DNA of 64,000 bases. It comes from Ferribacterium limneticum. GTDB taxonomy: Bacteria; Pseudomonadota; Gammaproteobacteria; Burkholderiales; Rhodocyclaceae. The stretch lies in NCBI RefSeq assembly GCF_020510565.1, contig NZ_CP075189.1, positions 1,286,501 through 1,350,500 of the forward strand, read 5' to 3'. The position numbers and the translations under genes are program-made. This document shows, piece by piece, positions 1 through 64,000 of the stretch. Under the pieces are notes generated by a model. It saw nothing but the letters and a program-made list of their open reading frames with translations, was not told the origin of the DNA and made no database searches. Each line of letters begins with the position of its first letter. The first letter of the stretch is position 1.

Positions 1-1973
1 CTGTTTGCCGCGTCAGCCCACGGGTGGTCGGGGATGGCCCAGGCCAGCGCCAGCGGCGGCTGGGCGTTGAGGTGGTGTTCGAGGACGCGGCGGTTGAAAG
101 TTTGCTTGATGCTGTTGGTGGTGATGAAGCCGAAGCGCAGGACTTCGCCGCGGCGCGTCAGGCCGGCGGCGTGGTGCCACCAGAACATGACGAAATCGGC
201 GGATTCGGGGACGGCCGGCCAGGCGGCGCGCAGGGCTTCGGTGTAGCCGTCGCCGAGGGCCTGGCGCATGGCGGCGGCGCCGATGAAGGGCGGATTGCCG
301 ACGATGTAGTCGGCCTGCGGCCAGGTGGCGGGGCGCGGGTTGGTGTAGCGTTCGCGCGGAATTTGGGCGGCTTCGTCGGGCACAAGTTCGCCGGTGACGG
401 GGTGGGGTTTGGTGGTGCGGCCGTCCCAGCGGGTGAGCGGCTTGCCGCTGTCGTCGGTGGCGAAGGCGATGGCGTCGGCGCTGAGCACGGCGTCGCGGCA
501 TTCGATGTTCTTGAAGTCGCGCAGGATGGGGCTGGGCGGCAGGCCGCTGCCCTGGGTGCGGAAGTGCCATTGCAGGTAGCCGATCCAGAGGACCATTTCG
601 GCGATGGCGGCGGCGCGCGGGTTGATTTCGAGGCCGAGGAACTGGTGGGGGTCGACGGTGAGGCCTTCGACTTCGAGGCGTTGTTGCGTGTCGCCAAGCT
701 GGGCGAGGGTGTCGAGGACTTCGCCTTCGAGCCGCTTCATGTGTTCGAGCGTGACGTAGAGGAAGTTGCCGGAGCCGCAGGCGGGGTCGAGGACGCGGGT
801 GGTGCACAGTTTGTGGTGCCAGGCGCGGACGAGGTCGGCGGCGTCTTTGAGCTTGCCTTCGTTGGCCAGCAGCAGGGCGGCGGCCTGGGTGTCGTGCCAG
901 TTGGCGCGCAGCGGCTCGATGACGGTGGGCAGGACGAGGCGGTCGACGTAGGCGCGCGGGGTGTAGTGGGCGCCGAGGTCGTGGCGTTCGAGCGGGTTGA
1001 GGGCGCTTTCGAGCAGGGTGCCGAAGATGGCGGGTTCGACTTCGGCCCAGTCGGCGCGGCTGGCTTCGAGCAGGAGGTCGATCTGGTCGCGGTCGAGCGG
1101 CAGGACTTCGGGCTGCTTGAAGAGCTTGCCGTTGAAGCGCGGCAGCTGGGCGCGGATGGCGACGGAGAACTTGCCTTCGTCCATGGCCTGCCAGAGTTCG
1201 GCGACGAGCGGGACGAATTGTTCGGGGGCGTTCTTGAGGGTCTTGAGCAGGCCGGTGAAGGCGCCTTCGTTGTCGACTTTGGGGAGCAAGCCGACGTCTT
1301 CGGCGAACATCGAAAACAGGCAGCGCGAGAGGAAGGCGGCGACGCGCTCGGGCTGGTATTTGCCTTCGAGCGACTGGGCGACGCGGGCGAGGCGGACGGC
1401 GATTTCGCGCGTGGCGCGGGCGGTGCGGCGGGCCGGGTCGAGGCTGTGCGGGTCTTGCCAGACGGCTTGAAGGCGGGCGCGGATGTCTTCGCGGGTGAGG
1501 TCGTCGAGCCGGATGCGGTGGCTGCGCGGGTCGGGGAAGGGAGTGTAGCTGCCGCCGGTGCAGGTGAATTCGGCGTAGAGCTCGATGACGTTGCCGACAT
1601 CGAGGACGACGAGAAAGGGCGGCCGGCCTTCGTCGGCGGGCAGGTGGCGGGCGTAATTTTCGGCCTGGCCGCGGGCGCGCAGCAGGGCGTCGTCGAACTG
1701 GCGGGTTTCGGCACCGGCGCGGATTTTCTTGGCTTCGCCGATGAAGCTGCCGCGTTTGTAGCAGTCGATGAAGCCGTTGCTGGTGCTGCCGTCGCCGTGA
1801 TGAAAAATGACGCGGCGCTCGAAGACGTAGGGATTGTCGCGGGTGTCTTCGTTGGCGGGCTGGGGCGGGGCGACTTCCAGCAAGGCGCAGAGGTCGGCGA
1901 TGAAGAGCTGGTAATTGGCGCGCTCGGAGCCGCCGGCCGCCCGCCAGCGGGAGAGGAAGGTGTCGATTTGCAT
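1..1973 (-). CDS. Type IIG/MmeI-like restriction-methyltransferase, 3' end outside window
   Basis: My translation of the minus strand stays open from an ATG at 1973 to the left edge, giving 657 residues of a larger protein. It looks like a fused endonuclease and adenine-N6 methyltransferase. Near residues 70-82 there is a D...ExK pattern (FIDC, then GEAKK) fitting a PD-(D/E)xK nuclease. At 396-404 is DPACGSGNF, the SAM-binding motif I of gamma-class N6 methylases. At 560-563 is NPPF, catalytic motif IV. An in-frame TAA just upstream makes this ATG the first possible start; the ribosome site is weak. A 771-codon open frame on the plus strand across the same DNA is an antisense shadow. The family modifies and, in MmeI-type members, cuts DNA with one polypeptide. 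Whether the target-recognition end is intact cannot be seen. A pure methylase or phage-defence methylase with a dead nuclease is the alternative. Confidence 0.85.
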
Positions 1974-2012
1974 GATGGCGGGATTTTAGCCGGGCAAATG
2001 GCGGCTGGGGTC

Positions 2013-2053
2013 GATTGCTACGGTCAACCGGGAAAAACGGGCAAAAATGAAAT
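2013..2053 (+). repeat. Dispersed CGGTCAACCGG motif, copy 1 (intergenic)
   Basis: Core CGGTCAACCGG at 2021-2031, preceded by GATTGCTA and followed by the 22-nt tail: GAAAAA, a short spacer, GGGC, AAAAAT, GAAAT. It lies just upstream of the methyltransferase start, in a 305-nt gap. The consensus is described under the findings. Confidence 0.85.
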
Positions 2054-2122
2054 TGGATTTTTTGGGTGGCGGTCGGCCAAGAGACAACGCGGCCAGAAGG
2101 CGTGCTCTTTCAGGCGCAAATC

Positions 2123-2219
2123 AAACCCCTCCCGGCCTCCCCTTGTCAGGGGAGGAGCAACCCAGAGCGCGCGCGACCAGCCCCCTCCCCTGTCAAGGGG
2201 AGGGCTGGGGAGGGGTTTG
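2123..2219. repeat. C/G-rich nested inverted repeat, copy A
   Basis: Outer arms AAACCCCTCCC and GGGGAGGGGTTT enclose two smaller palindromes (CCTCCCCTTGTCAGGGGAGG, and CCCTCCCC with its complement around TGTCAA). The segment could fold into one long or two short hairpins. A related element lies at 49331-49435. It sits upstream of the methyltransferase and downstream of the acyltransferase, so it may end transcription of the latter. Confidence 0.75.
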
Positions 2220-2278
2220 GGGGTTTTCAATCACAAGCGTAGTCGATTTCCCGGCTTTGGGATGATCGCGAACAGGCG

Positions 2279-2836
2279 CTACTCCAGCCAGCGAATCGGC
2301 GAGGCGAGTTCCGGGTGTTTGCCTTGCCGGCCCTCGTAGTGGGCGGCGATGGCGGCGATGTCGGCGGCGGGGTCGCCGGTCAGGGTGAGGTAGGCGAGGA
2401 TGCCGGCCTGGCGGCGCGAGTAGTCGACGAAGGCTAGGGCGACGGGGACTTTGGCGCCGAGGGCGATGCGGTAGAAGCCGCTTTTCCAGCCCGGGGTCAG
2501 GCTGCGTGTGCCTTCGGGGGCGATGACCAGGAGAAAGTTCGGGTTGGCGGCGAATTGGGCGACCATGTCGGCGACGAAGCCGCGTGGTGCGCGGCGATCG
2601 ATCGGGATGCCGCCGAGCCGGCGCATGATTCCGTCGAGCGGTCCGCGAAACAGGGTGTCCTTGCCCACCCAGCGGGCGTCGAGGCCGAGGGCCAGTTTGG
2701 TGAACAGGGCGATGAGGCCATCCTGGTTCGAGGTGTGCGGGTAGCCGACGAGGACGGCACGGGCCGGGCGCTCTGGCGGTTCGATGACGGTCCAGCCGAA
2801 GAGCTTGAGCAGGCTGCGGGCGACAGCTTTCAGCAT
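2279..2836 (-). CDS. PlsC-family 1-acylglycerol-3-phosphate acyltransferase-like protein
   Basis: A 185-residue protein starting MLKAVARSLL. It shows the glycerolipid acyltransferase block I motif HTSNQD (H34, D39; the HX4D catalytic pair) and the phosphate-binding EGTR block at 108-111. FRGPLDGIMRRLGGIPIDR between them fits block II. It is shorter than PlsC (about 240 residues) and resembles the compact stand-alone acyltransferases of proteobacteria whose acyl acceptor is uncertain. The longer open frame to 3385 fuses it to the antisense of the next gene and is not used. It follows the DUF47 gene by 4 nt on the same strand, so co-transcription with the phosphate uptake genes is likely. The substrate cannot be assigned from sequence. 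Confidence 0.85.
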   Translation of the reverse strand: MLKAVARSLLKLFGWTVIEPPERPARAVLVGYPHTSNQDGLIALFTKLALGLDARWVGKDTLFRGPLDGIMRRLGGIPIDRRAPRGFVADMVAQFAANPNFLLVIAPEGTRSLTPGWKSGFYRIALGAKVPVALAFVDYSRRQAGILAYLTLTGDPAADIAAIAAHYEGRQGKHPELASPIRWLE

Positions 2837-2840
2837 GGAT

Positions 2841-3485
2841 TCAGCACATCTTGACGATGATGTCGTGCAGGGTGTTGGCGCAGTTGGCCATGCGGTCGGC
2901 GGCGTTGGAGAGGTGGCGGTAGATTTCGCGGCGCTTGAACATGTGGATGTAGTCGTCGCCGACGAAGAGTTCGGCGATGGCGCGGCGGTAGTTTTTTTCA
3001 ACGCGGCGTTCGGCCTTGCGGGCGGCGTCGGCGTCGGCGGCGGCGGCGGCGGGTTCTTTGGCGAGACGCGAGTAGCCCTGGGATAGCGCATCGGTGCCGA
3101 GCTTGATGTGCATGGCCATTTCGAGGCAGTGCTTGTCGGGGGCGAGGCCGAGGACTTCCATTTCGCTGACGGTGGTCTTGCAGTAATTGACGATTTCGTC
3201 GAGGTCGATGATGGCGCGGTAGAGGTCTTCGCGGTCGATGGGGGTCGAGAAGGCTTCGTTGAGGGTGTGCAGATTGCGGATCTTGACGCGGTCGGCTTCG
3301 TGTTCGTCCTGGCGGATGAGCTGGCCAACCGTGGCATCGCCGGTTTCCATGAACTCGACGAGCCGGCCGGCGGTGATGCCGACATGCTGGCATTGCTCGG
3401 TGAGCAGGGTGAAGAAGTCGGGCATTTTTGGGAAAACGCGGTCGAACAGGCGGCGGAAGACCGAGGGGCTGGTTACTTCGCTCAT
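2841..3485 (-). CDS. DUF47/PhoU-like Pit accessory protein
   Basis: A 214-residue, mainly helical cytoplasmic protein (MSEVTSPSVF...) of the DUF47/TIGR00153 family, related to PhoU. Family members sit beside Pit transporters and affect their activity. Its ATG overlaps the stop of the Pit gene by 4 nt, indicating translational coupling and a two-protein phosphate uptake unit. An alanine/aspartate-rich stretch around residues 147-157 looks like a linker. No enzymatic motif is visible, so the regulatory role is inferred from family and position. Confidence 0.9.
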   Translation of the reverse strand: MSEVTSPSVFRRLFDRVFPKMPDFFTLLTEQCQHVGITAGRLVEFMETGDATVGQLIRQDEHEADRVKIRNLHTLNEAFSTPIDREDLYRAIIDLDEIVNYCKTTVSEMEVLGLAPDKHCLEMAMHIKLGTDALSQGYSRLAKEPAAAAADADAARKAERRVEKNYRRAIAELFVGDDYIHMFKRREIYRHLSNAADRMANCANTLHDIIVKMC

Positions 3486-4531
3486 GGTGTGCCTCCGAGG
3501 AATAGATGAATCAGCGCATAGGCCTGGATGGCGACGATGGCGGCGCCGGGAATGGTGATCAGCCAGGTCATCGCGATGTCCTTGGCCTTGGCCCAGCGCA
3601 CGGCGCGCGGGCGCTCCGAGGCGCCGATGCCCATGATCGAGGTGGCGACGACGTGGGTGGTCGATACCGGCGCGCCGACGAGCGAGGCGGCCATGATGAC
3701 GCCGGCCGAGGTCAGTTGCGAGCCGAGGGCGTGAATGGGGCGGACGCGGTAGATGGCGAAGCCGAGCGTGCGCACGATGCGCCAGCCACCGGACATGATG
3801 CCGAGGGTGATGGCCGAGGCGCAGGCGAGCATGACCCAGAAGGGGACTTCGAAAGTCGGGATGAAGCCGCCGAGGAGCAGGACGAGGGTCAGGATGCCCA
3901 TGCTTTTCTGGGCGTCGTTGGCGCCGTGCGAGAAGGCCAGGCCGGCGGCGGTGACGTATTGCAGGCCGCGCAGCCGCGAGTTGGCGGCCGGGTTGGCGGC
4001 GACGAGCAGGGCGCTGAGCAGGCGGTGGGTCAGAAAGCCGAACCAGAAGCCGATCAGCGGTGAAAGAACCAGGGCGGCGAGCACCTTGACGATGCCGGTC
4101 AGATGCCCTTCGGCCAGTTCGCCAAAGCCCCAGACGACGTGGGCCGGGCCGACGGCGACGACGACGGCGCCGGCCAGTCCGCCGACCAGGGCGTGCGAGG
4201 ACGACGAGGGAATGCCGAAATACCAGGTGCCGAGGTTCCAGACGATGGCGCCGATCAGGCCGCAGAGCAGGATGGAGAGCGAGAGCACGGGCGCGACACC
4301 ATCGAGCGCGATGAACTTGCCGATGGTGTTGGCGACCGCGGTGCCGCCGAGCAGCGGGCCGAGGAACTCGAAGATGCCGACGATGAGCACGGCTTGCGCC
4401 GGCGTCATGGCGCGCGAGGCGATCACCGTGGCGACGATGTTGGCGGCGTCGTGGAAGCCGTTGGTGTAGTCGAACACCAGGACGATGACGACGGTGGCGA
4501 CGGCGAGCAGGAAGAGGGTGTCCATGCGCAT
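3482..4531 (-). CDS. pit: Pit-family low-affinity inorganic phosphate transporter
   Basis: A protein of about 350 residues with many hydrophobic segments. It carries the duplicated Pit/PHO4 signature: FDYTNGFHDAANIVAT near the N terminus, and LAFSHGANDAQKSMG with APVSTTHVV in the second half. The family carries phosphate (or metal-phosphate) across the inner membrane in symport with protons. I begin at the ATG of MRMDTLF (4531); MDTLF (4525) and METWP (4561) are alternatives with no clear Shine-Dalgarno to choose between them. The stop overlaps the start of the DUF47 gene. No Pho box is evident upstream; a copy of the dispersed motif lies about 100 nt before the start. Confidence 0.92.
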   Translation of the reverse strand: MRMDTLFLLAVATVVIVLVFDYTNGFHDAANIVATVIASRAMTPAQAVLIVGIFEFLGPLLGGTAVANTIGKFIALDGVAPVLSLSILLCGLIGAIVWNLGTWYFGIPSSSSHALVGGLAGAVVVAVGPAHVVWGFGELAEGHLTGIVKVLAALVLSPLIGFWFGFLTHRLLSALLVAANPAANSRLRGLQYVTAAGLAFSHGANDAQKSMGILTLVLLLGGFIPTFEVPFWVMLACASAITLGIMSGGWRIVRTLGFAIYRVRPIHALGSQLTSAGVIMAASLVGAPVSTTHVVATSIMGIGASERPRAVRWAKAKDIAMTWLITIPGAAIVAIQAYALIHLFLGGTP

Positions 4532-4626
4532 CGGCCTGTGGAGTGCAGGCCAAGTCTCCATTTTTGGTTTATCTTGTTTTCAGCCAGTATATCGCCGAAG
4601 AGCGGCGTTTCGGGCGGCTCGGGGCC

Positions 4627-4667
4627 GATTGCCACGGTCAACCGGAAAAAATCGCCAAATTTGAAAT
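4627..4667 (+). repeat. Dispersed CGGTCAACCGG motif, copy 2 (intergenic)
   Basis: Near-consensus copy: GATTGCCA, core CGGTCAACCGG at 4635-4645, then AAAAAA, TCGCC, AAATTT, GAAAT. It ends 16 nt before the start of the transporter stub at 4684, between the divergent pit gene and that stub. Confidence 0.9.
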
Positions 4668-4683
4668 GCCGGAAAGAGGTGCC

Positions 4684-4833
4684 ATGCGTTATCCCCGTTT
4701 CGCCGAGATTTCCCGCAGCTTCGCGCCCGGTTGGTTTGCCGCCGCGATGGGCACCGGCGTCTTTTGTGGAAGATGCAGGCGCGGACGGTACGTGGTGCGG
4801 CCCGGCGGCGCCTTTTTTCAGCCTCGCCCCTGA
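4684..4833 (+). pseudogene. N-terminal stub of a SLAC1/TDT-family transporter
   Basis: The ATG at 4684 has a good ribosome site (AAGAGGTG). It opens a 49-codon frame whose first 30 residues contain SFAPGWFAAAMGTGVF, the hallmark start of TDT/SLAC1 anion and tellurite-resistance transporters, which are normally about 300-400 residues. After GTGVF the reading turns into arginine-rich nonsense and stops at 4833, directly ahead of the hydrolase gene. I read this as the remainder of a deleted transporter gene. The alternative, a functional short peptide, is unlikely because the family needs around ten membrane segments. Confidence 0.7.
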
Positions 4834-4840
4834 GCCCGGA

Positions 4841-5689
4841 ATGACCTGGCTATGGGGAATTCCGTTGCTGGCCGGTAGTGTCGGTGCGCTGAATTTTATT
4901 ATCCGGCGTGGCCTGGCGGCGCCGCGTATCGTCGAAATGGAGCGCCCGGAAGGCTTGCCATGGCTTGAGGTGAAGGTGCCGACGGCCAACGACAAAAGTC
5001 TCTACGGCTGGTTTATTCCAGCCGGGGCTGGGCGGCCGGCGCTGGTCGTCATGCATGGCTGGGGCGGCAATGCCGAAATGATGTTGCCGCTGGCGGCACC
5101 CTTGCATGCGGCGGGGTATTCGTTATTGCTGGTCGATGCTCGTTGTCATGGCCGGAGCGATGAGGACAGTTTTGCCTCGCTACCCCGCTTTGCCGAGGAT
5201 ATCGAGGCGGCATTGGCCTGGTTGGCTGGGCGGCCTGAGGTCGATCCGCAGGCCCTCGGGGTGATTGGCCATTCGGTGGGGGCGGGTGCGGCCTTGCTTG
5301 CTGCTTCGCGCCAGCCGGCCATCCGCGCCGTCGTCAGTCTGGCGGCCTTTGCCCATCCGGCGGCCATGATGCGGCGCTGGCTGGCAAGCATGCACATTCC
5401 GTTCTGGCCGCTCGGTGCCTATATCCTGGCTTATGTGCAGCGGGTCATCGGGCACCGTTTCGATGACATCGCGCCGTGCAACACGATTGCCAAGATTGGT
5501 TGCCCGACACTGATCGTCCATGGTCTGGAGGACGATACGGTCCCGGTGGCCGAGGCCCGGCAGATTTACGCGGCACGGACCAGCGAGGCGGTCGAGTTGT
5601 TGCTGGTGCCCGGCAGTCACGATGATTACGGCGATCTGGTGCAACAGGTCGGCTTGCTGAGCGACTTCCTGGATCGGGCTTTTCGGTAA
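4841..5689 (+). CDS. Alpha/beta hydrolase, probable serine esterase/acylaminoacyl-type
   Basis: A 282-residue protein from the ATG at 4841 (MTWLWGIPLL). The first 20 residues form a membrane segment or uncleaved signal. The hydrolase fold shows VVMHGWGGNA (oxyanion region), LVDARCHGRSD, the nucleophile elbow GHSVGAG, a late aspartate in HGLEDDTVP and a histidine in GSHDDYG, completing a Ser-Asp-His triad. The open frame runs further upstream, but only through the transporter stub in another frame, so this start is preferred. The gene is expressed towards ccoG and ends at a shared hairpin. It may originally have been second to the deleted transporter. The substrate is unknown. Confidence 0.85.
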   Translation: MTWLWGIPLLAGSVGALNFIIRRGLAAPRIVEMERPEGLPWLEVKVPTANDKSLYGWFIPAGAGRPALVVMHGWGGNAEMMLPLAAPLHAAGYSLLLVDARCHGRSDEDSFASLPRFAEDIEAALAWLAGRPEVDPQALGVIGHSVGAGAALLAASRQPAIRAVVSLAAFAHPAAMMRRWLASMHIPFWPLGAYILAYVQRVIGHRFDDIAPCNTIAKIGCPTLIVHGLEDDTVPVAEARQIYAARTSEAVELLLVPGSHDDYGDLVQQVGLLSDFLDRAFR

Positions 5690-5702
5690 TGTGTAGACGA
5701 AA

Positions 5703-5731
5703 AAAAGCGGGAGGCGCGCTCCCGCTTTATC
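5703..5731. terminator. Bidirectional terminator between the hydrolase gene and ccoG
   Basis: AGCGGGAG / CTCCCGCT arms around GCGCG with A-tract on the left and TTTAT on the right, placed between convergent stops at 5689 and 5748. Confidence 0.75.
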
Positions 5732-5747
5732 CCAATCTGCCAGAAGA

Positions 5748-7163
5748 TTACCTGGGCAGCAGGAAAGCCGCTTTTTCGCGAACCTTGATGTCCGGGTTGT
5801 CGATGGCGACGATCTCGAAGTGAATCGGGTTCGAGCCCGTCTTGCCGGCATCGGGCGGCACGGCAACAACCGTGTTGAACGATTGCAGCGTGGCCGGCGG
5901 GACGTCGACTTCAACCTCGCCGGTGATTTCGGCACCAGGCAAGCCGTCGACCGTGACCTTGTAACGATGTGACTGTTCCTCGGTATTCATGATCTGCAGC
6001 ATGTAGACGTTCTCGATCCGGCCGTCGTCGGCCTCACGGGCGAGTGTCGAGCGGTCGCGAATGATGTCCACCTTGAGCGGTATCCGGGACATCAGGAACC
6101 AGATGGAAAGCCCGGTGATGACGATCAGGATGAAGGTGTAGAGCAGGATGCGCGGGCGGATGATGTGGGCGAGGATTTCCTGCTTGCCCTGATGCTTGGC
6201 CATGGCGTTTTCGGTCGAGTAGCGGACCAAACCCTTTGGCAAACCAACCTTCTCCATGACCTGATCGCAGACGTCGACACAGGCGGCACAGCCGATGCAC
6301 TCGTACTGCAGGCCCTTGCGGATGTCGATGCCGGTCGGGCAGACGATGACGCACTGGTTGCAATCGACGCAATCGCCCAGCTTGGGGGCGTCCGGGGCGA
6401 CGTTTTTCTTGCGCGCGCCGCGCGGCTCGCCACGTTCCTCGTCATAGGTGATGATCATCGTGTCCGGGTCGAACATCACGCTCTGGAAGCGGGCGTACGG
6501 GCACATGTGCTTGCACACCTGCTCGCGCATGAAGCCGGCCATGAGGATCGTGAAACCGCCGTAGAAGAAGATCCAGAAGGTTTCCCAGGGGCCGAGCTGG
6601 CCGGTCAGGACGTTGTTGATCAGTTCCTCGACGGGCGTGAAGTAGCCGACCAGCGTAAACCCGGTCCACAAGCCAATGATGCCCCAAAGCAGGTGTTTGG
6701 TTGCCTTGATGCGGAACTTGCGCGCATCCATCGGGGCCTTGTCGAGCTTGATCCGCGCGTTGCGGTCACCTTCAACCCAGTTCTCGATCCACATGAAGAT
6801 CTGCGTGTAGACCGTTTGCGGGCAGGCATAGCCGCAGAACAGCCGCCCGGCAACGGCGGTGACGAGGAACAGTGCGTAGGCCGAGACGATCAGCAATGCC
6901 GCAAGGTAGATGACGTCCTGCGGCCAGAAGACAACCCCGAAAATGTAGAACTTGCGTTCGACGAGATGCAGAAGAATCGCTTGCCGGTCGTTCCAGGTCA
7001 GCCACAGGCCGCCGTAAAACAAGACCTGGGTGAATATCACCAGGGCGATTCGCCAGTTGTCGAAATAGCCACGAACGCCTTTGGCGTAGATGATCTTGTG
7101 CTTTTCGTAAAACGAAACCTTGGCCGCTTTAAGTTCTTCCGTGTTTTCTTGGGGCTGATTCAT
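5748..7163 (-). CDS. ccoG: CcoG/FixG-type copper-reducing accessory protein for cbb3 oxidase
   Basis: A 471-residue membrane iron-sulphur protein. Several membrane helices and a CGYACPQTV segment precede two ferredoxin-type 4Fe-4S motifs (CVDCNQCVIVCP and CIGCAACVDVCD). Another helix follows, and then a C-terminal immunoglobulin-like periplasmic domain (VTVDGLPGAEITGEVEV...). This is the full architecture of CcoG (FixG, RdxA), which supplies reduced copper for assembly of cbb3-type cytochrome c oxidase. The ccoNOPQ, ccoI/S and ccoH genes are not in the window, so ccoG stands alone here, divergent from the sigma-54 activator. The start MNQPQENTEE is the only plausible one. Confidence 0.95.
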   Translation of the reverse strand: MNQPQENTEELKAAKVSFYEKHKIIYAKGVRGYFDNWRIALVIFTQVLFYGGLWLTWNDRQAILLHLVERKFYIFGVVFWPQDVIYLAALLIVSAYALFLVTAVAGRLFCGYACPQTVYTQIFMWIENWVEGDRNARIKLDKAPMDARKFRIKATKHLLWGIIGLWTGFTLVGYFTPVEELINNVLTGQLGPWETFWIFFYGGFTILMAGFMREQVCKHMCPYARFQSVMFDPDTMIITYDEERGEPRGARKKNVAPDAPKLGDCVDCNQCVIVCPTGIDIRKGLQYECIGCAACVDVCDQVMEKVGLPKGLVRYSTENAMAKHQGKQEILAHIIRPRILLYTFILIVITGLSIWFLMSRIPLKVDIIRDRSTLAREADDGRIENVYMLQIMNTEEQSHRYKVTVDGLPGAEITGEVEVDVPPATLQSFNTVVAVPPDAGKTGSNPIHFEIVAIDNPDIKVREKAAFLLPR

Positions 7164-7446
7164 TGACGTTTTCGTGAAGATGAAAGGGTTGGTTGGAAAC
7201 CGGCGCTACCGACAGCGACAAGCGACTGCGCAAAGCAAGCCTGCGGGGCGAGGGGGATAGTCGCAGTCAGGCCCGTCGCTGCCAAGGCCGCCGTCCATTG
7301 GATTGTGTCGCAATAGTGCGGAGGCCAAGGTGTTGCCGGTTTCCAGAAATACTTACTATCAAGATGCGTGCCTGGCGGCTTTCAAGCTCAAGTTGCTTAA
7401 AAATCATTTGCTTATATATCTCATTAGGGTGCTTGTTGGCAAATTG

Positions 7447-7460
7447 TGTCAATATTGACA
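7447..7460. promoter_or_regulatory. Perfect 14-bp palindrome TGTCAATATTGACA, probable operator
   Basis: The palindrome lies 30 nt before the preferred start (7491) of the sigma-54 activator and in the 327-nt gap divergent to ccoG. Position and symmetry suggest an operator bound by the activator itself or by a CRP/FNR-type factor. The half-site TGTCA does not match the canonical FNR half-site TTGAT. The rest of the gap (7164-7446) shows nothing else I can support. Confidence 0.5.
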
Positions 7461-7490
7461 GGCATGAGTGACGCAATTGACGGAGGTGGC

Positions 7491-8810
7491 ATGGGCGAAC
7501 ATTCTTTGGGTGAACTGGTTTCCTTCCTCGACGGCTTGCCTGAGCCGCGCATCGTAATGAATGCGGATTATCGGATTATTGCGGCCAACGCCGCTTATGT
7601 TCGCGATTTTGGCGGTGGCCGGCTGATCACCGGGCGGACCTGCTACGAGGTCTCGCACCATTTCGACGTGCCCTGCGATCAGGCCGGCGAGTCGTGTCCG
7701 CTCAAGCAGAGCCAGAAGTCAGGGGCGCCGCAGCGAGTGCTCCACCTGCACCATACGCCGCGTGGCGAAGAGCATGTCGCCGTCGAAACAACGCCGATTC
7801 GCGACGAAAACGGACAGGTCGTCTATTTCGTCGAAACCATGCGCGTCGTGCGCCAGGCCAGCAGCCGTCCGGCGGCACAGGGGTTGGTCGGCCGCTCGCC
7901 GGCTTTTGTCGGCATGCTGGAAAAAGTATTGCGCGTCGCCAATTCAAATGCTTCCGTGCTGCTGTTGGGCGAAACGGGGACCGGCAAGGAGCTGGTCGCC
8001 CGCGCCATCCACGAAGCGAGTGCCCGGGAGGATGGGCCCTTTGTTGCCGTCGATTGCGCCGGGATGACCGAAACGCTGTTCGAAAGCGAACTCTTCGGCT
8101 ACGAAAAGGGGGCTTTTACCGGCGCCACGCACCGCAAGCAGGGTCTCGTCGAGGCGGCTTCGGGCGGCACCCTGTTTCTCGACGAAATTGGCGAGTTGCC
8201 GCTGGTGCTGCAGGTCAAGCTGCTGCGCCTGCTTGAAACCGGCACCTATCGCCGGGTTGGCGGGCTGGACTGGCTGCCGGCGGACTTTCGGCTGGTCGCC
8301 GCGACGCATCGCGATTTGAGCGCCATGGTTGTGGCCGAAACCTTTCGGCGCGACCTGTATTTCCGCATCAACACTTTCCCGATACGCACGCCGGCCCTGC
8401 ACGAGCGCCCGGAGGATATTCCGTTGCTCGCCGTGTCCCTGCTCGAGCGGGTCGATCGCGAAGCGGGGCGGAAGTTCACGCCGGAGGCGCTGACCTGGCT
8501 GAGCGGCCGGCGCTATGGCGGTAATATCCGCGAGCTGCGCAATCTGATCGAACGCGCTACCCTGCTGGCTGATGGCGATCTGATCGACCGTCAGCACCTC
8601 AACGAAATGGCCGACGACCTGCCGCCGCCCTTGCTGGCAAATGACAATGCCTTCCGGGTCGAACGGCTCATCGAACTGGATGTGCTGGAGCAGCGTTATC
8701 TGAGCTGGGCGAAAGGCCGCGACGAACTGGATGCCGCTGAACTGGCCGCTCGCCTTGGGGTAAGTCAGCGCACCCTGTATCGCAAATTGCAGGGCTTGAA
8801 AGGCGCCTGA
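7491..8810 (+). CDS. PAS-domain sigma-54-dependent transcriptional activator
   Basis: A 439-residue enhancer-binding protein. The N-terminal PAS domain (roughly residues 10-115) contains a Cys/His-rich stretch ([12 protein letters not shown], then CPL) that could hold a cofactor or metal. The AAA+ domain has the Walker A motif GETGTGKE (160-167), the sigma-54 contact loop GAFTGA (207-212) and LFLDEIGE. A Fis-type helix-turn-helix ([18 protein letters not shown]) closes the protein. The intact GAFTGA indicates true sigma-54 activation. I chose the ATG at 7491 because GGAGGTG lies 4 nt upstream; starts at 7446 or 7464 would run through the palindrome. The target promoter is not evident; the neighbours are ccoG (divergent) and the TolC-like gene. 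Confidence 0.9.
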
Positions 8811-8845
8811 AGCGACGCCCGTCTGTCATCGGTTGGCCGCCGGGG

Positions 8846-8887
8846 ATTTCATATTTTGGCCAAAATTCCGGTTGACCGTAGCAGTCG
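8846..8887 (-). repeat. Dispersed CGGTCAACCGG motif, copy 3 (intergenic, reverse)
   Basis: On the minus strand: core CGGTCAACCGG, then AATTTT, GGCC, AAAATA, TGAAAT. The core is at 8868-8878 and the tail at 8846-8867, in the 256-nt gap between the sigma-54 activator and the TolC-like gene. Confidence 0.85.
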
Positions 8888-8944
8888 TCAGAAATCGACA
8901 GTGCCTCCCTTGTAAACGCCTGAATGGCGGGCCTTTACCATTTC

Positions 8945-8975
8945 TTACATTCAGCGTGGCAGGGCTCTCTATAAT
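8945..8975 (+). promoter_or_regulatory. Possible sigma-70 promoter of the TolC-like gene
   Basis: A perfect -10 hexamer TATAAT at 8970-8975 lies about 90 nt before the ATG at 9067. A poor -35 (TTACAT, 8945-8950) is 19 nt upstream. Assigned on the -10 only. Confidence 0.4.
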
Positions 8976-9066
8976 CACGACCAGCTATTTCTTTGGCATT
9001 TTTCGTGGTACCGGGCGCGCATATTTGCCCCGGCCCGGGATTTGCCCTCTTTCTGCCATAACAAAA

Positions 9067-10941
9067 ATGTCACTCATGAAAAAATTCACGCTTGTCGCGC
9101 TACTTGTCTCGGCTGCTTTTCCTGTTATCGGGCAGGTTTCGCCGGTGCCGACCGCCCCCGCCGCCACCCTGAAACAAGTAGCTCAACGCGCCGTCCTCAA
9201 CAGCCCGGAAGTCACCTCGAAGTGGCACGCCTACCGCGCCGCCGACGAAGAAATCGGCGTCGCCCGCGGCGGCTACTTCCCGCGAGTCGACCTTACCGCC
9301 GGCACCGGCCGCGAAAGTCTGCGCCAACCCTCGGCCGCCGACCGCGACTACACCCGCAGCGGCGTCATGCTCAGCCTCAACCAGATGCTCTTCGACGGCT
9401 TCGCCACGCGTAACGAAGTCCGCCGCCTCGACAAAGCCCGCATCGTTCGCTACTACGAACTCCTCGACGCCTCCGAAACCACCGCCCTCGAAGCCGGCCG
9501 CGCCTACCTCGACGTCCTGCGCTACCGCCACCTCGTCGACCTCGCCAAAGACAACTACGTCCAGCACAAAGCCACCTACGACCAGATCGAACGGCGAACC
9601 CAAAGCGGCGTCGGTCGTCGCGTCGACTTCGAACAAGCCGGCAGCCGCCTCGCCCTCGCCGAAATCAACCTGATCACCGAAAGCGCCAACCTCCACGACG
9701 TCAGCGCCCGCTACCAGCGCCTCGTCGGCGCCCAACCCGCCGACGCCATCGCTCCCCCGGCCGAACTCAACACCGCCATCCCGGCCCAGGCCAAAGTCGC
9801 CCTCGACACCCTGCACCGCAAAAACCCCGCGCTCTTAGCCGCCACCGAAAACATCGAAGCCAGCCAATACGAAATCAACGCCCGTCGTGGTGCCTACTCC
9901 CCCAAACTCGACTTCCGCGCCCGCACCGACAACACCCGCAACTACCTCGGTGACACCGGCGATCGCCACCACAACGTCGCCGAACTCGTCGTCAGCTGGA
10001 ACCTCTTCAACGGCGGCTCTGATCGTGCCCGCGAAAAGCAGACCATCGAAAAGAAAAACCTCGCCTTCGACCTCCGCGAAAAAGCCTGCCGCGACACCCG
10101 GCAAACGCTCCTCATCGCCTATAACGACGTCCAGCGCCTCAAGGAACAAACCACCTTCAACGCCCGCCAGGTCACCCTCCTGGAAAAGACCCGTGACGCC
10201 TACCGTGACCAGTTCAACGTCGGCCAACGCACCCTGCTCGACCTCCTCGACACCGAAAACGAACTCCTTGCCGCCCGCCGCGCCAATATCAACGCCGACA
10301 CCGACCTGAGCCTCGCCTACCTGCGCACCTACGCCGGCATGGGCACGCTGCTCGAACAGCTCGGCCTGCAACGCCTCGACGCCGCCACCCCGGACAACAG
10401 CGAACTCGCCGATGTCGACCCGAGCCAACTCTGCCCGAACGACCCCATCGCCCTCGGCCTGCCGGATCGCGACGCCCTCAACGCCAAAGCTGCCGCCCTC
10501 AACGCCAGCCGTGCCCCGCTCGTTCCCGCGGCTACAGCAGCACCCATCGCCCTCAGCCCCGAAGCCGGCATCCAGAACCAGGTCAAATCCTGGGCTGCCG
10601 CCTGGTCGGCCAGAGACTACGCCGCCTACAGCGCCTTCTACGCCCCGACCTTCACTCCTGACGGCGGTCTGACCCGCGAAGACTGGGCGCAACTACGCCG
10701 TGGCCGCATCGCCCCGCGCGACAGCATCAATGTCGACATCCAGGACATGAAAGTCAGGATGGACGGCAACGACCGCGCCTTCGCCGAATTCCGTCAGGTC
10801 TATCAATCCAAGGGCTACAACGACACGACGCAGAAGACGCTGGAGATGATCAAGGTCAATGGCAAGTGGCTAATCAACCGCGAGACGTCCATCCCGTGTC
10901 ATGGCAATACGGTTGGCGGTTGCAAGGGGCTGGCCAAGTAA
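9067..10941 (+). CDS. TolC-family outer-membrane efflux protein with C-terminal NTF2/SnoaL-like domain
   Basis: A 624-residue protein with a signal peptide (MKKFTLVALLVSAAFPVIGQ). Residues about 35-450 form the TolC coiled-coil/beta-barrel repeat (LFDGFATRNEV in the first half, LFNGGSDRAREK in the second). This resembles the AggA/LapE partners of type I secretion systems. After an alanine/proline-rich linker, the last 115 residues (IQNQVKSWAAAWSARDYAAY ... VNGKWLINRE) look like the NTF2-like domain found at the C terminus of some cell-wall L,D-transpeptidases. This is an unusual addition to a TolC. Codon use differs by eye from the neighbours, with many CTC and other C-ending codons. No ABC transporter, membrane-fusion protein or adhesin gene is adjacent. 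The start could be 9067 or 9076. Confidence 0.85.
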   Translation: MSLMKKFTLVALLVSAAFPVIGQVSPVPTAPAATLKQVAQRAVLNSPEVTSKWHAYRAADEEIGVARGGYFPRVDLTAGTGRESLRQPSAADRDYTRSGVMLSLNQMLFDGFATRNEVRRLDKARIVRYYELLDASETTALEAGRAYLDVLRYRHLVDLAKDNYVQHKATYDQIERRTQSGVGRRVDFEQAGSRLALAEINLITESANLHDVSARYQRLVGAQPADAIAPPAELNTAIPAQAKVALDTLHRKNPALLAATENIEASQYEINARRGAYSPKLDFRARTDNTRNYLGDTGDRHHNVAELVVSWNLFNGGSDRAREKQTIEKKNLAFDLREKACRDTRQTLLIAYNDVQRLKEQTTFNARQVTLLEKTRDAYRDQFNVGQRTLLDLLDTENELLAARRANINADTDLSLAYLRTYAGMGTLLEQLGLQRLDAATPDNSELADVDPSQLCPNDPIALGLPDRDALNAKAAALNASRAPLVPAATAAPIALSPEAGIQNQVKSWAAAWSARDYAAYSAFYAPTFTPDGGLTREDWAQLRRGRIAPRDSINVDIQDMKVRMDGNDRAFAEFRQVYQSKGYNDTTQKTLEMIKVNGKWLINRETSIPCHGNTVGGCKGLAK

Positions 10942-10979
10942 GGTGCCCCGGGTCGGCCTGAAAGCCGGCCAGAAAAGAC

Positions 10980-11005
10980 AAAGGCCATGCAATTGCATGG
11001 CCTTT
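10980..11005. terminator. Bidirectional terminator, 26-bp perfect palindrome
   Basis: AAAGGCCATGCAA and its exact complement form a perfect palindrome between the convergent TolC-like gene (stop 10941) and the response regulator (stop 11026), with T-rich flank GGCGTTT. Confidence 0.7.
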
Positions 11006-11025
11006 GGCGTTTACGGGTGCGAGGC

Positions 11026-11730
11026 TTAGCTCAGTGCTTCGACCTCGGCGATGAAAACGTAGCCCTGCGAGCGCAGCGTCTTGATGAAAGCGCTGCCATC
11101 GGGCTGCTTGCCGAGAATGCGGCGGATCTGGCTGACGTGGACGTCGATGATCCGGTCGTAGGGCACGTATTCGCGCTTGAGGACGCGCGAAAGTTGTTCG
11201 CGCGAGAGCGGCTCGAAGGGGTGCTCCAGGAAGGCGACGAGCAGTGCAAAACCCGATACGCCAAGCGGGGTCGGTTGGCCGCCGGCCAAGGTGAGTTCGC
11301 GCGAGGCGGTATCGAGTATCCAGTCACCGAAATGCAGGCGGCGCATTTCGCCGCGGCCGGGGACTGCACGCTGGGTCCGGCGCAGCAGGCCGCGGGTGCG
11401 GGCCAGCAATTCGCGCATGTTGCAGGGCTTGGGCAGAAAGTCGTCGGCGCCAATCTCGATACCGATAATGCGTTCGATTTCGTCGGAACGGGTGGAGTGG
11501 ATGAGAACGGGAATTTCGGAGTGTTGGCGCAGCTGGCGGAGCAGTTCGAGGCCGTCGGCGTCGGGCAGGCTCAGATCAAGAATGATGACGTCGGGCTTTT
11601 CGTCGAGTCGTCGCCACATGGCGGCACCGGTTTCGGCAAAAATACAGTCGATGCCGGCGGTGGCCAGCGTTGAACTCAGCACGTGGCGAGTTCCCGGGTC
11701 GTCCTCAACAATAAGCGCAGTCTGACGCAT
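11026..11730 (-). CDS. OmpR/PhoB-family response regulator
   Basis: A 234-residue regulator. The receiver domain has acidic residues VEDD near the N terminus, the phospho-acceptor D52 (ILDLSLPDADG) and K in LPKP. The winged-helix DNA-binding domain follows (EYVPYDRIIDVHVSQIRRILG ... SQGYVFI). I start at MRQTALIVEDD; the upstream extension to 11775 is not typical of the family. It is divergent from the stand-alone Hpt and hybrid kinase, which are its probable phosphate donors. Palindromes in the shared 156-nt promoter region are candidate binding sites. Confidence 0.93.
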   Translation of the reverse strand: MRQTALIVEDDPGTRHVLSSTLATAGIDCIFAETGAAMWRRLDEKPDVIILDLSLPDADGLELLRQLRQHSEIPVLIHSTRSDEIERIIGIEIGADDFLPKPCNMRELLARTRGLLRRTQRAVPGRGEMRRLHFGDWILDTASRELTLAGGQPTPLGVSGFALLVAFLEHPFEPLSREQLSRVLKREYVPYDRIIDVHVSQIRRILGKQPDGSAFIKTLRSQGYVFIAEVEALS

Positions 11731-11761
11731 GTTTATTCGTTTCGAGTACACGATAAAGAAA

Positions 11762-11799
11762 GGATTGTAATCCAAGGTAAAACAAAGGCTTTGTTTTAC
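11762..11799. promoter_or_regulatory. Two palindromes in the divergent regulator/Hpt promoter region
   Basis: GGATT-GT-AATCC (11762-11773) is followed by GTAAAACAAA - GGC - TTTGTTTTAC (11777-11799), a perfect 10-bp inverted repeat. They are centred between the regulator start (11730) and the Hpt start (11887). The second could also act as a hairpin in RNA. Binding by the adjacent OmpR-type regulator is inferred. Confidence 0.5.
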
Positions 11800-11886
11800 T
11801 ATTCTTTAACATTGCCTCGGCATCTCGGGCGACAATTCGCTTCTATTCGTGACTTCTCCCGACTGATTCATAGAGCCCCGCACTGG

Positions 11887-12279
11887 ATGTCTGTTCCCCG
11901 CACCCTGGATGGTTTTGACGTGGCTGCTGCCATCGGGCGCATGCTTGATCAGCCCATGCTCTGGTGGCAGGCCGTTGGCTTGTTCGTCGAGCATTTTGCC
12001 GACTGGGAACAGGCTTGGCGGGAGAGTGTCGGCGACCACGCGCGGGAGCAAAAGCGTGTGCATGCGCTGCGCAGTGCGGCGGCAAATGTTGGCGCGACGG
12101 CGCTGGCGGAGAGGGCCGCCGCCCTTGAGAATCAGTTGTTGAAATGCCTGGCTGGTCAGGCGAATGCTGTTCCGGACAACTTGCGTCAAAGTTTGCAGCA
12201 ATCATTTCGGCAAACCTGGCTGGCGGCGGCGGAGGCCTGGAAGTCTGCCGCGCCAAGTTCGGAAGGGCGGGGACGATGA
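11887..12279 (+). CDS. Stand-alone histidine phosphotransfer (Hpt) protein
   Basis: A 130-residue helical protein. [25 protein letters not shown] matches the Hpt signature (His followed by a small/basic helix and conserved Gly-Ala), making H59 the probable phosphorylated residue. Its stop overlaps the kinase ATG (ATGA), so the two are translationally coupled. I prefer the ATG at 11887 because longer versions would run back over the divergent promoter. It probably shuttles phosphate between the hybrid kinase and the divergent regulator. The kinase also carries its own Hpt, so the locus has two phosphotransfer domains. Confidence 0.75.
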
Positions 12280-15020
12280 ACCAGATGCCGACGGTCTCCA
12301 TTCGTGCCCGGCTGGCCAGCATCAATTTTTATGTGCTGCTACTGGCGATTGCCTTTGTCAGCATATTCATCCTGGGCACCGCCGGCTGGATGGCGATGCG
12401 CGGGCATGTCGCCGAGGGCTACGCCCGCCTCGAATTGCTCAACGAAAGTTTGACTCCGGCGCTGGCCGGGAGTGAGCGCGCGGCATTCAACGAAAAGTTC
12501 GCGCTTCTGCGCAGCATGCCCTACCTGCATTCGGCCGCCTTGTTCCGGCAGGATCATTCGGTGTTCGTTGCCTACGATAGCCGCGGCGCCGAAGATTCCC
12601 GGCCGATGCCCTTGATCGATCCGGTGGCCGGGCATCGCTTCTCCTGGAGCCGGATTGATTTTCTGGCGCCGGCCGGCCCGCCCGATCAGCCTTTCGGCTG
12701 GTTGCGCCTGAGTATCGATTTGAGCAGCGTCTATCAGCAGTTGCTCATTTATCTTGGCTTGATCTTGTTTGAAACGGCAGTGGCTTTGGCTGTTGCACTA
12801 CGCTTGCAGGCGAGGCATGTCGAAAGGCTGATCGAACCCTTGCAGGGCTTGACCCAGCGCATGGCGGAGGTCTCGGTCGGCCGGCTGGATATTCGTGCGG
12901 CCGATAGCGGGGTGACCGAAATTGCCCAGCTGGCCGACGGTTTCAACCAGATGGTTGAACAGATTCGCGAACGCGATCACTGGTTGTCGACCCACCTGGG
13001 GAATCTGGAGCAGATTGTCGAGCAGCGGACGCGCGAACTGCGTCTCGCCAAGGAGGCGGCGGAGGCCGGCAGTCTGGCCAAGAGCGAGTTTCTGGCGACG
13101 ATGAGCCACGAGATCCGGACGCCGATGAATGGCGTGCTCGGCATGACCGAACTGCTGCTCAACACCGAACTGGCACCGACCCAGCGCCAGTTTGTCGAGG
13201 CGGTCGAGCGCTCGGGCAAACACCTGCTCGGCATCATCAACGACATTCTGGATTTTTCGAAAATCGAGTCGGGCAAACTGGAGCTTGATGCCGTCGATTT
13301 CGATCTGCGCCAGTTGCTCGAGGAATCACTCGAGCTGTTTTCGCAGCAGGCCGGCAAGAAAGGCCTGGAACTGCTGGCCGATCTGCCGCCGGACGAGAGT
13401 CTGGTGGTCCGGGGCGACGCCCTGCGTTTGCGCCAGATCGTCGTTAATTTGCTCGGCAATGCCATCAAATTCACGGCCAGCGGGGAGATTTTCCTGCGTT
13501 TGCGTGTCCTCGAAAATTCCGAATTTGGCCTGAATTTCCGGTTGACCGTGACAGACACCGGTATCGGCATTCCGCTGGACGCCCAGCAGCGGATTTTCGA
13601 ACATTTTGCCCAGGCCGATGGCTCGACGACGCGCCAGTACGGCGGAACCGGCCTCGGGCTGGCCATTTGTCAGCGCCTGGTCGACATGATGGGCGGCAGT
13701 ATCAGCGTCGACAGCCAGCCGGGGCAGGGGGCGAGCTTTTCGGTCGAATTGGCCATGCCGCACGGCCAGTTGCCAGAGGAAAAACCGGTGCAAAAACCGG
13801 CCGTCGTCGCTGGCCGGCGCTTGCTGATCGTCGATGACACGCCGGCCCATTGCGAGATTTTGCTGGCCCAGCTCAAGGGGCGCGGCTGGACGGCGGATAC
13901 GGCGAGTTCCGGACTGCGCGCCCTGGCCATGGCCGGCGCGGCGATGGCCGAAGGCGAGCCGTACGCGCTGTTGCTGGTCGACATGGAAATGGCCGAGATG
14001 TCAGGGCTCGACCTGATGCGCGCCTTGCACGCCAATCCCCGGCTGTCGGCGATGCGGGTCATCGTCTTTTCGTCGGCCCCTGACATGCCAGAGCAATTGG
14101 CGCAGGCCGGACTGGAGGTCGCGGCTTGTCTGGCCAAACCCTTGCGTCAGGCGGATTTGCTGCGTGCCGTCGAAGCCGCTCTTGGTCGCCGGGAGCGCAG
14201 CGAAAGCCTGAAAGTGCTACCGGCCAGCCGGAGGTTGCGCGGCAAGGTCTTGCTCGCCGAAGACAACGAAAGCAACCTGATCGTGGCGCGTGCCCAGCTG
14301 GAACGATTGGGGCTGGAGGTCATCAGCGCTGGCGACGGTCAGCAGGCGATCGATGTACTGGCGGGCGAGACGGTCGATCTCGTTTTGATGGATTGCCAGA
14401 TGCCGATCCTCGATGGTTTCGCCGCGACGGCGGCGTTGCGTGAACGCGAAGCGGGCAGCGACCGGCATCTGCCGGTCATCGCGCTGACGGCCAATGCCAT
14501 GAAGGGCGACCGCGAACGTTGCGTCGCGGCCGGGATGGATGATTACCTGGCCAAGCCCTACACCGGCGACGAGTTGCTGGCGGTGCTGGCGCGCTGGCTG
14601 CCGGCCGAGCGGCGCAAACCGGCGCCTGCTGCGAGTGCGCAGGGTGAGGTGGGCGACGATATGGCGCCGCTCGATCCGGGCGCCCTCGAAAAAATCCGGG
14701 CCTTGTCGCCTGATGGGGCGGAAGCGCTGGTCGGCCAGGTGCTGGTGGCCTATCTGAAAGCCGCCGAACGCGAATGGGTGCACTTCGATCAAGGCCTGGC
14801 CGATGGCGATACCGCCGTGCTGGCCCGCGCCGCCCATGCCCTCAAGTCGAGCAGTTTCAATGTTGGCGCCAACGGCCTGGCCGAGCGGTGCAGCGAGATC
14901 GAACAGCTTGGCCGGGAAGGACAGATGCGGCAGCTACTGACCCGGGTAGACGGGCTGCGGGCCGAGTGGTCGCGTGTCGAAGCCGCCCTGAAAGCATTGC
15001 TGGCTGGGCAAAAAGCATGA
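12276..15020 (+). CDS. Hybrid sensor histidine kinase (HAMP-HisKA-HATPase-REC-REC-Hpt)
   Basis: A 914-residue, BarA-like membrane kinase. Two membrane segments (about residues 17-40 and 160-180) flank a periplasmic sensor of about 120 residues, then a HAMP domain. HisKA has H278 in SHEIRTPMN. The ATP domain has [17 protein letters not shown] and [12 protein letters not shown]1 has D569 ([12 protein letters not shown]), REC2 has D706 ([12 protein letters not shown]), and the C-terminal Hpt has H854 ([10 protein letters not shown]). All phosphorelay residues are present. A copy of the dispersed motif falls between the N and G1 boxes of the ATP domain (residues 414-427). The gene overlaps the Hpt gene upstream and the REC gene downstream by 4 nt each. 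The signal sensed is unknown. Confidence 0.93.
13516..13554 (-). repeat. Dispersed motif, copy 4 (inside hybrid kinase)
   Basis: Minus-strand core CACGGTCAACCGG, tail AAATTCA, GGCC, AAATTC, GGAAT. The sense strand reads [10 protein letters not shown] in the kinase. Confidence 0.75.
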
Positions 15021-15397
15021 GCGCCATGCCTTGGCGAGTGCTCGCCGCCGATGACGACCCCACCGCCGGCCTGCTCATGCAGGCGGCGCTGGGTGGCGGC
15101 GATTTTGTCCTGACCCTGGTCGATAACGGCAATGATGCGCTGGCCGAATTCCAGCGCGCCAGCTTCGACATCGCCTTGCTCGACGTTGAAATGCCCGGCC
15201 GCGACGGTTTCGAAGTCTGTTCGGCCATTCGCCAGACGCACGGGGCCGGATTTCCGGTCATTCTGGTGACCGGGCGCAGCGATCCCGAATTTCTCGAGCG
15301 GGCCGGCCGACTTGCCGCCGCACACATCGCCAAGCCGATTGACTGGACCTCGCTGGCCGGCCAACTGCGCTCCCTGCTCGCCGCCGACAAGCGATAA
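15017..15397 (+). CDS. Single-domain response regulator
   Basis: A 126-residue CheY-like receiver ([14 protein letters not shown]) with acidic pocket ADDDP, phospho-acceptor D56 ([13 protein letters not shown]) and K in AKPID. It has no output domain. The ATG overlaps the stop of the hybrid kinase, so it belongs to that operon, probably as a phosphate sink, a competitor of the OmpR-type regulator, or a protein-protein effector. Confidence 0.9.
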
Positions 15398-15492
15398 GCC
15401 CCAGTTTTTCCCACTGCCCCGCCGGGCAGGGCTTGTGGCAGAATCGGGACAAATGGCATCAATGCCAGAGGCGACAGAACAAGGGGGACGAG

Positions 15493-15990
15493 ATGCGATA
15501 TCGGAAAATCTGGCGAGGCCTGTTTTGCGCTTTTGTTTTTGGCAATTTTTTGCCATCGACCGTGGCAGTCGCCCAGGAAGCCAGGCCACTGGCCAAGGGG
15601 CAAACGCTTTACCTGCCGATCTATTCGCACATGCTCTACGGCAATCTGGGCAAGAGCGGCAAGGCGTCCAACGTCTTGCTGTCGACCCTGGTCAGCATTC
15701 GCAATACCGACATCAAGCGTTCAATCCGGGTGCTGTCAGCCAAATATTTCGACACCGGCGGCAAATTGCTTGGCGAGCGCGTGCCGGCGCCGACCGTCGT
15801 GCCGCCACTCGGCACGCTCGAGCTGTTTGTTGAGCTCAACGACGCTTCCGGTGGCTCGGGGGCCAATTTCATCATCAAGTGGGACGCCGAGCAGCTGGTC
15901 AATCCGCCGCTGGTCGAGTCCTTGCACGTCAATATGGATGGTGGCAAGGCCGTCATCTTCATGACCCAGTCGGTACCGCTGACGGAATGA
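15493..15990 (+). CDS. DUF3124 exported protein
   Basis: A 165-residue protein with a signal peptide ([28 protein letters not shown]) and a single domain of the DUF3124 type ([13 protein letters not shown] start, [25 protein letters not shown]), whose function is not known. The ATG is preceded by a purine-rich site (GGGGGACGAG). It overlaps the potassium channel gene by 4 nt, so a role connected with that channel is possible. Its signal peptide is partly encoded by a copy of the dispersed motif (residues 13-26). Confidence 0.8.
15530..15570 (-). repeat. Dispersed motif, copy 5 (in DUF3124 signal peptide)
   Basis: Minus strand: TGCCACGGTCGATGG core variant, then CAAAAAAT, TGCC, AAAAAC, AAAAG. 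The spacing is as in the consensus; the protein reads [14 protein letters not shown]. Confidence 0.7.
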
Positions 15991-17045
15991 GCGGCAACTC
16001 CGGCGCATCCCCGATCAAGACCCTGCAGACCGGCTATATCGTCCGGCTGCTCTACGTCGCGCTCGGCATGCTGTTTGCCGTGCATCTGTTCGGCACCATC
16101 GGTTACATGGTGCTGACCGAGGGCAAGTATTCGTGGTTCGACTGCTTCTACATGACCTTCATCACCGTCGCCACCATCGGCTTCGGCGAAATCATCGACA
16201 TGTCGAGCAACCAGCCGGCGCGGGTTTTGACGGTGGTCATCGGCATTCTCGGTGCCGGCAATTTGTCGCTGCTGTTTTCGGTCGTCACCGTGGCGCTGCT
16301 CGAAACCGACCTCAATGGAACCCTGCGGAGAAAACGCATGGAAAAAACAATCAAGAAACTCAAGGGCCACTACATTTTGTGCGGCTTCGGCCGGGTCGGG
16401 CGCAACATTGCGCACGAACTGGCAGCAACCAACCGGCACTTCGTCGGCATCGACGAAGACCTGCACAAGCTCGAGGAATACAAGGAAAAGAACATTGGTT
16501 TTCTCTTCCTGAACGGCGATGCCAGCGACGACGACGTGCTGATCGCCGCCGACCTGGAGGACGCCAAGGGTCTGTTCGCGGTGACCGGCGACGATTCGCG
16601 CAACCTGATGATCGTCATCACGGCCAAGCAGTTGAAGCCCGAATTGCGCGTCGTGGCCCGCTGTACCGAAACGCGCAACATCGAAAAGATGCGCAAGGCC
16701 GGGGCCGACGCCATCGTCTCGCCCGACTTTACGGGCGGCATGCGCATCGCGTCGGCGATGATCCGGCCGCATGTGGTTTCCTTTCTCGACGAAATGCTCA
16801 AGTCGGAGAAAAACCTGCGCGTCGAAGAGGTGCCGGTGCCGGCCGGATTCATTCCCAAGCCGCTCGGCGTGCTGCAGTTGCGTAGCGCCAATTACGTTTT
16901 TCTTGCCGTGCGCGAGCGTAACGGTAGTTGGCAGTTCAATCCGGACAAGGACTTTCTGCTCAAGCCCGGCTTCACGTTGATCGCCATGGCCAGCCCGGTC
17001 GGGCGTACTGAAATTGAGACCTTGTTGATCGAAATGGCGTCTTGA
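15987..17045 (+). CDS. Ion-channel protein with RCK (TrkA-N/TrkA-C) domains
   Basis: A 352-residue protein. A membrane part with two helices flanks a pore loop containing TVATIGFGE, a potassium-channel-type selectivity filter in which the usual GYGD reads GFGE. A Rossmann TrkA-N domain follows ([19 protein letters not shown], then GDASDDDVL), and a TrkA-C domain closes it. Such channels gate K+ flow in response to nucleotides or ions. The ATG overlaps the DUF3124 stop. The changed filter could alter ion selectivity; that is inference. Confidence 0.88.
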
Positions 17046-17074
17046 AGCAATTTTTTTGGGGTTAGGCGGTTTCT

Positions 17075-17102
17075 CGACAGGTTTCTCTGTCGGCCGCAAT
17101 TT
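17075..17102 (+). terminator. Weak terminator after the channel gene
   Basis: CGACAG - GTTTCT - CTGTCG hairpin followed by GCCGCAATTTTT. It directly precedes the ribosome site of the cytochrome gene. Confidence 0.4.
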
Positions 17103-17118
17103 TTCGGAGGAAATAAAC

Positions 17119-17421
17119 ATGCAAAAAACAATCATGATGGCCGGCGCTTTCCTGCTGCTGGCCGGTACCGCACAGGCTTCGCCGGAACTGGCCAAGGCCA
17201 AGAACTGCATGACCTGCCACGCCATCGACAAGAAAATCGTTGGCCCGGCCTACAAGGACATTGCCGCCAAGCGGGCTGCGGAAAAAGGTGCGGAAGCCGC
17301 GCTGGCCGTGAAGATCAAGGGCGGCAGCAAGGGCGAATGGGGGCAGGTGCCGATGCCGGCGAACAATGTGACCGATGCCGAAGCGGCGACCTTGGCCAAG
17401 TGGGTCCTTACCCAGAAGTAA
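17119..17421 (+). CDS. Small class I cytochrome c (c551/c552 type)
   Basis: A 100-residue periplasmic cytochrome. The signal peptide ends near AQA-SPEL, haem c attaches at CMTCH (residues 30-34), and a late methionine in VPMPANNVTD is the expected axial ligand. The length is typical of the c551/c8 family of electron carriers between cytochrome complexes and terminal reductases. A strong GGAGG (17106-17110) sits 8 nt before the ATG. The gene stands between the channel and MFS genes with its own ribosome site and no partner oxidase nearby. Confidence 0.92.
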   Translation: MQKTIMMAGAFLLLAGTAQASPELAKAKNCMTCHAIDKKIVGPAYKDIAAKRAAEKGAEAALAVKIKGGSKGEWGQVPMPANNVTDAEAATLAKWVLTQK

Positions 17422-17454
17422 GCGCTGGCGGCGGATGACGAGAAGCGAGACTGA

Positions 17455-18732
17455 ATGAAAGCACTGACCCACGAACAAATGCGCCGTCGCTGGCTAGCCC
17501 TCGGCGTCGTCGCGGTCGCCTACATTCTCTCTTTCTTCCAGCGTTTTGCCCCGGCCGGCATTGCGCCCGACCTGGCCGCCGCTTTCGATACTTCGGCGGC
17601 CTCGTTGGGCGTCTTGGCGGCGACTTATTTTTACGTTTATACGCTGATGCAGATTCCGACCGGCATCCTTGCCGATACGCTGGGTCCGCGCCGGATTCTG
17701 GCCCTTGGTGGGCTGGTCGGCGGGGCCGGCAGCTTTCTCTTCGGCATGGCGCCGACGCTCGAACTCGCGCTGGTCGGGCGGACGTTGATCGGGTTGGGCG
17801 TGTCGGTGACCTTCATCGCCATGCTCAAACTGATCGCCGTCTGGTTCGAGGAAGACCGTTTCGCCACCATGGTCGGCATCGGCATGCTGATCGGCAATCT
17901 CGGTTCGGTGCTGGCCGGCGCGCCGCTTTCGGCGGTGGCGCAGGCGACTGGCTGGCGCGGTGTGTTCATTGGTGTTGGCTTCGTCTCGGTGGCGCTTGGC
18001 GTGCTGTGCTGGCTGATCGTGCGCGATGCGCCGGACCGGGATAGTGCCGCGCCGAAGCCCCACTTCGACCGCACGGCGGTGATTTCCGGCCTGCTCTCGG
18101 TGATCAGGAACCGTGACACCTGGCCGTCGCTGCTGGTCAATACCGGCATGTGCGGCGCCTTTTTTACCTTCGCCGGTTTGTGGGCGACGCCTTACCTCAT
18201 GCAGGTGCACGGACTGGCACGATCGGTTGCCGCAGCGCATCTGTCGCTGTGGTTTGGCGGCTTTGCCGTCGGCTGTCTGTTCATCGGTAGCCTGTCCGAC
18301 CGCCTGGGCCGGCGCAAGCCGGTGCTCATTGTGACGTCGCATCTCTACGCCCTGATCTGGCTGCTCCTGCTCTCCTGCGTGGCCATGCCGGTTGCCGTGT
18401 CCTACCTGCTTTTTGCCCTGCTCGGCTTGACCACGGCCGGTTTCAGCCTGACTTGGGCTTGTGCCAAGGAGGTCAATCCGCCGCTGCTCTCCGGCATGTC
18501 GACGAGCGTCGCCAACATGGGCGGCTTCATGACGGCGGCGCTGTTGCAACCCTTTGTCGGCTGGATCATGGACCTCGGCTGGACGGGCGAAATGGTCAGC
18601 GGTGCCCGTGTTTACGATGTCGAAACCTGGCGCCACGGCGTGCTGGTGGTGAGCATCGTCGCCATCCTCGGCGCGGCATCGTGCTGGTGGATCAAGGAAA
18701 CGCGCTGCCGGAATATCTGGAAGGCGTCGTGA
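17455..18732 (+). CDS. MFS-family permease
   Basis: A 425-residue carrier with about 12 hydrophobic segments. The family loop motif after helix 2 is present (GILADTLGPRRIL) and the equivalent in the second half is GSLSDRLGRRKPV. The substrate is not predictable. Among MFS families it resembles anion/organic acid or nitrate-type porters (QRFAPAGIAPDLAAAF at the start). It begins 33 nt after the cytochrome gene and may share its transcript. Confidence 0.85.
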   Translation: MKALTHEQMRRRWLALGVVAVAYILSFFQRFAPAGIAPDLAAAFDTSAASLGVLAATYFYVYTLMQIPTGILADTLGPRRILALGGLVGGAGSFLFGMAPTLELALVGRTLIGLGVSVTFIAMLKLIAVWFEEDRFATMVGIGMLIGNLGSVLAGAPLSAVAQATGWRGVFIGVGFVSVALGVLCWLIVRDAPDRDSAAPKPHFDRTAVISGLLSVIRNRDTWPSLLVNTGMCGAFFTFAGLWATPYLMQVHGLARSVAAAHLSLWFGGFAVGCLFIGSLSDRLGRRKPVLIVTSHLYALIWLLLLSCVAMPVAVSYLLFALLGLTTAGFSLTWACAKEVNPPLLSGMSTSVANMGGFMTAALLQPFVGWIMDLGWTGEMVSGARVYDVETWRHGVLVVSIVAILGAASCWWIKETRCRNIWKAS

Positions 18733-18739
18733 CGGGCCC

Positions 18740-18760
18740 TGTGTTTTTGAATAAAACACA
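18740..18760. promoter_or_regulatory. Inverted repeat TGTGTTTT-TGAAT-AAAACACA ahead of RND operon
   Basis: A perfect 8-bp inverted repeat lies 8 nt after the MFS stop and about 66 nt before the efflux operon start. It is A/T-rich and symmetric, so it could be a repressor operator (efflux operons often have TetR/MarR-type control) or a weak terminator. No regulator gene is adjacent. Confidence 0.4.
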
Positions 18761-18826
18761 ATAAAATCAATGAACCAGCAGCATGTGGCTTGTGCCATTC
18801 TTATAAATTAGCGTATGCTTATATTT

Positions 18827-19816
18827 ATGAACGCAAACATTCTCCGACCTTTCGTTTTTAGCCTTTTTTTCGGGTTGACCGTCGCAATTGCGGCTGAACC
18901 CTTGCCGGTCATTACCGTCAAGCCGCACGCCGTCGACCTGGCCTTCCCGGCCGAATCGCTGGTCGAGGCGGTGCAGCAGGCAACGGTCGGTGCCCAGATC
19001 GCCGGCCGCGTCCTTGAGGTCAGGGCTGACGCCGGCCAGTCGGTCAAAAAGGGCGACGTGCTCATGCGCATCGACGCTCGCGAGGCGGCCGAAGCGGCGC
19101 GTGCCGCCGAGGCCCAGTACGCCAATGCCAAGGTCAGTTACGACCGGACGAAAAGTCTCGTCACCCAGAAATTCATGAGCACCGCTGCGCTCGACAAGGC
19201 CAAGGCCGATCTCGATGCCGCCGCCGCCAATCGCGCTGCCGCCGGCGCCGGCCAGAGCCACGCCACCATCGTCGCGCCGATGACCGGCATCATCGCCCGT
19301 CGCCACGCCGAAATGGGCGATATGGCGACGCCGGGTAAACCGTTGTTTACCATCTACCAGCCGGGCACCCTGCGCGTTACGGCGAGCATTCCGCAATACC
19401 GCCTGAAGGCGATGCGCGATGTCAAAACGGCCCGTGTCGAATTCCCCGAGTTGGGCAAATGGGTCGATGCCGTTAAGGTTCAGGTGCTGCCGACGGCCGA
19501 TGCCGCGACCCACGTTTCGCAGGTCCGCGTGACGCTGCCCGATGTGCCGGAAGCGACGCCGGGCATGTTCGCCCGCGTCCATTTCATCACCGGCCAGTCG
19601 GAAAAACTGACCGTCCCGGCCGCTGCCGTGTTGCGGCGCGGCGAGGTCGCCGCGGTTTATGTGCAGACCGCCGACAATCGTTTGTCGCTACGTCAACTAC
19701 GCCTCGGCGACGCCGTCGGGCAGGGCGAAATCGAGGTTCTGGCCGGCTTGTCGGCCGGTGACAAGGTCGTCACCGACCCGGTCAAGGCCGGAATTCAGCT
19801 CAAGTCGGCAAACTAA
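18827..19816 (+). CDS. RND efflux periplasmic adaptor (membrane fusion protein)
   Basis: A 329-residue exported protein (start at 18827; 18815 is equally open and neither has a good ribosome site). It shows the usual order: signal peptide, barrel-sandwich half (VGAQIAGRVLEVRADAGQSVKKGDVL), alpha hairpin (about residues 90-140), second lipoyl half (IVAPMTGIIARRHAEMGDMATPG), beta-barrel and membrane-proximal domain. It pairs with the RND pump 3 nt downstream and would link it to an outer-membrane channel. Residues 8-21 of the signal peptide come from a copy of the dispersed motif. Confidence 0.92.
   Translation: MNANILRPFVFSLFFGLTVAIAAEPLPVITVKPHAVDLAFPAESLVEAVQQATVGAQIAGRVLEVRADAGQSVKKGDVLMRIDAREAAEAARAAEAQYANAKVSYDRTKSLVTQKFMSTAALDKAKADLDAAAANRAAAGAGQSHATIVAPMTGIIARRHAEMGDMATPGKPLFTIYQPGTLRVTASIPQYRLKAMRDVKTARVEFPELGKWVDAVKVQVLPTADAATHVSQVRVTLPDVPEATPGMFARVHFITGQSEKLTVPAAAVLRRGEVAAVYVQTADNRLSLRQLRLGDAVGQGEIEVLAGLSAGDKVVTDPVKAGIQLKSAN
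18849..18890 (-). repeat. Dispersed motif, copy 6 (in adaptor signal peptide)
   Basis: Minus strand: ATTGCGACGGTCAACCCG, then AAAAAAA, GGCT, AAAAAC, GAAAG. The sense reading is FVFSLFFGLTVAIA. Confidence 0.75.
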
Positions 19817-19819
19817 GCC

Positions 19820-22800
19820 ATGAGCAGCGAGAAGACGACGCTCGGTATTTCCGGGCGCATTGCCGCCGCCTTCCAGAATTCGCGGATGACGCCGTTGCTG
19901 GCGCTGGTTGCCTTCCTGATGGGCCTCTTCGCCACGCTCGTCACGCCGCGCGAGGAAGAGCCGCAGATTGACGTGACCATGGCCGACGTCATGATTGCCT
20001 TCCCCGGCGCCTCGGCCAAGGATGTCGAAAATCTGGTGGCCCGTCCCGGCGAACAGGTGCTGTCGCGCCTGCATGGCGTCGAGCACGTGTACTCGGCCTC
20101 GCGTCCGGGCATGGCCATCATCACCGTGCAGTTCGACGTCGGCGTCAAATACAACGATGCCGTGCTCCGCCTCTACGACACCGTGCATTCGAACAGCGAC
20201 TGGCTGCCGGCCAACCTCGGGGTCATGGCGCCGGTCATCAAGCCGCGCGGCATCGACGATGTGCCGATTGTTGGACTGACTTTCTGGACCAAGGACCCGG
20301 CGCGCTCTGCCTTCGACCTGCAGCAGGTCGCCCGCGCAGTCGAGATCGAACTCAAGCGGATCAAGGGGACGCGCGACATCTCGACCATCGGCGGCCCTGA
20401 CCACGCCATCCGCGTCCTGATGGACGCCGAACGGATGAACGCTTTTGGCGTCACGCCGCAGGACATCGCCGGCGCGCTCAAGGTCTCGAACGCCCTGCAA
20501 TCCTCCGGCAATTTGACCGCCAGCAACCGCGAAGTGCTGGTCCAGACCGGCACCTATCTTGAATCGGCCGTCGACGTGAAGCAACTGGTCGTTGCCGTGC
20601 GCGGCGAGGCCAGCGCGCGCAAGCCGGTATTCATGAGCGACGTGGCGACCGTCGAGGACGGCCCGGATCAGCCGAAACGCTACGCTTGGTACGGCGACCA
20701 GAGCGGCGAATTTCCCGCTGTCACGATGCAGCTTTCCAAACAGCCCGGCGTCAATGCAGCCGATGTGGCGACTGCTACGGTCAACCGGATAAATGACCTG
20801 AAAAACAAAGTCATTCCCGAGGGCATCGAAGTTACCGTAACGCGCAACTACGGCGAAACGGCGACCGAAAAGGCTCAGAAACTGATCGGCAAGCTGGTAT
20901 TTGCCACGGCCTTCGTCGTCCTGCTCGTCTTTTTCGCCCTCGGCAAGCGCGAGGCGGTGATCGTCGGTGTCGCCGTGACGCTGACGCTGGCGGCGACGCT
21001 GTTCGCCTCCTGGGCCTGGGGCTTCACGCTCAACCGCGTCTCGCTGTTCGCGCTGATTTTCTCGATTGGCATCCTGGTCGATGACGCGATTGTCGTCGTC
21101 GAGAACATCCACCGCTGGCAAGGGCTGTACCCCGAAAAAAGCCTGTTCGAAATCATCCCGCCGGCGGTCGATGAAGTCGGCGGCCCGACCATCCTCGCCA
21201 CCCTGACCGTGATCGCGGCCCTGCTCCCGATGGCCTTCGTCAGCGGCCTGATGGGGCCGTACATGAGCCCGATTCCGATTAATTCGTCGATGGGCATGGC
21301 CATTTCGCTGGCCGTCGCCTTTGTCGTCACGCCCTGGCTGGCGGCGCGGATGATGAAGTCGCACGGCAACGCCCAGGCGGAGCATCAGCCATCGAAGCTC
21401 GACGCCAAACTCGACAGCACCTTCCGCAAGCTCCTGACCCCCTTCCTCGACCCGATCAAGGGCGGCGCCGCGCGGATCAAGCTGGCCATCGCCATCGTCC
21501 TGCTCATACTCGGCTCCGTGTCGTTGGCCTACTTCCAGCTCGTCGTGCTCAAAATGCTGCCGCTCGACAACAAGAGCGAATTCCAGGTCATTCTCGACAT
21601 GCCGGTCGGCACGCCACTTGAGGAAACAGCGCGCGTGCTGCATGAAATCGGCGCCGAACTGGCGCTCGAGAAGGATGTCACCAACTACCAGGCCTACGCC
21701 GGCACGGCCAGCCCGATCAATTTCAACGGCCTGGTTCGCCAGTACTACCTGCGTGCTTTGCCGGAAAAGGGCGACATTCAGGTCAACCTGGCTGACAAGC
21801 ATCACCGTTCGCGCTCCAGCCACCAAATCGCCACCGCCCTGCGCGACCGTGTCGAGGCCATCGGCAAGGCCAATGGTGGCGTCGCCAAGGTCGTCGAAGT
21901 GCCGCCCGGGCCGCCGGTCATGTCGCCCATCGTCGCCGAAATCTACGGTCCGGATATGAAGGGCCAGATGAGCGTCGGCAAGCAGGTGCGCAAGGCTTTC
22001 GAGGGAACGAAGGACATCGTCGCGGTCGACGACTACATCGAGGCCGATTCGCGCAAGGTCATCCTGCATGTGCTGCAGAGCAAGGCGGCGCAACTTGGTG
22101 TGGCGCAGAGCGACATCGTTGAGGTCGTCAGCATGGGACTGGCCGGGCAGGATGTCACGCCGGCCCACAATACCGAGTCGAAGTTCGAAATCCCGGTGCG
22201 CGTCACCTTGCCGGCCGAAAAGCAATCCAGCCTCGACGCGCTCCTGAAGCTCCGTGTTCGCTCGCGTGACGGTCAACTGGTGCCCGTTTCCGAACTGGTC
22301 GAAGTGCGCGATGCAGCCCGTGAGAAAGCTATCTACCACAAGGATCTGCTGCCGGTCGTGTACGTCGTCGGCGACATGGGCGGCAAGCTCGATTCGCCGC
22401 TCTACGGCATGTTCGACATCCGGAGCAAGATCAACGGCATGGAACTCAAGGAAGGCGGCACGCTGGGCGAATGGTTCATCCGCCAGCCGAATGACCCGTA
22501 CGCCGGCTACAGCGTCAAATGGGACGGCGAATGGAAGGTGACCTACGAAACCTTCCGCGACATGGGCATCGCCTACGGCGTCGGCCTGATCCTGATCTAC
22601 CTGCTGGTTGTCGCCCACTTCGGCAGCTACCTCGTGCCGCTCATCATCATGGCCCCGATCCCGCTGACCATCATCGGCGTCATGCCCGGCCACGCGCTGT
22701 TCGGCTCGCAATTCACGGCGACGTCGATGATCGGCATGATCGCCCTGGCCGGCATCATCGTCCGCAACTCCATCCTGCTCGTCGATTTCATCAAGCTGCA

Positions 22801-23038
22801 GGTGGCGACCGGCATGCCCTTCCGCGAAGCCGTCATCCAGTCAGCCGCCGTGCGCGCCAAACCCATCGCCCTGACTGCGCTGGCCGCCATGCTCGGCGCC
22901 ATGTTCATTCTCGACGACCCGATCTTCAACGGCCTGGCCATCAGCCTGATTTTCGGCATCATGGTGTCCACACTGCTGACGCTGGTCGTCATCCCCGTCC
23001 TCTATTTTTCGGCCTTCCGCAAGGAGCATCAACAATGA
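19820..23038 (+). CDS. RND efflux pump, inner-membrane subunit
   Basis: A 1072-residue proton-driven pump, the usual length for AcrB-type proteins. A first helix is followed by a large periplasmic domain (residues about 40-340), a bundle with the proton-relay acidic pair in GILVDDAIVVVENI, a second periplasmic domain (about 560-870) and the C-terminal bundle (TATSMIGMIALAGIIVRNSILLVDFI). A repeat relation between the halves is evident. Substrates could be drugs or solvents; the acidic pair in helix 4 argues against a heavy-metal CzcA type, but not decisively. A 1004-codon antisense frame over this gene is a shadow. It forms an operon with the adaptor and a DUF2892 protein; no outer-membrane partner is present. 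Confidence 0.93.
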   Translation: MSSEKTTLGISGRIAAAFQNSRMTPLLALVAFLMGLFATLVTPREEEPQIDVTMADVMIAFPGASAKDVENLVARPGEQVLSRLHGVEHVYSASRPGMAIITVQFDVGVKYNDAVLRLYDTVHSNSDWLPANLGVMAPVIKPRGIDDVPIVGLTFWTKDPARSAFDLQQVARAVEIELKRIKGTRDISTIGGPDHAIRVLMDAERMNAFGVTPQDIAGALKVSNALQSSGNLTASNREVLVQTGTYLESAVDVKQLVVAVRGEASARKPVFMSDVATVEDGPDQPKRYAWYGDQSGEFPAVTMQLSKQPGVNAADVATATVNRINDLKNKVIPEGIEVTVTRNYGETATEKAQKLIGKLVFATAFVVLLVFFALGKREAVIVGVAVTLTLAATLFASWAWGFTLNRVSLFALIFSIGILVDDAIVVVENIHRWQGLYPEKSLFEIIPPAVDEVGGPTILATLTVIAALLPMAFVSGLMGPYMSPIPINSSMGMAISLAVAFVVTPWLAARMMKSHGNAQAEHQPSKLDAKLDSTFRKLLTPFLDPIKGGAARIKLAIAIVLLILGSVSLAYFQLVVLKMLPLDNKSEFQVILDMPVGTPLEETARVLHEIGAELALEKDVTNYQAYAGTASPINFNGLVRQYYLRALPEKGDIQVNLADKHHRSRSSHQIATALRDRVEAIGKANGGVAKVVEVPPGPPVMSPIVAEIYGPDMKGQMSVGKQVRKAFEGTKDIVAVDDYIEADSRKVILHVLQSKAAQLGVAQSDIVEVVSMGLAGQDVTPAHNTESKFEIPVRVTLPAEKQSSLDALLKLRVRSRDGQLVPVSELVEVRDAAREKAIYHKDLLPVVYVVGDMGGKLDSPLYGMFDIRSKINGMELKEGGTLGEWFIRQPNDPYAGYSVKWDGEWKVTYETFRDMGIAYGVGLILIYLLVVAHFGSYLVPLIIMAPIPLTIIGVMPGHALFGSQFTATSMIGMIALAGIIVRNSILLVDFIKLQVATGMPFREAVIQSAAVRAKPIALTALAAMLGAMFILDDPIFNGLAISLIFGIMVSTLLTLVVIPVLYFSAFRKEHQQ
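20769..20810 (+). repeat. Dispersed motif, copy 7 (inside RND pump)
   Basis: CTGCTACGGTCAACCGG core exact, tail ATAAAT, GACC, TGAAAAAC, AAAG. The core is perfect but the tail is looser. It encodes TATVNRINDLKNK at residues 317-330, in a region where the family commonly has similar residues. Confidence 0.6.
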
Positions 23039-23259
23039 CCATCGAACGTATCATCCGCATCATGGCGGGCTTTTTCGTCCTGCTCTCCCTCGCCCTCGGT
23101 TATCAAGGTAGCCCGATCTTCGTTTCGGAGTGGTTCCTCGCTTTTACGGCCTTCGTTGGCCTCAATTTGCTGCAAAGCGGCTTCACGGGCTTCTGTCCGC
23201 CGGAAAAACTGCTGGCCAAAATGGGCGTCAAGCGCAGCAACGGGAGCTGCGGCAGTTGA
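23035..23259 (+). CDS. DUF2892 small membrane protein
   Basis: A 74-residue protein with two hydrophobic helices and a C-terminal FCPPEKLLAKMGVKR, as in the DUF2892/YgaP-membrane family. Its ATG overlaps the pump's stop (ATGA), so it is part of the efflux operon. The role of these small proteins is unknown. The gap that follows (23260-23424) holds only the hairpin element at 23392. Confidence 0.85.
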   Translation: MTIERIIRIMAGFFVLLSLALGYQGSPIFVSEWFLAFTAFVGLNLLQSGFTGFCPPEKLLAKMGVKRSNGSCGS

Positions 23260-23391
23260 GTTAAGTGATGTAAATCCATTTTTAGATCAGGGACTAAGCT
23301 CGCACGGAGTGTTCTCCGATATGAAGACTGATTTTTCGTCGAATCGGCTTTAGAAAAACTTTGTGAAACATTGTTTTTATTAGAGTAAACT

Positions 23392-23418
23392 GCCTTTGGT
23401 ATAACTAAAGGCTTAGTT
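23392..23418 (+). promoter_or_regulatory. Overlapping hairpins before the GGDEF-EAL gene
   Basis: GCCTTTGGT - ATA - ACTAAAGGC (23392-23412) can form a 9-bp stem with one G-U pair. AACTAA - AGGC - TTAGTT (23403-23418) is a competing 6-bp stem. Both lie 7 to 33 nt before the GTG start at 23425, so they could affect translation or be a protein operator. Confidence 0.4.
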
Positions 23419-23424
23419 CGATTC

Positions 23425-25371
23425 GTGCAGCAGATTCCGGCCCTTGCCGGCCGAAAACTCGTTTTTTTCGCCCTGGCGGCGATCCTCCTGATCTGGGCCA
23501 TCCTCGGCCTTGATTGGTGGTCGATCAATCGACAGTTTTCGGCGGATTTCACGGATTCTTCGGGCGAGTTCCTGGGGGTGGCGACCCCGTCATGGGGCTT
23601 CCTGCTGTTTGCCATTGGCCTCGTCGTCACCCTGTTGATCGTCGAAGGATGTCGTCTGTTGTTCGGCGTTCGTGCCCAGGCAAACAGCCAGCTCGCGTTG
23701 CAGCGGCGGATCATCGACCACGCCTCCGAGGCGATGATCCTGACCGACGGCGCACAGCGGATACTGACCGTCAACGCGGCTTTCGAGCAGACCACCGGAT
23801 ACGCCGCCAGCGAGGTTCTGGGCCAGACGCCGACCATGCTCAGTGCCGGCCATCAAGGCCTCAACCTGCATCGCAACATCTGGGACTTTGTCGCCGAGAA
23901 CGGCCATTGGGAAGGCGAGGTCTGGGACCGGCGCAAGGATGGCACGATCTATCCCAAGCACATGCGGATCACGGCGATTCGCGACGAGGCCGGGCAGGCC
24001 TCGCATTTTGTCGCCACCTTCGCCGACATCAGCGAAGCCAAGGCCGAGGCCGAGCGCTTCGACTACCTGGCGCATCACGACCAGTTGACCAACCTGCCCA
24101 ACCGCCTGGCGCTCGACGGCCACCTCGAAACGCTGCTCGACGGCGCGGTGCCCGGCATCAACCGCCTGGCCCTGCTTATCATCGATCTGGACAATTTCAA
24201 GACGGTCAACGACTCGCTCGGCCACCATGCCGGCGATCGCCTGCTGGCCGAACTGGCCCGCCGCATGGGCGGCGAAATGGACCGGGCGACGCGCCTGTTC
24301 CGCCTGGGCGGCGACGAGTTCGTCGTCGTCTTCGATCAACTCGATCGCGACGCTGCCGTTACGGCACTGGTTGATCGCCTGGCCCGGGCGATTGGCCTGC
24401 CCTGCGACATTGATGGTCATACGCTGCACTGTACGCCGTCGATCGGCATCAGCCTCTATCCCGAGGATGGCCGCGACGGCCTGACGCTGATCCGCAATGC
24501 CGATGCCGCGATGTATGCGGCCAAGGCGGCTGGGCGCAACAACCATCAGTTTTTTGCCGAATCGATGAATGCGGCCGCCAACAAGCGCCTGCATCTCGAA
24601 AGCGAATTGTGGCGCGCTCTGGCCGAGAACCAGCTGGTGCTGCATTACCAACCGCAGATCGATCTGCTCAACGGCAAGGTCGTTGGTGTCGAGGCGCTCG
24701 TGCGCTGGGCCCACCCACTGCGCGGCATGATCGCCCCGGCTGATTTCATCCCTGTCGCCGAGGAGTGCGGCCTGATTCTGCCGCTCGGCCACTGGGTCTT
24801 GCTGACCGCCTGCCGGCAGGTTCGGAGCTGGCTCGACGCCGGTATCGACATGGGTGAAATGGCCGTCAATATCTCGGCGCATCAGTTCCGTCAGCCCGAT
24901 TTTGTCCAGACGGTGCAGCGCGTGCTGGCCGAAACCGGCCTGCCGGCCAACCGCCTGGAACTCGAAATTACCGAAAGCACGGTCATGCACGGCGTCGATT
25001 CCGCCATCCAGACGCTGGCCCAGCTCAAGGCCATGGGCGTCCGCTTGGCCATCGACGATTTCGGCACGGGCTACTCGTCGCTCTCCTACCTGCGCCGCTT
25101 CCCGCTTGATCGCCTGAAAATCGACCGTTCCTTCCTGGCTGATGTCGACACCGATCCCGATGCCGCCTCGCTGGTGACTTCCATCGTCATGCTTGGCCGC
25201 TCGCTCGGCCTGCAACTGGTGGCCGAGGGGGTCGAGAATTTTGCCCAGGCCGAATTCCTGCGTACGCTCGAATGCGAGCGTGTCCAGGGCTTCCATTTTT
25301 ACCAGCCGGTGTCGGCCGAAGAGGTGGTTGGCTTCGGTCGCTGCGAGGAATACGTCGCACTGCCCGCCTGA
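23425..25371 (+). CDS. PAS-GGDEF-EAL cyclic-di-GMP protein
   Basis: A 648-residue protein starting at a GTG. Two membrane segments (about residues 10-30 and 55-75) are followed by a PAS domain (about 90-210). The GGDEF domain has an intact GGDEF at 295-299, and the EAL domain an intact EAL at 423-425 with DDFGTGYSSLSYL and VAEGVE. Both a cyclase and a phosphodiesterase activity are therefore possible; which dominates cannot be told from sequence. It is transcribed toward a PilZ gene about 1.8 kb downstream, a plausible c-di-GMP effector. The start codon is not preceded by a strong ribosome site but overlaps the hairpin region. Confidence 0.92.
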   Translation: MQQIPALAGRKLVFFALAAILLIWAILGLDWWSINRQFSADFTDSSGEFLGVATPSWGFLLFAIGLVVTLLIVEGCRLLFGVRAQANSQLALQRRIIDHASEAMILTDGAQRILTVNAAFEQTTGYAASEVLGQTPTMLSAGHQGLNLHRNIWDFVAENGHWEGEVWDRRKDGTIYPKHMRITAIRDEAGQASHFVATFADISEAKAEAERFDYLAHHDQLTNLPNRLALDGHLETLLDGAVPGINRLALLIIDLDNFKTVNDSLGHHAGDRLLAELARRMGGEMDRATRLFRLGGDEFVVVFDQLDRDAAVTALVDRLARAIGLPCDIDGHTLHCTPSIGISLYPEDGRDGLTLIRNADAAMYAAKAAGRNNHQFFAESMNAAANKRLHLESELWRALAENQLVLHYQPQIDLLNGKVVGVEALVRWAHPLRGMIAPADFIPVAEECGLILPLGHWVLLTACRQVRSWLDAGIDMGEMAVNISAHQFRQPDFVQTVQRVLAETGLPANRLELEITESTVMHGVDSAIQTLAQLKAMGVRLAIDDFGTGYSSLSYLRRFPLDRLKIDRSFLADVDTDPDAASLVTSIVMLGRSLGLQLVAEGVENFAQAEFLRTLECERVQGFHFYQPVSAEEVVGFGRCEEYVALPA

Positions 25372-25462
25372 TCTGGCTGCACTGCGGGTACGGGGGTGAT
25401 TGCCCGCTCGCCAATTGCCGGACAGCCCACTAGAATTGGGGCTTCACGACATGGAGTTCAGT

Positions 25463-26329
25463 ATGAAGATCGGATTTATCGGCCTTGGCATCATGGGGCG
25501 CCCGATGGCGCTTAACCTGATCAAGGGTGGCCATGATGTCACCGTCTGGGCGCGCCGCGCCGAATCCATGCAGCCGCTGCTCGATGCCGGGGCCAAAGGT
25601 GCAGCCAGCCCGGCCGATGCCGCCCGTGGCAACGAACTGGTCATTTCGATGGTGGCTGATGCGCCGGATGTTGCCGAAGTCATGCGTGGCGTGGCCAGCG
25701 CCGGCCAGACTGGCTTGGTTGCTGTCGATATGAGCACCATCGCGCCGGCCGCGGCGCGCAAGATTGGTGAAGACCTGGCGGCAGCCGGTGTCGATTTCAT
25801 TGATGCCCCGGTCTCCGGTGGCGAAGTCGGCGCCATTGCCGGCACGCTGTCGATCATGGCCGGCGGCTCCGATGCGGCTTTCGCCCGGGCCAAACCGGCT
25901 TTCGAATGCATGGGCAAGAACATCGTGCACGTCGGCGCCAGTGGCGCGGGGCAGGTGACCAAGGCGGCCAACCAGATCGTGACCGGCATGGGCGTTCTAG
26001 CCGTCGCCGAGGCATTTGCATTTGCGGCAAAAAATGGCGTTGACCGTAGCAAGGTGCGCGAGGCTCTGCTCGGCGGCTTCGCCTACTCGAAAATCCTCGA
26101 AAACCACGGCCAGCGCATGCTCGACCGCAATTTCAAACCGGGTTTCAAGAGCTGGATGCACGAAAAGGATCTGAACATCGTCATGCAGACGGCGCACGAA
26201 CTGGGTCTCTGCCTGCCGGGTTCGGCGGCGACGGCACAGATGTTCAACGCCATGGTCGGTTCCTGCATGGGCGAAGAGGATTCGATCGCCGTCCTTAAAT
26301 TGCTTGAACGCTTGTCGGGGCAGGAATGA
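25463..26329 (+). CDS. garR: Tartronate semialdehyde reductase-like (2-hydroxy-3-oxopropionate reductase)
   Basis: A 288-residue beta-hydroxyacid dehydrogenase. An N-terminal NAD(P) site (IGFIGLGIMGRPMA) is followed by FIDAPVSGGEVGA (substrate loop) and a conserved lysine in GQVTKAANQIV. This pattern fits GarR/GlxR, which reduces tartronate semialdehyde to glycerate, though 3-hydroxyisobutyrate dehydrogenase is close. GGAG lies 6 nt before the ATG at 25463. The stop overlaps the next dehydrogenase gene. With hyi, glycerate kinase and glcDEF at 48-54 kb it would complete glyoxylate to 3C acid conversion. It contains a copy of the dispersed motif (residues 184-197). Confidence 0.82.
   Translation: MKIGFIGLGIMGRPMALNLIKGGHDVTVWARRAESMQPLLDAGAKGAASPADAARGNELVISMVADAPDVAEVMRGVASAGQTGLVAVDMSTIAPAAARKIGEDLAAAGVDFIDAPVSGGEVGAIAGTLSIMAGGSDAAFARAKPAFECMGKNIVHVGASGAGQVTKAANQIVTGMGVLAVAEAFAFAAKNGVDRSKVREALLGGFAYSKILENHGQRMLDRNFKPGFKSWMHEKDLNIVMQTAHELGLCLPGSAATAQMFNAMVGSCMGEEDSIAVLKLLERLSGQE
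26014..26055 (-). repeat. Dispersed motif, copy 8 (inside garR-like gene)
   Basis: Minus strand: TTGCTACGGTCAACGCC, then ATTTTTT, GCC, GCAAAT, GCAAAT. The spacing is kept, but it is read in a different frame (AFAFAAKNGVDRSK) from the other antisense copies. Confidence 0.6.
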
Positions 26330-27180
26330 ACATAGGTTTCATCGGTCTGGGCGCCATGGGGCGTCCGATGGCCATGCACTTGCAGCGTGCCGGCCACGAG
26401 CTGGCCATCTGGGCGCGTCGCCCGGAAAGCATCGGTGATTTGCCGGCCCGCGTTTGCGCCACGCCGGCCGAGTTGGGGCGTTGCTGCGAAGTGGTATTTA
26501 CGGTCGTCACCTCGAGTGCTGACGTCGAAGCTGTCGCGCTTGGCCAGGATGGCCTGATTGCAGGCATGGCGCCCGGTTCTGTACTCGTCGATTGCTCGAC
26601 CATCGCGCCCGACGCGGCGCGGCGTATCGCCGCCAGGCTGGCGGAAAAAGGCATTCACTTTCTCGATGCCCCGGTTTCCGGTGGTGAGCAGGGCGCCATA
26701 GCCGCGACGCTGGCCATCATGGCCGGTGGCGAGGCGGCGGTGCTCGACCGCGTGCGGCCGCTGCTTGAATGCCTGGGGCAACGCATCGTCCATATCGGCC
26801 CGAATGGCGCCGGCCAGGTCGCCAAGGCGTGCAACCAGATGATCATGGTCGCCGCCATTGAAGCGGCCGCCGAGGCCATGCGTCTGGCTGCCGGTGCCGG
26901 GGTCGATTGTGGCAAGGTCAGGCAGGCGCTGGCCGGTGGTTCAGCTGCCTCGCGCGTGCTCGACGTGATGGGCGAGCGCATGGTCAGCCGTGATTTTTCG
27001 GCCGGCATCGAAGCCCGACTGCATCACAAGGATTTCGGGCTGGTCCTCGAAGCGGCGCGCCAGAGTGGCGTACCGGTAGCGCTGACGGCCGTTGTTGCAC
27101 AGCAACTCAATGCGCTCATGGCGCAGGGTTGGGGGCGGGACGATACGTCTTCGCTGCTGCGCGTGCTGGAGCTGGCATGA
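26326..27180 (+). CDS. Second beta-hydroxyacid dehydrogenase, tandem paralogue
   Basis: A 284-residue relative of the preceding gene, with the same NAD(P) motif (IGFIGLGAMGRPMA), APVSGGEQGA loop and catalytic lysine (GQVAKACNQM). It overlaps its neighbour by 4 nt and the PilZ gene by 4 nt, so the three genes form one unit. It may act on another 3-hydroxy acid such as 3-hydroxyisobutyrate or hydroxybutyrate-type substrates; the pair looks like an old duplication with diverged sequence. Confidence 0.82.
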   Translation: MNIGFIGLGAMGRPMAMHLQRAGHELAIWARRPESIGDLPARVCATPAELGRCCEVVFTVVTSSADVEAVALGQDGLIAGMAPGSVLVDCSTIAPDAARRIAARLAEKGIHFLDAPVSGGEQGAIAATLAIMAGGEAAVLDRVRPLLECLGQRIVHIGPNGAGQVAKACNQMIMVAAIEAAAEAMRLAAGAGVDCGKVRQALAGGSAASRVLDVMGERMVSRDFSAGIEARLHHKDFGLVLEAARQSGVPVALTAVVAQQLNALMAQGWGRDDTSSLLRVLELA

Positions 27181-27926
27181 GTCAGATCGCCCAACTCTCC
27201 GAAGCCGAAATCGAAGAACGTTTTCATATTACTGGTACGCTGCCCATCGCCTTTCTGCTCGTCGGTTATGCCCGGACCAAGGACCAGTTCACCGTCTCGT
27301 TCGGTGGCGGTGAGGAAATGATGCTGACGACGCTGCTCGATGCGCAGCCGGCCGGCGACCGGCTCATTTTTGACTGCAGCGGCAGTGCCGAGATCAACCG
27401 CCACCTTCTCGCCAGCGGGCGCAATGTGTTCGCCGGCCGGCCAGCCGGCATTCACGTGCAATTCACCAGTGGTCGGGCGACCGAGGTGGTTTTCGAGGGC
27501 GGCAAGGCCTTTGCGGTGCCTTTGCCGAAACACGTCGTTCGCCTGCAGCGCCGCGATACTTTCCGCATCGAGACGCCGCGCGGGAAACCGCTGCAGTTCT
27601 TCGGCCGGTTGACCGGCGGGAAATTGCTCAACTTTCCGGCGCACGATATTTCCGTCGCCGGCATCGGCATGACTGCCTTGACCCTGCCCGATGGCCTGGC
27701 ACCCGGCGATCGCCTGGAAAACTGCCATTTCGCCCTGCCCGAAGACGAGCACGAGCTTTTCTTTAGCGCCTCCATTCGCCACATCACGCCGCAGGTTGGG
27801 CGGGCTGGCGTGCAGCAGTGGCGCATCGGCCTGCACTTCGAGAACATGCCGGCGGTCGAGGAAAACCGTATCCAGCGCTACATCGCCAAGGTCGAGCGCG
27901 AGCGGCACGAGTTGCTGGCCAAATAG
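27177..27926 (+). CDS. YcgR-like PilZ c-di-GMP receptor
   Basis: A 249-residue protein with an N-terminal YcgR-type domain and a C-terminal PilZ domain. The c-di-GMP ligands are visible as RLQRRDTFR (the RxxxR motif) and DISVAGIG (D/NxSxxG). YcgR slows the flagellar motor when c-di-GMP is high, so it would be an effector for enzymes such as the GGDEF-EAL protein at 23.4 kb. Its ATG overlaps the preceding dehydrogenase stop. No flagellar genes are in the window. Confidence 0.88.
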   Translation: MSQIAQLSEAEIEERFHITGTLPIAFLLVGYARTKDQFTVSFGGGEEMMLTTLLDAQPAGDRLIFDCSGSAEINRHLLASGRNVFAGRPAGIHVQFTSGRATEVVFEGGKAFAVPLPKHVVRLQRRDTFRIETPRGKPLQFFGRLTGGKLLNFPAHDISVAGIGMTALTLPDGLAPGDRLENCHFALPEDEHELFFSASIRHITPQVGRAGVQQWRIGLHFENMPAVEENRIQRYIAKVERERHELLAK

Positions 27927-27929
27927 CCT

Positions 27930-28889
27930 CTAACAGATGTCGCAGCGATGGATTTCGACCGTCGCATGGACGATTTCTTCATGCACGGCGAGCGCATCGC
28001 GGATGTTCAGCGGCGTCAGCATTTCGTCGTGGGTGAGCAGGCTCAGCGCGCAGGCGTAGGCGCCGGTGCCGACGCGCCAGACGTGCAGGTCGGTCAGTTC
28101 GGTCTGGCCATCGGCCGGTAGTTGGGCGATGACGTCGCGGATTTCGGCGACGACCGGGTGATCCATTTCGCGGTCGAGCAGGACGCGGCCGCTTTGCACG
28201 ATGAGGTTCTTCGCCCACAGTGCAACGAGGACGGCGCCGACAATGCCGGTCGCCGGGTCGAGCCAGGCCCAGCCGTAGAGCCAGCCGCCAGCCAGCGCGG
28301 CGATGGCGAGCACCGATGTGGCGGCATCGGTGACGACGTGGATGTAGGCGGCCTTGAGGTTGAGGTCGTGGTGATCATGATGGGCGTGGTCGTGGTCGTG
28401 GTTATGTCCGTGGTCATGATGATGGTCGTGACCGTGGGCCTGGCCGAGAATCAGCGCGCAGACGAGATTGACCACGAGTCCGAGGACGGCGACAGCCATG
28501 GCTTCCGCGTAGTGAATTTCCTGCGGCGCGAGCAGCCGGTCGACCGAGCCGAAGATCATCGCGGCGGCGACGCCGAGCAGGAAGATGGCGCTGGTGTAGC
28601 TGGCCAGCACCTCGATTTTCCAGGTGCCGAAGGCGAAGCTCGGGTCGGCGGCGTATTTGCGCGCCGCGCTGTAGGCGAAGGCAGAGAGGCCGATGGCCAG
28701 CGCGTGCGAACTCATGTGCCAGCCGTCGGCGAGGACAGCCATCGAGTTGAACCACCAGCCGGCGACGATCTCGACGAGCATGGTGGCGATGGTGATCCAC
28801 AGGACAAGGCGCGTGCCGCGTTCGGCCGCGGCGTTGCCGGTCGAGTAGCGATGGTTGTGCGCCCAGCGCGTCAGGTCGTGCTTGCTCAT
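27930..28889 (-). CDS. dmeF: DmeF-type cation diffusion facilitator
   Basis: A 319-residue CDF exporter with about six membrane helices (DGWHMSSHALAIG in helix 2). A long histidine-rich loop (GHDHHHDHGHNHDHDHAHHD) lies before HVVTDAATSV, and a cytoplasmic C-terminal domain follows. The family exports Co2+, Zn2+ or similar ions against proton uptake. The overlap of its start with the aldolase stop (4 nt) places it in the same operon as aldolase and mtnA, an unexpected combination. It converges with the PilZ gene with only 3 nt between stops. Confidence 0.9.
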   Translation of the reverse strand: MSKHDLTRWAHNHRYSTGNAAAERGTRLVLWITIATMLVEIVAGWWFNSMAVLADGWHMSSHALAIGLSAFAYSAARKYAADPSFAFGTWKIEVLASYTSAIFLLGVAAAMIFGSVDRLLAPQEIHYAEAMAVAVLGLVVNLVCALILGQAHGHDHHHDHGHNHDHDHAHHDHHDLNLKAAYIHVVTDAATSVLAIAALAGGWLYGWAWLDPATGIVGAVLVALWAKNLIVQSGRVLLDREMDHPVVAEIRDVIAQLPADGQTELTDLHVWRVGTGAYACALSLLTHDEMLTPLNIRDALAVHEEIVHATVEIHRCDIC

Positions 28890-29515
28890 TGCTGGCCGTA
28901 CCCCTTGAATTTTTCCAGCACGGCGGCCATTTCATCGGCCGAGAGCAGCACCGGCTGACCGAGCTGGCAGGCCCGCCAGTATTGCTCGCAGAGTTCTTCG
29001 AGTTCGATGGCGAGCGCCAATGCCTCGTCGAGGTCGCGCCCGGCGACGAGCAGGCCGTGGTTGGCCAGCAGGCAGGCCTTGCGGTCGGCCATGGCGGTCA
29101 TTGCTGCGGTCGACAGGGAATTTGAGCCAAAAATGGAATACTCGGCGCAGCGTATCGTGTCGCCGCCGAAGCGCGCGATCATGTAATGAAACGGCGGAAT
29201 GTCGAGGCGCAGGCAAGCCAGGCTGACGGCGAAGGGCGAATGGGCGTGCAGGACGGCGCCGACTTCCGGCCGGGTGGCATAGAGGTCGCGGTGAAAGCGC
29301 CATTCGGACGACGGCTTGCGGCTGCCAATGTGTGAGCCGTCGAGGGCCATGAGCGGGATGTCGTCTTCAATCAAGGTGTCGTAGGCCATGCCGGTCGGCG
29401 TGATGTAGAAGCCGTCACCGCTGCGCACGCTGACATTGCCGGCAGTGCTGCGATTGAGGCCGGCCGGCTGCATGGCGCGGGCCGTGGCGATCAGATCAGT
29501 ACGCAAATCAGCCAT
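28886..29515 (-). CDS. Class II aldolase, fuculose-phosphate-aldolase-like (Ald2/MtnB candidate)
   Basis: A 209-residue class II aldolase/adducin-family enzyme. Glutamate in PSSEWRFH and zinc histidines in HAHS and NHGLL are in place. The protein tracks the FucA pattern closely (GLNRSTAGNVSVR, ITPTGMAYD, HYMIARFGGDTI, VLEKFKGYG), more so than MtnB. Its ATG overlaps the mtnA stop. Two roles fit: the methylthioribulose-phosphate (or deoxyribulose-phosphate) aldolase of the DHAP shunt, or the MtnB dehydratase of the classical methionine salvage pathway. The FucA-like sequence favours the aldolase. Confidence 0.85.
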   Translation of the reverse strand: MADLRTDLIATARAMQPAGLNRSTAGNVSVRSGDGFYITPTGMAYDTLIEDDIPLMALDGSHIGSRKPSSEWRFHRDLYATRPEVGAVLHAHSPFAVSLACLRLDIPPFHYMIARFGGDTIRCAEYSIFGSNSLSTAAMTAMADRKACLLANHGLLVAGRDLDEALALAIELEELCEQYWRACQLGQPVLLSADEMAAVLEKFKGYGQQ

Positions 29516-30596
29516 GGTTTTCTTCCGGATAAAGCGCCAGCAAGCCCTCGCGGCTGGCCGGGCAGACGCCGCGTTCGGTGATGATGGCCTTGACTAGCCA
29601 GTTCGGCGTCACGTCAAAGGCCGGGTTGGCGACGTCTTCGCCGGCCGATAGCTGGCGCAGCGCCGAGGGTTGGGCGTGCTGGTCGAGGCCGTGGACGAAA
29701 CGGAATTCGTCGCCATCGCGTTCCTCGATGGGGATGTCGGCGCCGTCGGCGCAGGCGAAATCGAGCGTCGAGCGCGGCGCCGCGACGTAGAACGGAATGC
29801 CGTTGTCGGCGCAGGCCAGCGCCTTGAGGTAGGTGCCGACCTTGTTGGCGACGTCGCCGTTGGCGGCGATGCGGTCGGCTCCGACGATCACGGCGTCGAC
29901 CTTGCCTGCGCGCATGAGCAGGCCGGCGGCGTTGTCGGCGATGAGCGTGTGCGGCACGCCGTGCTGTTCGAGTTCCCAGGCGGTGAGCAGGCCCTGGTTG
30001 CGTGGCCGGGTTTCGGAAACCCAGACATGCACCGGCACGCCGGCGTCGTGCGCGGCATAAATTGGCGACAGGGCGGTGCCGTGATCGACGGTGGCCAGCC
30101 AGCCGGCGTTGCAGTGGGTCATGATGTTGAGCGTCTGGCCGTCAGCGATGATCAGCTCGTTCCACAGCTTGAGACCGTGCTGGCCTATGGCCGCGTTCTG
30201 GGCGACGTCTTCCTCGGCGATGGCGGCAGCTTCGGTCCAGGCGGCGGCGCACCGCTGTTCGGCCGGCAGCGGCTGGAGCACGCTTTCCATGCGAGCCAGC
30301 GCCCAGTGCAGATTGACGGCGGTCGGGCGTGTCGACCGCAGCAGCGCGGCAGCCTCGGCCAGTCGGGTATCGGAAGCCTCGAAGTCAAGCGCGATGGCCA
30401 GCCCGTAGGCCGCCGTGGCCCCGATCAGCGGCGCGCCGCGCACCTGCATGGCGCGGATGGCGTGGGCCGCCTCGTCGAGCGAGGCGACACGAACCCAGTG
30501 CAGCGCGTGCGGCAGGCGGGTCTGGTCGATGATGTCGATGGCGCGCTGTTCAGGATGGGCGCGCAGGGTGCGGGTGGGGATGCCGTCGATGTTCAT
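29508..30596 (-). CDS. mtnA: Methylthioribose-1-phosphate isomerase
   Basis: A 362-residue eIF2B-related isomerase. It shows MQVRGAPLIGATAAYG, the catalytic cysteine region IMTHCNAGWLAT, VWVSETRPRNQG and VIVGADRIAANGDVANKVGTY, all hallmark segments of MtnA. It converts methylthioribose-1-phosphate to methylthioribulose-1-phosphate (and related 5-deoxyribose phosphate). I use the ATG of MNIDGIPTRT; MRTMNID three codons earlier is the alternative. It leads the operon mtnA - aldolase - dmeF and is divergent (48 nt) from the methionine-type aminotransferase. mtnP/mtnK, which would supply its substrate, are not in the window. Confidence 0.95.
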   Translation of the reverse strand: MNIDGIPTRTLRAHPEQRAIDIIDQTRLPHALHWVRVASLDEAAHAIRAMQVRGAPLIGATAAYGLAIALDFEASDTRLAEAAALLRSTRPTAVNLHWALARMESVLQPLPAEQRCAAAWTEAAAIAEEDVAQNAAIGQHGLKLWNELIIADGQTLNIMTHCNAGWLATVDHGTALSPIYAAHDAGVPVHVWVSETRPRNQGLLTAWELEQHGVPHTLIADNAAGLLMRAGKVDAVIVGADRIAANGDVANKVGTYLKALACADNGIPFYVAAPRSTLDFACADGADIPIEERDGDEFRFVHGLDQHAQPSALRQLSAGEDVANPAFDVTPNWLVKAIITERGVCPASREGLLALYPEENHG

Positions 30597-30644
30597 GGTT
30601 CGCATTGTGGCATAGTGCCTATTTCCAAAACACCCGCCAGCACC

Positions 30645-31805
30645 ATGGAAACGCCTGTTCGCATCGACTCCCGCTTCCCGAACATGGGGACGACCATCTT
30701 TACCGTCATGTCCAAACTCGCCGCCGAGTGCGGGGCGGTCAACCTGTCGCAGGGCTTCCCAGATTTTCAGGCCGAGCCGGCGTTGTTCGATGCAGTGCAT
30801 CGCCACATGCTGGCCGGGCGCAACCAGTACGCGCCGATGGCCGGCATGCCGGAACTGCGTCAGGCCATCGTCGACAAGGTGGCGGCGCTTTACGGCACGC
30901 GTTACGACGTCGAGTCGGAGGTGACCGTGACGGCCGGGGCAACGCAGGCCATCTTTACGGCCATCGCCGCCTTCGTCCGGCCGGGCGATGAGGTGATCGT
31001 CTTCGAACCTGTTTACGATTCCTACGTGCCGGCCATCGAAACAGTCGGCGGTACGGCGGTTTATGCCCAGCTGACTTTTCCCGATTACGTGCCGGACTGG
31101 GATCAAGTAGCGCGACTGATCACGCCGAAAACGCGGATGGTCATCGTCAATTCGCCGCATAACCCGACGGGCAGCCTCATTTCCACGGTGGACCGGAAAA
31201 AACTCGCCAATTTGATATCCGGGACCGACATCGTCGTGCTCTCCGACGAGGTCTACGAACACATCCTGTTCGACGGCGAGCAGCATGCCAGCCTTTGCGC
31301 CGACGCGGAACTGGCGGCGCGCAGCATCGTCGTTTCGAGCTTTGGCAAGACGTATCACATTACCGGCTGGAAAATCGGTTACGTCGTCGGCCCGGCAGCG
31401 CTCATGGCCGAGTTCCGCAAGGTGCACCAGTTCAACGTGTTCACCGTCCATGCGCCGTCGCAACTGGGGCTCGCCGAGTACATGCAGGACGCCGACCGCC
31501 ATCTTCGGCTGGCCGCCTTTTATCAGGAAAAGCGGGACTTTTTCCGTGAGTTGTTGGCGACCACGCCGTTCGAACTGCTGCCCTGTCGCGGCACCTATTT
31601 CCAGCTAGCGCGCTACGACCGCATCTCCGATTTGCCCGACCGGGCCTTCGCCGAATGGATGACGCGCGAAGTCGGCGTAGCCGTCATTCCGGTCTCGGTG
31701 TTTTATGCCGACGGGCGCGACGACAAGGTCGTCCGCTTCTGTTTCGCCAAGCAGGAAAGTACGCTGAAGGCCGCGGCGGAAAAGCTGGACAAAGCCTTTT
31801 CGTGA
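30645..31805 (+). CDS. PLP-dependent aminotransferase, methionine-preferring type
   Basis: A 386-residue fold-type I aminotransferase. It has NLSQGFPDFQ at the start, NSPHNPTGS (cofactor-binding Asn), SDEVYEHI and SSFGKTYHITGWKIGY with the Schiff-base lysine, and a C-terminal arginine in KVVRFCFAK. It resembles YbdL/MtnE methionine aminotransferases, which carry out the last step of methionine salvage. Divergence from mtnA with only 48 nt between the starts supports that. Residues 178-191 (SLISTVDRKKLANLI) coincide with a copy of the dispersed motif. Other aromatic or glutamine aminotransferases of the same family cannot be excluded. Confidence 0.88.
   Translation: METPVRIDSRFPNMGTTIFTVMSKLAAECGAVNLSQGFPDFQAEPALFDAVHRHMLAGRNQYAPMAGMPELRQAIVDKVAALYGTRYDVESEVTVTAGATQAIFTAIAAFVRPGDEVIVFEPVYDSYVPAIETVGGTAVYAQLTFPDYVPDWDQVARLITPKTRMVIVNSPHNPTGSLISTVDRKKLANLISGTDIVVLSDEVYEHILFDGEQHASLCADAELAARSIVVSSFGKTYHITGWKIGYVVGPAALMAEFRKVHQFNVFTVHAPSQLGLAEYMQDADRHLRLAAFYQEKRDFFRELLATTPFELLPCRGTYFQLARYDRISDLPDRAFAEWMTREVGVAVIPVSVFYADGRDDKVVRFCFAKQESTLKAAAEKLDKAFS
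31178..31218 (+). repeat. Dispersed motif, copy 9 (inside aminotransferase)
   Basis: TTCCACGGTGGACCGG core variant, tail AAAAAAC, TCGCC, AATTTG, ATAT. It is oriented with the gene. Confidence 0.7.
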
Positions 31806-31837
31806 GGGCGGCTTGAGCAGTTGATCGGCGCCGGGCT

Positions 31838-31878
31838 GATTCCCACGGTCAACCGGAAAAAATGCCCAAAATTGAAAA
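31838..31878 (+). repeat. Dispersed motif, copy 10 (intergenic)
   Basis: GATTCCCA, exact core at 31846-31856, AAAAAAT, GCCC, AAAATT, GAAAA. It lies between the convergent aminotransferase and nhaR genes; nothing else is seen in this gap. Confidence 0.9.
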
Positions 31879-31898
31879 CCGGCCGGCAGTGCGCCAGC

Positions 31899-32798
31899 CT
31901 ATTCGCCGACAGGCAAACCGATACGCTGCGCTGACTGGGTTACCGCCAGGACGCTCGGGTGGGTCAGGCGCCGTTCGACCGAAATGGCGAAGTAGCTGAC
32001 CTGAACATCGGTGGTCCGCCCGATAACGGCCAGTTCGCCCGAGGTGAGAAATTCGTCTTCGGCAATGGTGGGAACCGGAAATGCGCCAACACCGGCCTTG
32101 CCGAATGCCGCCATCAAGGCGGTGTCATCGAATACGCCGACAACCCGCGCCCGGATGCGCTCTCTTTCCAGCCAGGGCAGAAGATTTGTTCTGACTGTTG
32201 AATCCTCCCCCGGTAAAAGCAAGGGCAGTTCGTTGAGGCAGGCGGGAAACTCGGCCGACGTTTCAGCGATCAGCCGTTTGGCCGCCAAAAAGGAAATCCC
32301 CGAATCGAGCAGGCGATGGTTGTAGGCCCGAACGCTAAAGCCCGGTGGTACCGGGGCGTCCGAAATGACCATGTCGAGTTCGTGCACCGCCAACTGGGCA
32401 AGCAAGCGGTCCAGCTGCCATTCGCGGCAAACGATGCGCGTCGACTGTTCGCCATGGATGGCGGGCTGGAGCAGCGTGCAGGCAAGGGATTTCGGTACCG
32501 CATCGGAGACGCCGACGCGGAACTCGGCCGGCCGTCCCTTTGGGTGATGTTTGATCATCACTTCCAGTTCGGCGCTCAGGGCGAAGAGCTCGTCGGCGTA
32601 CTCCAGGGCCATTTTGCCGGCCTCGGTCAGGACGATGGAGCGCCCCTGGCGGGCAAACAGCTCGGTCCCCAGGTTGCTTTCCAGCAGCCCGATCTGACCG
32701 CTCAAGGTTTGCGGCGTGACATTGATTGCCTCGGCGGCCCGGGCGATGCTGCCGGCCTTGGCCACCTTCCAGAAATAGAACAGATGCTTGTGGTTCAC
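31899..32798 (-). CDS. nhaR: NhaR-like LysR-family regulator
   Basis: A 299-residue LysR protein. The N-terminal helix-turn-helix (HLFYFWKVAKAGSIARAAEAINVTPQTLSGQIGLLE) has the sequence style of NhaR, followed by a two-lobe effector domain. NhaR activates Na+/H+ antiporter genes in response to sodium. It is divergent from nhaD with a 148-nt gap containing an A/T-rich palindrome, fitting control of the antiporter. Confidence 0.88.
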   Translation of the reverse strand: MNHKHLFYFWKVAKAGSIARAAEAINVTPQTLSGQIGLLESNLGTELFARQGRSIVLTEAGKMALEYADELFALSAELEVMIKHHPKGRPAEFRVGVSDAVPKSLACTLLQPAIHGEQSTRIVCREWQLDRLLAQLAVHELDMVISDAPVPPGFSVRAYNHRLLDSGISFLAAKRLIAETSAEFPACLNELPLLLPGEDSTVRTNLLPWLERERIRARVVGVFDDTALMAAFGKAGVGAFPVPTIAEDEFLTSGELAVIGRTTDVQVSYFAISVERRLTHPSVLAVTQSAQRIGLPVGE

Positions 32799-32837
32799 GG
32801 CTCATTCAATTCATCGAGAAAAGCTTATTGTTTCCGG

Positions 32838-32856
32838 AAATAAATCGAATTTATTT
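32838..32856. promoter_or_regulatory. Palindrome AAATAAAT-CGA-ATTTATTT in nhaR/nhaD intergenic region
   Basis: A perfect 8-bp inverted repeat with a 3-nt centre, 40 nt from the nhaR start and 90 nt from nhaD. A smaller palindrome, TTTCCGGAAA, overlaps it (32831-32840). LysR proteins usually bind such dyads upstream of the divergent target, so this is the likely NhaR site. Confidence 0.55.
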
Positions 32857-32946
32857 TAGTCGTGAGTTGCGCTAACTTACCAGCCAAATTTTGACCGGGG
32901 CGGGCTGATCGAGCCGCTCCGGAGTCCAACCCCGCTGAGGTTTTGC

Positions 32947-34230
32947 ATGCTAGCCACCATCGTCGTTATTTTTGTCGTCGCTTACGCTGCCATCGCGCTG
33001 GAACATCCGCTCAAGGTCAATAAATCGGCTTCGGCCCTGATTGGTGCCGGCTTGCTGTGGACGGTTTATGCCCTCTCGCTGGGCGATACGCATTTGCTGA
33101 CAGAGCAACTGGGCGAGTCGCTGACCGGCACGGCGCAGATCGTGTTTTTCCTGATGGGCGCCATGACCATCGTCGAGGTCGTCGATGCGCACAACGGCTT
33201 CGAGGTCATTACCAAGCGGATCAGGACGACCCAGTTGTCGTCCCTGATGTGGCTGGTCGGCTTCGTCACCTTCTTCCTGAGCGCGATTCTCGACAACCTG
33301 ACGACGACCATCGTGATGATCTCGCTCATGCGCAAGCTGCTGGCCAAGCATGATGACCGCCTGTTCTTCGCCGGGATCATCGTTATCGCCGCCAATTCCG
33401 GTGGGGCCTGGTCACCGATTGGCGACGTGACGACGACGATGCTGTGGATCGGCGGCCAGATTACCTCGCTGGCGATTATGAAGGCGGTGCTCTTGCCGGC
33501 CTTGGTCAGCATGATCGTCCCGATGGGGATTACCGCCTACGTGTTGCGCGGCCGCGAGGTAGTCAGTCCGGAACTGGTCGATAGCGACCATGGGCTTGGC
33601 ACGACAGAGTTTGAACGCAATCTGATGTTCTTCATGGGGCTCGGCATTCTGGTTGCCGTTCCCGCCTTCAAGACGATTACGCACCTGCCGCCATTCATGG
33701 GCATCCTGTTCGGTCTGGGGCTCCTCTGGCTGGTCGGCGATCTGGTCCATCGGCACAAGGAAGACGAATTCAAGGTCCATTTCACCCTGGCCCATGCCCT
33801 GAGCAAGATCGACATGAGTTCACTGGTGTTTTTCATCGGCATTCTGCTTTCAGTCGCCACCTTGGAACACACGCATATCCTGACCTCGCTGGCCCAATGG
33901 CTGGACGAGACCGTCGGGCGGCAGGATGTCATCGTTCTGATCATCGGTCTGGTCAGCGCGATTGTCGACAACGTGCCCCTGGTTGCCGCCTCAATGGGTA
34001 TGTACAGCCTGACGAACTTCCCGCCTGACCATTTCCTCTGGCAATTCATGGCCTACTGCGCCGGCACGGGCGGCTCCATTCTCATCATCGGTTCGGCCGC
34101 CGGTGTGGCCGCGATGGGCCTCGAAAAAATCCACTTTTTCTGGTACGTCAAGAAGATCAGCGGCTTGGCCCTGGTTGGCTATTTTGCCGGCGCCGGCATC
34201 TACCTCCTGCAACTGAACATGCTTTCATAG
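32947..34230 (+). CDS. nhaD: NhaD-type Na+/H+ antiporter
   Basis: A 427-residue membrane protein of the ion-transporter superfamily with about 12 helices. Key family segments are LSAILDNLTTTIVMISLM, IIVIAANSGGAWSPIGDVTTTMLW and AIVDNVPLVAASMGMYSL (an internal repeat of the DN motif). It exports sodium (or lithium) in exchange for protons. It is divergent from nhaR. Some NhaD proteins work best at alkaline pH; that is family knowledge, not visible here. Confidence 0.92.
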   Translation: MLATIVVIFVVAYAAIALEHPLKVNKSASALIGAGLLWTVYALSLGDTHLLTEQLGESLTGTAQIVFFLMGAMTIVEVVDAHNGFEVITKRIRTTQLSSLMWLVGFVTFFLSAILDNLTTTIVMISLMRKLLAKHDDRLFFAGIIVIAANSGGAWSPIGDVTTTMLWIGGQITSLAIMKAVLLPALVSMIVPMGITAYVLRGREVVSPELVDSDHGLGTTEFERNLMFFMGLGILVAVPAFKTITHLPPFMGILFGLGLLWLVGDLVHRHKEDEFKVHFTLAHALSKIDMSSLVFFIGILLSVATLEHTHILTSLAQWLDETVGRQDVIVLIIGLVSAIVDNVPLVAASMGMYSLTNFPPDHFLWQFMAYCAGTGGSILIIGSAAGVAAMGLEKIHFFWYVKKISGLALVGYFAGAGIYLLQLNMLS

Positions 34231-34310
34231 CCAGCCCGAAAGTACGCTGAAGCGCTCTGCCGAGCGACTCTGTAAAGCTTTGTAAGGAAAACTGAAGTTA
34301 TGAAAATTGC

Positions 34311-34340
34311 TTGACCGGCGCGCGCCACAAAGCGAATAAT
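34311..34340 (+). promoter_or_regulatory. Probable sigma-70 promoter of mscL
   Basis: TTGACC (34311-34316) and AATAAT (34335-34340) separated by 18 nt, ending 32 nt before the mscL ATG; a purine-rich AAGGAGAG lies between. Confidence 0.5.
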
Positions 34341-34372
34341 CGGCCGACCAAAACATAGCCAAGGAGAGAAAA

Positions 34373-34798
34373 ATGGGAATGGTCCAGGAATTCAAGGAAT
34401 TCGCCGTCAAGGGCAACGCGATGGATCTGGCGGTTGGCGTCATCATCGGCGGGGCCTTCGGCAAGATCGTCGATTCGATCGTCGGCGACCTGATCATGCC
34501 GTTGGTCAGCCGCGTCGTCGGCAAACTCGATTTCTCCAACCTGTTCTTTGTCCTCGGCGACAACCCGAACAACCTCGTTGCCCTGGCCGAAATCAAGAAG
34601 GCCGGCATTCCGGTCTTTGCCTACGGTTCTTTCCTGACCATTCTGGTCAATTTCATCATTCTGGCCTTCATCATCTTCATGATGGTCAAGCAGTTGAACC
34701 GTCTGCGTAACGAAGAGCCGGCTGCCGCGCCGGAAGCCCCGCCGACGCCGGAAGACGTCATGCTGCTGCGCGAGATTCGCGATTCGCTGAAGAAATAA
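34373..34798 (+). CDS. mscL: Large-conductance mechanosensitive channel
   Basis: A 141-residue MscL with the expected layout. The amphipathic N-terminal helix is [20 protein letters not shown], and TM1 carries the conserved [18 protein letters not shown] periplasmic loop and TM2 ([19 protein letters not shown]) come next, and the cytoplasmic helix with an alanine/proline linker ends the protein. It releases solutes on sudden osmotic downshift. It has its own promoter and terminator. Confidence 0.97.
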
Positions 34799-34816
34799 GC
34801 GACGTTCGCCCCGATC

Positions 34817-34842
34817 AAGGCCGCCGAGTGCGGCCTTTTTTC
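34817..34842 (+). terminator. Rho-independent terminator of mscL
   Basis: AAGGCCGC - CGAGT - GCGGCCTT followed by a T-run. Confidence 0.9.
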
Positions 34843-34861
34843 ATGGTTCGATGGCGGTAGC

Positions 34862-34903
34862 CCATTGCCACGGTCAACCGGAAAAAATGGCCAAAATTGA
34901 AAT
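34862..34903 (+). repeat. Dispersed motif, copy 11 (intergenic)
   Basis: One of the best copies: ATTGCCA, exact core at 34871-34881, AAAAAAT, GGCC, AAAATT, GAAAT. It lies between the mscL terminator and the glnE stop. Confidence 0.92.
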
Positions 34904-34917
34904 GGCCATGGCGCCCC

Positions 34918-37614
34918 TCAATTAGCGAAAACCGCCACCCACAGCCGGCGGACGGCGGCGATATGTTTTTCCACCTCCTCACGCGGAATCGGCGACTTGG
35001 GAAAAGCCGACAGGCGCTTGGCGTGTTGCAGGCGACGGTACTCACGGTAGGCGTTGCCGGCCGCTTCTGCCTGTTGCGGGTCGATCAGGCCGAGTTCGCC
35101 GGCCATGCGGAGCAAGGCGATGTTGCCGAGATTGCCGGTCAGGCTGGCGTGCTCGTGCGAATAGCCGAGGATCAGGTACTGGACGATGAATTCGACGTCG
35201 ATGATGCCGCCTTCGTCGTGCTTGAGGCCGAACTCGGTTTCGCTTTTCGTGCCGTGCGCATCGACCATTTTTTGCCGCATGGCGACGACTTCTTCCTGGA
35301 GCTTGGCCAGGTCGCGCGGCAGGCGCAGGATTTCGCAGCGGATTTCCTCGAAACGCTTGCCGACGGCCGGATCGCCGGCGCAGAAACGGGCCCGGGTCAG
35401 GGCCTGGTGTTCCCAGGTCCAGGCGTTCTTGAGCTCGTATTCGCGGAAGGAATCGACCGAAACGGCAAGCAGGCCGGATTCGCCATTCGGGCGCAGGCGC
35501 AGGTCGGTTTCAAACAGGATGCCGGCCGGCGTCTGGCTCGATAGCCAGGAATTGAGGCGCTGGCCGAGGCGGGCATAGTTCTCCGGGGCGTCCTGATCGT
35601 CGTCGTCAAACAGGTAAACGAGGTCGAGGTCGGAGGCGTAGCCGAGCTCCTTGCCGCCCATCTTGCCGTAGCCGATGACGGCGAATTTCGGTGTTTCGCA
35701 ATGGCGATTCCTGATCTTCGCCCACACCAGCGGCAGGGTTTCCTGGACGATGGTGTCGGCCAGCTCGGTCAGGTGGTCGGAGAGGTGCTCGATGGTCTGC
35801 AGGCCAGCCAGATCCTGGGCCAGCAGCCGGAAAACCTGGCCGTGGTGCATTTCGCGCAGGATGTCCATCTCGCGTTCGGTGTCGTCGACGTGCTGGGCCA
35901 GGTTGTCGCGCAGGATTTCGCGGAAACCGGCCCAATTGGTGGCGATTTCGTAGAGGCGCGGGTCGAGCAGTTCGTCGAGGAGCAGCGGATGGCGGTTCAG
36001 GTAGTCGGCCGCCCAGTTCGAGGCGCAGATCATGTCGGCGACGCGGCGCAACGCCATCGGGTATTGCTGGAGCAGGGCGAGGTAGGAACCGCGGCGGGCA
36101 ATGCCCTCGAGGAAACTCAGGCCGCGGGCCAGCGTCGTATCGGGGGCGGGCGTCGCGCCGGCCGCCTCGATCAGGCGCGGGCCGACGGCGTCGAGCCGGG
36201 CCCGGTTGGTCGCCGGCAGTTGTAGATAACGGCTGGCGGCGCGCAGTTCGGCCAGGCGGGCGATGGCCTCCTTGGGATGGCGGTAGCCGAGATTGCCGAA
36301 GGCTTCGATCGCAGTGTCTTCGTCGAGCTGGCCTTGCCACAGGCCGGTCAGCGGATGCTCGCCAGCTTCCGGGTCGGAGAAGATGGCGCCGAAATGCTGG
36401 CTGACCTTTTCTCGGTGGCTATCGAGCGCGGCCAGCATGGCCGGCCAATCCGGAAAGTCCATGCTGACCGCGATGATTTGCCGATTTTCGGCGTCGATCG
36501 GCAGCATGTGCGTCTGCTTGTCCTCGACGTATTGCAGCCGGTGTTCAAGGCGACGCAGGAAAACGTAGGCCTCGCGCAATTCCTGCTCGGTTTCGGCCGG
36601 GATCAGCTTGCGATCGACGAGCAGCTTGAGCACGGAAAGGGTTGGCCGGATCTGCAGTGCCTGGTCGCGGCCACCGCGAATGAGCTGGAAGACCTGGGCC
36701 ATGAACTCGATTTCGCGGATGCCGCCGGGGCCGAGCTTGACGTGGTCGGCCATGTCCTTGCGCGCCACTTCGCGGCTGATCTGGGCGTGCAGGTCGCGCA
36801 TGGCGTTGATGGCGCCGAAGTCGAGATATTTGCGGAAGACGAAAGGCCGGGCGATTTTCTGCATGGCCGTCACCCAGCCCGGCTGCAGGTTCTCGCCGGC
36901 ATTCATGGTGCGGCCCTTGATCCAGGCGTAGCGCTCCCACTCGCGGCCCTGGGTGATGAAATAATTTTCCAGCGCGTCGAGCGAGCAGACCAGCGGGCCG
37001 GAGTCGCCATTCGGTCGCAGGCGCATGTCGACGCGGAAAACCTGGCCGTCGGCCGTCAAATCGCCCAGCGCGCCGATGATGCGTTTGCCGAGGCGGGTGA
37101 AGAAATCGAAGTTCTCGATGCTTTTCGGGCCGGCCGTGTCGCCGTCTTCTGGGTAAACGAAAATGTAATCGACATCGGACGACACGTTCAGCTCGCGCCC
37201 GCCCAGCTTGCCCATGCCGATGATCAGCAGGCGTTGCGGCTGACCGGCCTTGTCGAGCGGTTCGCCGTAGGTGGCGACGAGCTGGCGGTGATAGTACTCG
37301 AGCGCGAAGTTGGTCGTCACGTCGGCAAGCAAGGTCATGCACTCGACGATTTCAGCCAGCGGCGCCAGGCCGCCCAGATCGCGCAAAACCAGATGGGCCA
37401 TGGTGCGTTGGCGCAGGCGGCGCAGGGCGGAGCGAACCGCATCGTCATCGGCAAACTCGCGTTGCAGCGGCGCCTGCAACATGGCCTCGGAGAGCGGCTG
37501 TTGCCAGGTGGCGAGCAGTTCGGGAATCAGTTCCGGGTGCGCCTGCAGCAGATTGGCGAGATAACGGCTGTGGTGTACAGCCGCTTGCCAGCGGGGGTCG
37601 AGGGTGGTGTCCAT
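34918..37614 (-). CDS. glnE: Glutamine synthetase adenylyltransferase/adenylyl-removing enzyme
   Basis: An 898-residue bifunctional enzyme, a normal length for the family. Both nucleotidyltransferase halves are present: GMGKLGGRELNVSSDVDYIFVY in the N-terminal half and GYGKMGGKELGYASDLDLVYLFDDD in the C-terminal half, each followed by a PII-responsive helical domain. It adds and removes AMP on glutamine synthetase according to nitrogen status. I start at MDTTLDPRW; the open frame to 37701 has no family-like residues. It is divergent from yhdP. Confidence 0.96.
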   Translation of the reverse strand: MDTTLDPRWQAAVHHSRYLANLLQAHPELIPELLATWQQPLSEAMLQAPLQREFADDDAVRSALRRLRQRTMAHLVLRDLGGLAPLAEIVECMTLLADVTTNFALEYYHRQLVATYGEPLDKAGQPQRLLIIGMGKLGGRELNVSSDVDYIFVYPEDGDTAGPKSIENFDFFTRLGKRIIGALGDLTADGQVFRVDMRLRPNGDSGPLVCSLDALENYFITQGREWERYAWIKGRTMNAGENLQPGWVTAMQKIARPFVFRKYLDFGAINAMRDLHAQISREVARKDMADHVKLGPGGIREIEFMAQVFQLIRGGRDQALQIRPTLSVLKLLVDRKLIPAETEQELREAYVFLRRLEHRLQYVEDKQTHMLPIDAENRQIIAVSMDFPDWPAMLAALDSHREKVSQHFGAIFSDPEAGEHPLTGLWQGQLDEDTAIEAFGNLGYRHPKEAIARLAELRAASRYLQLPATNRARLDAVGPRLIEAAGATPAPDTTLARGLSFLEGIARRGSYLALLQQYPMALRRVADMICASNWAADYLNRHPLLLDELLDPRLYEIATNWAGFREILRDNLAQHVDDTEREMDILREMHHGQVFRLLAQDLAGLQTIEHLSDHLTELADTIVQETLPLVWAKIRNRHCETPKFAVIGYGKMGGKELGYASDLDLVYLFDDDDQDAPENYARLGQRLNSWLSSQTPAGILFETDLRLRPNGESGLLAVSVDSFREYELKNAWTWEHQALTRARFCAGDPAVGKRFEEIRCEILRLPRDLAKLQEEVVAMRQKMVDAHGTKSETEFGLKHDEGGIIDVEFIVQYLILGYSHEHASLTGNLGNIALLRMAGELGLIDPQQAEAAGNAYREYRRLQHAKRLSAFPKSPIPREEVEKHIAAVRRLWVAVFAN

Positions 37615-37714
37615 GATGGTCCGTCGGCAGCTTGGCCGAAAAGGTAGAATGTCGTTTTTATCCAGTATCCGATTGTAGTGATCAATTCCCCCCTCTGGCA
37701 AAGCGGTTTGACGT

Positions 37715-40700
37715 GTGAGTGAGCCGCTGCACCCAAATTCCCGTGTGATTCCGCCAGATGTGCGCGTTGCGCTGTATCACCGCCTGCATTGGCTGTGGCC
37801 GGTGCTCGCCAGCCGTACCGTCCGCGTCCTGGGCTGGGGGCTGTTCGCCGCCTGGCTGGCTTTTGTCATCCTCGTGCTGGCCCTGCGCTACGTGGTGTTG
37901 CCCCAGATCGGCGAATACCAGCTTCAGATCGAGCAGGCGGCGACGCGCGCCGTCGGGCAAGCGGTCAAGATCGGCCGCATCGAGGCGCGCTGGCAGGGGC
38001 TCAATCCCGATCTGGTGCTCAACGACGTGGTGATCGCCGACCGTCAGGGCGCGCCGGCCTTTTCGCTGGCCCGTGTCGAGGGCGTACTGTCGTGGCAAAC
38101 CCTGTGGCGCCTGCGGCCAACGCTGGCCCTGCTGGCGTTTGATGGCCCGGTCCTGCATGTCCGGCGCGACAGCAACGGCAAGATCACGGTGGCCGGTGTC
38201 GACACCGAAGGCGAGAGCGACCCGGCCTTTGCCGAGTGGGTGCTCGAACAAAAACGCATCCGCATCCGCGATGCAACGATTGTCTGGGACGACCGGCTGC
38301 GCAAGGCGCCGCCGCTGGTCCTCGAAGACCTGCAATTCGCCCTCGATAACAGCGGGCGCCGCCATCGCTTCGGTATCTCTGCCGCCCCGCCCGATGAACT
38401 GGCCTCCCGCGTCGATATCCGTGGCGAGGTCAAGGGCGACCTCGGCGAGGCGCTCGAGCATTTGTCCGGACAGATTTTTGTCGAACTCGATTACGCCGAT
38501 CTGGCCGGCTGGCGGGCCTGGGTCGATTATCCGGTCAATCTGCCGCAGGGCCGCGGTGCCCTGCGCATCTGGGGCGATCTTGACGATGGCGCCGGTAAAT
38601 TGACGGCTGACGTGGCGCTCGAGGAGTTGCGCATACGCCTCGGCCGCAAGCTGCCCGAGCTTGAACTGGCCAGCATGCGCGGCCGTCTCGAAGGGCGCTA
38701 CAAAGCCGATGAATGGGCTGTGGTCGGCCACAAGGTCGAACTGCAGACGCAGGATGGACTGCGCATCGCGCCGACCGACTTCAAGGTTGAATGGCGGCAG
38801 GACACGGCCAGTGCTGCGGTCAACGGCAACGCCAGCGCCAGTTTTCTCGATCTGGCGGTGCTCGGCCGCCTGGCTTCCTATTTGCCGCTCGACGCGCAGA
38901 GCCGGGACTTGCTGATCCGCCATCGGCCGCAGGGCCAGATTGCCGAATTGAAGGCGAGCTGGTCGTTGGCCGGCGAAACGCTCAAGCGCTACAGCCTGAA
39001 GGCTGGCTTCCGCGACATGGGCATCGAGGCCGCCGGCATTTTTCCCGGCGCCGGGGGCGTTTCCGGGACGATCGACCTGACCGAAAAAGGCGGTGATCTG
39101 AAGCTGGATTCCGGTGTTTCCAGCCTGTCCCTGCCGGCCATTTTTCCCGAACCGAACATCGCGCTCGATACGCTGAAGGCCAAGGCGAGTTGGAAAAACT
39201 CGGCGCAAGGGACCGACATCAAGCTCGAAAAACTCGAATTCGCCGGTCCGGATGCGGCAGGGTCAGCCCAGGGTACTTATCGCTACACCGGCGAAGGGCC
39301 GGGCGAAATCGACCTGACAGCGAGCGTCGAACGCGGCGAAGGGACGGCTGTCTGGCGCTACATGCCGCACGCCGTCAATGCCGGTGCCCGCAACTGGATC
39401 CGGCGCGGTATCGTCGGCGGGCGTGGCTATGACGGCAAGCTCATTCTCAAGGGCAATCTCAAGGATTTCCCGTTCCGCGACGGCAAGGGCGGCAAGTTCA
39501 TCGTCACCGCCAAGGCGACCGGTGCCAAGGTCGATTACGCCGACGGCTGGCCGGTCATCGACGATATCGATGCCGACATGAGCTTCGATACCGGCATGCG
39601 GATCAAGGCCAGCAAGGGCCGCATCCTGGGTGCCTCGCTGGCCGACGTAAAAGTGGACATCCCGGATTTCGAGTCGCACGAGGAAATGTTGCTGGTCCGC
39701 GGCACGGCGCTGGGGCCGACCAGCGAGTTCTTCAAGTTCATCGAACAAAGTCCGGTGGCGGAGCAGATCGATCGCTTCACCGACGGCATGAAGGCGGTCG
39801 GCAACGGCAGCCTGAATCTCGAGCTCGATATTCCGCTGCGCCATGCACTCGATACCAAGGTGCGCGGCGACTATCGTTTCCAGAACAATCAGCTGCAGCC
39901 GCTGGCCGGCTTGCCGATGCTGACACAGGTCAATGGGCGCCTGTTGATAACGGAAAATACCGTCTCGGCCAAGGATATCGCCGGCCAGGTTTTCGGCGGG
40001 CCGCTCAAGGTTCAGGTCAAGAGCGCCGGCGACAAGGTCGGCGTGGTGGCGACGGGCACGGCCAGTATCGGCGAGGTGAGCAAGTATTTCGGCTGGCCGC
40101 TGATCAATCATCTGAGCGGCAATGCCGCCTGGAAGGCGGATATCGGCATCCGCAAGCGCAATGCCGACGTTGTTGTCGAATCCGACTTGCTTGGCATCAG
40201 TTCGCCACTGCCCGACCCCTTGAACAAGAACGCAACGATGCCGCTCGCCCTGCGCATCGAGCGGACGGCGCCGGATGCCCAGCGCGAGCAATACCGGATC
40301 ACGCTCGGCAAGGTTGCCCAAGGCTTGATTGTGCGCAAGGGTGAGAGCTGGGAGCGGGGCGTTTTTGCCGTTGGCGATGTTGAGCCGCGCCTGCCGGAAA
40401 AGGGTCTGGCCGTGCGCGTCGCGACGTCGCGCATCGATGCCGATGCCTGGAAGAATTTCCTGCCCGAGGGGGCGACCGGCGGCGCCGACAATGGCGGTCT
40501 GGCGCTCAATGTGGTGACGCTCAAAACGCCCCTGTTGCGCCTGCTAGATCGCGATTTCAATCAGGTCGATGTTGCCCTGCGACCGCGCGATGGGGGCTGG
40601 CTGATCGGCCTGAATACCCGCGAGGCGGTCGGTGAGGTGCTCTGGAAGAGTGCCGGCGAAGGCTGGGTCGAGGGCAATTTCAAGCGCCTGGTGGTGCGGC

Positions 40701-41605
40701 AGTCGACGGAGGTGGCCGATGACGCGTCGTCACTGATCAATACCTTGCCCGGGATGAGTCTGACGGTCGATGATTTCTACCTTGGCGACAAGGCGCTGGG
40801 TCGGCTCGAACTCAAGGCGCGCAACGACAAGGGGGCCTGGCACCTCGATACGCTGAGCCTCGAGAACCCGGATGGCGCTCTCAAGGGCAAGGGTGTGTGG
40901 ACGCAGGGCCTGCGCCCGCAGACACGGCTCGATTTCGAACTGACAGCCAAGGATGTCGGCAAGCTGGTCGGCCGTCTTGGCTACGGCGACACGGTGCGCC
41001 GCGGCAAGGCGAAAATGACCGGCGACCTGCAATGGAACGGGCCGCTGACCGGCATTCACTACCCGTCGCTGACCGGGCAACTCAATGTCGAGGCCGAAAA
41101 AGGCCAGTTCAACAAGCTTGAGCCGGGCGTCGGCAAACTGCTCGGGCTGATTTCACTGCAGTCCCTGCCGCGTCGTCTGACCCTGGATTTTCGCGATATT
41201 TTCAGCGATGGCCTGGCTTTCGACAGCATCGATGGCAAGCTGTCCATTCGCAAGGGCGTCATGCGGACCGTCGAGCCGCTGCGCATCTTCGGGCCGGCGG
41301 CCCAGGTTGAAATGCGGGGCGAAACGGATCTCAAGGCCGAAACGCAGGACATGCAGGTCGTCGTTCGGCCGGAACTCGGCGGGCTGGCGGCCGTCGGCGC
41401 CGCGGCGCTGGTCAATCCGGTGATCGGGGCAGCGGCGCTGGTCGCCAACACGGTGCTGCAAAAACCGCTCAATCGCCTGTTCAGCTACCGCTATCATGTG
41501 ACCGGCACTTGGGCCGACCCGCTCGTCGACAAGGCGGGCGAGTCGGTGCAGGACGTAAAACCCGAGCCGGAAGACGCCAGCAAACCCGTGGAGAGCAAGC
41601 CTTGA
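37715..41605 (+). CDS. yhdP: YhdP-type AsmA-like phospholipid transport protein
   Basis: A 1296-residue inner-membrane-anchored protein (GTG start). One N-terminal helix (about residues 35-60) is followed by a very long beta-rich periplasmic part of the DUF3971/AsmA_2 type, ending with RYHVTGTWADPLV. In Escherichia coli YhdP helps move phospholipids to the outer membrane as a bridge-like protein. The gene order yhdP - nitrilase-like - tldD that follows is typical of betaproteobacteria. The stop overlaps the TTG start of the next gene. Confidence 0.92.
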   Translation: MSEPLHPNSRVIPPDVRVALYHRLHWLWPVLASRTVRVLGWGLFAAWLAFVILVLALRYVVLPQIGEYQLQIEQAATRAVGQAVKIGRIEARWQGLNPDLVLNDVVIADRQGAPAFSLARVEGVLSWQTLWRLRPTLALLAFDGPVLHVRRDSNGKITVAGVDTEGESDPAFAEWVLEQKRIRIRDATIVWDDRLRKAPPLVLEDLQFALDNSGRRHRFGISAAPPDELASRVDIRGEVKGDLGEALEHLSGQIFVELDYADLAGWRAWVDYPVNLPQGRGALRIWGDLDDGAGKLTADVALEELRIRLGRKLPELELASMRGRLEGRYKADEWAVVGHKVELQTQDGLRIAPTDFKVEWRQDTASAAVNGNASASFLDLAVLGRLASYLPLDAQSRDLLIRHRPQGQIAELKASWSLAGETLKRYSLKAGFRDMGIEAAGIFPGAGGVSGTIDLTEKGGDLKLDSGVSSLSLPAIFPEPNIALDTLKAKASWKNSAQGTDIKLEKLEFAGPDAAGSAQGTYRYTGEGPGEIDLTASVERGEGTAVWRYMPHAVNAGARNWIRRGIVGGRGYDGKLILKGNLKDFPFRDGKGGKFIVTAKATGAKVDYADGWPVIDDIDADMSFDTGMRIKASKGRILGASLADVKVDIPDFESHEEMLLVRGTALGPTSEFFKFIEQSPVAEQIDRFTDGMKAVGNGSLNLELDIPLRHALDTKVRGDYRFQNNQLQPLAGLPMLTQVNGRLLITENTVSAKDIAGQVFGGPLKVQVKSAGDKVGVVATGTASIGEVSKYFGWPLINHLSGNAAWKADIGIRKRNADVVVESDLLGISSPLPDPLNKNATMPLALRIERTAPDAQREQYRITLGKVAQGLIVRKGESWERGVFAVGDVEPRLPEKGLAVRVATSRIDADAWKNFLPEGATGGADNGGLALNVVTLKTPLLRLLDRDFNQVDVALRPRDGGWLIGLNTREAVGEVLWKSAGEGWVEGNFKRLVVRQSTEVADDASSLINTLPGMSLTVDDFYLGDKALGRLELKARNDKGAWHLDTLSLENPDGALKGKGVWTQGLRPQTRLDFELTAKDVGKLVGRLGYGDTVRRGKAKMTGDLQWNGPLTGIHYPSLTGQLNVEAEKGQFNKLEPGVGKLLGLISLQSLPRRLTLDFRDIFSDGLAFDSIDGKLSIRKGVMRTVEPLRIFGPAAQVEMRGETDLKAETQDMQVVVRPELGGLAAVGAAALVNPVIGAAALVANTVLQKPLNRLFSYRYHVTGTWADPLVDKAGESVQDVKPEPEDASKPVESKP

Positions 41606-42411
41606 TCAAGCAGAATTGCCGTATCGCCGCCGTGCAGATGATTTCCGGGCCGCGCGTTGCCGACAATCTGGCCACCGCCGGCCGGCTTATCGACGAGGCT
41701 GTCACGCAGGGCGCCCAACTGGTCGTGCTGCCCGAGTATTTCCCCATCATCGGCGCTGCCGATGCCGACCGCGTGCGGGCGCGCGAGGATTTCGGCGCCG
41801 GGCCGATTCAGTCGTGGCTTGCCGAGACGGCGCAGCGCCACGGCATCTGGATTTTTGCCGGTTCCCTGCCGTTGACCGCCAGCAGCCCGGACAAGATGCG
41901 CAATGCCAGCCTGGTCTTCAACCCGGCCGGCGAATGTGTCGCGCGTTACGACAAGATTCACCTGTTCGGTTTCAAGAAAGGCGATGAAGCCTACGACGAA
42001 GCCAGCTTCATCGAGCCGGGCGATACGCCGGTCGCGGTCGACACGCCGTTCGGCAAGGTTGCCTTGTCGATCTGCTATGACCTGCGTTTTCCCGAGTTGT
42101 ACCGGGCCTTGGCGCCGGTCGATCTGATCCTCGTGCCGGCCGCTTTCACCGAAACGACGGGCAAGGCGCACTGGGAAATTTTGCTGCGGGCCCGGGCCAT
42201 CGAGAACCAGTGTTATCTTCTTGCTGTCGGACAGGGCGGGCGCCATGAAAATGGTCGCATGACGCACGGCAACAGCATGATCATCGACCCGTGGGGCGAG
42301 ATTCTCGACCGCAAATTGAAGGGGCCGGGCGTCGTCATCGCCGACCTTGATCACCAGCGACTTGCCGAAATTCGCGAGAGCCTGCCGGCGCTTGCACACC
42401 GCAAACTTTAA
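41602..42411 (+). CDS. Carbon-nitrogen hydrolase of the Nit/YbeM branch
   Basis: A 269-residue nitrilase-superfamily protein. The Glu-Lys-Cys triad is visible as LPEYF, YDKIHLF and [13 protein letters not shown]. This branch includes Nit1/YbeM, which removes deaminated glutathione. The likely start is TTG at 41602 (after GGAGAG), overlapping the yhdP stop; no ATG is available in the right place. Translational coupling with yhdP is therefore likely. Confidence 0.88.
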
Positions 42412-42421
42412 GGAAGTATTC

Positions 42422-43867
42422 ATGACTCAAAACAGCGCGTTGGCCCAAGCCGAATCCCTGCTGCTGGCCCCCTTCTCGCTCAGCGAAGGCGACCTGTCGC
42501 GAACCTTCGGCCAGATCCTGACGCATCAGGTCGATTACGCCGACCTCTATTTCCAGTACTCGCGCTCCGAGGCATGGAGTCTCGACGAAGGCATCGTCAA
42601 GTCGGGCAGTTTCAACATCGACCAGGGCGTCGGCGTGCGCGCCATTTCGGGCGAAAAGACGGCCTTTGCCTACTCCGACGACATCAGTTCGCAAGCGCTC
42701 GGCGATGCCGCCAACGCCGTGCGGGCGATTGCCGTAGCCGGGCAGAATTTCAAATTTGGCCAATTTTTCCCGTCGACCGTAGCAAGGTCGCTCTACGTGC
42801 CGAACGACCCGATTGCCTCGCTGCCGGCCGAAGCCAAGGTCAAGTTGCTCGAACGCCTCGAAGGCTTTGCCCGGGCGCTCGATCCGCGTGTTCTGCAGGT
42901 CATGGCCTCGCTGGCCGGCGAATACGAAGTGGTCCTCGTTGCCGGTTCCGACGGCCGTCTGGCCGCCGACATCCGGCCGCTGGTGCGCTGCTCGATCTCG
43001 GTCATCATTGAAGAAAACGGCAAACGCGAGCAGGGTTCGTCCGGCGGTGGCGGTCGTTTCGACTTCGGCTATTTCGACGACGAAATCCTCCAGCGCTACG
43101 CCAAGGAGGCAGTCCATCAGGCCGCCACCAATCTCCATGCCGACCCCGCCCCGGCCGGTCAGATGACGGTCGTGCTCGGTTCCGGCTGGCCCGGCATCCT
43201 TTTGCATGAAGCTGTCGGCCATGGTCTCGAAGGCGACTTCAACCGCAAGGGCAGCTCGACCTTCAGCGGCCGCGTCGGCCAGCGCGTCGCCGCCGAGGGC
43301 GTCACCGTCATCGACGACGGCACGATTGCCGACCGGCGCGGCTCGCTCAATATCGACGACGAAGGCAATACGACGCAGCGCACTGTACTGATCGAGGATG
43401 GCATCCTCAAGGGCTATCTGCAGGACAGCCTGAATGCCCGCCTCATGGGCGTCGCCCCGACCGGCAACGGCCGCCGCGAATCCTTCGCCCATCTGCCCAT
43501 TCCGCGCATGACCAACACCATGATGCTGGCCGGCCAGCACGATCCGGCGGAAATCATCAAGTCGGTCAAGAAGGGCATCTACGCCGCCAACTTCGGCGGT
43601 GGCCAGGTCGATATCACGAGCGGCAAGTTCGTCTTTTCGATGAGCGAGGCCTACCTGATCGAAGACGGCAAGGTGACGCGCCCGATCAAGGGGGCGACGC
43701 TGATCGGCAACGGCCCGGATGCGATGACTCGCGTTTCGATGATCGGCAACGACCTCAAACTCGACCCCGGTGTCGGCACCTGCGGCAAGGATGGACAGAG
43801 CGTTCCGGTCGGCGTCGGACAACCCACTTTGCGTATTGATGGACTGACGGTGGGTGGTACTGCATAA
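42422..43867 (+). CDS. tldD: TldD metalloprotease subunit
   Basis: A 481-residue protein with the zinc motif HEAVGH in the centre ([18 protein letters not shown]) and the glycine-rich C-terminal region of the family. TldD pairs with TldE/PmbA to degrade peptides, including microcin precursors; TldE is not in the window. The ATG follows the nitrilase gene by 10 nt. Residues 109-122 ([14 protein letters not shown]) are encoded by a near-perfect copy of the dispersed motif. Confidence 0.95.
42747..42788 (-). repeat. Dispersed motif, copy 12 (inside tldD)
   Basis: Minus strand: TTGCTACGGTCGACGGG, then AAAAATT, GGCC, AAATTT, GAAAT. The tail is a full consensus match. Confidence 0.85.
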
Positions 43868-43895
43868 TATCTAGTCACATTGTTGAGGTGATTCG

Positions 43896-44519
43896 ATGCG
43901 CGGACTATTCATTTGGGCTTGTCTCTTTGCAACGACTTCGGGATTTGCCCAGTCTGACCCTGCGTTGCAGGAACGCCTGAAGAGCATCGGTTCCGACCAG
44001 GTGGCGCTGCGTTCGGCGGTCGATGCGGGCAAGAAGGTCACTTTTTTCTGCGCCAATTGTCATGGCGAAGATGGCATCAGCAAGACGGCCGACGTGCCCA
44101 ACCTGGCCGGGCAGAACCCGGCCTACCTGCTCGAGCAGATCCGCAAGTTCGGCGCCGGCGAGCGCAAGGATCCGTTCATGCAAGGCTTGATCAAGGTGCT
44201 CAAGGATGAGGAGCGCATCCAGGTCGCCCACTACTACGCCAGCATCAAGGTGGCGCCTTCGGCCGCCGACGTCAGCCAGGTGCCGCGCGGCAAGGAACTG
44301 TTTGGCAAGCTCTGCGTTCGCTGCCATGGCGAGCAGGCCCGTGGCAACGACCTGTATCCCCGTCTGGCCGGCCAGAAGGTGCCGTACCTCAAAAGCTCGA
44401 TCACCCGCTACCGCGACATGACCGGCGTGCGCAACAATCAGTTGATGTCGATCGCCACGGCGACGCTCAAGAACGAAGACATCACGGCCATCGCCAACTA
44501 CCTGACGCAAATGCCCTGA
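43896..44519 (+). CDS. Dihaem cytochrome c4
   Basis: A 207-residue exported protein with a signal peptide (ending SGFAQ) and two class I cytochrome domains, each with a haem site: CANCH and CVRCH. Methionine ligands are likely in the regions PFMQG and NQLMSIA. Cytochrome c4 passes electrons to terminal oxidases, including cbb3 types. It follows tldD by 28 nt. The 104-nt gap that follows has a short CGACGG/CCGTCG hairpin only. Confidence 0.93.
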   Translation: MRGLFIWACLFATTSGFAQSDPALQERLKSIGSDQVALRSAVDAGKKVTFFCANCHGEDGISKTADVPNLAGQNPAYLLEQIRKFGAGERKDPFMQGLIKVLKDEERIQVAHYYASIKVAPSAADVSQVPRGKELFGKLCVRCHGEQARGNDLYPRLAGQKVPYLKSSITRYRDMTGVRNNQLMSIATATLKNEDITAIANYLTQMP

Positions 44520-44623
44520 GCGACGGATTTACCGTCGTGTGACATTGTTGATTCGTATCATGGTCTGGCGGCAAATGCCGCGGCTATCCTCTTGGCTCGA
44601 AAAAAGCCATTCCGGGAGGCCTC

Positions 44624-45406
44624 GTGAAGACCCTGTTATCAGCGTTGCTCGCATTTTTTCTCAGTCTGGCCGGCAATGATGCGCTGGCCCAGATCAGCGA
44701 CATCAATTCGGCGATCAACAAGGCCGGCCGGCAACGCATGCTGTCGCAGCGCATGGCCAAGGCCTATTTCCAGATTGGCCAACAAATCGACGTCGACCGC
44801 AGCCGGAAGATTCTCGACGGCTCGATTGCCGTCTTCGACCGGCAACTCGTCGAGTTGAAGAACTACGCGCCGACACCGGAAATCAAGGACACCTACCTCA
44901 AGCTCGAAAAGTCCTGGCTGGCCTACAAGGATGTGCTGGTCGGGGCGACGCCATCGCCGGAAAACGGGCGCAAGGTGCTGGCCATTTCGGAAGAGGTGTT
45001 GGAGTTGGCGCATCAGGCCACCGTCCAGCTGGAAAAGAAATCAGGCTCGAATGCCGGTCGTCTGGTCAACGTCTCGGGGCGCCAGCGCATGTTGTCGCAG
45101 CGCATGGCCAAGTATTACCAGGCCGCTTCGTGGGGCATCGCCGACAGCAACGCCGGCGCCAATCTGGGCAAGGCGCGTAAGGATTTCACCGAGGCGCTGC
45201 AGGAACTGGGTGGGGCTCCCGCCAACTCTGTGGTGATCAACGACAGCCTCGGCCTCGTCAAGCAGCAGTGGATTTTCTTCGCGGGCGCCCTCGATCAGAA
45301 AACCGGTGGCGACAAGCGGGCGCAACTGGCCGTGGCGACGACCAGCGAGCGCATCCTCGAAGAGATGGAAGGTGTGGTCGGCCTTTACGAAAAGCTGCCG
45401 AAGTAG
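44624..45406 (+). CDS. Periplasmic protein with two PilJ-type sensor repeats
   Basis: A 260-residue secreted protein (GTG start; signal peptide ends ALAQ). The segment GRQRMLSQRMAK occurs twice (about residues 36-47 and 148-160), the hallmark of the N-terminal sensor domain of PilJ-like receptors and nitrate sensors. There is no membrane anchor or kinase/MCP output, so it may be a free binding protein or adaptor. GGGAGG precedes the GTG. The ligand is unknown. Confidence 0.82.
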   Translation: MKTLLSALLAFFLSLAGNDALAQISDINSAINKAGRQRMLSQRMAKAYFQIGQQIDVDRSRKILDGSIAVFDRQLVELKNYAPTPEIKDTYLKLEKSWLAYKDVLVGATPSPENGRKVLAISEEVLELAHQATVQLEKKSGSNAGRLVNVSGRQRMLSQRMAKYYQAASWGIADSNAGANLGKARKDFTEALQELGGAPANSVVINDSLGLVKQQWIFFAGALDQKTGGDKRAQLAVATTSERILEEMEGVVGLYEKLPK

Positions 45407-45510
45407 CCGAAACAGGCTGTTTGCCGCGCGGTTGAAGGCGGCTAGCGCGAAATCTTCCATGGGCATCCGGTAGAATGCCGGGTTTTCAGCATTTTTGGAT
45501 GAGGCTGGCC

Positions 45511-46602
45511 ATGACGCCGCATAGCACGCAAACGAGCAAACCGAATACCGACGACCTGCGCATCAAGGAAATCAAGGAACTGGTGCCGCCGGCCCACGTT
45601 TTCCGCGAATACCCGGTGTCCACCCGCGCCGCCCAGACAACCTACGCCGCTCGCCAGGCGATTCATCGCGCCCTGCATGGCGCCGACGACCGCCTGCTCG
45701 TCGTCATCGGCCCCTGCTCGATCCACGACCACGACCTGGCCATGGATTACGCCAAAAAGCTGGCCAAGGAAGCCGAGAAATACGCCGAAGACCTCATCGT
45801 CGTCATGCGCGTCTATTTCGAAAAGCCGCGCACGACGGTCGGCTGGAAAGGGCTGATCAACGATCCGCGCCTCGACAACACCTTCCGCATCAACGAAGGC
45901 CTGCGCCTGGCCCGGCGCATCCTGCTCGAAATCAATGAGCTCGACCTGCCTTGCGCCACCGAATTCCTCGATACCATCACGCCGCAATACACCGCCGACC
46001 TGATCTCCTGGGGCGCCATTGGCGCACGGACGACCGAATCGCAGGTGCATCGCGAACTGGCCTCCGGCCTGTCCTGCCCGGTCGGTTTCAAGAACGGCAC
46101 TGACGGCAACATGCGCATCGCCGTCGATGCCATCCGCTCGGCCAATTCGCCGCACCATTTCCTCTCGGTCACCAAGTCCGGTCACACCGCCATCGTGTCG
46201 ACGACCGGCAACGAGGACTGCCACGTCATCCTGCGCGGCGGCAAGGAACCGAACTACGACGCCGTCAGCGTCGATGCCGCATGCACCGAAATCGCCAAGT
46301 CCGGCCTCGCTGCCCGGCTCATGGTCGATTTCTCGCATGGCAACAGCCGCAAGCAGTTCAAGCTGCAAATGGAAGTCTGCGACAGCGTCGCCGCCCAGCT
46401 GACTGCCGGCGAAGACCGCATCGTCGGCGTCATGGTCGAATCGCACCTCGTCGAAGGCCGCCAGGACATCGTGCCGGACAAGCCGCTGACCTACGGCCAG
46501 AGCGTCACCGACGCCTGCATCAACTGGGAAGACAGCGTCAAGGTGCTCGATCAGCTGGCCGCCGCCGTGCGCGCCCGGCGGGTAGCGGAAGCCGCCGAAT
46601 AG
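45511..46602 (+). CDS. aroG: 3-deoxy-7-phosphoheptulonate synthase, class I (AroG type)
   Basis: A 363-residue DAHP synthase, first enzyme of aromatic amino acid synthesis. It shows VVIGPCSIHD, MRVYFEKPRTTVGWKGLINDP, GARTTESQVHRE and VDFSHGNSRKQ (phosphoenolpyruvate and metal ligands). The ATG at 45511 is preceded by GAGG at a 6-nt spacing. Feedback sensitivity (Phe, Tyr) cannot be assigned with certainty; sequence style is AroG-like. It ends at a clear terminator. Confidence 0.96.
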   Translation: MTPHSTQTSKPNTDDLRIKEIKELVPPAHVFREYPVSTRAAQTTYAARQAIHRALHGADDRLLVVIGPCSIHDHDLAMDYAKKLAKEAEKYAEDLIVVMRVYFEKPRTTVGWKGLINDPRLDNTFRINEGLRLARRILLEINELDLPCATEFLDTITPQYTADLISWGAIGARTTESQVHRELASGLSCPVGFKNGTDGNMRIAVDAIRSANSPHHFLSVTKSGHTAIVSTTGNEDCHVILRGGKEPNYDAVSVDAACTEIAKSGLAARLMVDFSHGNSRKQFKLQMEVCDSVAAQLTAGEDRIVGVMVESHLVEGRQDIVPDKPLTYGQSVTDACINWEDSVKVLDQLAAAVRARRVAEAAE

Positions 46603-46624
46603 GCATTCCCGAGCCTTGAACTCG

Positions 46625-46661
46625 GGCCCGATTGGCGCAAGCCGGTCGGGCCTTGTTTTTT
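46625..46661 (+). terminator. Terminator of aroG
   Basis: GGCCCGA and TCGGGCC arms around a 14-nt loop, followed by TTGTTTTTT. Confidence 0.85.
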
Positions 46662-46680
46662 GGGCCCAGCGGTTTCCCGC

Positions 46681-47502
46681 TCAGTCGGCGAAATTCGGCC
46701 GACGTTTCTCGCGCTGGGCGGCGATGCACTCGCCGAGGTCGGCCGAGAGCAGCATCGCCGCGTTCCAGCCGGCGACGTAATTGAGGCCGTCGGCCACCGA
46801 GTGGTCACGGCTGAAATTCAGCACGTCCTTTGTGCCGCGAACGGCCAGCGGCGACTTGCCGGCGATGGTTTGGGCGATTTCCCTGACGCCTAAGGTCAAC
46901 CGGGAAAAATCGTCAAATTTGAAATTGATCAGGCCGAGTTTTTCCGCTTCCTCGGCGTCGACATTGCGGCTGGTGTACGCCAGTTCGCGTGTCATGCCTT
47001 CACCGATCAGGCGCGGCAGTCGTTGCAGCGTGCCAACGTCGGCGACCATGCCGAGGTCGATTTCCTTGATCGAAAAAAATGCATCGGGCGCCGCGTAGCG
47101 CATGTCGCAGCAGGTCACGAGATCGAGCGCACCGCCGACGCAGGCGCCTTGGATCGCAGCGATAACGGGCTTGCGGCAGCGTTCGATGCTGCTCAGACAA
47201 TCCTGCAAATCGAGGATCAGCCGGCGCAATGTTTCGCGGCTGCGGGCGCCATCGGCGTGAGCAATCTGTTGCTGGATGCTGCCGAGCATGGCGAGGTCGA
47301 TCCCGGCGCAGAAGTTTTTCCCTTCGCCGCTCAGGATGGCGACGCGGGCTTCCGGCGTGGTATCGACCCATTCGAAAGCCTGACGGATTTCCTGCCACAT
47401 CGCCGCGTTCATGGCGTTCGACTTGTCTGGCCGATTGAGGCGAACCTCGGCGACATGATCGTCGAGCGTGAGGGCGAGGGTGCTGAATTCAGGGGGATTC
47501 AT
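46681..47502 (-). CDS. Crotonase-family enoyl-CoA hydratase/dienoyl-CoA isomerase
   Basis: A 273-residue protein with the crotonase oxyanion segments (KNFCAGIDL and QGACVGGALDLVTCCDMRYA). The active-site stretch SIKEIDLGMVADVGTLQRLP has the acidic pair typical of delta-3,5-delta-2,4-dienoyl-CoA isomerases (ECH1), so isomerase is favoured over hydratase. The role is beta-oxidation of unsaturated fatty acids or similar. It stands alone, convergent with aroG. Residues 193-206 (FKFDDFSRLTLGV) come from a copy of the dispersed motif. Confidence 0.87.
   Translation of the reverse strand: MNPPEFSTLALTLDDHVAEVRLNRPDKSNAMNAAMWQEIRQAFEWVDTTPEARVAILSGEGKNFCAGIDLAMLGSIQQQIAHADGARSRETLRRLILDLQDCLSSIERCRKPVIAAIQGACVGGALDLVTCCDMRYAAPDAFFSIKEIDLGMVADVGTLQRLPRLIGEGMTRELAYTSRNVDAEEAEKLGLINFKFDDFSRLTLGVREIAQTIAGKSPLAVRGTKDVLNFSRDHSVADGLNYVAGWNAAMLLSADLGECIAAQREKRRPNFAD
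46884..46925 (+). repeat. Dispersed motif, copy 13 (inside crotonase gene)
   Basis: ACGCCTAAGGTCAACCGG, GAAAAAT, CGTC, AAATTT, GAAAT. It is antisense to the gene, with one core substitution. Confidence 0.85.
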
Positions 47503-47566
47503 CGGCTTGTCTCCATGGCGGATTTGAGTTTTTGCCGATGTTACGCCGAAGGCCGTGGCAATTCCC

Positions 47567-47625
47567 TTGTCCCACGGTCAACCGGGTTTACTACGTGAAA
47601 CGTAAAAAAGCGGCAAAAACGAAAT
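47567..47625 (+). repeat. Dispersed motif, copy 14, with 18-nt insertion (intergenic)
   Basis: Exact core at 47575-47585, an extra 18 nt (GTTTACTACGTGAAACGT), then the normal 22-nt tail AAAAAAG, CGGC, AAAAAC, GAAAT. It lies between the crotonase and the small conserved gene. The inserted stretch contains a parS-like half-site ACGTGAAAC. Confidence 0.8.
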
Positions 47626-47650
47626 GTTTCCGCCGTCTTGCTCCGCCCGC

Positions 47651-47866
47651 TCAGGCCATCCCGGCAAGCGCAGCGGCGAGGTCGGCATTGTCGTCGTTGC
47701 CGCCACCACCGGTATGGATGTTCTGGCTTTCAATGCTGACGGCGTAGCCGGCGATGCGCAGTTGTTCGGCCCAGTGCTCGGCGACCTTGCGCGAGTCGTG
47801 CCAGGGCCCGCGCTCGATGATCGGGCGGTCGGTGCCGGAGCGGTAGATGGTCTTGACCCGGTACAT
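47651..47866 (-). CDS. Small conserved hypothetical protein
   Basis: A 71-residue protein (MYRVKTIYRSGTDRPIIERGPWHDSRKVAEHW...). The frame has good coding character and starts with a clear ATG, 26 nt from the next gene's end. The body reads like a small two-layer domain with a glycine/asparagine-rich tail (HTGGGGNDDNADLAAALAG). I do not recognise a function. It could be co-transcribed with the adenosyltransferase gene. Confidence 0.65.
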   Translation of the reverse strand: MYRVKTIYRSGTDRPIIERGPWHDSRKVAEHWAEQLRIAGYAVSIESQNIHTGGGGNDDNADLAAALAGMA

Positions 47867-47891
47867 GGTTCAAGCGCCGGCGGGACGGGCG

Positions 47892-48470
47892 TCAGGCCGC
47901 ATTTTTGCCCTTTTGCCAGAGCACATCGCCGCGACCGCCGGCCCGGTTGAGGGCGCGACCGAGGATGAAGAGCAGATCGGACAGCCGGTTGATGTAGCGG
48001 CGGGCGGCTTCGGACAGCGGCTCGGCGCCGTGCAGGCGAACCATGGCCCGTTCGGCGCGGCGGCAGACGGTGCGGCTGAGGTGGGCGAGGGCAGCAGCGC
48101 GGGTGCCGCCGGGCAGGATGAATTCCTTGAGCATAGTCAGGTCGGCGTTGAAGGCTTCGGCCTGCGCTTCGAGGCGGGCGACCTGGGCGTCCTTCATGAC
48201 TTCCATGCCGGGCAGGCAAAGCTCGCCACCGAGGTCGAAGAGGTCGTTCTGGACATCGAGCAGGGCGGCGCGCATGGCTTCCGGCATGTCTTCGCAGAGC
48301 AGCACGCCGAGGCCGGAGTTGAGCTCGTCGACCTCGCCGATGGCGTCGATGCGCAGGCTGTCCTTGGTCGTCCGGCTGCCGTCGCCAAGGCCGGTCGTGC
48401 CGGCGTCGCCGGTGCGGGTTACGATCTTCGACAGGCGGTTGCCCTTGCGTTCATGTTCGGTGTCGTTCAC
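47892..48470 (-). CDS. PduO-type ATP:cob(I)alamin adenosyltransferase
   Basis: A 192-residue enzyme with KIVTRTGDAGTTGLGDGSR (ATP-binding loop) and the helical core (DELNSGLGVLL, FILPGGTRAAALAHLSRTVCRRAERAM). It adds the adenosyl group to cobalamin. The GTG at 48470 is supported by GGAGAAAG upstream; longer frames to 48515 are less likely. It is divergent from hyi. Confidence 0.92.
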   Translation of the reverse strand: MNDTEHERKGNRLSKIVTRTGDAGTTGLGDGSRTTKDSLRIDAIGEVDELNSGLGVLLCEDMPEAMRAALLDVQNDLFDLGGELCLPGMEVMKDAQVARLEAQAEAFNADLTMLKEFILPGGTRAAALAHLSRTVCRRAERAMVRLHGAEPLSEAARRYINRLSDLLFILGRALNRAGGRGDVLWQKGKNAA

Positions 48471-48532
48471 GGTGCTTTCTCCAGAGTCAGTGCAGATTAT
48501 ACTTTTGCTCCGCACTAGAGACAGACATCGTT

Positions 48533-49318
48533 ATGCCCCAGTTCGCTGCCAATCTGAGTTTTTTATTTACCGACCTACCGTTCCCTGAGCGTTTCCAGCG
48601 GGCGGCGGCGGCCGGTTTTCAGGGCGTCGAGTATCTTTTTCCCTACGACTGGCCGGCGCATGACGTCGCCGAATGGCTCAAGGCGGCCGCTGTCGAGCAG
48701 GTGCTGTTCAATCTGCCGCCCGGCGACTGGGCCGCCGGCGAGCGCGGCCTGGCCTGTTTGCCGCACCGCCAGGGCGAATTCGCCGAAAGCGTCGAGCAGG
48801 CGCTGAATTACGCGATGGTCCTCGACTGCGAAAGGGTGCATTGCATGGCCGGGCTACGGCCGGAGGGTGTGGCCGAGTCCGAACTGGAAGCGACCTACAT
48901 CGCCAATCTGCAGTTCGCCGCCGACCGTTTCGCCACCGTCGGCGCGACGGTGATGCTCGAGCCGATCAACAGTCGTATCGACATGCCCGGCTACTGGCTG
49001 GACGACGTGAACAAGGCGCTGCGCCTGCTCGATGCCATAGCCCGACCCAACGTCAAACTGCAACTCGACCTCTATCACGCGCAGATCATCCAGGGTGATC
49101 TGGCGCGGACCATCGAAGCCAATCTCGGGCGCATCGGCCACATCCAGATCGCTGACAATCCGGGGCGCCATGAACCGGGCACCGGGGAGATCAATTACCC
49201 GTTTCTGTTCGAGCTGATGGACAGGCTCGGCTACGCCGGCTGGGTCGGCTGCGAATACAAGCCGCTAACGACGACCGAAGCCGGGCTGGGCTGGCTGGCC
49301 GGGAGCCAGCATGGGTAA
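48533..49318 (+). CDS. hyi: Hydroxypyruvate isomerase
   Basis: A 261-residue TIM-barrel isomerase. It shows the start MPQFAANLSFLFTDLPF, metal and substrate residues in MLEPINSRIDMPGYW, LQLDLYHAQIIQGD, HIQIADNPGRHEPGTGEINYPFLF, and the end GCEYKP. Hyi interconverts hydroxypyruvate and tartronate semialdehyde. It is the first gene of a cluster with glycerate kinase and glycolate oxidase; a C/G-rich repeat separates it from the kinase. Confidence 0.93.
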   Translation: MPQFAANLSFLFTDLPFPERFQRAAAAGFQGVEYLFPYDWPAHDVAEWLKAAAVEQVLFNLPPGDWAAGERGLACLPHRQGEFAESVEQALNYAMVLDCERVHCMAGLRPEGVAESELEATYIANLQFAADRFATVGATVMLEPINSRIDMPGYWLDDVNKALRLLDAIARPNVKLQLDLYHAQIIQGDLARTIEANLGRIGHIQIADNPGRHEPGTGEINYPFLFELMDRLGYAGWVGCEYKPLTTTEAGLGWLAGSQHG

Positions 49319-49330
49319 CTGGCGCCACCA

Positions 49331-49435
49331 TTCCTCCCCCTTCAAGGGGGAGGCTAGGTGGGGGATGGGTCGTTGCACGGGGCGCGAATTCATGACCCAT
49401 CCCCACCCCAACCCTCCCCTTGAAGGGGAGGGGGC
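49331..49435. repeat. C/G-rich nested inverted repeat, copy B
   Basis: Two short palindromes (CCTCCCCCTTCAAGGGGGAGG split by its centre, and CCCTCCCCTTGAAGGGGAGGG) flank a dyad GGGGATGGGTCG / TGACCCATCCCC. It is a relative of the element at 2123-2219. Its right end supplies the GGGGAGGGGG that acts as ribosome site for the next gene. Confidence 0.75.
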
Positions 49436-50692
49436 TTGATCCCACGCGACATCCTGCGCCGCCTGTTCGACGCCGCCATCGCCGCCGCCGATCCGGCGTT
49501 GCGTGTCCCGCCGCATTTGCCGCCCGATGACGGTGGCCGACTCATCGTCATCGGTGCCGGCAAGGCCTCGGCGGCCATGGCGCGGGCTGTCGAGCAGCAT
49601 TGGTCCGGGCTGCTCGAAGGAACGGTCGTCACACGCTACGGCCACGGCGTGCCGTGCGAACGGATCAAGATCATTGAGGCTGCACACCCGGTCCCGGACG
49701 CCGCCGGCGAGGCAGCAGCGCTTTCCATTTTTGCGCAAATTTCCCGGTTGACCGTGGAAGACCGCGTTCTGGCGCTCATTTCCGGCGGCGGCTCGGCCTT
49801 GCTCGCCGCCCCGGCGCCCGGCGTCACGCTGGCCGAAAAGCGGGCGCTCACCGCGGCCTTGCTGCGCTCGGGGGCGAGCATTGGCGAGATCAACTGCGTG
49901 CGCAAACACCTCTCCGCCCTCAAGGGCGGCCGTCTCGCCGCCGCTGCCTGGCCGGCCTCGGTGCTGACGCTGGCGATTTCCGACGTGCCCGGCGACGACC
50001 CGGCCGTCATCGCCTCCGGCCCGACCGTCGGCGATCCGACGACCTGCGCCGAGGCGCTCAAGGTCCTCGATTTCTACGCCATCGCCATCCCGCCCGACCT
50101 GCGCCGCCGCCTCGAATGCGGCGAACTTGAAACGCCCAAGCCGGGCGACCCGCGTCTGGCCAACAGCGAATTCCGCCTCATCGCCAGCCCGCGCCAGATG
50201 CTCGAAGCGGCCGCCGCCGAGGCGCAACGGCTCGGCATCACGCCGCTCATCCTCGGCGACGCTATCGAAGGTGAGGCGCGCGAAGTCGGCAAGGTCATGG
50301 CCGCCATGGCGCGTTCCTGCGGTCAACACGGATTTCCGGCCCAAAAGCCCTGCGTCCTGCTCTCCGGCGGTGAAACGACAGTAACGATGCAAGGCGACGG
50401 CCGCGGCGGCCGCAACACCGAATTCCTGCTCAGCCTGGTCTTGGCGCTCGATAGCACGCCGGGTATTCACGCCCTGGCCGCCGACACCGACGGCATCGAC
50501 GGTAGCGAGGACAATGCTGGCGCCTTCATCACGCCCGAAACGCTGGCTCGGGCGCGGGCGTCCGGCCTCGACCTGCGCGCCCGGTTGGCCAACAACGACG
50601 CATGGACCGCCTTCTCGCAACTCGGCGACCTGCTGGTCACCGGTCCGACGCGAACCAACGTCAATGATTTCCGCGCCATCCTCGTAGAATGA
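49436..50692 (+). CDS. Glycerate 2-kinase (MOFRL family)
   Basis: A 418-residue kinase of the TtuD/GckA type. It has LIVIGAGKASAAMARAVE near the start, ALISGGGSALLAAP, CVRKHLSALKGGRLA and the C-terminal MOFRL domain (PCVLLSGGETTVTM, GRGGRNTEFLLSL, DGIDGSEDNAGAF). It makes 2-phosphoglycerate from glycerate. The only suitable start is TTG at 49436, a few nt after the G-rich end of the repeat. The stop overlaps the glcD start. Residues 96-108 (SIFAQISRLTVED) carry the dispersed motif. Confidence 0.9.
   Translation: MIPRDILRRLFDAAIAAADPALRVPPHLPPDDGGRLIVIGAGKASAAMARAVEQHWSGLLEGTVVTRYGHGVPCERIKIIEAAHPVPDAAGEAAALSIFAQISRLTVEDRVLALISGGGSALLAAPAPGVTLAEKRALTAALLRSGASIGEINCVRKHLSALKGGRLAAAAWPASVLTLAISDVPGDDPAVIASGPTVGDPTTCAEALKVLDFYAIAIPPDLRRRLECGELETPKPGDPRLANSEFRLIASPRQMLEAAAAEAQRLGITPLILGDAIEGEAREVGKVMAAMARSCGQHGFPAQKPCVLLSGGETTVTMQGDGRGGRNTEFLLSLVLALDSTPGIHALAADTDGIDGSEDNAGAFITPETLARARASGLDLRARLANNDAWTAFSQLGDLLVTGPTRTNVNDFRAILVE
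49722..49760 (-). repeat. Dispersed motif, copy 15 (inside glycerate kinase gene)
   Basis: Minus strand: CTTCCACGGTCAACCGG, GAAATTT, GCGC, AAAAAT, GGAAA. The core is exact. Confidence 0.8.
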
Positions 50693-52179
50693 CCGCCATG
50701 AATTCGCCCGATCCCGCCTTCTCGACTGACCTCGCCGCCCTCGTGGCACGGCTCCGCCTGTTCCTGCCGCCACACTGCCTGCTGCTCGGCGAAGAAGATC
50801 TGCGCCCCTACGAATGCGACGGCCTCACCGCCTACCGCGAACTGCCGCTCGCCGTCTGCCTGCCGGAAACCGAGGCGCAGGTCATCGACATTCTGCGCAC
50901 CTGCCACAGCCTCGGCGTGCCGGTCGTCGCGCGTGGCGCCGGCACCGGGCTGTCCGGCGGCGCCATGCCGCACGCTCAGGGCGTGGTTTTGTCGCTGGCC
51001 CGTTTCAACAAGATTTTGCGCGTCGACCGTGCTGCACGGCTGGCCGTCGTCCAGCCCGGCGTGCGCAACCTGGCCGTGTCGGAAGCTGCCGCGCCCTTCG
51101 GCCTCTACTACGCGCCCGACCCATCGTCGCAAATCGCCTGCACGCTGGGCGGCAACGTCGCCGAAAACTCGGGCGGCGTGCATTGCCTGAAATATGGGCT
51201 GACGGTGCATAACGTCCTGCGCATCCGCGTCGTTAGCATCGAAGGTGAAGTCTTCGAGATCGGCTCGGAAGCCCCCGATGCCGCCGGTTATGACCTGCCG
51301 GCGCTGATGATCGGCTCCGAAGGCATGCTCGGCGTCGTCACCGAAGTCACCGTCAAACTCGTGCCCAAGCCCGAACTGGCCCAGGTCGTCATGGCCTCCT
51401 TCGCCGATGTCGCCAAAGCCGGCGATGCGGTGGCCGCGATCATCGCCGCCGGCATCATCCCAGCCGGTCTGGAAATGATGGACAAGGCTGCCACCGCCGC
51501 CGTCGAGCCGTTTGTAAAGGCTGGCTACGACATGAACGCCGAAGCAATTTTGCTCTGCGAATCCGACGGCACGCCGGAAGAAGTCGCCGAGGAAATCGCC
51601 CGCGTCACCGAAGTGCTCAACGCCGCCGGCGCCAGCGACATCCGCGTCTCGCAATCAGAAGCCGAGCGCCTGCGCTTCTGGGCCGGGCGCAAGGCGGCGT
51701 TCCCCGCCGTCGGCCGCATTACGCCCGACTATTACTGCATGGACGGCACCATCCCGCGCAAGCGGCTGGCCGAAATGCTCTCGGCCATCGCTGCCATGGA
51801 AACCAAATATGGCCTGCGCTGCGCCAACGTCTTCCACGCCGGTGACGGCAACCTGCACCCGCTGATCATGTACGACGCCTCGAAACCCGGCGACTGGGAA
51901 CGGGCCGAAGCCTTCGGTGCCGAAATCCTCGAACTGTCGGTGGCGCTGGGCGGTTCAATCACCGGCGAACACGGCGTCGGCATCGAGAAAATCAACCAGA
52001 TGTGCGTCCAGTACGCGACGCCGGAAATCGAAGCCTTCCATCGCGTCAAGGCCGCCTTCGACGAAACGGGGCTGCTCAACCCCGGAAAGGCCGTGCCCAG
52101 CCTGCACCGCTGCGCCGAATACGGCCGCATGCACGTGCATCACGGCGACGTGAAATTCCCAGAGCTGGAGCGCTTCTGA
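50689..52179 (+). CDS. glcD: Glycolate oxidase FAD subunit GlcD
   Basis: A 496-residue flavoprotein. It has the FAD_binding_4 region (ARGAGTGLSGGAMP, GGNVAENSGGVHCLKYG) and the C-terminal oxidase domain with VFHAGDGNLHP and GSITGEHGVGIEK. GlcD oxidises glycolate to glyoxylate and passes electrons through GlcF to the quinone pool. The ATG overlaps the kinase stop (ATGA). It is followed by glcE with a 1-nt overlap. Confidence 0.95.
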   Translation: MTAMNSPDPAFSTDLAALVARLRLFLPPHCLLLGEEDLRPYECDGLTAYRELPLAVCLPETEAQVIDILRTCHSLGVPVVARGAGTGLSGGAMPHAQGVVLSLARFNKILRVDRAARLAVVQPGVRNLAVSEAAAPFGLYYAPDPSSQIACTLGGNVAENSGGVHCLKYGLTVHNVLRIRVVSIEGEVFEIGSEAPDAAGYDLPALMIGSEGMLGVVTEVTVKLVPKPELAQVVMASFADVAKAGDAVAAIIAAGIIPAGLEMMDKAATAAVEPFVKAGYDMNAEAILLCESDGTPEEVAEEIARVTEVLNAAGASDIRVSQSEAERLRFWAGRKAAFPAVGRITPDYYCMDGTIPRKRLAEMLSAIAAMETKYGLRCANVFHAGDGNLHPLIMYDASKPGDWERAEAFGAEILELSVALGGSITGEHGVGIEKINQMCVQYATPEIEAFHRVKAAFDETGLLNPGKAVPSLHRCAEYGRMHVHHGDVKFPELERF

Positions 52180-53240
52180 TGCAGCTCGACGACATCATCT
52201 CCGCCGTCAAGTCAGCTCACGACAGCCGCACGCCGCTGCGCATCCGCGGCGCTGGCAGCAAGGATTTCTACGGCGGTTTGCTGGCCGGCGAGGTGCTTGA
52301 CGTCGCCAGCCATCGCGGCATCGTCGCCTACGAGCCGACCGAGCTTTACATCACGGCAAAATGCGGCACGCCGCTCGCCGAAATCGAGGCCGTGCTGGCC
52401 GAAAAAGGCCAGATGCTGGCCTTCGAGCCGCCGCAATTTGGCGGCGCCACAGTTGGCGGCTGCGTCGCTGCCGGCCTGTCCGGCCCACGTCGGCAACAGG
52501 CCGGTGCCGTGCGCGACTTCGTGCTCGGCGTCAAACTGGTCGACGGGACCGGCCAAATGCTCAATTTCGGCGGCCAGGTCATGAAAAACGTCGCCGGCTA
52601 CGATGTGTCGCGGGTGATTGCCGGCAGCCTCGGCACGCTGGGCGTCATCGCCGAAGTTACGCTCAAGGTGCTGCCCAAGCCGGTCGCCGAAACGACGCTG
52701 GTTTTTGCATGCGATGCAGCGGAGGCCATTCGCCGACTCAACGATTGGGGTGGCCAGCCGCTGCCGATTTCGGCCTCGTTCTGGCACGACGGCCAGCTCT
52801 GGCTGCGCCTGTCCGGCGCGCGGGCGGCGGTTGAGGCGGCCACGGCCAAGCTCGGCGGGTCTTCCACGGTCACCCCGGAAAAACACTGGAATTCGATACG
52901 CGAACAAACGCATCCCGCCTTCGCTGCCAGCCCGTTGTGGCGACTCGCCTTGCCCTCGACCGCGCCGTGTCCGGAACTCGACGGCCTGCGCGCTATCGAG
53001 TGGGGCGGGGCTTTGCGCTGGTACGCCGGCGAAATCGATGGCGACCACGAAGCGGTGCGCGTGGCCGCCGCCAGCCTCGGCGGCCACGCAGTGCTCTACC
53101 GCGCGCCGGAATCGCTGCGCTGTCGGGACGGGGCATTCGCCGAGTTGCCTCCGGCCTTGCTCGCCCTGCATCGCCGCCTCAAAAAAGCCTTCGACCCGCA
53201 GGGCATCCTCAACCCCGGCCGGCTGTACGCGGAGTTCTGA
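52179..53240 (+). CDS. glcE: Glycolate oxidase subunit GlcE
   Basis: A 353-residue FAD-binding protein, shorter than GlcD, with RIRGAGSKDFYGG, FGGATVGGCVAAGLSGPRR and GYDVSRVIAGSLGTLGVIAEVTLKV. The C-terminal FDPQGILNPGRLY is standard for the family. It is translationally coupled to glcD and glcF (1-nt overlaps each). Residues 228-240 (SSTVTPEKHWNS) match a degenerate copy of the dispersed motif. Confidence 0.93.
   Translation: MQLDDIISAVKSAHDSRTPLRIRGAGSKDFYGGLLAGEVLDVASHRGIVAYEPTELYITAKCGTPLAEIEAVLAEKGQMLAFEPPQFGGATVGGCVAAGLSGPRRQQAGAVRDFVLGVKLVDGTGQMLNFGGQVMKNVAGYDVSRVIAGSLGTLGVIAEVTLKVLPKPVAETTLVFACDAAEAIRRLNDWGGQPLPISASFWHDGQLWLRLSGARAAVEAATAKLGGSSTVTPEKHWNSIREQTHPAFAASPLWRLALPSTAPCPELDGLRAIEWGGALRWYAGEIDGDHEAVRVAAASLGGHAVLYRAPESLRCRDGAFAELPPALLALHRRLKKAFDPQGILNPGRLYAEF
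52862..52899 (+). repeat. Dispersed motif, degenerate copy 16 (inside glcE)
   Basis: CTTCCACGGTCACCCCGG then AAAAAC, ACTGG, AATTCG. The core has one extra base and the tail is loose. This is the weakest copy I keep. Confidence 0.4.
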
Positions 53241-54475
53241 TGGATACCAAACTCACCGCCGAACTGCGCGCCACCCACGCCGGCCAGATCGCAGAGGAAG
53301 TCCTGCGCAAGTGCGTGCATTGCGGTTTTTGCACCGCTACCTGTCCGACCTACCAACTGCTCGGCGACGAACTCGACGGTCCGCGCGGCCGCATTTACCT
53401 GATCAAGCAGGTGCTTGAAGGCAAGGCGGTGACCGAAAAGACCCGCACTCACCTCGACCGCTGCCTGACCTGCCGTTCCTGCGAAACGACCTGCCCGTCG
53501 GGTGTCAAATACAGCCATCTGCTTGATGTCGGGCGCGCCGTGGTCGAGGCAAAACTGCCGCGCCGTTTCGCCGACCGCGTGACCCGCGCGCTGCTCAGAA
53601 CCGTGTTGCCCAACCCGGGGCTGTTTGGCCCGGCTGTCGCCCTTGGCCGCGCCGTCCGGCCCTTGTTGCCAACCAGCCTGGCCGACAAGCTGCCGCCCGC
53701 CCAGCCGGCCGGCGCCCCGTGGCCGAAGCAGGCCGCCCACCCGCGCCGCATGCTGGCCCTGGCCGGCTGCGTCCAGCCGTCGCTGGCCCCGAATATCAAC
53801 GCCGCCACGGCGCGCGTTTTCGACAAGCTCGGGATCGAGCTGTTTGAAGAAGCCAAGGCGGTCTGCTGTGGCGCCGTCCGCTTCCATCTCAATGACCACG
53901 AAACGGCGAAGAACGACATGCGGCGCAACATCGACGCCTGGTGGCCGCACGTTGAAGCTGGCGTCGAAGCCATCGTCGTCACGGCTTCCGGCTGTGGCGT
54001 GCAGGTCCGCGACTACGCCCATATCCTGGCCGATGACACGGTCTACGCCGAAAAAGCGGAAAAAATCAGCGCGCTCTGCCGCGATCCCTCAGAAATTCTG
54101 GCCGGTGAGAAAGCCGCGTTACTACCCTTGCTGGCGCTCCATCCCGAAAAACGCGGCAAGCTGGCCTTCCATTCGCCATGCACGCTGCAACACGGCTTGC
54201 AGATTCGGGGCAGCATCGAGGTCTTGCTGCAAGCTGCCGGCTACGAACTGACGCCGGTCGCCGACAGCCATCTGTGCTGCGGCTCGGCTGGCACCTATTC
54301 CGTCCTGCAGCCCGAACTGGCGAACAAACTGCGCGCCAACAAGCTGGCCGCCCTCAATGCCGGCGGCCCGGCGCTCGCGGCGACGGCCAATATCGGCTGC
54401 CTGACTCATTTGCAGGCAGGCAGTATGCTGCCAGTGCGGCACTGGATTGAATTGATTGACGAGGCAATGGCATGA
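53240..54475 (+). CDS. glcF: Glycolate oxidase iron-sulphur subunit GlcF
   Basis: A 411-residue protein with two 4Fe-4S motifs (CVHCGFCTATCP and CLTCRSCETTCP) and two CCG-type domains (AVCCGAVRFH and HLCCGSAGTYS). It passes electrons from GlcD/E to quinones. The stop overlaps the HDOD gene start. With glcD, glcE, hyi and glycerate kinase it forms a glycolate use operon; no glcC-type regulator is adjacent. Confidence 0.95.
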   Translation: MDTKLTAELRATHAGQIAEEVLRKCVHCGFCTATCPTYQLLGDELDGPRGRIYLIKQVLEGKAVTEKTRTHLDRCLTCRSCETTCPSGVKYSHLLDVGRAVVEAKLPRRFADRVTRALLRTVLPNPGLFGPAVALGRAVRPLLPTSLADKLPPAQPAGAPWPKQAAHPRRMLALAGCVQPSLAPNINAATARVFDKLGIELFEEAKAVCCGAVRFHLNDHETAKNDMRRNIDAWWPHVEAGVEAIVVTASGCGVQVRDYAHILADDTVYAEKAEKISALCRDPSEILAGEKAALLPLLALHPEKRGKLAFHSPCTLQHGLQIRGSIEVLLQAAGYELTPVADSHLCCGSAGTYSVLQPELANKLRANKLAALNAGGPALAATANIGCLTHLQAGSMLPVRHWIELIDEAMA

Positions 54476-55365
54476 GCCACGAAGTACCATCCGTATTTGA
54501 AATCACCCGGTCGCTTGGCGCCGACGATGCGGCCCGCATCAAGCGTCTGCTTGAAAATGGCGTCAAGATTCCCGCTCAGCCGCGCGTCCTCGACGAGCTA
54601 CGCCAGCTCATCAACCGCAGCGAGCTCGATGTCCGGCTGCTGGCCCGCATCATCAACAAGGATCCGGGGCTGACGGCGATGCTTTTCAAGGTTGTCGGCA
54701 ATTCGGCCTATCGCCAGCACCAGCCCTTCGATTCGGTCGAAACCATTCTCCATGCCGTTGGGGTCCGTCAAACCTTCAACCTCGTGCAGGCCATTGCCCT
54801 CTCCGGGGCCGGCGAGATCAAGAAAAATCGGCGCGTCTACGAGGCCTTCTGGGCGCGTTCGCATGCCGTTGGGCAACTGGCCATGCTGATCGCCGACGAA
54901 CGGATCGCTGTCTGCAACATCTTTCCCGATCAGGCTTACCTGGCCGGCATCTTTCACGATTGCGGCGTGCCGCTGCTCATGCAGCGCTTCCCGACCTATT
55001 GCGCCGAGATGAAACTCGGGACGCCCGGCATCTGGATTGACCTCGCCGAAGAGGACCGGAAATTCAATGCCGACCATTGTGTCGTCGGCTACCTGGTCGC
55101 CCGTCACTGGCATCTGCCCGAGTTCATTTGCGATGCCATTCGCTATCACCACGCCATCGGCGAACTGGGCCAGCACGAGGCGCGCAGCATGGTGGCCATC
55201 GTCCAGCTCGCCGTCGATATCTACTACCGCGATCAGCGCATCGCCAGCCCCGAGTGGGAGCGGGTAAAGCATGAGGTGCTGCCCGAACTTGGCCTCAACG
55301 ACGACGCGTTGCCCGAATTTGTCGATATCGTTCTTGAACGATTCGGCGCCGTGGTCGAGGCTTGA
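54472..55365 (+). CDS. HDOD-domain signalling protein
   Basis: A 297-residue protein with one HDOD domain (KIPAQPRVLDELRQLI ... VRLLARIINKDPGLTAMLFKVVGNSAY). The degraded HD residues show as HDCG and HH, as in HDOD proteins that act by protein binding rather than by hydrolysis. It overlaps glcF by 4 nt but its role may be unrelated; such genes are often linked to stress or c-di-GMP networks. It precedes a PP2C phosphatase. Confidence 0.85.
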   Translation: MSHEVPSVFEITRSLGADDAARIKRLLENGVKIPAQPRVLDELRQLINRSELDVRLLARIINKDPGLTAMLFKVVGNSAYRQHQPFDSVETILHAVGVRQTFNLVQAIALSGAGEIKKNRRVYEAFWARSHAVGQLAMLIADERIAVCNIFPDQAYLAGIFHDCGVPLLMQRFPTYCAEMKLGTPGIWIDLAEEDRKFNADHCVVGYLVARHWHLPEFICDAIRYHHAIGELGQHEARSMVAIVQLAVDIYYRDQRIASPEWERVKHEVLPELGLNDDALPEFVDIVLERFGAVVEA

Positions 55366-55451
55366 GTGCCGGGAATGAAACCAGGGCTGGACACAGTGTT
55401 AATGGCTGCTCAATCCTTCCGTGATAAGCTTCCCCAAAAAAAGGGGAATGG

Positions 55452-56225
55452 ATGTCCATAGCAGTCGACGCCTGCGCAGCGCAGCATCAAGGGGATCGCA
55501 AGGAACAACAGGATCGCGTCGCGATCCTCCCGCACGCCCGCAAACGCGGCGTGGCACTGGCCGTCGTTGCCGATGGCATGGGTGGTCACACCGGTGGTGC
55601 ACTGGCGGCCGAGCAGGTCGTGCATACCGCCAAAACCAATCTCGACCAGTTTTCGTCCACCGATGAGAATCCCCAGCGCATGCTCGAAAACGCCATGCGT
55701 GAAGCGCACACAATGATCAAGGCGTCGCGCTTCATGAACGAAATGGACCCTCACAGCACGGCGGTCATGCTGCTTCTACAGCCGGGAAAAATCACCTGGG
55801 GGCACTGCGGGGATAGTCGTCTCTACCATTTTCGCGGCCACAAGCTGGTCGAGCGCTCAGTCGATCATTCTTACGTTGAGCACCTTGTTACCCTCGGGAA
55901 AATCACCCCAGAGCAGGCGCTGACTCACCCCAATCGCAATGTGCTGCTGGCGTCGCTGGGCGGGCAGGACGACCCGAAAATTACGCTCTCCGAAACAGTC
56001 GATCTCGTTTCCGGCGATGCCTTCGTGCTCTGTTCGGATGGCCTCTGGGCTTACTTTGATGACGAAGAACTCGGCATGCTGGTCGCCCAGAATTCGGCCC
56101 GGCAGGCCTGTGAGATATTGATCGACAAGGCGCGGCGGCGCGCCAATGGCGGCGGTGACAATCTTTCGCTGGCTATCGTCAAACTGGTCCAGGCTCTGCC
56201 GGCGAAGGGGACTGTGCGGGGCTGA
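55452..56225 (+). CDS. PP2C-family protein serine/threonine phosphatase
   Basis: A 257-residue PPM phosphatase with metal-binding motifs QQDR, VADGMGGHTGG, WGHCGDSRLY, CSDGLW and GGGDNLSLA all intact, so it should be an active Mn/Mg enzyme. No kinase gene is next to it. The start at 55452 follows a purine-rich stretch. It converges on rhlE with a 670-nt gap filled by a large inverted repeat. Confidence 0.9.
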   Translation: MSIAVDACAAQHQGDRKEQQDRVAILPHARKRGVALAVVADGMGGHTGGALAAEQVVHTAKTNLDQFSSTDENPQRMLENAMREAHTMIKASRFMNEMDPHSTAVMLLLQPGKITWGHCGDSRLYHFRGHKLVERSVDHSYVEHLVTLGKITPEQALTHPNRNVLLASLGGQDDPKITLSETVDLVSGDAFVLCSDGLWAYFDDEELGMLVAQNSARQACEILIDKARRRANGGGDNLSLAIVKLVQALPAKGTVRG

Positions 56226-56266
56226 GGCTTTGTGAAAAGCGGTGCTTTTCTGGGGGTGGTTTTTTT

Positions 56267-56520
56267 CGGTTAATTGGCTTGGGGTTCCGCCTTGTTGGCG
56301 GGCGTACTTTCTTTTGCTTCGCCAAAAGAAAGTAGCCAAAGAAAAGGCGACCCCAAGGTCGGCGCCGGCTTTGCCGGTTCCTTGCGCTACTCGGCAGACC
56401 GGGCGGCTGCGGAACTCGGGCTTCGCCCTCAAACAGTCCTCGCCGACTGCCCCCGGCCTTCCTGCGTTGCTCAGCGCCTTCCACGGGGGCCCCAAAGGCG
56501 TCCGGGCTCGACGGAAGTAG
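56267..56520 (+). repeat. Left arm of large inverted repeat
   Basis: A roughly 250-nt arm that begins CGGTTAATTGGCTTGGGG and contains TACTTTCTTTTGCTTCGCC, with its own short hairpin, then GCGGAACTCGGGCTTCGCC. The complement at 56610-56863 matches over most of its length with small changes. Repeats of this type are common in intergenic regions of betaproteobacteria and give spurious arginine/serine-rich open frames. Confidence 0.85.
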
Positions 56521-56530
56521 CGCAAAAAGC

Positions 56531-56571
56531 CGTTTCCACGGTCAACCGGAAAAAACGGTAAAAAATGAAAT
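56531..56571 (+). repeat. Dispersed motif, copy 17 (between inverted arms)
   Basis: GTTTCCA, exact core at 56539-56549, AAAAAAC, GGTA, AAAAAT, GAAAT. It lies at the centre of the long inverted repeat. Confidence 0.9.
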
Positions 56572-56609
56572 CGGCCATTCAGGCACCCCAGCCTCACCCC
56601 GGATCGTTT

Positions 56610-56863
56610 CACCGGGCCCCTTGAGAGGTGCCGAGCAACGCAGGGGCTGGCGGATAAAGGGCGAGGACTGTCTGAGGGCGAAGCCCGAGTTCCGCAGCCC
56701 CCGCCAGTCGCGAGTAGCGCAGGGAACCGGCGTAGCCGGCACCGACCCAGGGTCGCCTTCTTCTTTGGCTACTTTCTTCTTGGCGAAGCAAGAAGAAAGT
56801 ACGCCCGCCAACAAGGCGGAACCCCAAGCTTGTCCGGAACCCCAAGCCAATTAACCGGAAAAA
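56610..56863 (-). repeat. Right arm of large inverted repeat
   Basis: Complement of the left arm. It has an added partial duplication of GCTTGGGGTTCCG near 56823-56850 and several substitutions. Together the arms could form a very long hairpin between the convergent PP2C and rhlE genes. Confidence 0.85.
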
Positions 56864-56896
56864 CCCCAGCGCCATGAAGGCGCCGATTGGTCCTTC

Positions 56897-58435
56897 CTAC
56901 TTGCGCCCAAGCCCACCCAATAACGCCGCAACAACCCGCTTCGGCTTGTGCGGATCGACCTTGGCTGCAGCCGTGGCGGAATCCGGCACATCGCCGCGGG
57001 GCGAGTTGTCTTCGTAGGGCTTGCTGAAGTCGAAACCGTCAGCCGCGATCATCGGGTTGCGGCGCGGCGGACGGCGATCCGAACGCTCGTTGCGTTCCGG
57101 ACGGCTGGTGCGTTCGCTACGTTCGCTGCGCTCGGGGCGTTCGCCGCGTTCCGGTCGCTGGGCGACCGGGGCGACGACCGGGGCGCTGCGTTTTTTCTTG
57201 TTGCCCGGGGGATATTCGTATTCCGCCTCCGGCTCGAAACCGGCGACTTCAACCTGTTCGATCGGCCGCTTGATGAGCTTTTCGATATCGACCAGATAGA
57301 CGACTTCGCGGGCGCTGACCAGCGAAATGGCGTTGCCGGTCTTGCCAGCGCGGCCGGTGCGGCCGATGCGGTGCACGTAGTCTTCCGGCGTGTGCGGCAG
57401 TTCGTAGTTGATGACGTAGGGCAGGTCGTCAACGTCGAGGCCGCGCGCCGCGACGTCGGTGGCGATCAGGGCGTCGGTTTCGCCGCCCTTGAAGGCTTCG
57501 AGCGCCTTGATGCGCTCCAGTTGGCTTTTGTCGCCGTGGATGGCGTCGGCCTTGATGCCGGCGCGCTGCAGTTCGCGGGTCAGGCGCGAGCAGCCCTGCT
57601 TGGTGCGACAGAAGACGATGCACTGGCGAATTTCGCCGGACTTCAGGAGCTTGGTCAGCAGGCCGCGCTTGCCGTATTCGGACACCGGATGGACGCGGTG
57701 GGTGATGGTGTCGGAAACCTGGTTGCGGCGGGCGACCTCGATCAGGATCGGCGACTTGAGCATGGTGTCGGCCAGCTTCTTGATTTCGTCCGAGAAGGTG
57801 GCCGAGAACAGCAGGCTCTGGCGCTGGGCCGGCAGCATGTTGAGGATGCGCGTGACGTCGGGGACAAAGCCCATGTCGAGCATGCGGTCGGCTTCGTCGA
57901 GGACCAGGGCCTGGACGGAATTGAAGCTGACGCTCTTGTTTTCGACGTGATCGAGCAGGCGACCAGGGGTGGCGACGAGGATTTCGACGCCTTTCTTGAG
58001 TTCGGCGATCTGCGGCCGGATGTCGACACCACCGAAGGCGCACATGGCGCGGATCGGCGTGTGCTTGCTGTAGGTTTTGACCGACTCGTAGACCTGCATG
58101 GCCAGTTCGCGGGTCGGGGCGAGGATCAGGGCGCGCACCGGGTGCTTGGCTGGCGATGGGCTGCTGCTGGCAAAGGGCAGGATGCGCTGCAGGATGGGCA
58201 GCGTGAAGGCGGCCGTCTTGCCGGTGCCGGTCTGGGCACCGCCCATGATGTCCTTGCCGGAGATGACGAGCGGGATGGCCTGGGCCTGGATCGGCGTCGG
58301 CTTGGTGTAGCCCTCGTCGAGCACTGCGCGCAGGAGTTCTGGCGCCAGGCCGAGGTCGGCAAAGGTGATTTCGGGCACTGCATCGGCAGCGATGATGATG
58401 GCGTTCTCGCCAGCTAAGGTATTGATTTCAGACAT
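56897..58435 (-). CDS. rhlE: DEAD-box RNA helicase RhlE-type
   Basis: A 512-residue helicase with Q motif, GGAQTGTGKTAAF (Walker A), APTRELAMQ, VLDEADRMLDMGF (DEAD), FSATF, DVAARGLDVDD and YVHRIGRTGRAG, all intact. A basic tail (RPERGERPERSERSERTSRPERNER) follows for RNA binding. RhlE-type proteins work in ribosome maturation and RNA turnover. The start MSEINTLAGENA is the only likely one. Confidence 0.94.
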   Translation of the reverse strand: MSEINTLAGENAIIIAADAVPEITFADLGLAPELLRAVLDEGYTKPTPIQAQAIPLVISGKDIMGGAQTGTGKTAAFTLPILQRILPFASSSPSPAKHPVRALILAPTRELAMQVYESVKTYSKHTPIRAMCAFGGVDIRPQIAELKKGVEILVATPGRLLDHVENKSVSFNSVQALVLDEADRMLDMGFVPDVTRILNMLPAQRQSLLFSATFSDEIKKLADTMLKSPILIEVARRNQVSDTITHRVHPVSEYGKRGLLTKLLKSGEIRQCIVFCRTKQGCSRLTRELQRAGIKADAIHGDKSQLERIKALEAFKGGETDALIATDVAARGLDVDDLPYVINYELPHTPEDYVHRIGRTGRAGKTGNAISLVSAREVVYLVDIEKLIKRPIEQVEVAGFEPEAEYEYPPGNKKKRSAPVVAPVAQRPERGERPERSERSERTSRPERNERSDRRPPRRNPMIAADGFDFSKPYEDNSPRGDVPDSATAAAKVDPHKPKRVVAALLGGLGRK

Positions 58436-58530
58436 GGGGCAGGATTATACGCCTACCAGCCCTTTAGCACCCGGAAGCTTGATGCCCGGCCTGAAAACGG
58501 ATAGCGAATGATCGCCAGGCAGGGCGGCGT

Positions 58531-58896
58531 TCAAAGATTCGCGGTGAGCTCTTCGAGGCGCTGACGGCTGATCGGTTTGACCAGCACATCGTCGAAACCT
58601 TCGGCGAGCAGGCGCTCCCGATCCTCCGGGAAGGCGTGGGCGGTATAGGCCACGATGTGCAGGGGCGGGTTTGCCTCGGCGGCCCGCAACCGGGCGCAGG
58701 TGTCTTCGCCGGAAAGGCCGGGCATGCTGATGTCGAGCAAGACGAGCCGGAATGGGTGTTTGGCCGCCAGCGTCAATGCCGCACTGCCGCTCTCCGCCTC
58801 CATGACCATCCACCCGAGCTTTTTGAGCAAGGCTGAGGCGAGCAGGCGGTTGGTGGGGTGGTCGTCGACGACCAGAGCGTTACGTTGTTCCGTCAT
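58531..58896 (-). CDS. Single-domain response regulator
   Basis: A 121-residue receiver domain with acidic pocket VVDDHPTN, phospho-acceptor D55 (VLLDISMPG) and K in VKPIS. It overlaps the end of the upstream kinase by 17 nt. It has no output domain; it is likely the partner of that kinase or a sink. Confidence 0.9.
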   Translation of the reverse strand: MTEQRNALVVDDHPTNRLLASALLKKLGWMVMEAESGSAALTLAAKHPFRLVLLDISMPGLSGEDTCARLRAAEANPPLHIVAYTAHAFPEDRERLLAEGFDDVLVKPISRQRLEELTANL

Positions 58897-61426
58897 GGCT
58901 GATATCCAGTGGCAGGTAAACCGTGAAAGTTGATCCGACGCCGACTTCAGATTCGAGCGTGACCTTCCCGCCCATATGCTCTGCCAGTTGGCGGACGAGC
59001 GCCAGACCTAGTCCGGTTCCCCCGTGTTCGCGGGTCAGGAAGTTTTCCAGTTGCTTGAACTTCTCGAAAATGGTTTCGCGGCTTTCCAGCGGGATGCCGG
59101 GGCCGGTATCGCGAACGGCAAAGGCAACAGCATGGCGGACACGGCTGATACTGAAGCTGATCCGGCCGCTATCGGTGAATTTGACGGCGTTGCTCAGCAA
59201 GTTGTTCAGGATCTGGCGCAGGCGGGTTGGGTCGGTGGTGATTTCTCCGGGCAGGTCTTCTGCGAGTTCGAGGTCGAACTGCAAGCCTTTTGCCGCGGCG
59301 CTTACCTGATGCACGGCCGCGCTTTCGGTGACGACGTCGGCGAGCGAGATGACCACCTTGTTGAAGCGCATTTCGCCTGATTCGATCTTGGCGAGATCGA
59401 GAATTTCATTGACCAGGTTGAGCAGGTGGCCGCCGCTCTGCTCGATGATTTCGACGTAGCCACGATGTTCGGTGTCGTCGAGTTCGCTTTTGAGCAGCTC
59501 GGCAAAGCCGAGGATGCCGTTGAGCGGGGTGCGCAGTTCGTGCGACATGGTGGCCAGGAAGGCGGATTTTTGCCGGCTGGCTTCCTCTGCTTTTTCCCTC
59601 GCTTCTTCGAGTCGATTGAAGGACTCTTCGACCGAGTCGGCCATCCGGTTGAAGGAGCGGGAAAGTTCGCCCATTTCGTCGGAGGAGCCGACATCCAGAC
59701 GGCGTTTCCGGTCGCCTTCCTGGAAGGCGTGGATGCCGGTGATCATTGCCGTAATACGCCGGGTCAGTAGCCCGGCCATCCAGATGGCAATGCCGATGAC
59801 GATGGCCACCATGAGCAGCGTCGAGGTCCACAGGCCGATGCCGGTCGAGGTCAGGCTTGCGGCGATATGGTCGAGCAGTTCGCCACGCTGGATGCTCAGG
59901 CTGGCATCATTTTCTTCGACGAGCTGGTTGATCCGGCCTGCCGTATCGGTTGCCGCCTTGTGGAATTCATCGACATTGGCGCCGATGGTGACAAAGCCGA
60001 AACCCTGTGGCGACTTGCTGTACTGGCCGGTGTAATAAGGAATGGCGGCAGCCGTGGTCAGTTTCCACAGGCCGGAGAAGAAAATGACGAAGGAGCCCGA
60101 GCCGCCATGCTCGGTCAGCGCGTTCCAGCCGTCGCATTGCGGCGAAAAATTCAGGTAGCGACAGTCAAGGCCGACCGTGCCGGCCTTGACCAGTTCTTTG
60201 GCGGGCTTGAGCTTGAGGTTCTGGTTGCGAAAGGCTGGAACGCCGGCGAGAAATTCATGGGCCGGTTTGTCGCTGGCCTGCCATTCAGCGTACAGCTCGG
60301 CGTCCATCCACGGCGTTGCCGGCAGGCCGGTCTGCGGATCGTAGCCGACGATGAAGTAGTCGCGTGGGTGGGAAATCGAGCGGCTCTTGTAATCCCAGAT
60401 GAAGGCGTAATTGCCCTTGATGGCGTCGGCGATCGGCGTGTAGCGCTCGTCGGTCGGCATCAGGCGGTCGGAGAATTGACGGATGTGGTCGTGATCGAGG
60501 GCGAGCGTGACGTAGCCGACAGTCTGGCCGCCCCTGACGACCGGCATGGCCCAGCGGACAATGCCGCGGAAGCGCTTGCCGATCGGGTTTTCGGTGCCGG
60601 CATAGGCCGACTCTTCCGGCGTGAAAGGTTTGCCGGCTTTTTCCAGGGCGGCTGGCAGGTAGGGGCCGATGGCCTGCGTCGGAACGTAGGCGCCGATGAC
60701 GTCGGATACGTAGATTTCGCCGGCCTTGAGTTTTTTCAGTTCAGCAAAATAGGTTTCTGCCTTGACGAAGGTATTCCTGCGGCCGACGACGTTTTTAAGC
60801 CTTTTTTCGGTCAGTTGGCCGGTCGTGACCTTGATCTTTTCGTTGCCGTCGAGATCGACGAAGGTCATTTCGACGAATAGCGGCCGTCGTTCGCTTTCCC
60901 CGAAATACTCCGGCGGGCGGGCGTGGAAATCCCTGGCGTTGTCCGGCAGAACCGGACGGGTGACCTTGGCCTCGCGGACGACTGGCGTTTCGGGTACCCA
61001 CGATTGGCCATCGTCGGCCAGCTTCCATGGACCATGTTGATAGATCGGCCGGCTCCGTTCGCTCAGGAACCGGCGGAAAGCCGCCTCTGAGGGCTCCAGT
61101 CTGGCGGCTTGCCGGATGTCGCTGTCGCGGTCATGCAGGAAAGTGGCAATTTCCTTGGCGGCGTCCGTGGTCAGCGCTTCGATGGCTTCGCGCGAGCGCT
61201 GGTCGAGGGCGCGAATGGAGTCATCGGTAACGGTCTTGCCGACCGTTTTGATCGTCGAGAGCATGGCGTCGGCCATGCTGCCTGCCTTCGTGGAAACGTC
61301 TTCGCCCAGCTGGGTGGTGGCGTACCAGGCAAATCCGGCCAGCAAAAGCAGCGGAACAACCTTGATCAGCACGAAAATGCCGATCAGCTTGCCGCGAATA
61401 CCGCCCAGAAAAGCTGGAAATTTCAT
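58880..61426 (-). CDS. Membrane sensor histidine kinase with large periplasmic domain
   Basis: An 848-residue kinase. TM1 at about residues 15-35 is followed by a periplasmic part of roughly 480 residues with Cache-like features (VRWAMPVVRGGQTVGYVTLALDHDHI). TM2 lies near residue 530, then HAMP, HisKA with H629 (SHELRTPLNG) and an ATP domain ([26 protein letters not shown]). No REC domain is fused; the separate regulator overlaps it. I start at MKFPAFLGG. It follows the small lipoprotein gene on the same strand by 43 nt. The ligand is unknown, perhaps a small organic compound. Confidence 0.9.
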   Translation of the reverse strand: MKFPAFLGGIRGKLIGIFVLIKVVPLLLLAGFAWYATTQLGEDVSTKAGSMADAMLSTIKTVGKTVTDDSIRALDQRSREAIEALTTDAAKEIATFLHDRDSDIRQAARLEPSEAAFRRFLSERSRPIYQHGPWKLADDGQSWVPETPVVREAKVTRPVLPDNARDFHARPPEYFGESERRPLFVEMTFVDLDGNEKIKVTTGQLTEKRLKNVVGRRNTFVKAETYFAELKKLKAGEIYVSDVIGAYVPTQAIGPYLPAALEKAGKPFTPEESAYAGTENPIGKRFRGIVRWAMPVVRGGQTVGYVTLALDHDHIRQFSDRLMPTDERYTPIADAIKGNYAFIWDYKSRSISHPRDYFIVGYDPQTGLPATPWMDAELYAEWQASDKPAHEFLAGVPAFRNQNLKLKPAKELVKAGTVGLDCRYLNFSPQCDGWNALTEHGGSGSFVIFFSGLWKLTTAAAIPYYTGQYSKSPQGFGFVTIGANVDEFHKAATDTAGRINQLVEENDASLSIQRGELLDHIAASLTSTGIGLWTSTLLMVAIVIGIAIWMAGLLTRRITAMITGIHAFQEGDRKRRLDVGSSDEMGELSRSFNRMADSVEESFNRLEEAREKAEEASRQKSAFLATMSHELRTPLNGILGFAELLKSELDDTEHRGYVEIIEQSGGHLLNLVNEILDLAKIESGEMRFNKVVISLADVVTESAAVHQVSAAAKGLQFDLELAEDLPGEITTDPTRLRQILNNLLSNAVKFTDSGRISFSISRVRHAVAFAVRDTGPGIPLESRETIFEKFKQLENFLTREHGGTGLGLALVRQLAEHMGGKVTLESEVGVGSTFTVYLPLDISHDGTT

Positions 61427-61469
61427 GTCGCCTGCCTTCCGGACGGATTCGACGAGGGATTCCTGCTGC

Positions 61470-61886
61470 TTAGTGTTTCTCGGCCTTTGGCTCGGATTCG
61501 GCCTTGGCTTCGCTCTTCGACTCTGTCTTGGCTTCAGCCTTGGGTTCGCTTTCGCTGGCAGCCTCCGCGGCTTTCTTCCTTTTCTTGCTGCCCGGTCCTT
61601 CTGGCGGGGGAAGTTGTGGCACGATGGTTTCCAGCTTGTTCTCGCGCATGTATTCGTCCATCTCGCGCCAGCCGGTGTAGATGCCAGCCTTGGGCAGCCA
61701 GCTGTAGATCGAATAGCAGTCCTCGATGGCGCGGCCGGACTGGCGACAGGCGCTACCGACCGCCTTCGCTTCCTGTTCTGTCTTGGCTTCCTTCTTGGCC
61801 GGATCTTCAAGGCCGAGCTTCTGGTTCACCTGCTCACAGGCGCTCAATCCAAGGATGGCGAGAATAAGAAAAATTCGCTTGATCAT
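61470..61886 (-). CDS. Small lipoprotein with lysine/glutamate-rich tail
   Basis: A 138-residue protein with a lipobox (ILGLSAC). A short domain with two further cysteines (SACRQSGRAIEDCYSIY) is followed by a low-complexity tail of K, E, A and S. I do not recognise a family. It is upstream of the kinase gene on the same strand and may be part of the sensory unit, perhaps binding a ligand or anchoring to the envelope. Confidence 0.75.
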   Translation of the reverse strand: MIKRIFLILAILGLSACEQVNQKLGLEDPAKKEAKTEQEAKAVGSACRQSGRAIEDCYSIYSWLPKAGIYTGWREMDEYMRENKLETIVPQLPPPEGPGSKKRKKAAEAASESEPKAEAKTESKSEAKAESEPKAEKH

Positions 61887-61944
61887 GCGCTGGATTTTCG
61901 CATATTTGCGAAAAGTGTGGGGCCTGTGTGGTGGCGCTCGGCTT

Positions 61945-61950
61945 TATAAT
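61945..61950 (+). promoter_or_regulatory. -10 hexamer upstream of ugpB
   Basis: Perfect TATAAT 30 nt before the ATG; a matching -35 is not clear. A CTGGAG ribosome site lies between. Confidence 0.45.
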
Positions 61951-61979
61951 TTAGGTCTTTAAGAATAGCTGGAGTATCC

Positions 61980-63275
61980 ATGTCGCATTGCCTTCGTCCC
62001 CTGACCGTCGCCATCACACTGGCCCTGGCCTGTTCTGCTGTCCAGGCCAAACCGGCCAAGCCCGTGGCCAAACCGGCGGAGCCGGCGGTTTCTGCCGAAT
62101 TCGAGCTGGCCCACAATCTTGGCGCGGCGGGTGAGGAGCGTTTGCAGGCGATTGTCGATCGCTTCAACAAGGAGTCGGGCAGCGCGCTCAAGCTGGTGCG
62201 TCTGGAAAAAGGCGACAAGCCGGCGATGCTCAACCTGATGCGCCGCTACGATATGAGCGATGTCCTGAGCCAGCCAAAAGCCTTCGTGCCTTTGCATCAA
62301 ATGATGGCCAAGGCCGGCCAGCCGCTCAAGTTCGGCGAGCTGTCGGGCGATCTGAAGGCCGGTGTGGTCGATGCCAAGGGCAAAGTCGTTGCCCTGCCGG
62401 TGCTTTATTCCACCCCGGTGCTGTTCTACAACAAGAATGCTTTCCGCAAGGCCAAGCTCGACCCCGAGCAGCCGCCGAAGACCTGGTTCGAGATGCAGGG
62501 CATGCTCGACAAGCTGCAGGACGCCGGCTACGCCTGTCCCTACACCTCGTCGTGGCCGGTCTGGGTGCACGTTGACAACGTCAGCGCCATTTCCGGTGTG
62601 CCGGCAGCGACCGACAAGGGCCAGCTGACCTTCAACGGTCTGCCGCAGGTCAAGCATCTGGCGATGATGGCGACGTGGAGCAAGGCTAATTATTTCAAGT
62701 TGTTTGGTCGCCGCAATGAGGCCAGCGCCAAGTTCAACGAAGGCGAATGCGCGATGATCACCACCGATTCGCGTGAACATGTCGATTTCCGCGATGCCAA
62801 GGGTGTCGAGCTGGGCGTTGCCCCGATGCCGTATCACGACGATGTCTATGGTGGTCGTCAGTCGTCGCTGGCCGATGGGGCTTCGCTGTGGGTCGGCGCA
62901 GGTCGGACACCGGTGCAGTACAAGCAGGCGGCCAAGTTTGTCAATTTCATGCTGTCGCCGGAAATGCAGATTGAAATGGTCCGGGTCTACGGTGGCTTGC
63001 CAATGACCTCGACCGCCCGCGCCGCGGCGCGCAGCAAGCTGCTGCAGGATGGCGACAAGACGCTGGAAATCGCTTACGCCTCGCTCAAGGGCAACGGCAG
63101 CAAGCCGGCCGTGCGCGTCGCCAATATCGACTCGGTGCGTCTCATCACCAACGAAGAGATGGAAGCCGTCTGGGAAGACAAGAAGCCGGCCAAGGCGGCG
63201 CTCGATACCTCGGTCACTCGCGGCAACGCGCTGCTCGGCGCCAAGCCGCTGTTGAAGAAGGCTCAGCCCTTCTGA
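61980..63275 (+). CDS. ugpB: ABC transporter substrate-binding protein, UgpB-type
   Basis: A 431-residue periplasmic binding protein with a signal peptide (ending AVQA) and the UgpB-style body (VLYSTPVLFYNKNAFRKAKLDPEQPPKTWFEM, SSLADGASLWVG, INEEMEA-like end LITNEEMEAVWE). It binds glycerol-3-phosphate or glycerophosphodiesters. It is followed by a glycerophosphodiesterase gene with a 1-nt overlap. The permease and ATPase genes are not seen in the window. Confidence 0.88.
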   Translation: MSHCLRPLTVAITLALACSAVQAKPAKPVAKPAEPAVSAEFELAHNLGAAGEERLQAIVDRFNKESGSALKLVRLEKGDKPAMLNLMRRYDMSDVLSQPKAFVPLHQMMAKAGQPLKFGELSGDLKAGVVDAKGKVVALPVLYSTPVLFYNKNAFRKAKLDPEQPPKTWFEMQGMLDKLQDAGYACPYTSSWPVWVHVDNVSAISGVPAATDKGQLTFNGLPQVKHLAMMATWSKANYFKLFGRRNEASAKFNEGECAMITTDSREHVDFRDAKGVELGVAPMPYHDDVYGGRQSSLADGASLWVGAGRTPVQYKQAAKFVNFMLSPEMQIEMVRVYGGLPMTSTARAAARSKLLQDGDKTLEIAYASLKGNGSKPAVRVANIDSVRLITNEEMEAVWEDKKPAKAALDTSVTRGNALLGAKPLLKKAQPF

Positions 63276-64000
63276 TGGATTTCCCGCTGCCGCGCTGGTT
63301 TGCCCATCGCGGCGGCGGGGCGCTGGCCCCGGAAAATACCCTGGCCGGACTCCGGCTGGCGGCGCGCCTGGGGTTTGCGGCGGTTGAGTTTGATGTCATG
63401 TTGTCCGGCGATGGCACGCCCGTACTCATTCACGACGAAACGCTTGAGCGGACGACGAACGGCCAGGGCCTGGTCAGCGAGACGCCCGATGCCAGGCTCT
63501 TTGCGCTGGATGCAGGTAATGGCGAGCGCGTTCCGCGTTATGCCGAGGCGGTTGCCATGTGCCGCGAATATGGCCTGTTGGCCAATGTCGAAATCAAGCC
63601 GGCGGCGGGTTTCGAGCGCCAGACGGCCGAAACGGTGGCTCGCCTGAGCACCAGCCTGTGGCAGGGGGCTGCAGTGCAGCCGCTAATCTCATCCTTATCG
63701 CTGGAGGCGCTGGAAATTGCTCGCGATCTGGCACCGCAGATTCCGCGTGGTGTGCTCTTCGAGCAGGTTCCGGCCGACTGGCTCGCTGTGGTGCGGCGCC
63801 TGCAGGCGGTCACCCTGCATTGCGATGTCGAGCATTTGAGCGATGACGTGCTGGCCGAGGTGCAAGCCAATGACATTCCCGTGCTGTGTTACACGGTCAA
63901 CACGAAAAAAGCCGCAGAATCGCTGTTCGAGCGTGGGGTCAGCGCCGTCTTTACCGATCGCCTTGATCTTTTCGTGACCGAAACAAGTGCTTACAAAGGC
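63275..64000 (+). CDS. ugpQ: Glycerophosphodiester phosphodiesterase, 3' end outside window
   Basis: The first 242 residues of a GDPD enzyme. Catalytic histidine in FAHRGGGALAPENT, FDVMLSGDGTPVLIHDETLERTTNG, LANVEIKP (metal ligand Glu) and VLCYTVNTKKAAESLFERGVSAVFTDR near the end are intact. It cleaves glycerophosphodiesters to glycerol-3-phosphate and alcohol; with ugpB it forms a phosphate or carbon scavenging unit. No stop is reached by position 64000, but nearly the whole family length (about 240-250) is present. Confidence 0.92.
   Translation, partial: MDFPLPRWFAHRGGGALAPENTLAGLRLAARLGFAAVEFDVMLSGDGTPVLIHDETLERTTNGQGLVSETPDARLFALDAGNGERVPRYAEAVAMCREYGLLANVEIKPAAGFERQTAETVARLSTSLWQGAAVQPLISSLSLEALEIARDLAPQIPRGVLFEQVPADWLAVVRRLQAVTLHCDVEHLSDDVLAEVQANDIPVLCYTVNTKKAAESLFERGVSAVFTDRLDLFVTETSAYKG

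Follow-up and report, generated by a model that had tools for sequence, protein, structure and literature searches.

A dispersed ~40-bp motif in the genome of Ferribacterium limneticum is probably an independently evolved DNA uptake signal sequence

The genome of Ferribacterium limneticum carries an asymmetric motif of ~40 bp, GATTGCYACGGTCAACCGGAAAAAATNGCCAAAWTTGAAAT, in about 700-800 copies and in both orientations, and this motif is probably a DNA uptake signal sequence that arose independently of those already described. We favor this reading because the motif's architecture, its dialects, the substitution origin of its copies and its on/off distribution among relatives match the uptake signal sequence (USS) of the Pasteurellaceae. 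The original prediction, made from one stretch of the genome, was of an uptake-like or other protein-recognized genome-wide sequence; our results support it, with the dialects and the origin by substitution favoring uptake.

The motif consists of the core TGCYACGGTCAACCGG followed by two A/T blocks whose centers lie ~11 bp apart. The distance from core to tail proved to be fixed, as had been proposed, with the A/T blocks at +11..+16 and +22..+27 and GAAAT at +28..+32. An exception is the interrupted copy at 47567..47608 (+, 20 bits), where the core is at 47575 and the tail is shifted by 18 nt with no counterpart in the aligned sequence of a same-dialect relative, G002. The consensus core is CGGTCRAC, with a prefix that varies with species, and the information content of the motif in this genome (G000) is ~45 bits. 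The best sites (score at least 45) were aligned, with 79 of 80 used and L027:9413, one of a close inverted pair, omitted. Scores of the copies are continuous from 18 to 67 bits, and no conserved sequence was found in their flanks.

The window, which is the whole 64-kb stretch of DNA that was analyzed, was predicted to hold at least 17 copies, and all 17 listed are real when scored with the genome-trained matrix (19.6-67.5 bits), at the same coordinates or 1-3 nt off. The exact core CGGTCAACCG occurs 11 times, in agreement with the earlier count of the 10-mer, and 26 times with at most one mismatch, where 100 shuffles gave 7.8 on average and never more than 16; one exact core, 27606-, was rejected as a motif copy since it has no tail. 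Copies located between genes include 2013..2054 (+, 61 bits), 4627..4668 (+, 66 bits, overlapped by a low-scoring ORF call), 8845..8886 (-, 54 bits, and 49 in the G002 orthologue) and, with convergent genes on either side, 31838..31879 (+, 65 bits), 34863..34904 (+, 68 bits) and 56531..56572 (+, 57 bits), while the copy at 15529..15570 (-, 40 bits) is mostly upstream of the gene call at 15562-15990 (+) and overlaps its start. Within genes, copies were located at 13515..13556 (-, 49 bits; hybrid sensor kinase, 12276-15020 +), 18848..18889 (-, 51 bits; membrane-fusion protein, 18815-19816 +), 20770..20811 (+, 44 bits; AcrB-family pump, 19820-23038 +), 26013..26054 (-, 32 bits; 6-phosphogluconate/3-hydroxyisobutyrate dehydrogenase NAD-binding domains, 25415-26329 +), 31178..31219 (+, 44 bits; aminotransferase domain, 29676-31805 +), 42746..42787 (-, 57 bits; PmbA/TldD metallopeptidase domain, 42392-43867 +), 46885..46926 (+, 46 bits; enoyl-CoA hydratase domain, 46681-47502 -), 49721..49762 (-, 51 bits; DUF4147 and MOFRL domains, 49436-50692 +) and, more weakly, 52859..52900 (+, 30 bits; FAD-binding domain, 52179-53240 +). 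Copies occur both between and within genes, as predicted; the proposed split was 7 to 10, and our own gene calls, with two low-scoring ones (4564-4833 and 31821-31934) discounted, place 8 of the 17 between genes and 9 within them. A good copy missing from the earlier list was found at 29099..29140 (+, 42.6 bits) in a class II aldolase-domain gene (28886-29515 -), together with weaker ones at 54031+ (21.5 bits) and 63886+ (25.4 bits). No relative of a window protein was found among viral contigs.

To estimate abundance, the weight matrix was trained with 464 kb of genomic sequence and applied to a separate 400 kb, where it detected 77 copies of at least 20 bits, and none in reversed or 3-mer-shuffled controls; the genome total given above follows from these counts. 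Genome-wide, the 10-mer core was found 503 times versus 79 in the reversed control, and the pattern CGGTCRAC-N15-AWWWY 812 times versus 5, so the motif is far commoner than controls across the genome. The first sample comprised 20 stretches, 18 placed near-evenly and 2 (at 490 kb and 885 kb) at clusters of core matches, and for this reason the evenly spaced held-out set, with 68 sites of at least 30 bits in 400 kb, gives the less biased estimate. An apparent replication-strand bias in the first stretches (63:39) was rejected, as the held-out stretches gave 34:34; over all 864 kb the ratio was 97:73 (p=0.08). Density drops toward the terminus (Spearman correlation with proximity to ter, -0.55) and is also lower in low-G+C stretches, and several low-density stretches carry ordinary flagellar and metabolic genes. 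This pattern could also come from a chromosome-organizing site, and it counts against uptake. The F-type transfer region of G000 holds no copies where 3-4 were expected, although this region was chosen because it had none.

Alignment of orthologous genes with and without a copy showed that intragenic copies at eight window sites arise by substitution, not insertion. In 41 comparisons at these sites no 40-nt empty site was seen; the motif was absent from 28 orthologues, of which 13 aligned without gaps, 14 with 2-10 gap symbols and one with 27. Alignments to the motif-less G035 are gapless at 13515..13556 and 20770..20811, and at 31178..31219 this was so for 7 of 7 compared orthologues. G002 keeps the motif at all 8 sites (scores 34-57), and in six congeners with few copies of the G000 dialect, identity was 57% at the site versus 81% in the flanks (27 comparisons), "few" referring here to that dialect only, since G024, for example, matches the general pattern described below 366 times. 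The intergenic site at 34863 has no counterpart in G071, being missing as a block. Sections of PMC1626085 report the same kind of test of substitution against insertion.

The motif is present in many related genomes and not in this one alone. Using the general pattern of CGGTCRAC, 15 nt and an A/T block, we found 308-1137 matches in 33 of 56 congeners (Azonexaceae/Rhodocyclaceae), 36-123 in 9 and 6-29 in 14, with 0-4 matches in the reversed controls; even the lowest group exceeded its own reversed controls (0-3). Of 300 genomes of the order, the 296 outside this group had at most 18 matches; in other families, a few genomes likewise exceeded their reversed controls (e.g., G344, 17 versus 2). 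One of the comparisons included 24 genomes from other families. Matrix scoring of relatives was capped at 108 candidates per genome, which makes its top counts lower limits.

The wording of the motif differs among these relatives. While G002 has the same dialect as G000, four of eight sampled congeners (G029, G011, G030 and G063) have others, in which the prefix or suffix around CGGTCR is altered and an A/T block lies equally far from the core (+23..26). Only G000-type and G029 motifs have a strong first A/T block. The G011, G030 and G063 motifs show a conspicuous block at +23..26 alone, and the dialects of the latter two often read TGCGGTC or GCGGTC. De novo refinement collapsed to codon-periodic background in G071, G018 and G068 and gave only 12-14 weak sites in G035 and G071, and in G029 a poor seed led to the same background, while a better seed led to the real motif.

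Several genes that might be expected to accompany an uptake signal are present. G000 carries ComEC, ComEA (above cut-off) and type IV pilins, with pilins and a pilY1-like gene in one operon; ComEC was found in 56 of 56 congeners, ComEA above cut-off in 52, G000 among them, and a ComP_DUS (PF16732) pilin in 54. Nevertheless, no examined gene tracks the on/off pattern, because ComEC, ComEA, GspH/FimT (PF12019) and ComP_DUS pilins occur in motif-rich and motif-poor congeners alike. In motif-rich G067 (a complete single contig), G015 and G363, no ComEA match passed the cut-off, and two other motif-rich genomes, G002 and G008, have a clearly interrupted comEC; the 33.7-kb mobile element (comEC) of G002 contains no copies of the motif, with ~5 expected. 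FimT, a minor pilin of the ispH-pilY1 operon, was rejected as receptor because it is hypervariable without tracking the dialect, the G000 protein scoring 32 bits against same-dialect G002, 41 against G067 and 275 against G077. The best-conserved G000 pilin (C1:2963379), which we take to resemble the type II secretion subunit GspG, was also rejected, being 87% identical in motif-poor G071 among the pilins of the 30 loci listed in a comparison of eight genomes. Accordingly, none of the genes examined (ComEC, ComEA, GspH/FimT, ComP_DUS and the other pilins compared) emerged as a receptor candidate. Such tracking is not a strict requirement for an uptake sequence, since PMC1626085 reports that every known competence gene of H. 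influenzae has a homologue in all of its species. Our confidence in uptake is somewhat lowered by the three motif-rich genomes without ComEA above cut-off, by the interruption of comEC in G008 and by the weakness of the first A/T block in three dialects.

Among known systems, the USS is the closest in design. The Haemophilus USS has two tracts with one-turn spacing. Like our motif, the Pasteurellaceae USS combines a strong core with A/T tracts on its flanks, numbers hundreds to thousands of copies, originates by substitution and exists in more than one type, and GCGGT is common to the USS types (Hin, AAGTGCGGT; Apl, ACAAGCGGT) and the G030 and G063 dialects. PMC7811141 presents the Haemophilus USS as a core accompanied by AT tracts, and copies arising by substitution and the existence of several types within the family are described in portions of PMC1626085 and PMC7811141; in an excerpt of PMC12616744, PpdA/ComN is the proposed USS receptor. 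The USS proper was rejected, however, as the consensus core CGGTCRAC is neither AAGTGCGGT nor ACAAGCGGT, and our motif differs further in its greater length and information in G000, in its host (Azonexaceae, Betaproteobacteria) and in having several dialects within one genus. The Neisseriaceae are also Betaproteobacteria, and their DUS is a 10-12-mer, GCCGTCTGAA, without A/T tracts. It resembles our motif in its many copies and species dialects, but the sequence is unrelated, A/T blocks are present here, the ComP_DUS pilin does not track the motif and GCCGTCTGAA is absent from the consensus, which speaks against the DUS proper in that form. Dialects and copy numbers of the DUS are treated in passages of PMC3630211 and PMC2346458, and a search of PMC7371117 on DUS-poor regions yielded no passage. 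REP and MITE repeats are likewise dispersed and denser between genes, whereas our motif lies inside genes too and, at the sites tested, was not inserted.

Placement relative to genes bears on two other explanations. Intergenic sequence makes up 12.1% of the total and holds 88 of 170 copies, a density ~8-fold that inside genes, with the other 82 lying within genes in both orientations. A regulatory or transcription-termination element would fit this excess, the 26 of 87 classified intergenic copies found in convergent gaps (20 of 101 kb) and the inverted neighbors seen by eye among the G011 sites. We nevertheless regard such an element as very improbable, given the many intragenic copies, an enrichment of only ~1.5-fold in convergent gaps and none in divergent gaps, the rarity of opposed close pairs in G000 (2 within 200 nt among the sites sampled) and an Rfam search of the window in which nothing passed the gathering score. 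The idea of a small dispersed mobile element (REP/MITE-like), inserting in and between genes, draws on the high copy number, the near-constant length, the intergenic density and the block missing from G071 at 34863, but it is largely refuted, and hardly credible, in view of the intragenic alignments with no empty site, the score continuum, the unconserved flanks and dialects that differ in only part of the motif.

A chromosome-organizing or segregation site would instead be read by a DNA-binding protein of the cytoplasm (a nucleoid-associated or nucleoid-occlusion protein or one of that kind) at ~700-800 positions, each under selection. KOPS, Chi, matS and nucleoid-occlusion sites are chromosome-wide words recognized by proteins, and a long, specific, protein-like recognition sequence, its thinning near the terminus, its confinement to a single genus among the genomes searched and its lack of a tie to any competence gene examined are all consistent with this possibility. 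Yet our motif is longer than those words, differs in dialect between sister species, and in held-out data shows none of the replication-strand polarity of KOPS and Chi. Selection at hundreds of such long sites, about half of them intragenic, is implausible, and changes of dialect and on/off states among congeners would be unusual for an essential chromosome function, and we therefore consider a chromosome site unlikely.

In the DNA uptake explanation, we infer recognition by a receptor, uptake and spread by recombination. A receptor on the cell surface, belonging to the competence type IV pilus, would prefer the ~40-bp tag in free DNA, so that DNA of the same species would be taken up more often; tagged fragments would be imported and recombined, allowing copies born by point mutation to spread and to be retained wherever the protein tolerates them. 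The chromosome would then come to hold copies in the hundreds, dialects would change as the receptor changes, and the motif would decay in lineages that lose competence. Our searches of open-licence papers turned up no previous account of uptake sequences in Rhodocyclales, Azonexus or Dechloromonas, which is not proof of absence, and the genome-encoded uptake signals discussed in the papers found are those of Pasteurellaceae and Neisseriaceae. We lean toward regarding the motif as a third family of self-DNA uptake signals, with an evolutionary origin of its own in the Azonexaceae, with a USS-like design (a GCGGTC-like core plus A-tracts at a fixed helical distance) and with several dialects and repeated losses in one genus. 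The findings suggest that natural transformation occurs, or until recently occurred, in members of the group. If the uptake explanation is true, another lineage with on/off states and dialects would indicate that self-preferring DNA uptake evolves repeatedly, the receptor and the switching of dialects would be open to comparative genomics, and the genus would provide dozens of natural contrasts in which to look for the receptor and to test uptake bias as the sole builder of such sequences.

The motif was modelled with a weight matrix, trained by iteration on 464 kb that comprised the window plus 20 further stretches of its chromosome, two of them sited at known clusters. The matrix converged on 117 sites with the consensus GATTGCYACGGTCAACCGGAAAAAATNGCCAAAWTTGAAAT, the information outside motif positions -8 to +32 being at most about 0.1 bit per position. 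In the control sequences for this training set, reversed or simulated by a first-order Markov model, there were no sites scoring 8 bits or more. All 17 copies originally predicted in the window were present according to the matrix. When the same matrix was applied to 400 kb of evenly spaced held-out sequence from this genome, taken after training, 77 sites of at least 20 bits and 68 of at least 30 bits were detected, compared with none in the reversed and 3-mer-shuffled versions, and at this density the chromosome of 4,150,051 bp would contain roughly 700-800 copies. A separate pattern, CGGTCRAC-N15-AWWWY, matched 812 times in the genome, compared with five times for the reversed pattern. By both measures, the motif was abundant genome-wide above its controls, as proposed.

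In the consensus, the core CGGTCAACCGG has TGCYA or TTCCA-like letters on its 5' side and is followed by two A/T blocks (+11 to +16 and +22 to +27, counted along the motif), separated by a G/C-rich spacer, and then by GAAAT (+28 to +32). The centers of the two A/T blocks lie 11 bp apart, about one turn, in agreement with the helical phasing in the original prediction. Among 170 sites of at least 30 bits in 864 kb of the genome, 88 were intergenic and 82 intragenic, as judged with a simple hexamer-based gene caller made for this analysis, and intergenic DNA made up 12.1% of the sequence. The intragenic copies were biased in frame (33 of 43 same-strand copies in one frame, and 28 of 39 opposite-strand copies in one frame), a preference so strong that peptides such as ATVNRKK and FFRLTVA recur in unrelated proteins. 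Orientation showed no replication-strand bias on the held-out stretches (34:34), and was 97:73 overall (p=0.08, 864 kb). Motif density dropped toward the terminus, also as G+C dropped. In one copy, at 47567-47640 of the window, 18 nt that are absent from G002, a motif-rich congener with the same dialect (the species version of the motif), separate the core from the tail. The window also contains, at 49310-49450, a G/C-rich palindromic repeat of the CTCCCCTTGAAGGGGAGG type that looks REP-like. Partial copies of it occur at other places in the window and in four further sampled stretches of the genome, and the congener G072 has dispersed copies.

Two 20-kb parts of the window were compared with their orthologous DNA in congeners. 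Eight intragenic sites gave 41 comparisons, of which 28 were with orthologues without the motif; 13 of these alignments were gapless, 14 contained 2-10 gap symbols, and the one with G067 at site 49721 contained 27. A 40-nt empty site was found in none of the 41. Identity in G002 was 89% at the sites and 87% in the flanks (8 comparisons), and for six congeners in which the window's dialect is scarce it was 57% at the sites and 81% in the flanks (27 comparisons). These alignments show that motif copies form by substitution, with the substitutions concentrated in the motif. A comparable substitution test exists for the Haemophilus uptake signal sequence (USS; PMC1626085). The intergenic site at 34863 was absent as a block in the congener G071, which may reflect deletion or intergenic turnover.

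The strict 39-nt form was scanned against the GTDB species collection, which may omit the window's own genome, and 44 loci were found in seven metagenome-assembled genomes; 35 of the loci lay in six whose titles give Rhodocyclaceae, Azonexaceae, Azonexus or Betaproteobacteria, and the other nine in OSL_B.mb.10, which has just the broad title Gammaproteobacteria. In a set of 300 genomes from the order, pattern matches numbered 812, 690, 498 and 71 in the four that belong to the same genus, 0-3 in six from other genera of the family, and at most 18 in the remaining 290. The motif was also found in related genomes when 56 congeners with completeness of at least 90% were counted, with 308-1137 pattern matches in 33, 36-123 in nine and 6-29 in 14 (reversed controls, 0-4). 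With a model of the window's dialect, 12 of 60 congeners had at least 100 matches, with no more than 108 scored per genome, and 10 had none; the matches in one of the 12, G029, were weaker, and in fact belong to another dialect.

Eight congeners were sampled at about 64-100 kb each, and another dialect was found in four. G029 had AATGCTACGGTCRR..SSGAWWWWW....C.AAAWY (16 sites, control 0); G011 had KYCACGGTCGAC.G plus an A/T block at +23 to +26 (55 sites, control 1); G030 had T..YRCGGTCRAC plus A/T at +24 to +26 (66 sites, control 0); and G063 had SCGGTCRAC, with WWWT where G030 has its A/T block (47 sites, control 0). The samples from G035 and G071 had just 12-14 weak sites, and those from G018 and G068 none. 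Unseeded k-mer counts recovered the G029, G011 and G030 cores, and the G063 core more weakly. CGGTCR and an A/T block at about +23 to +26 were constant across dialects, and the first A/T block was strong only in motifs of the window's type and of G029.

Irrespective of motif abundance, ComEC was found in all 56 congeners, ComP_DUS in 54, GspH above cut-off in 53 and ComEA above cut-off in 52; of the four genomes in which ComEA did not reach the cut-off, three (G067, G015 and G363) were motif-rich. FimT was hypervariable between congeners, and in those compared its variation showed no correspondence with dialect. These findings count against a simple version of the uptake reading. In the window's own genome, a type IV minor pilin operon (L175 8449-17074; C1:1630449-1639074) lies between ispH and the pilY1-pilE end and includes the hypervariable FimT; its composition score by our gene caller was atypical.

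The comEC gene was clearly interrupted in five congeners, the motif-poor G068, G018 and G035 and the motif-rich G002 and G008. The domain is divided between two frames in G035 and between two contigs, with an in-frame TAG, in G008; G006 and G019 gave partial matches, located at the ends of contigs. The element that splits comEC in G002 (C33:109608-143311; L195, L196) is 33.7 kb long and has a G+C of about 0.45-0.55. One of its ends carries a large serine recombinase (Pfam Resolvase, Recombinase and zinc ribbon), and it contains no motif copies, compared with about five expected. A serine-recombinase element of 32-34 kb occupies the same place in G002 and G068 (C1:2218693-2251157; L197, L198), and G018 probably carries the same kind of element, because about 26 nt matching the end of the element are present at that place (C8 near 1086371; L199). 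Here comEC, a competence gene, serves as an integration site. The comEC breaks, in three motif-poor and two motif-rich genomes, are compatible with loss of competence followed by motif decay, but do not prove it.

In the window's own genome, a chromosomal 20-kb stretch picked for having no copy (L022, C1:2900001-2920000) contained TraK, TrbI, TraC, TraU and TraN genes of an F-type conjugative transfer region, at a normal G+C of 0.621, and another copy-free stretch contained a phage integrase. Other stretches with no copy or one contained metabolic or flagellar genes, so motif depletion was not confined to mobile DNA. Viral contigs gave no exact match to a 33-nt form, and plasmids gave no match to a 42-nt consensus at E up to 1; against phages, this consensus matched 20 records partially (E 0.7 for the ten listed).

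In its observed features the motif corresponds to uptake signal sequences, and every rival explanation fails on at least one of these features. Judging from this match, a surface receptor would recognize the motif. A minor pilin is the probable receptor because of the precedents in Neisseria, where ComP is described as the cognate DUS receptor (PMC3868556), and in Pasteurellaceae, where PpdA/ComN is predicted to have this role (PMC12616744). In the open-licence literature we found no reports of uptake sequences for Ferribacterium's group, the work found covering Pasteurellaceae and Neisseriaceae. GCGGT is common to both types of Pasteurellaceae USS (AAGTGCGGT and ACAAGCGGTC; PMC1626085) and to TGCGGTCRAC of G030 and GCGGTCRAC of G063. 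Since the core sequences of the Pasteurellaceae USS and Neisseriaceae DUS families are absent from it, we file the motif as one that would work like a USS, yet lies outside both families.
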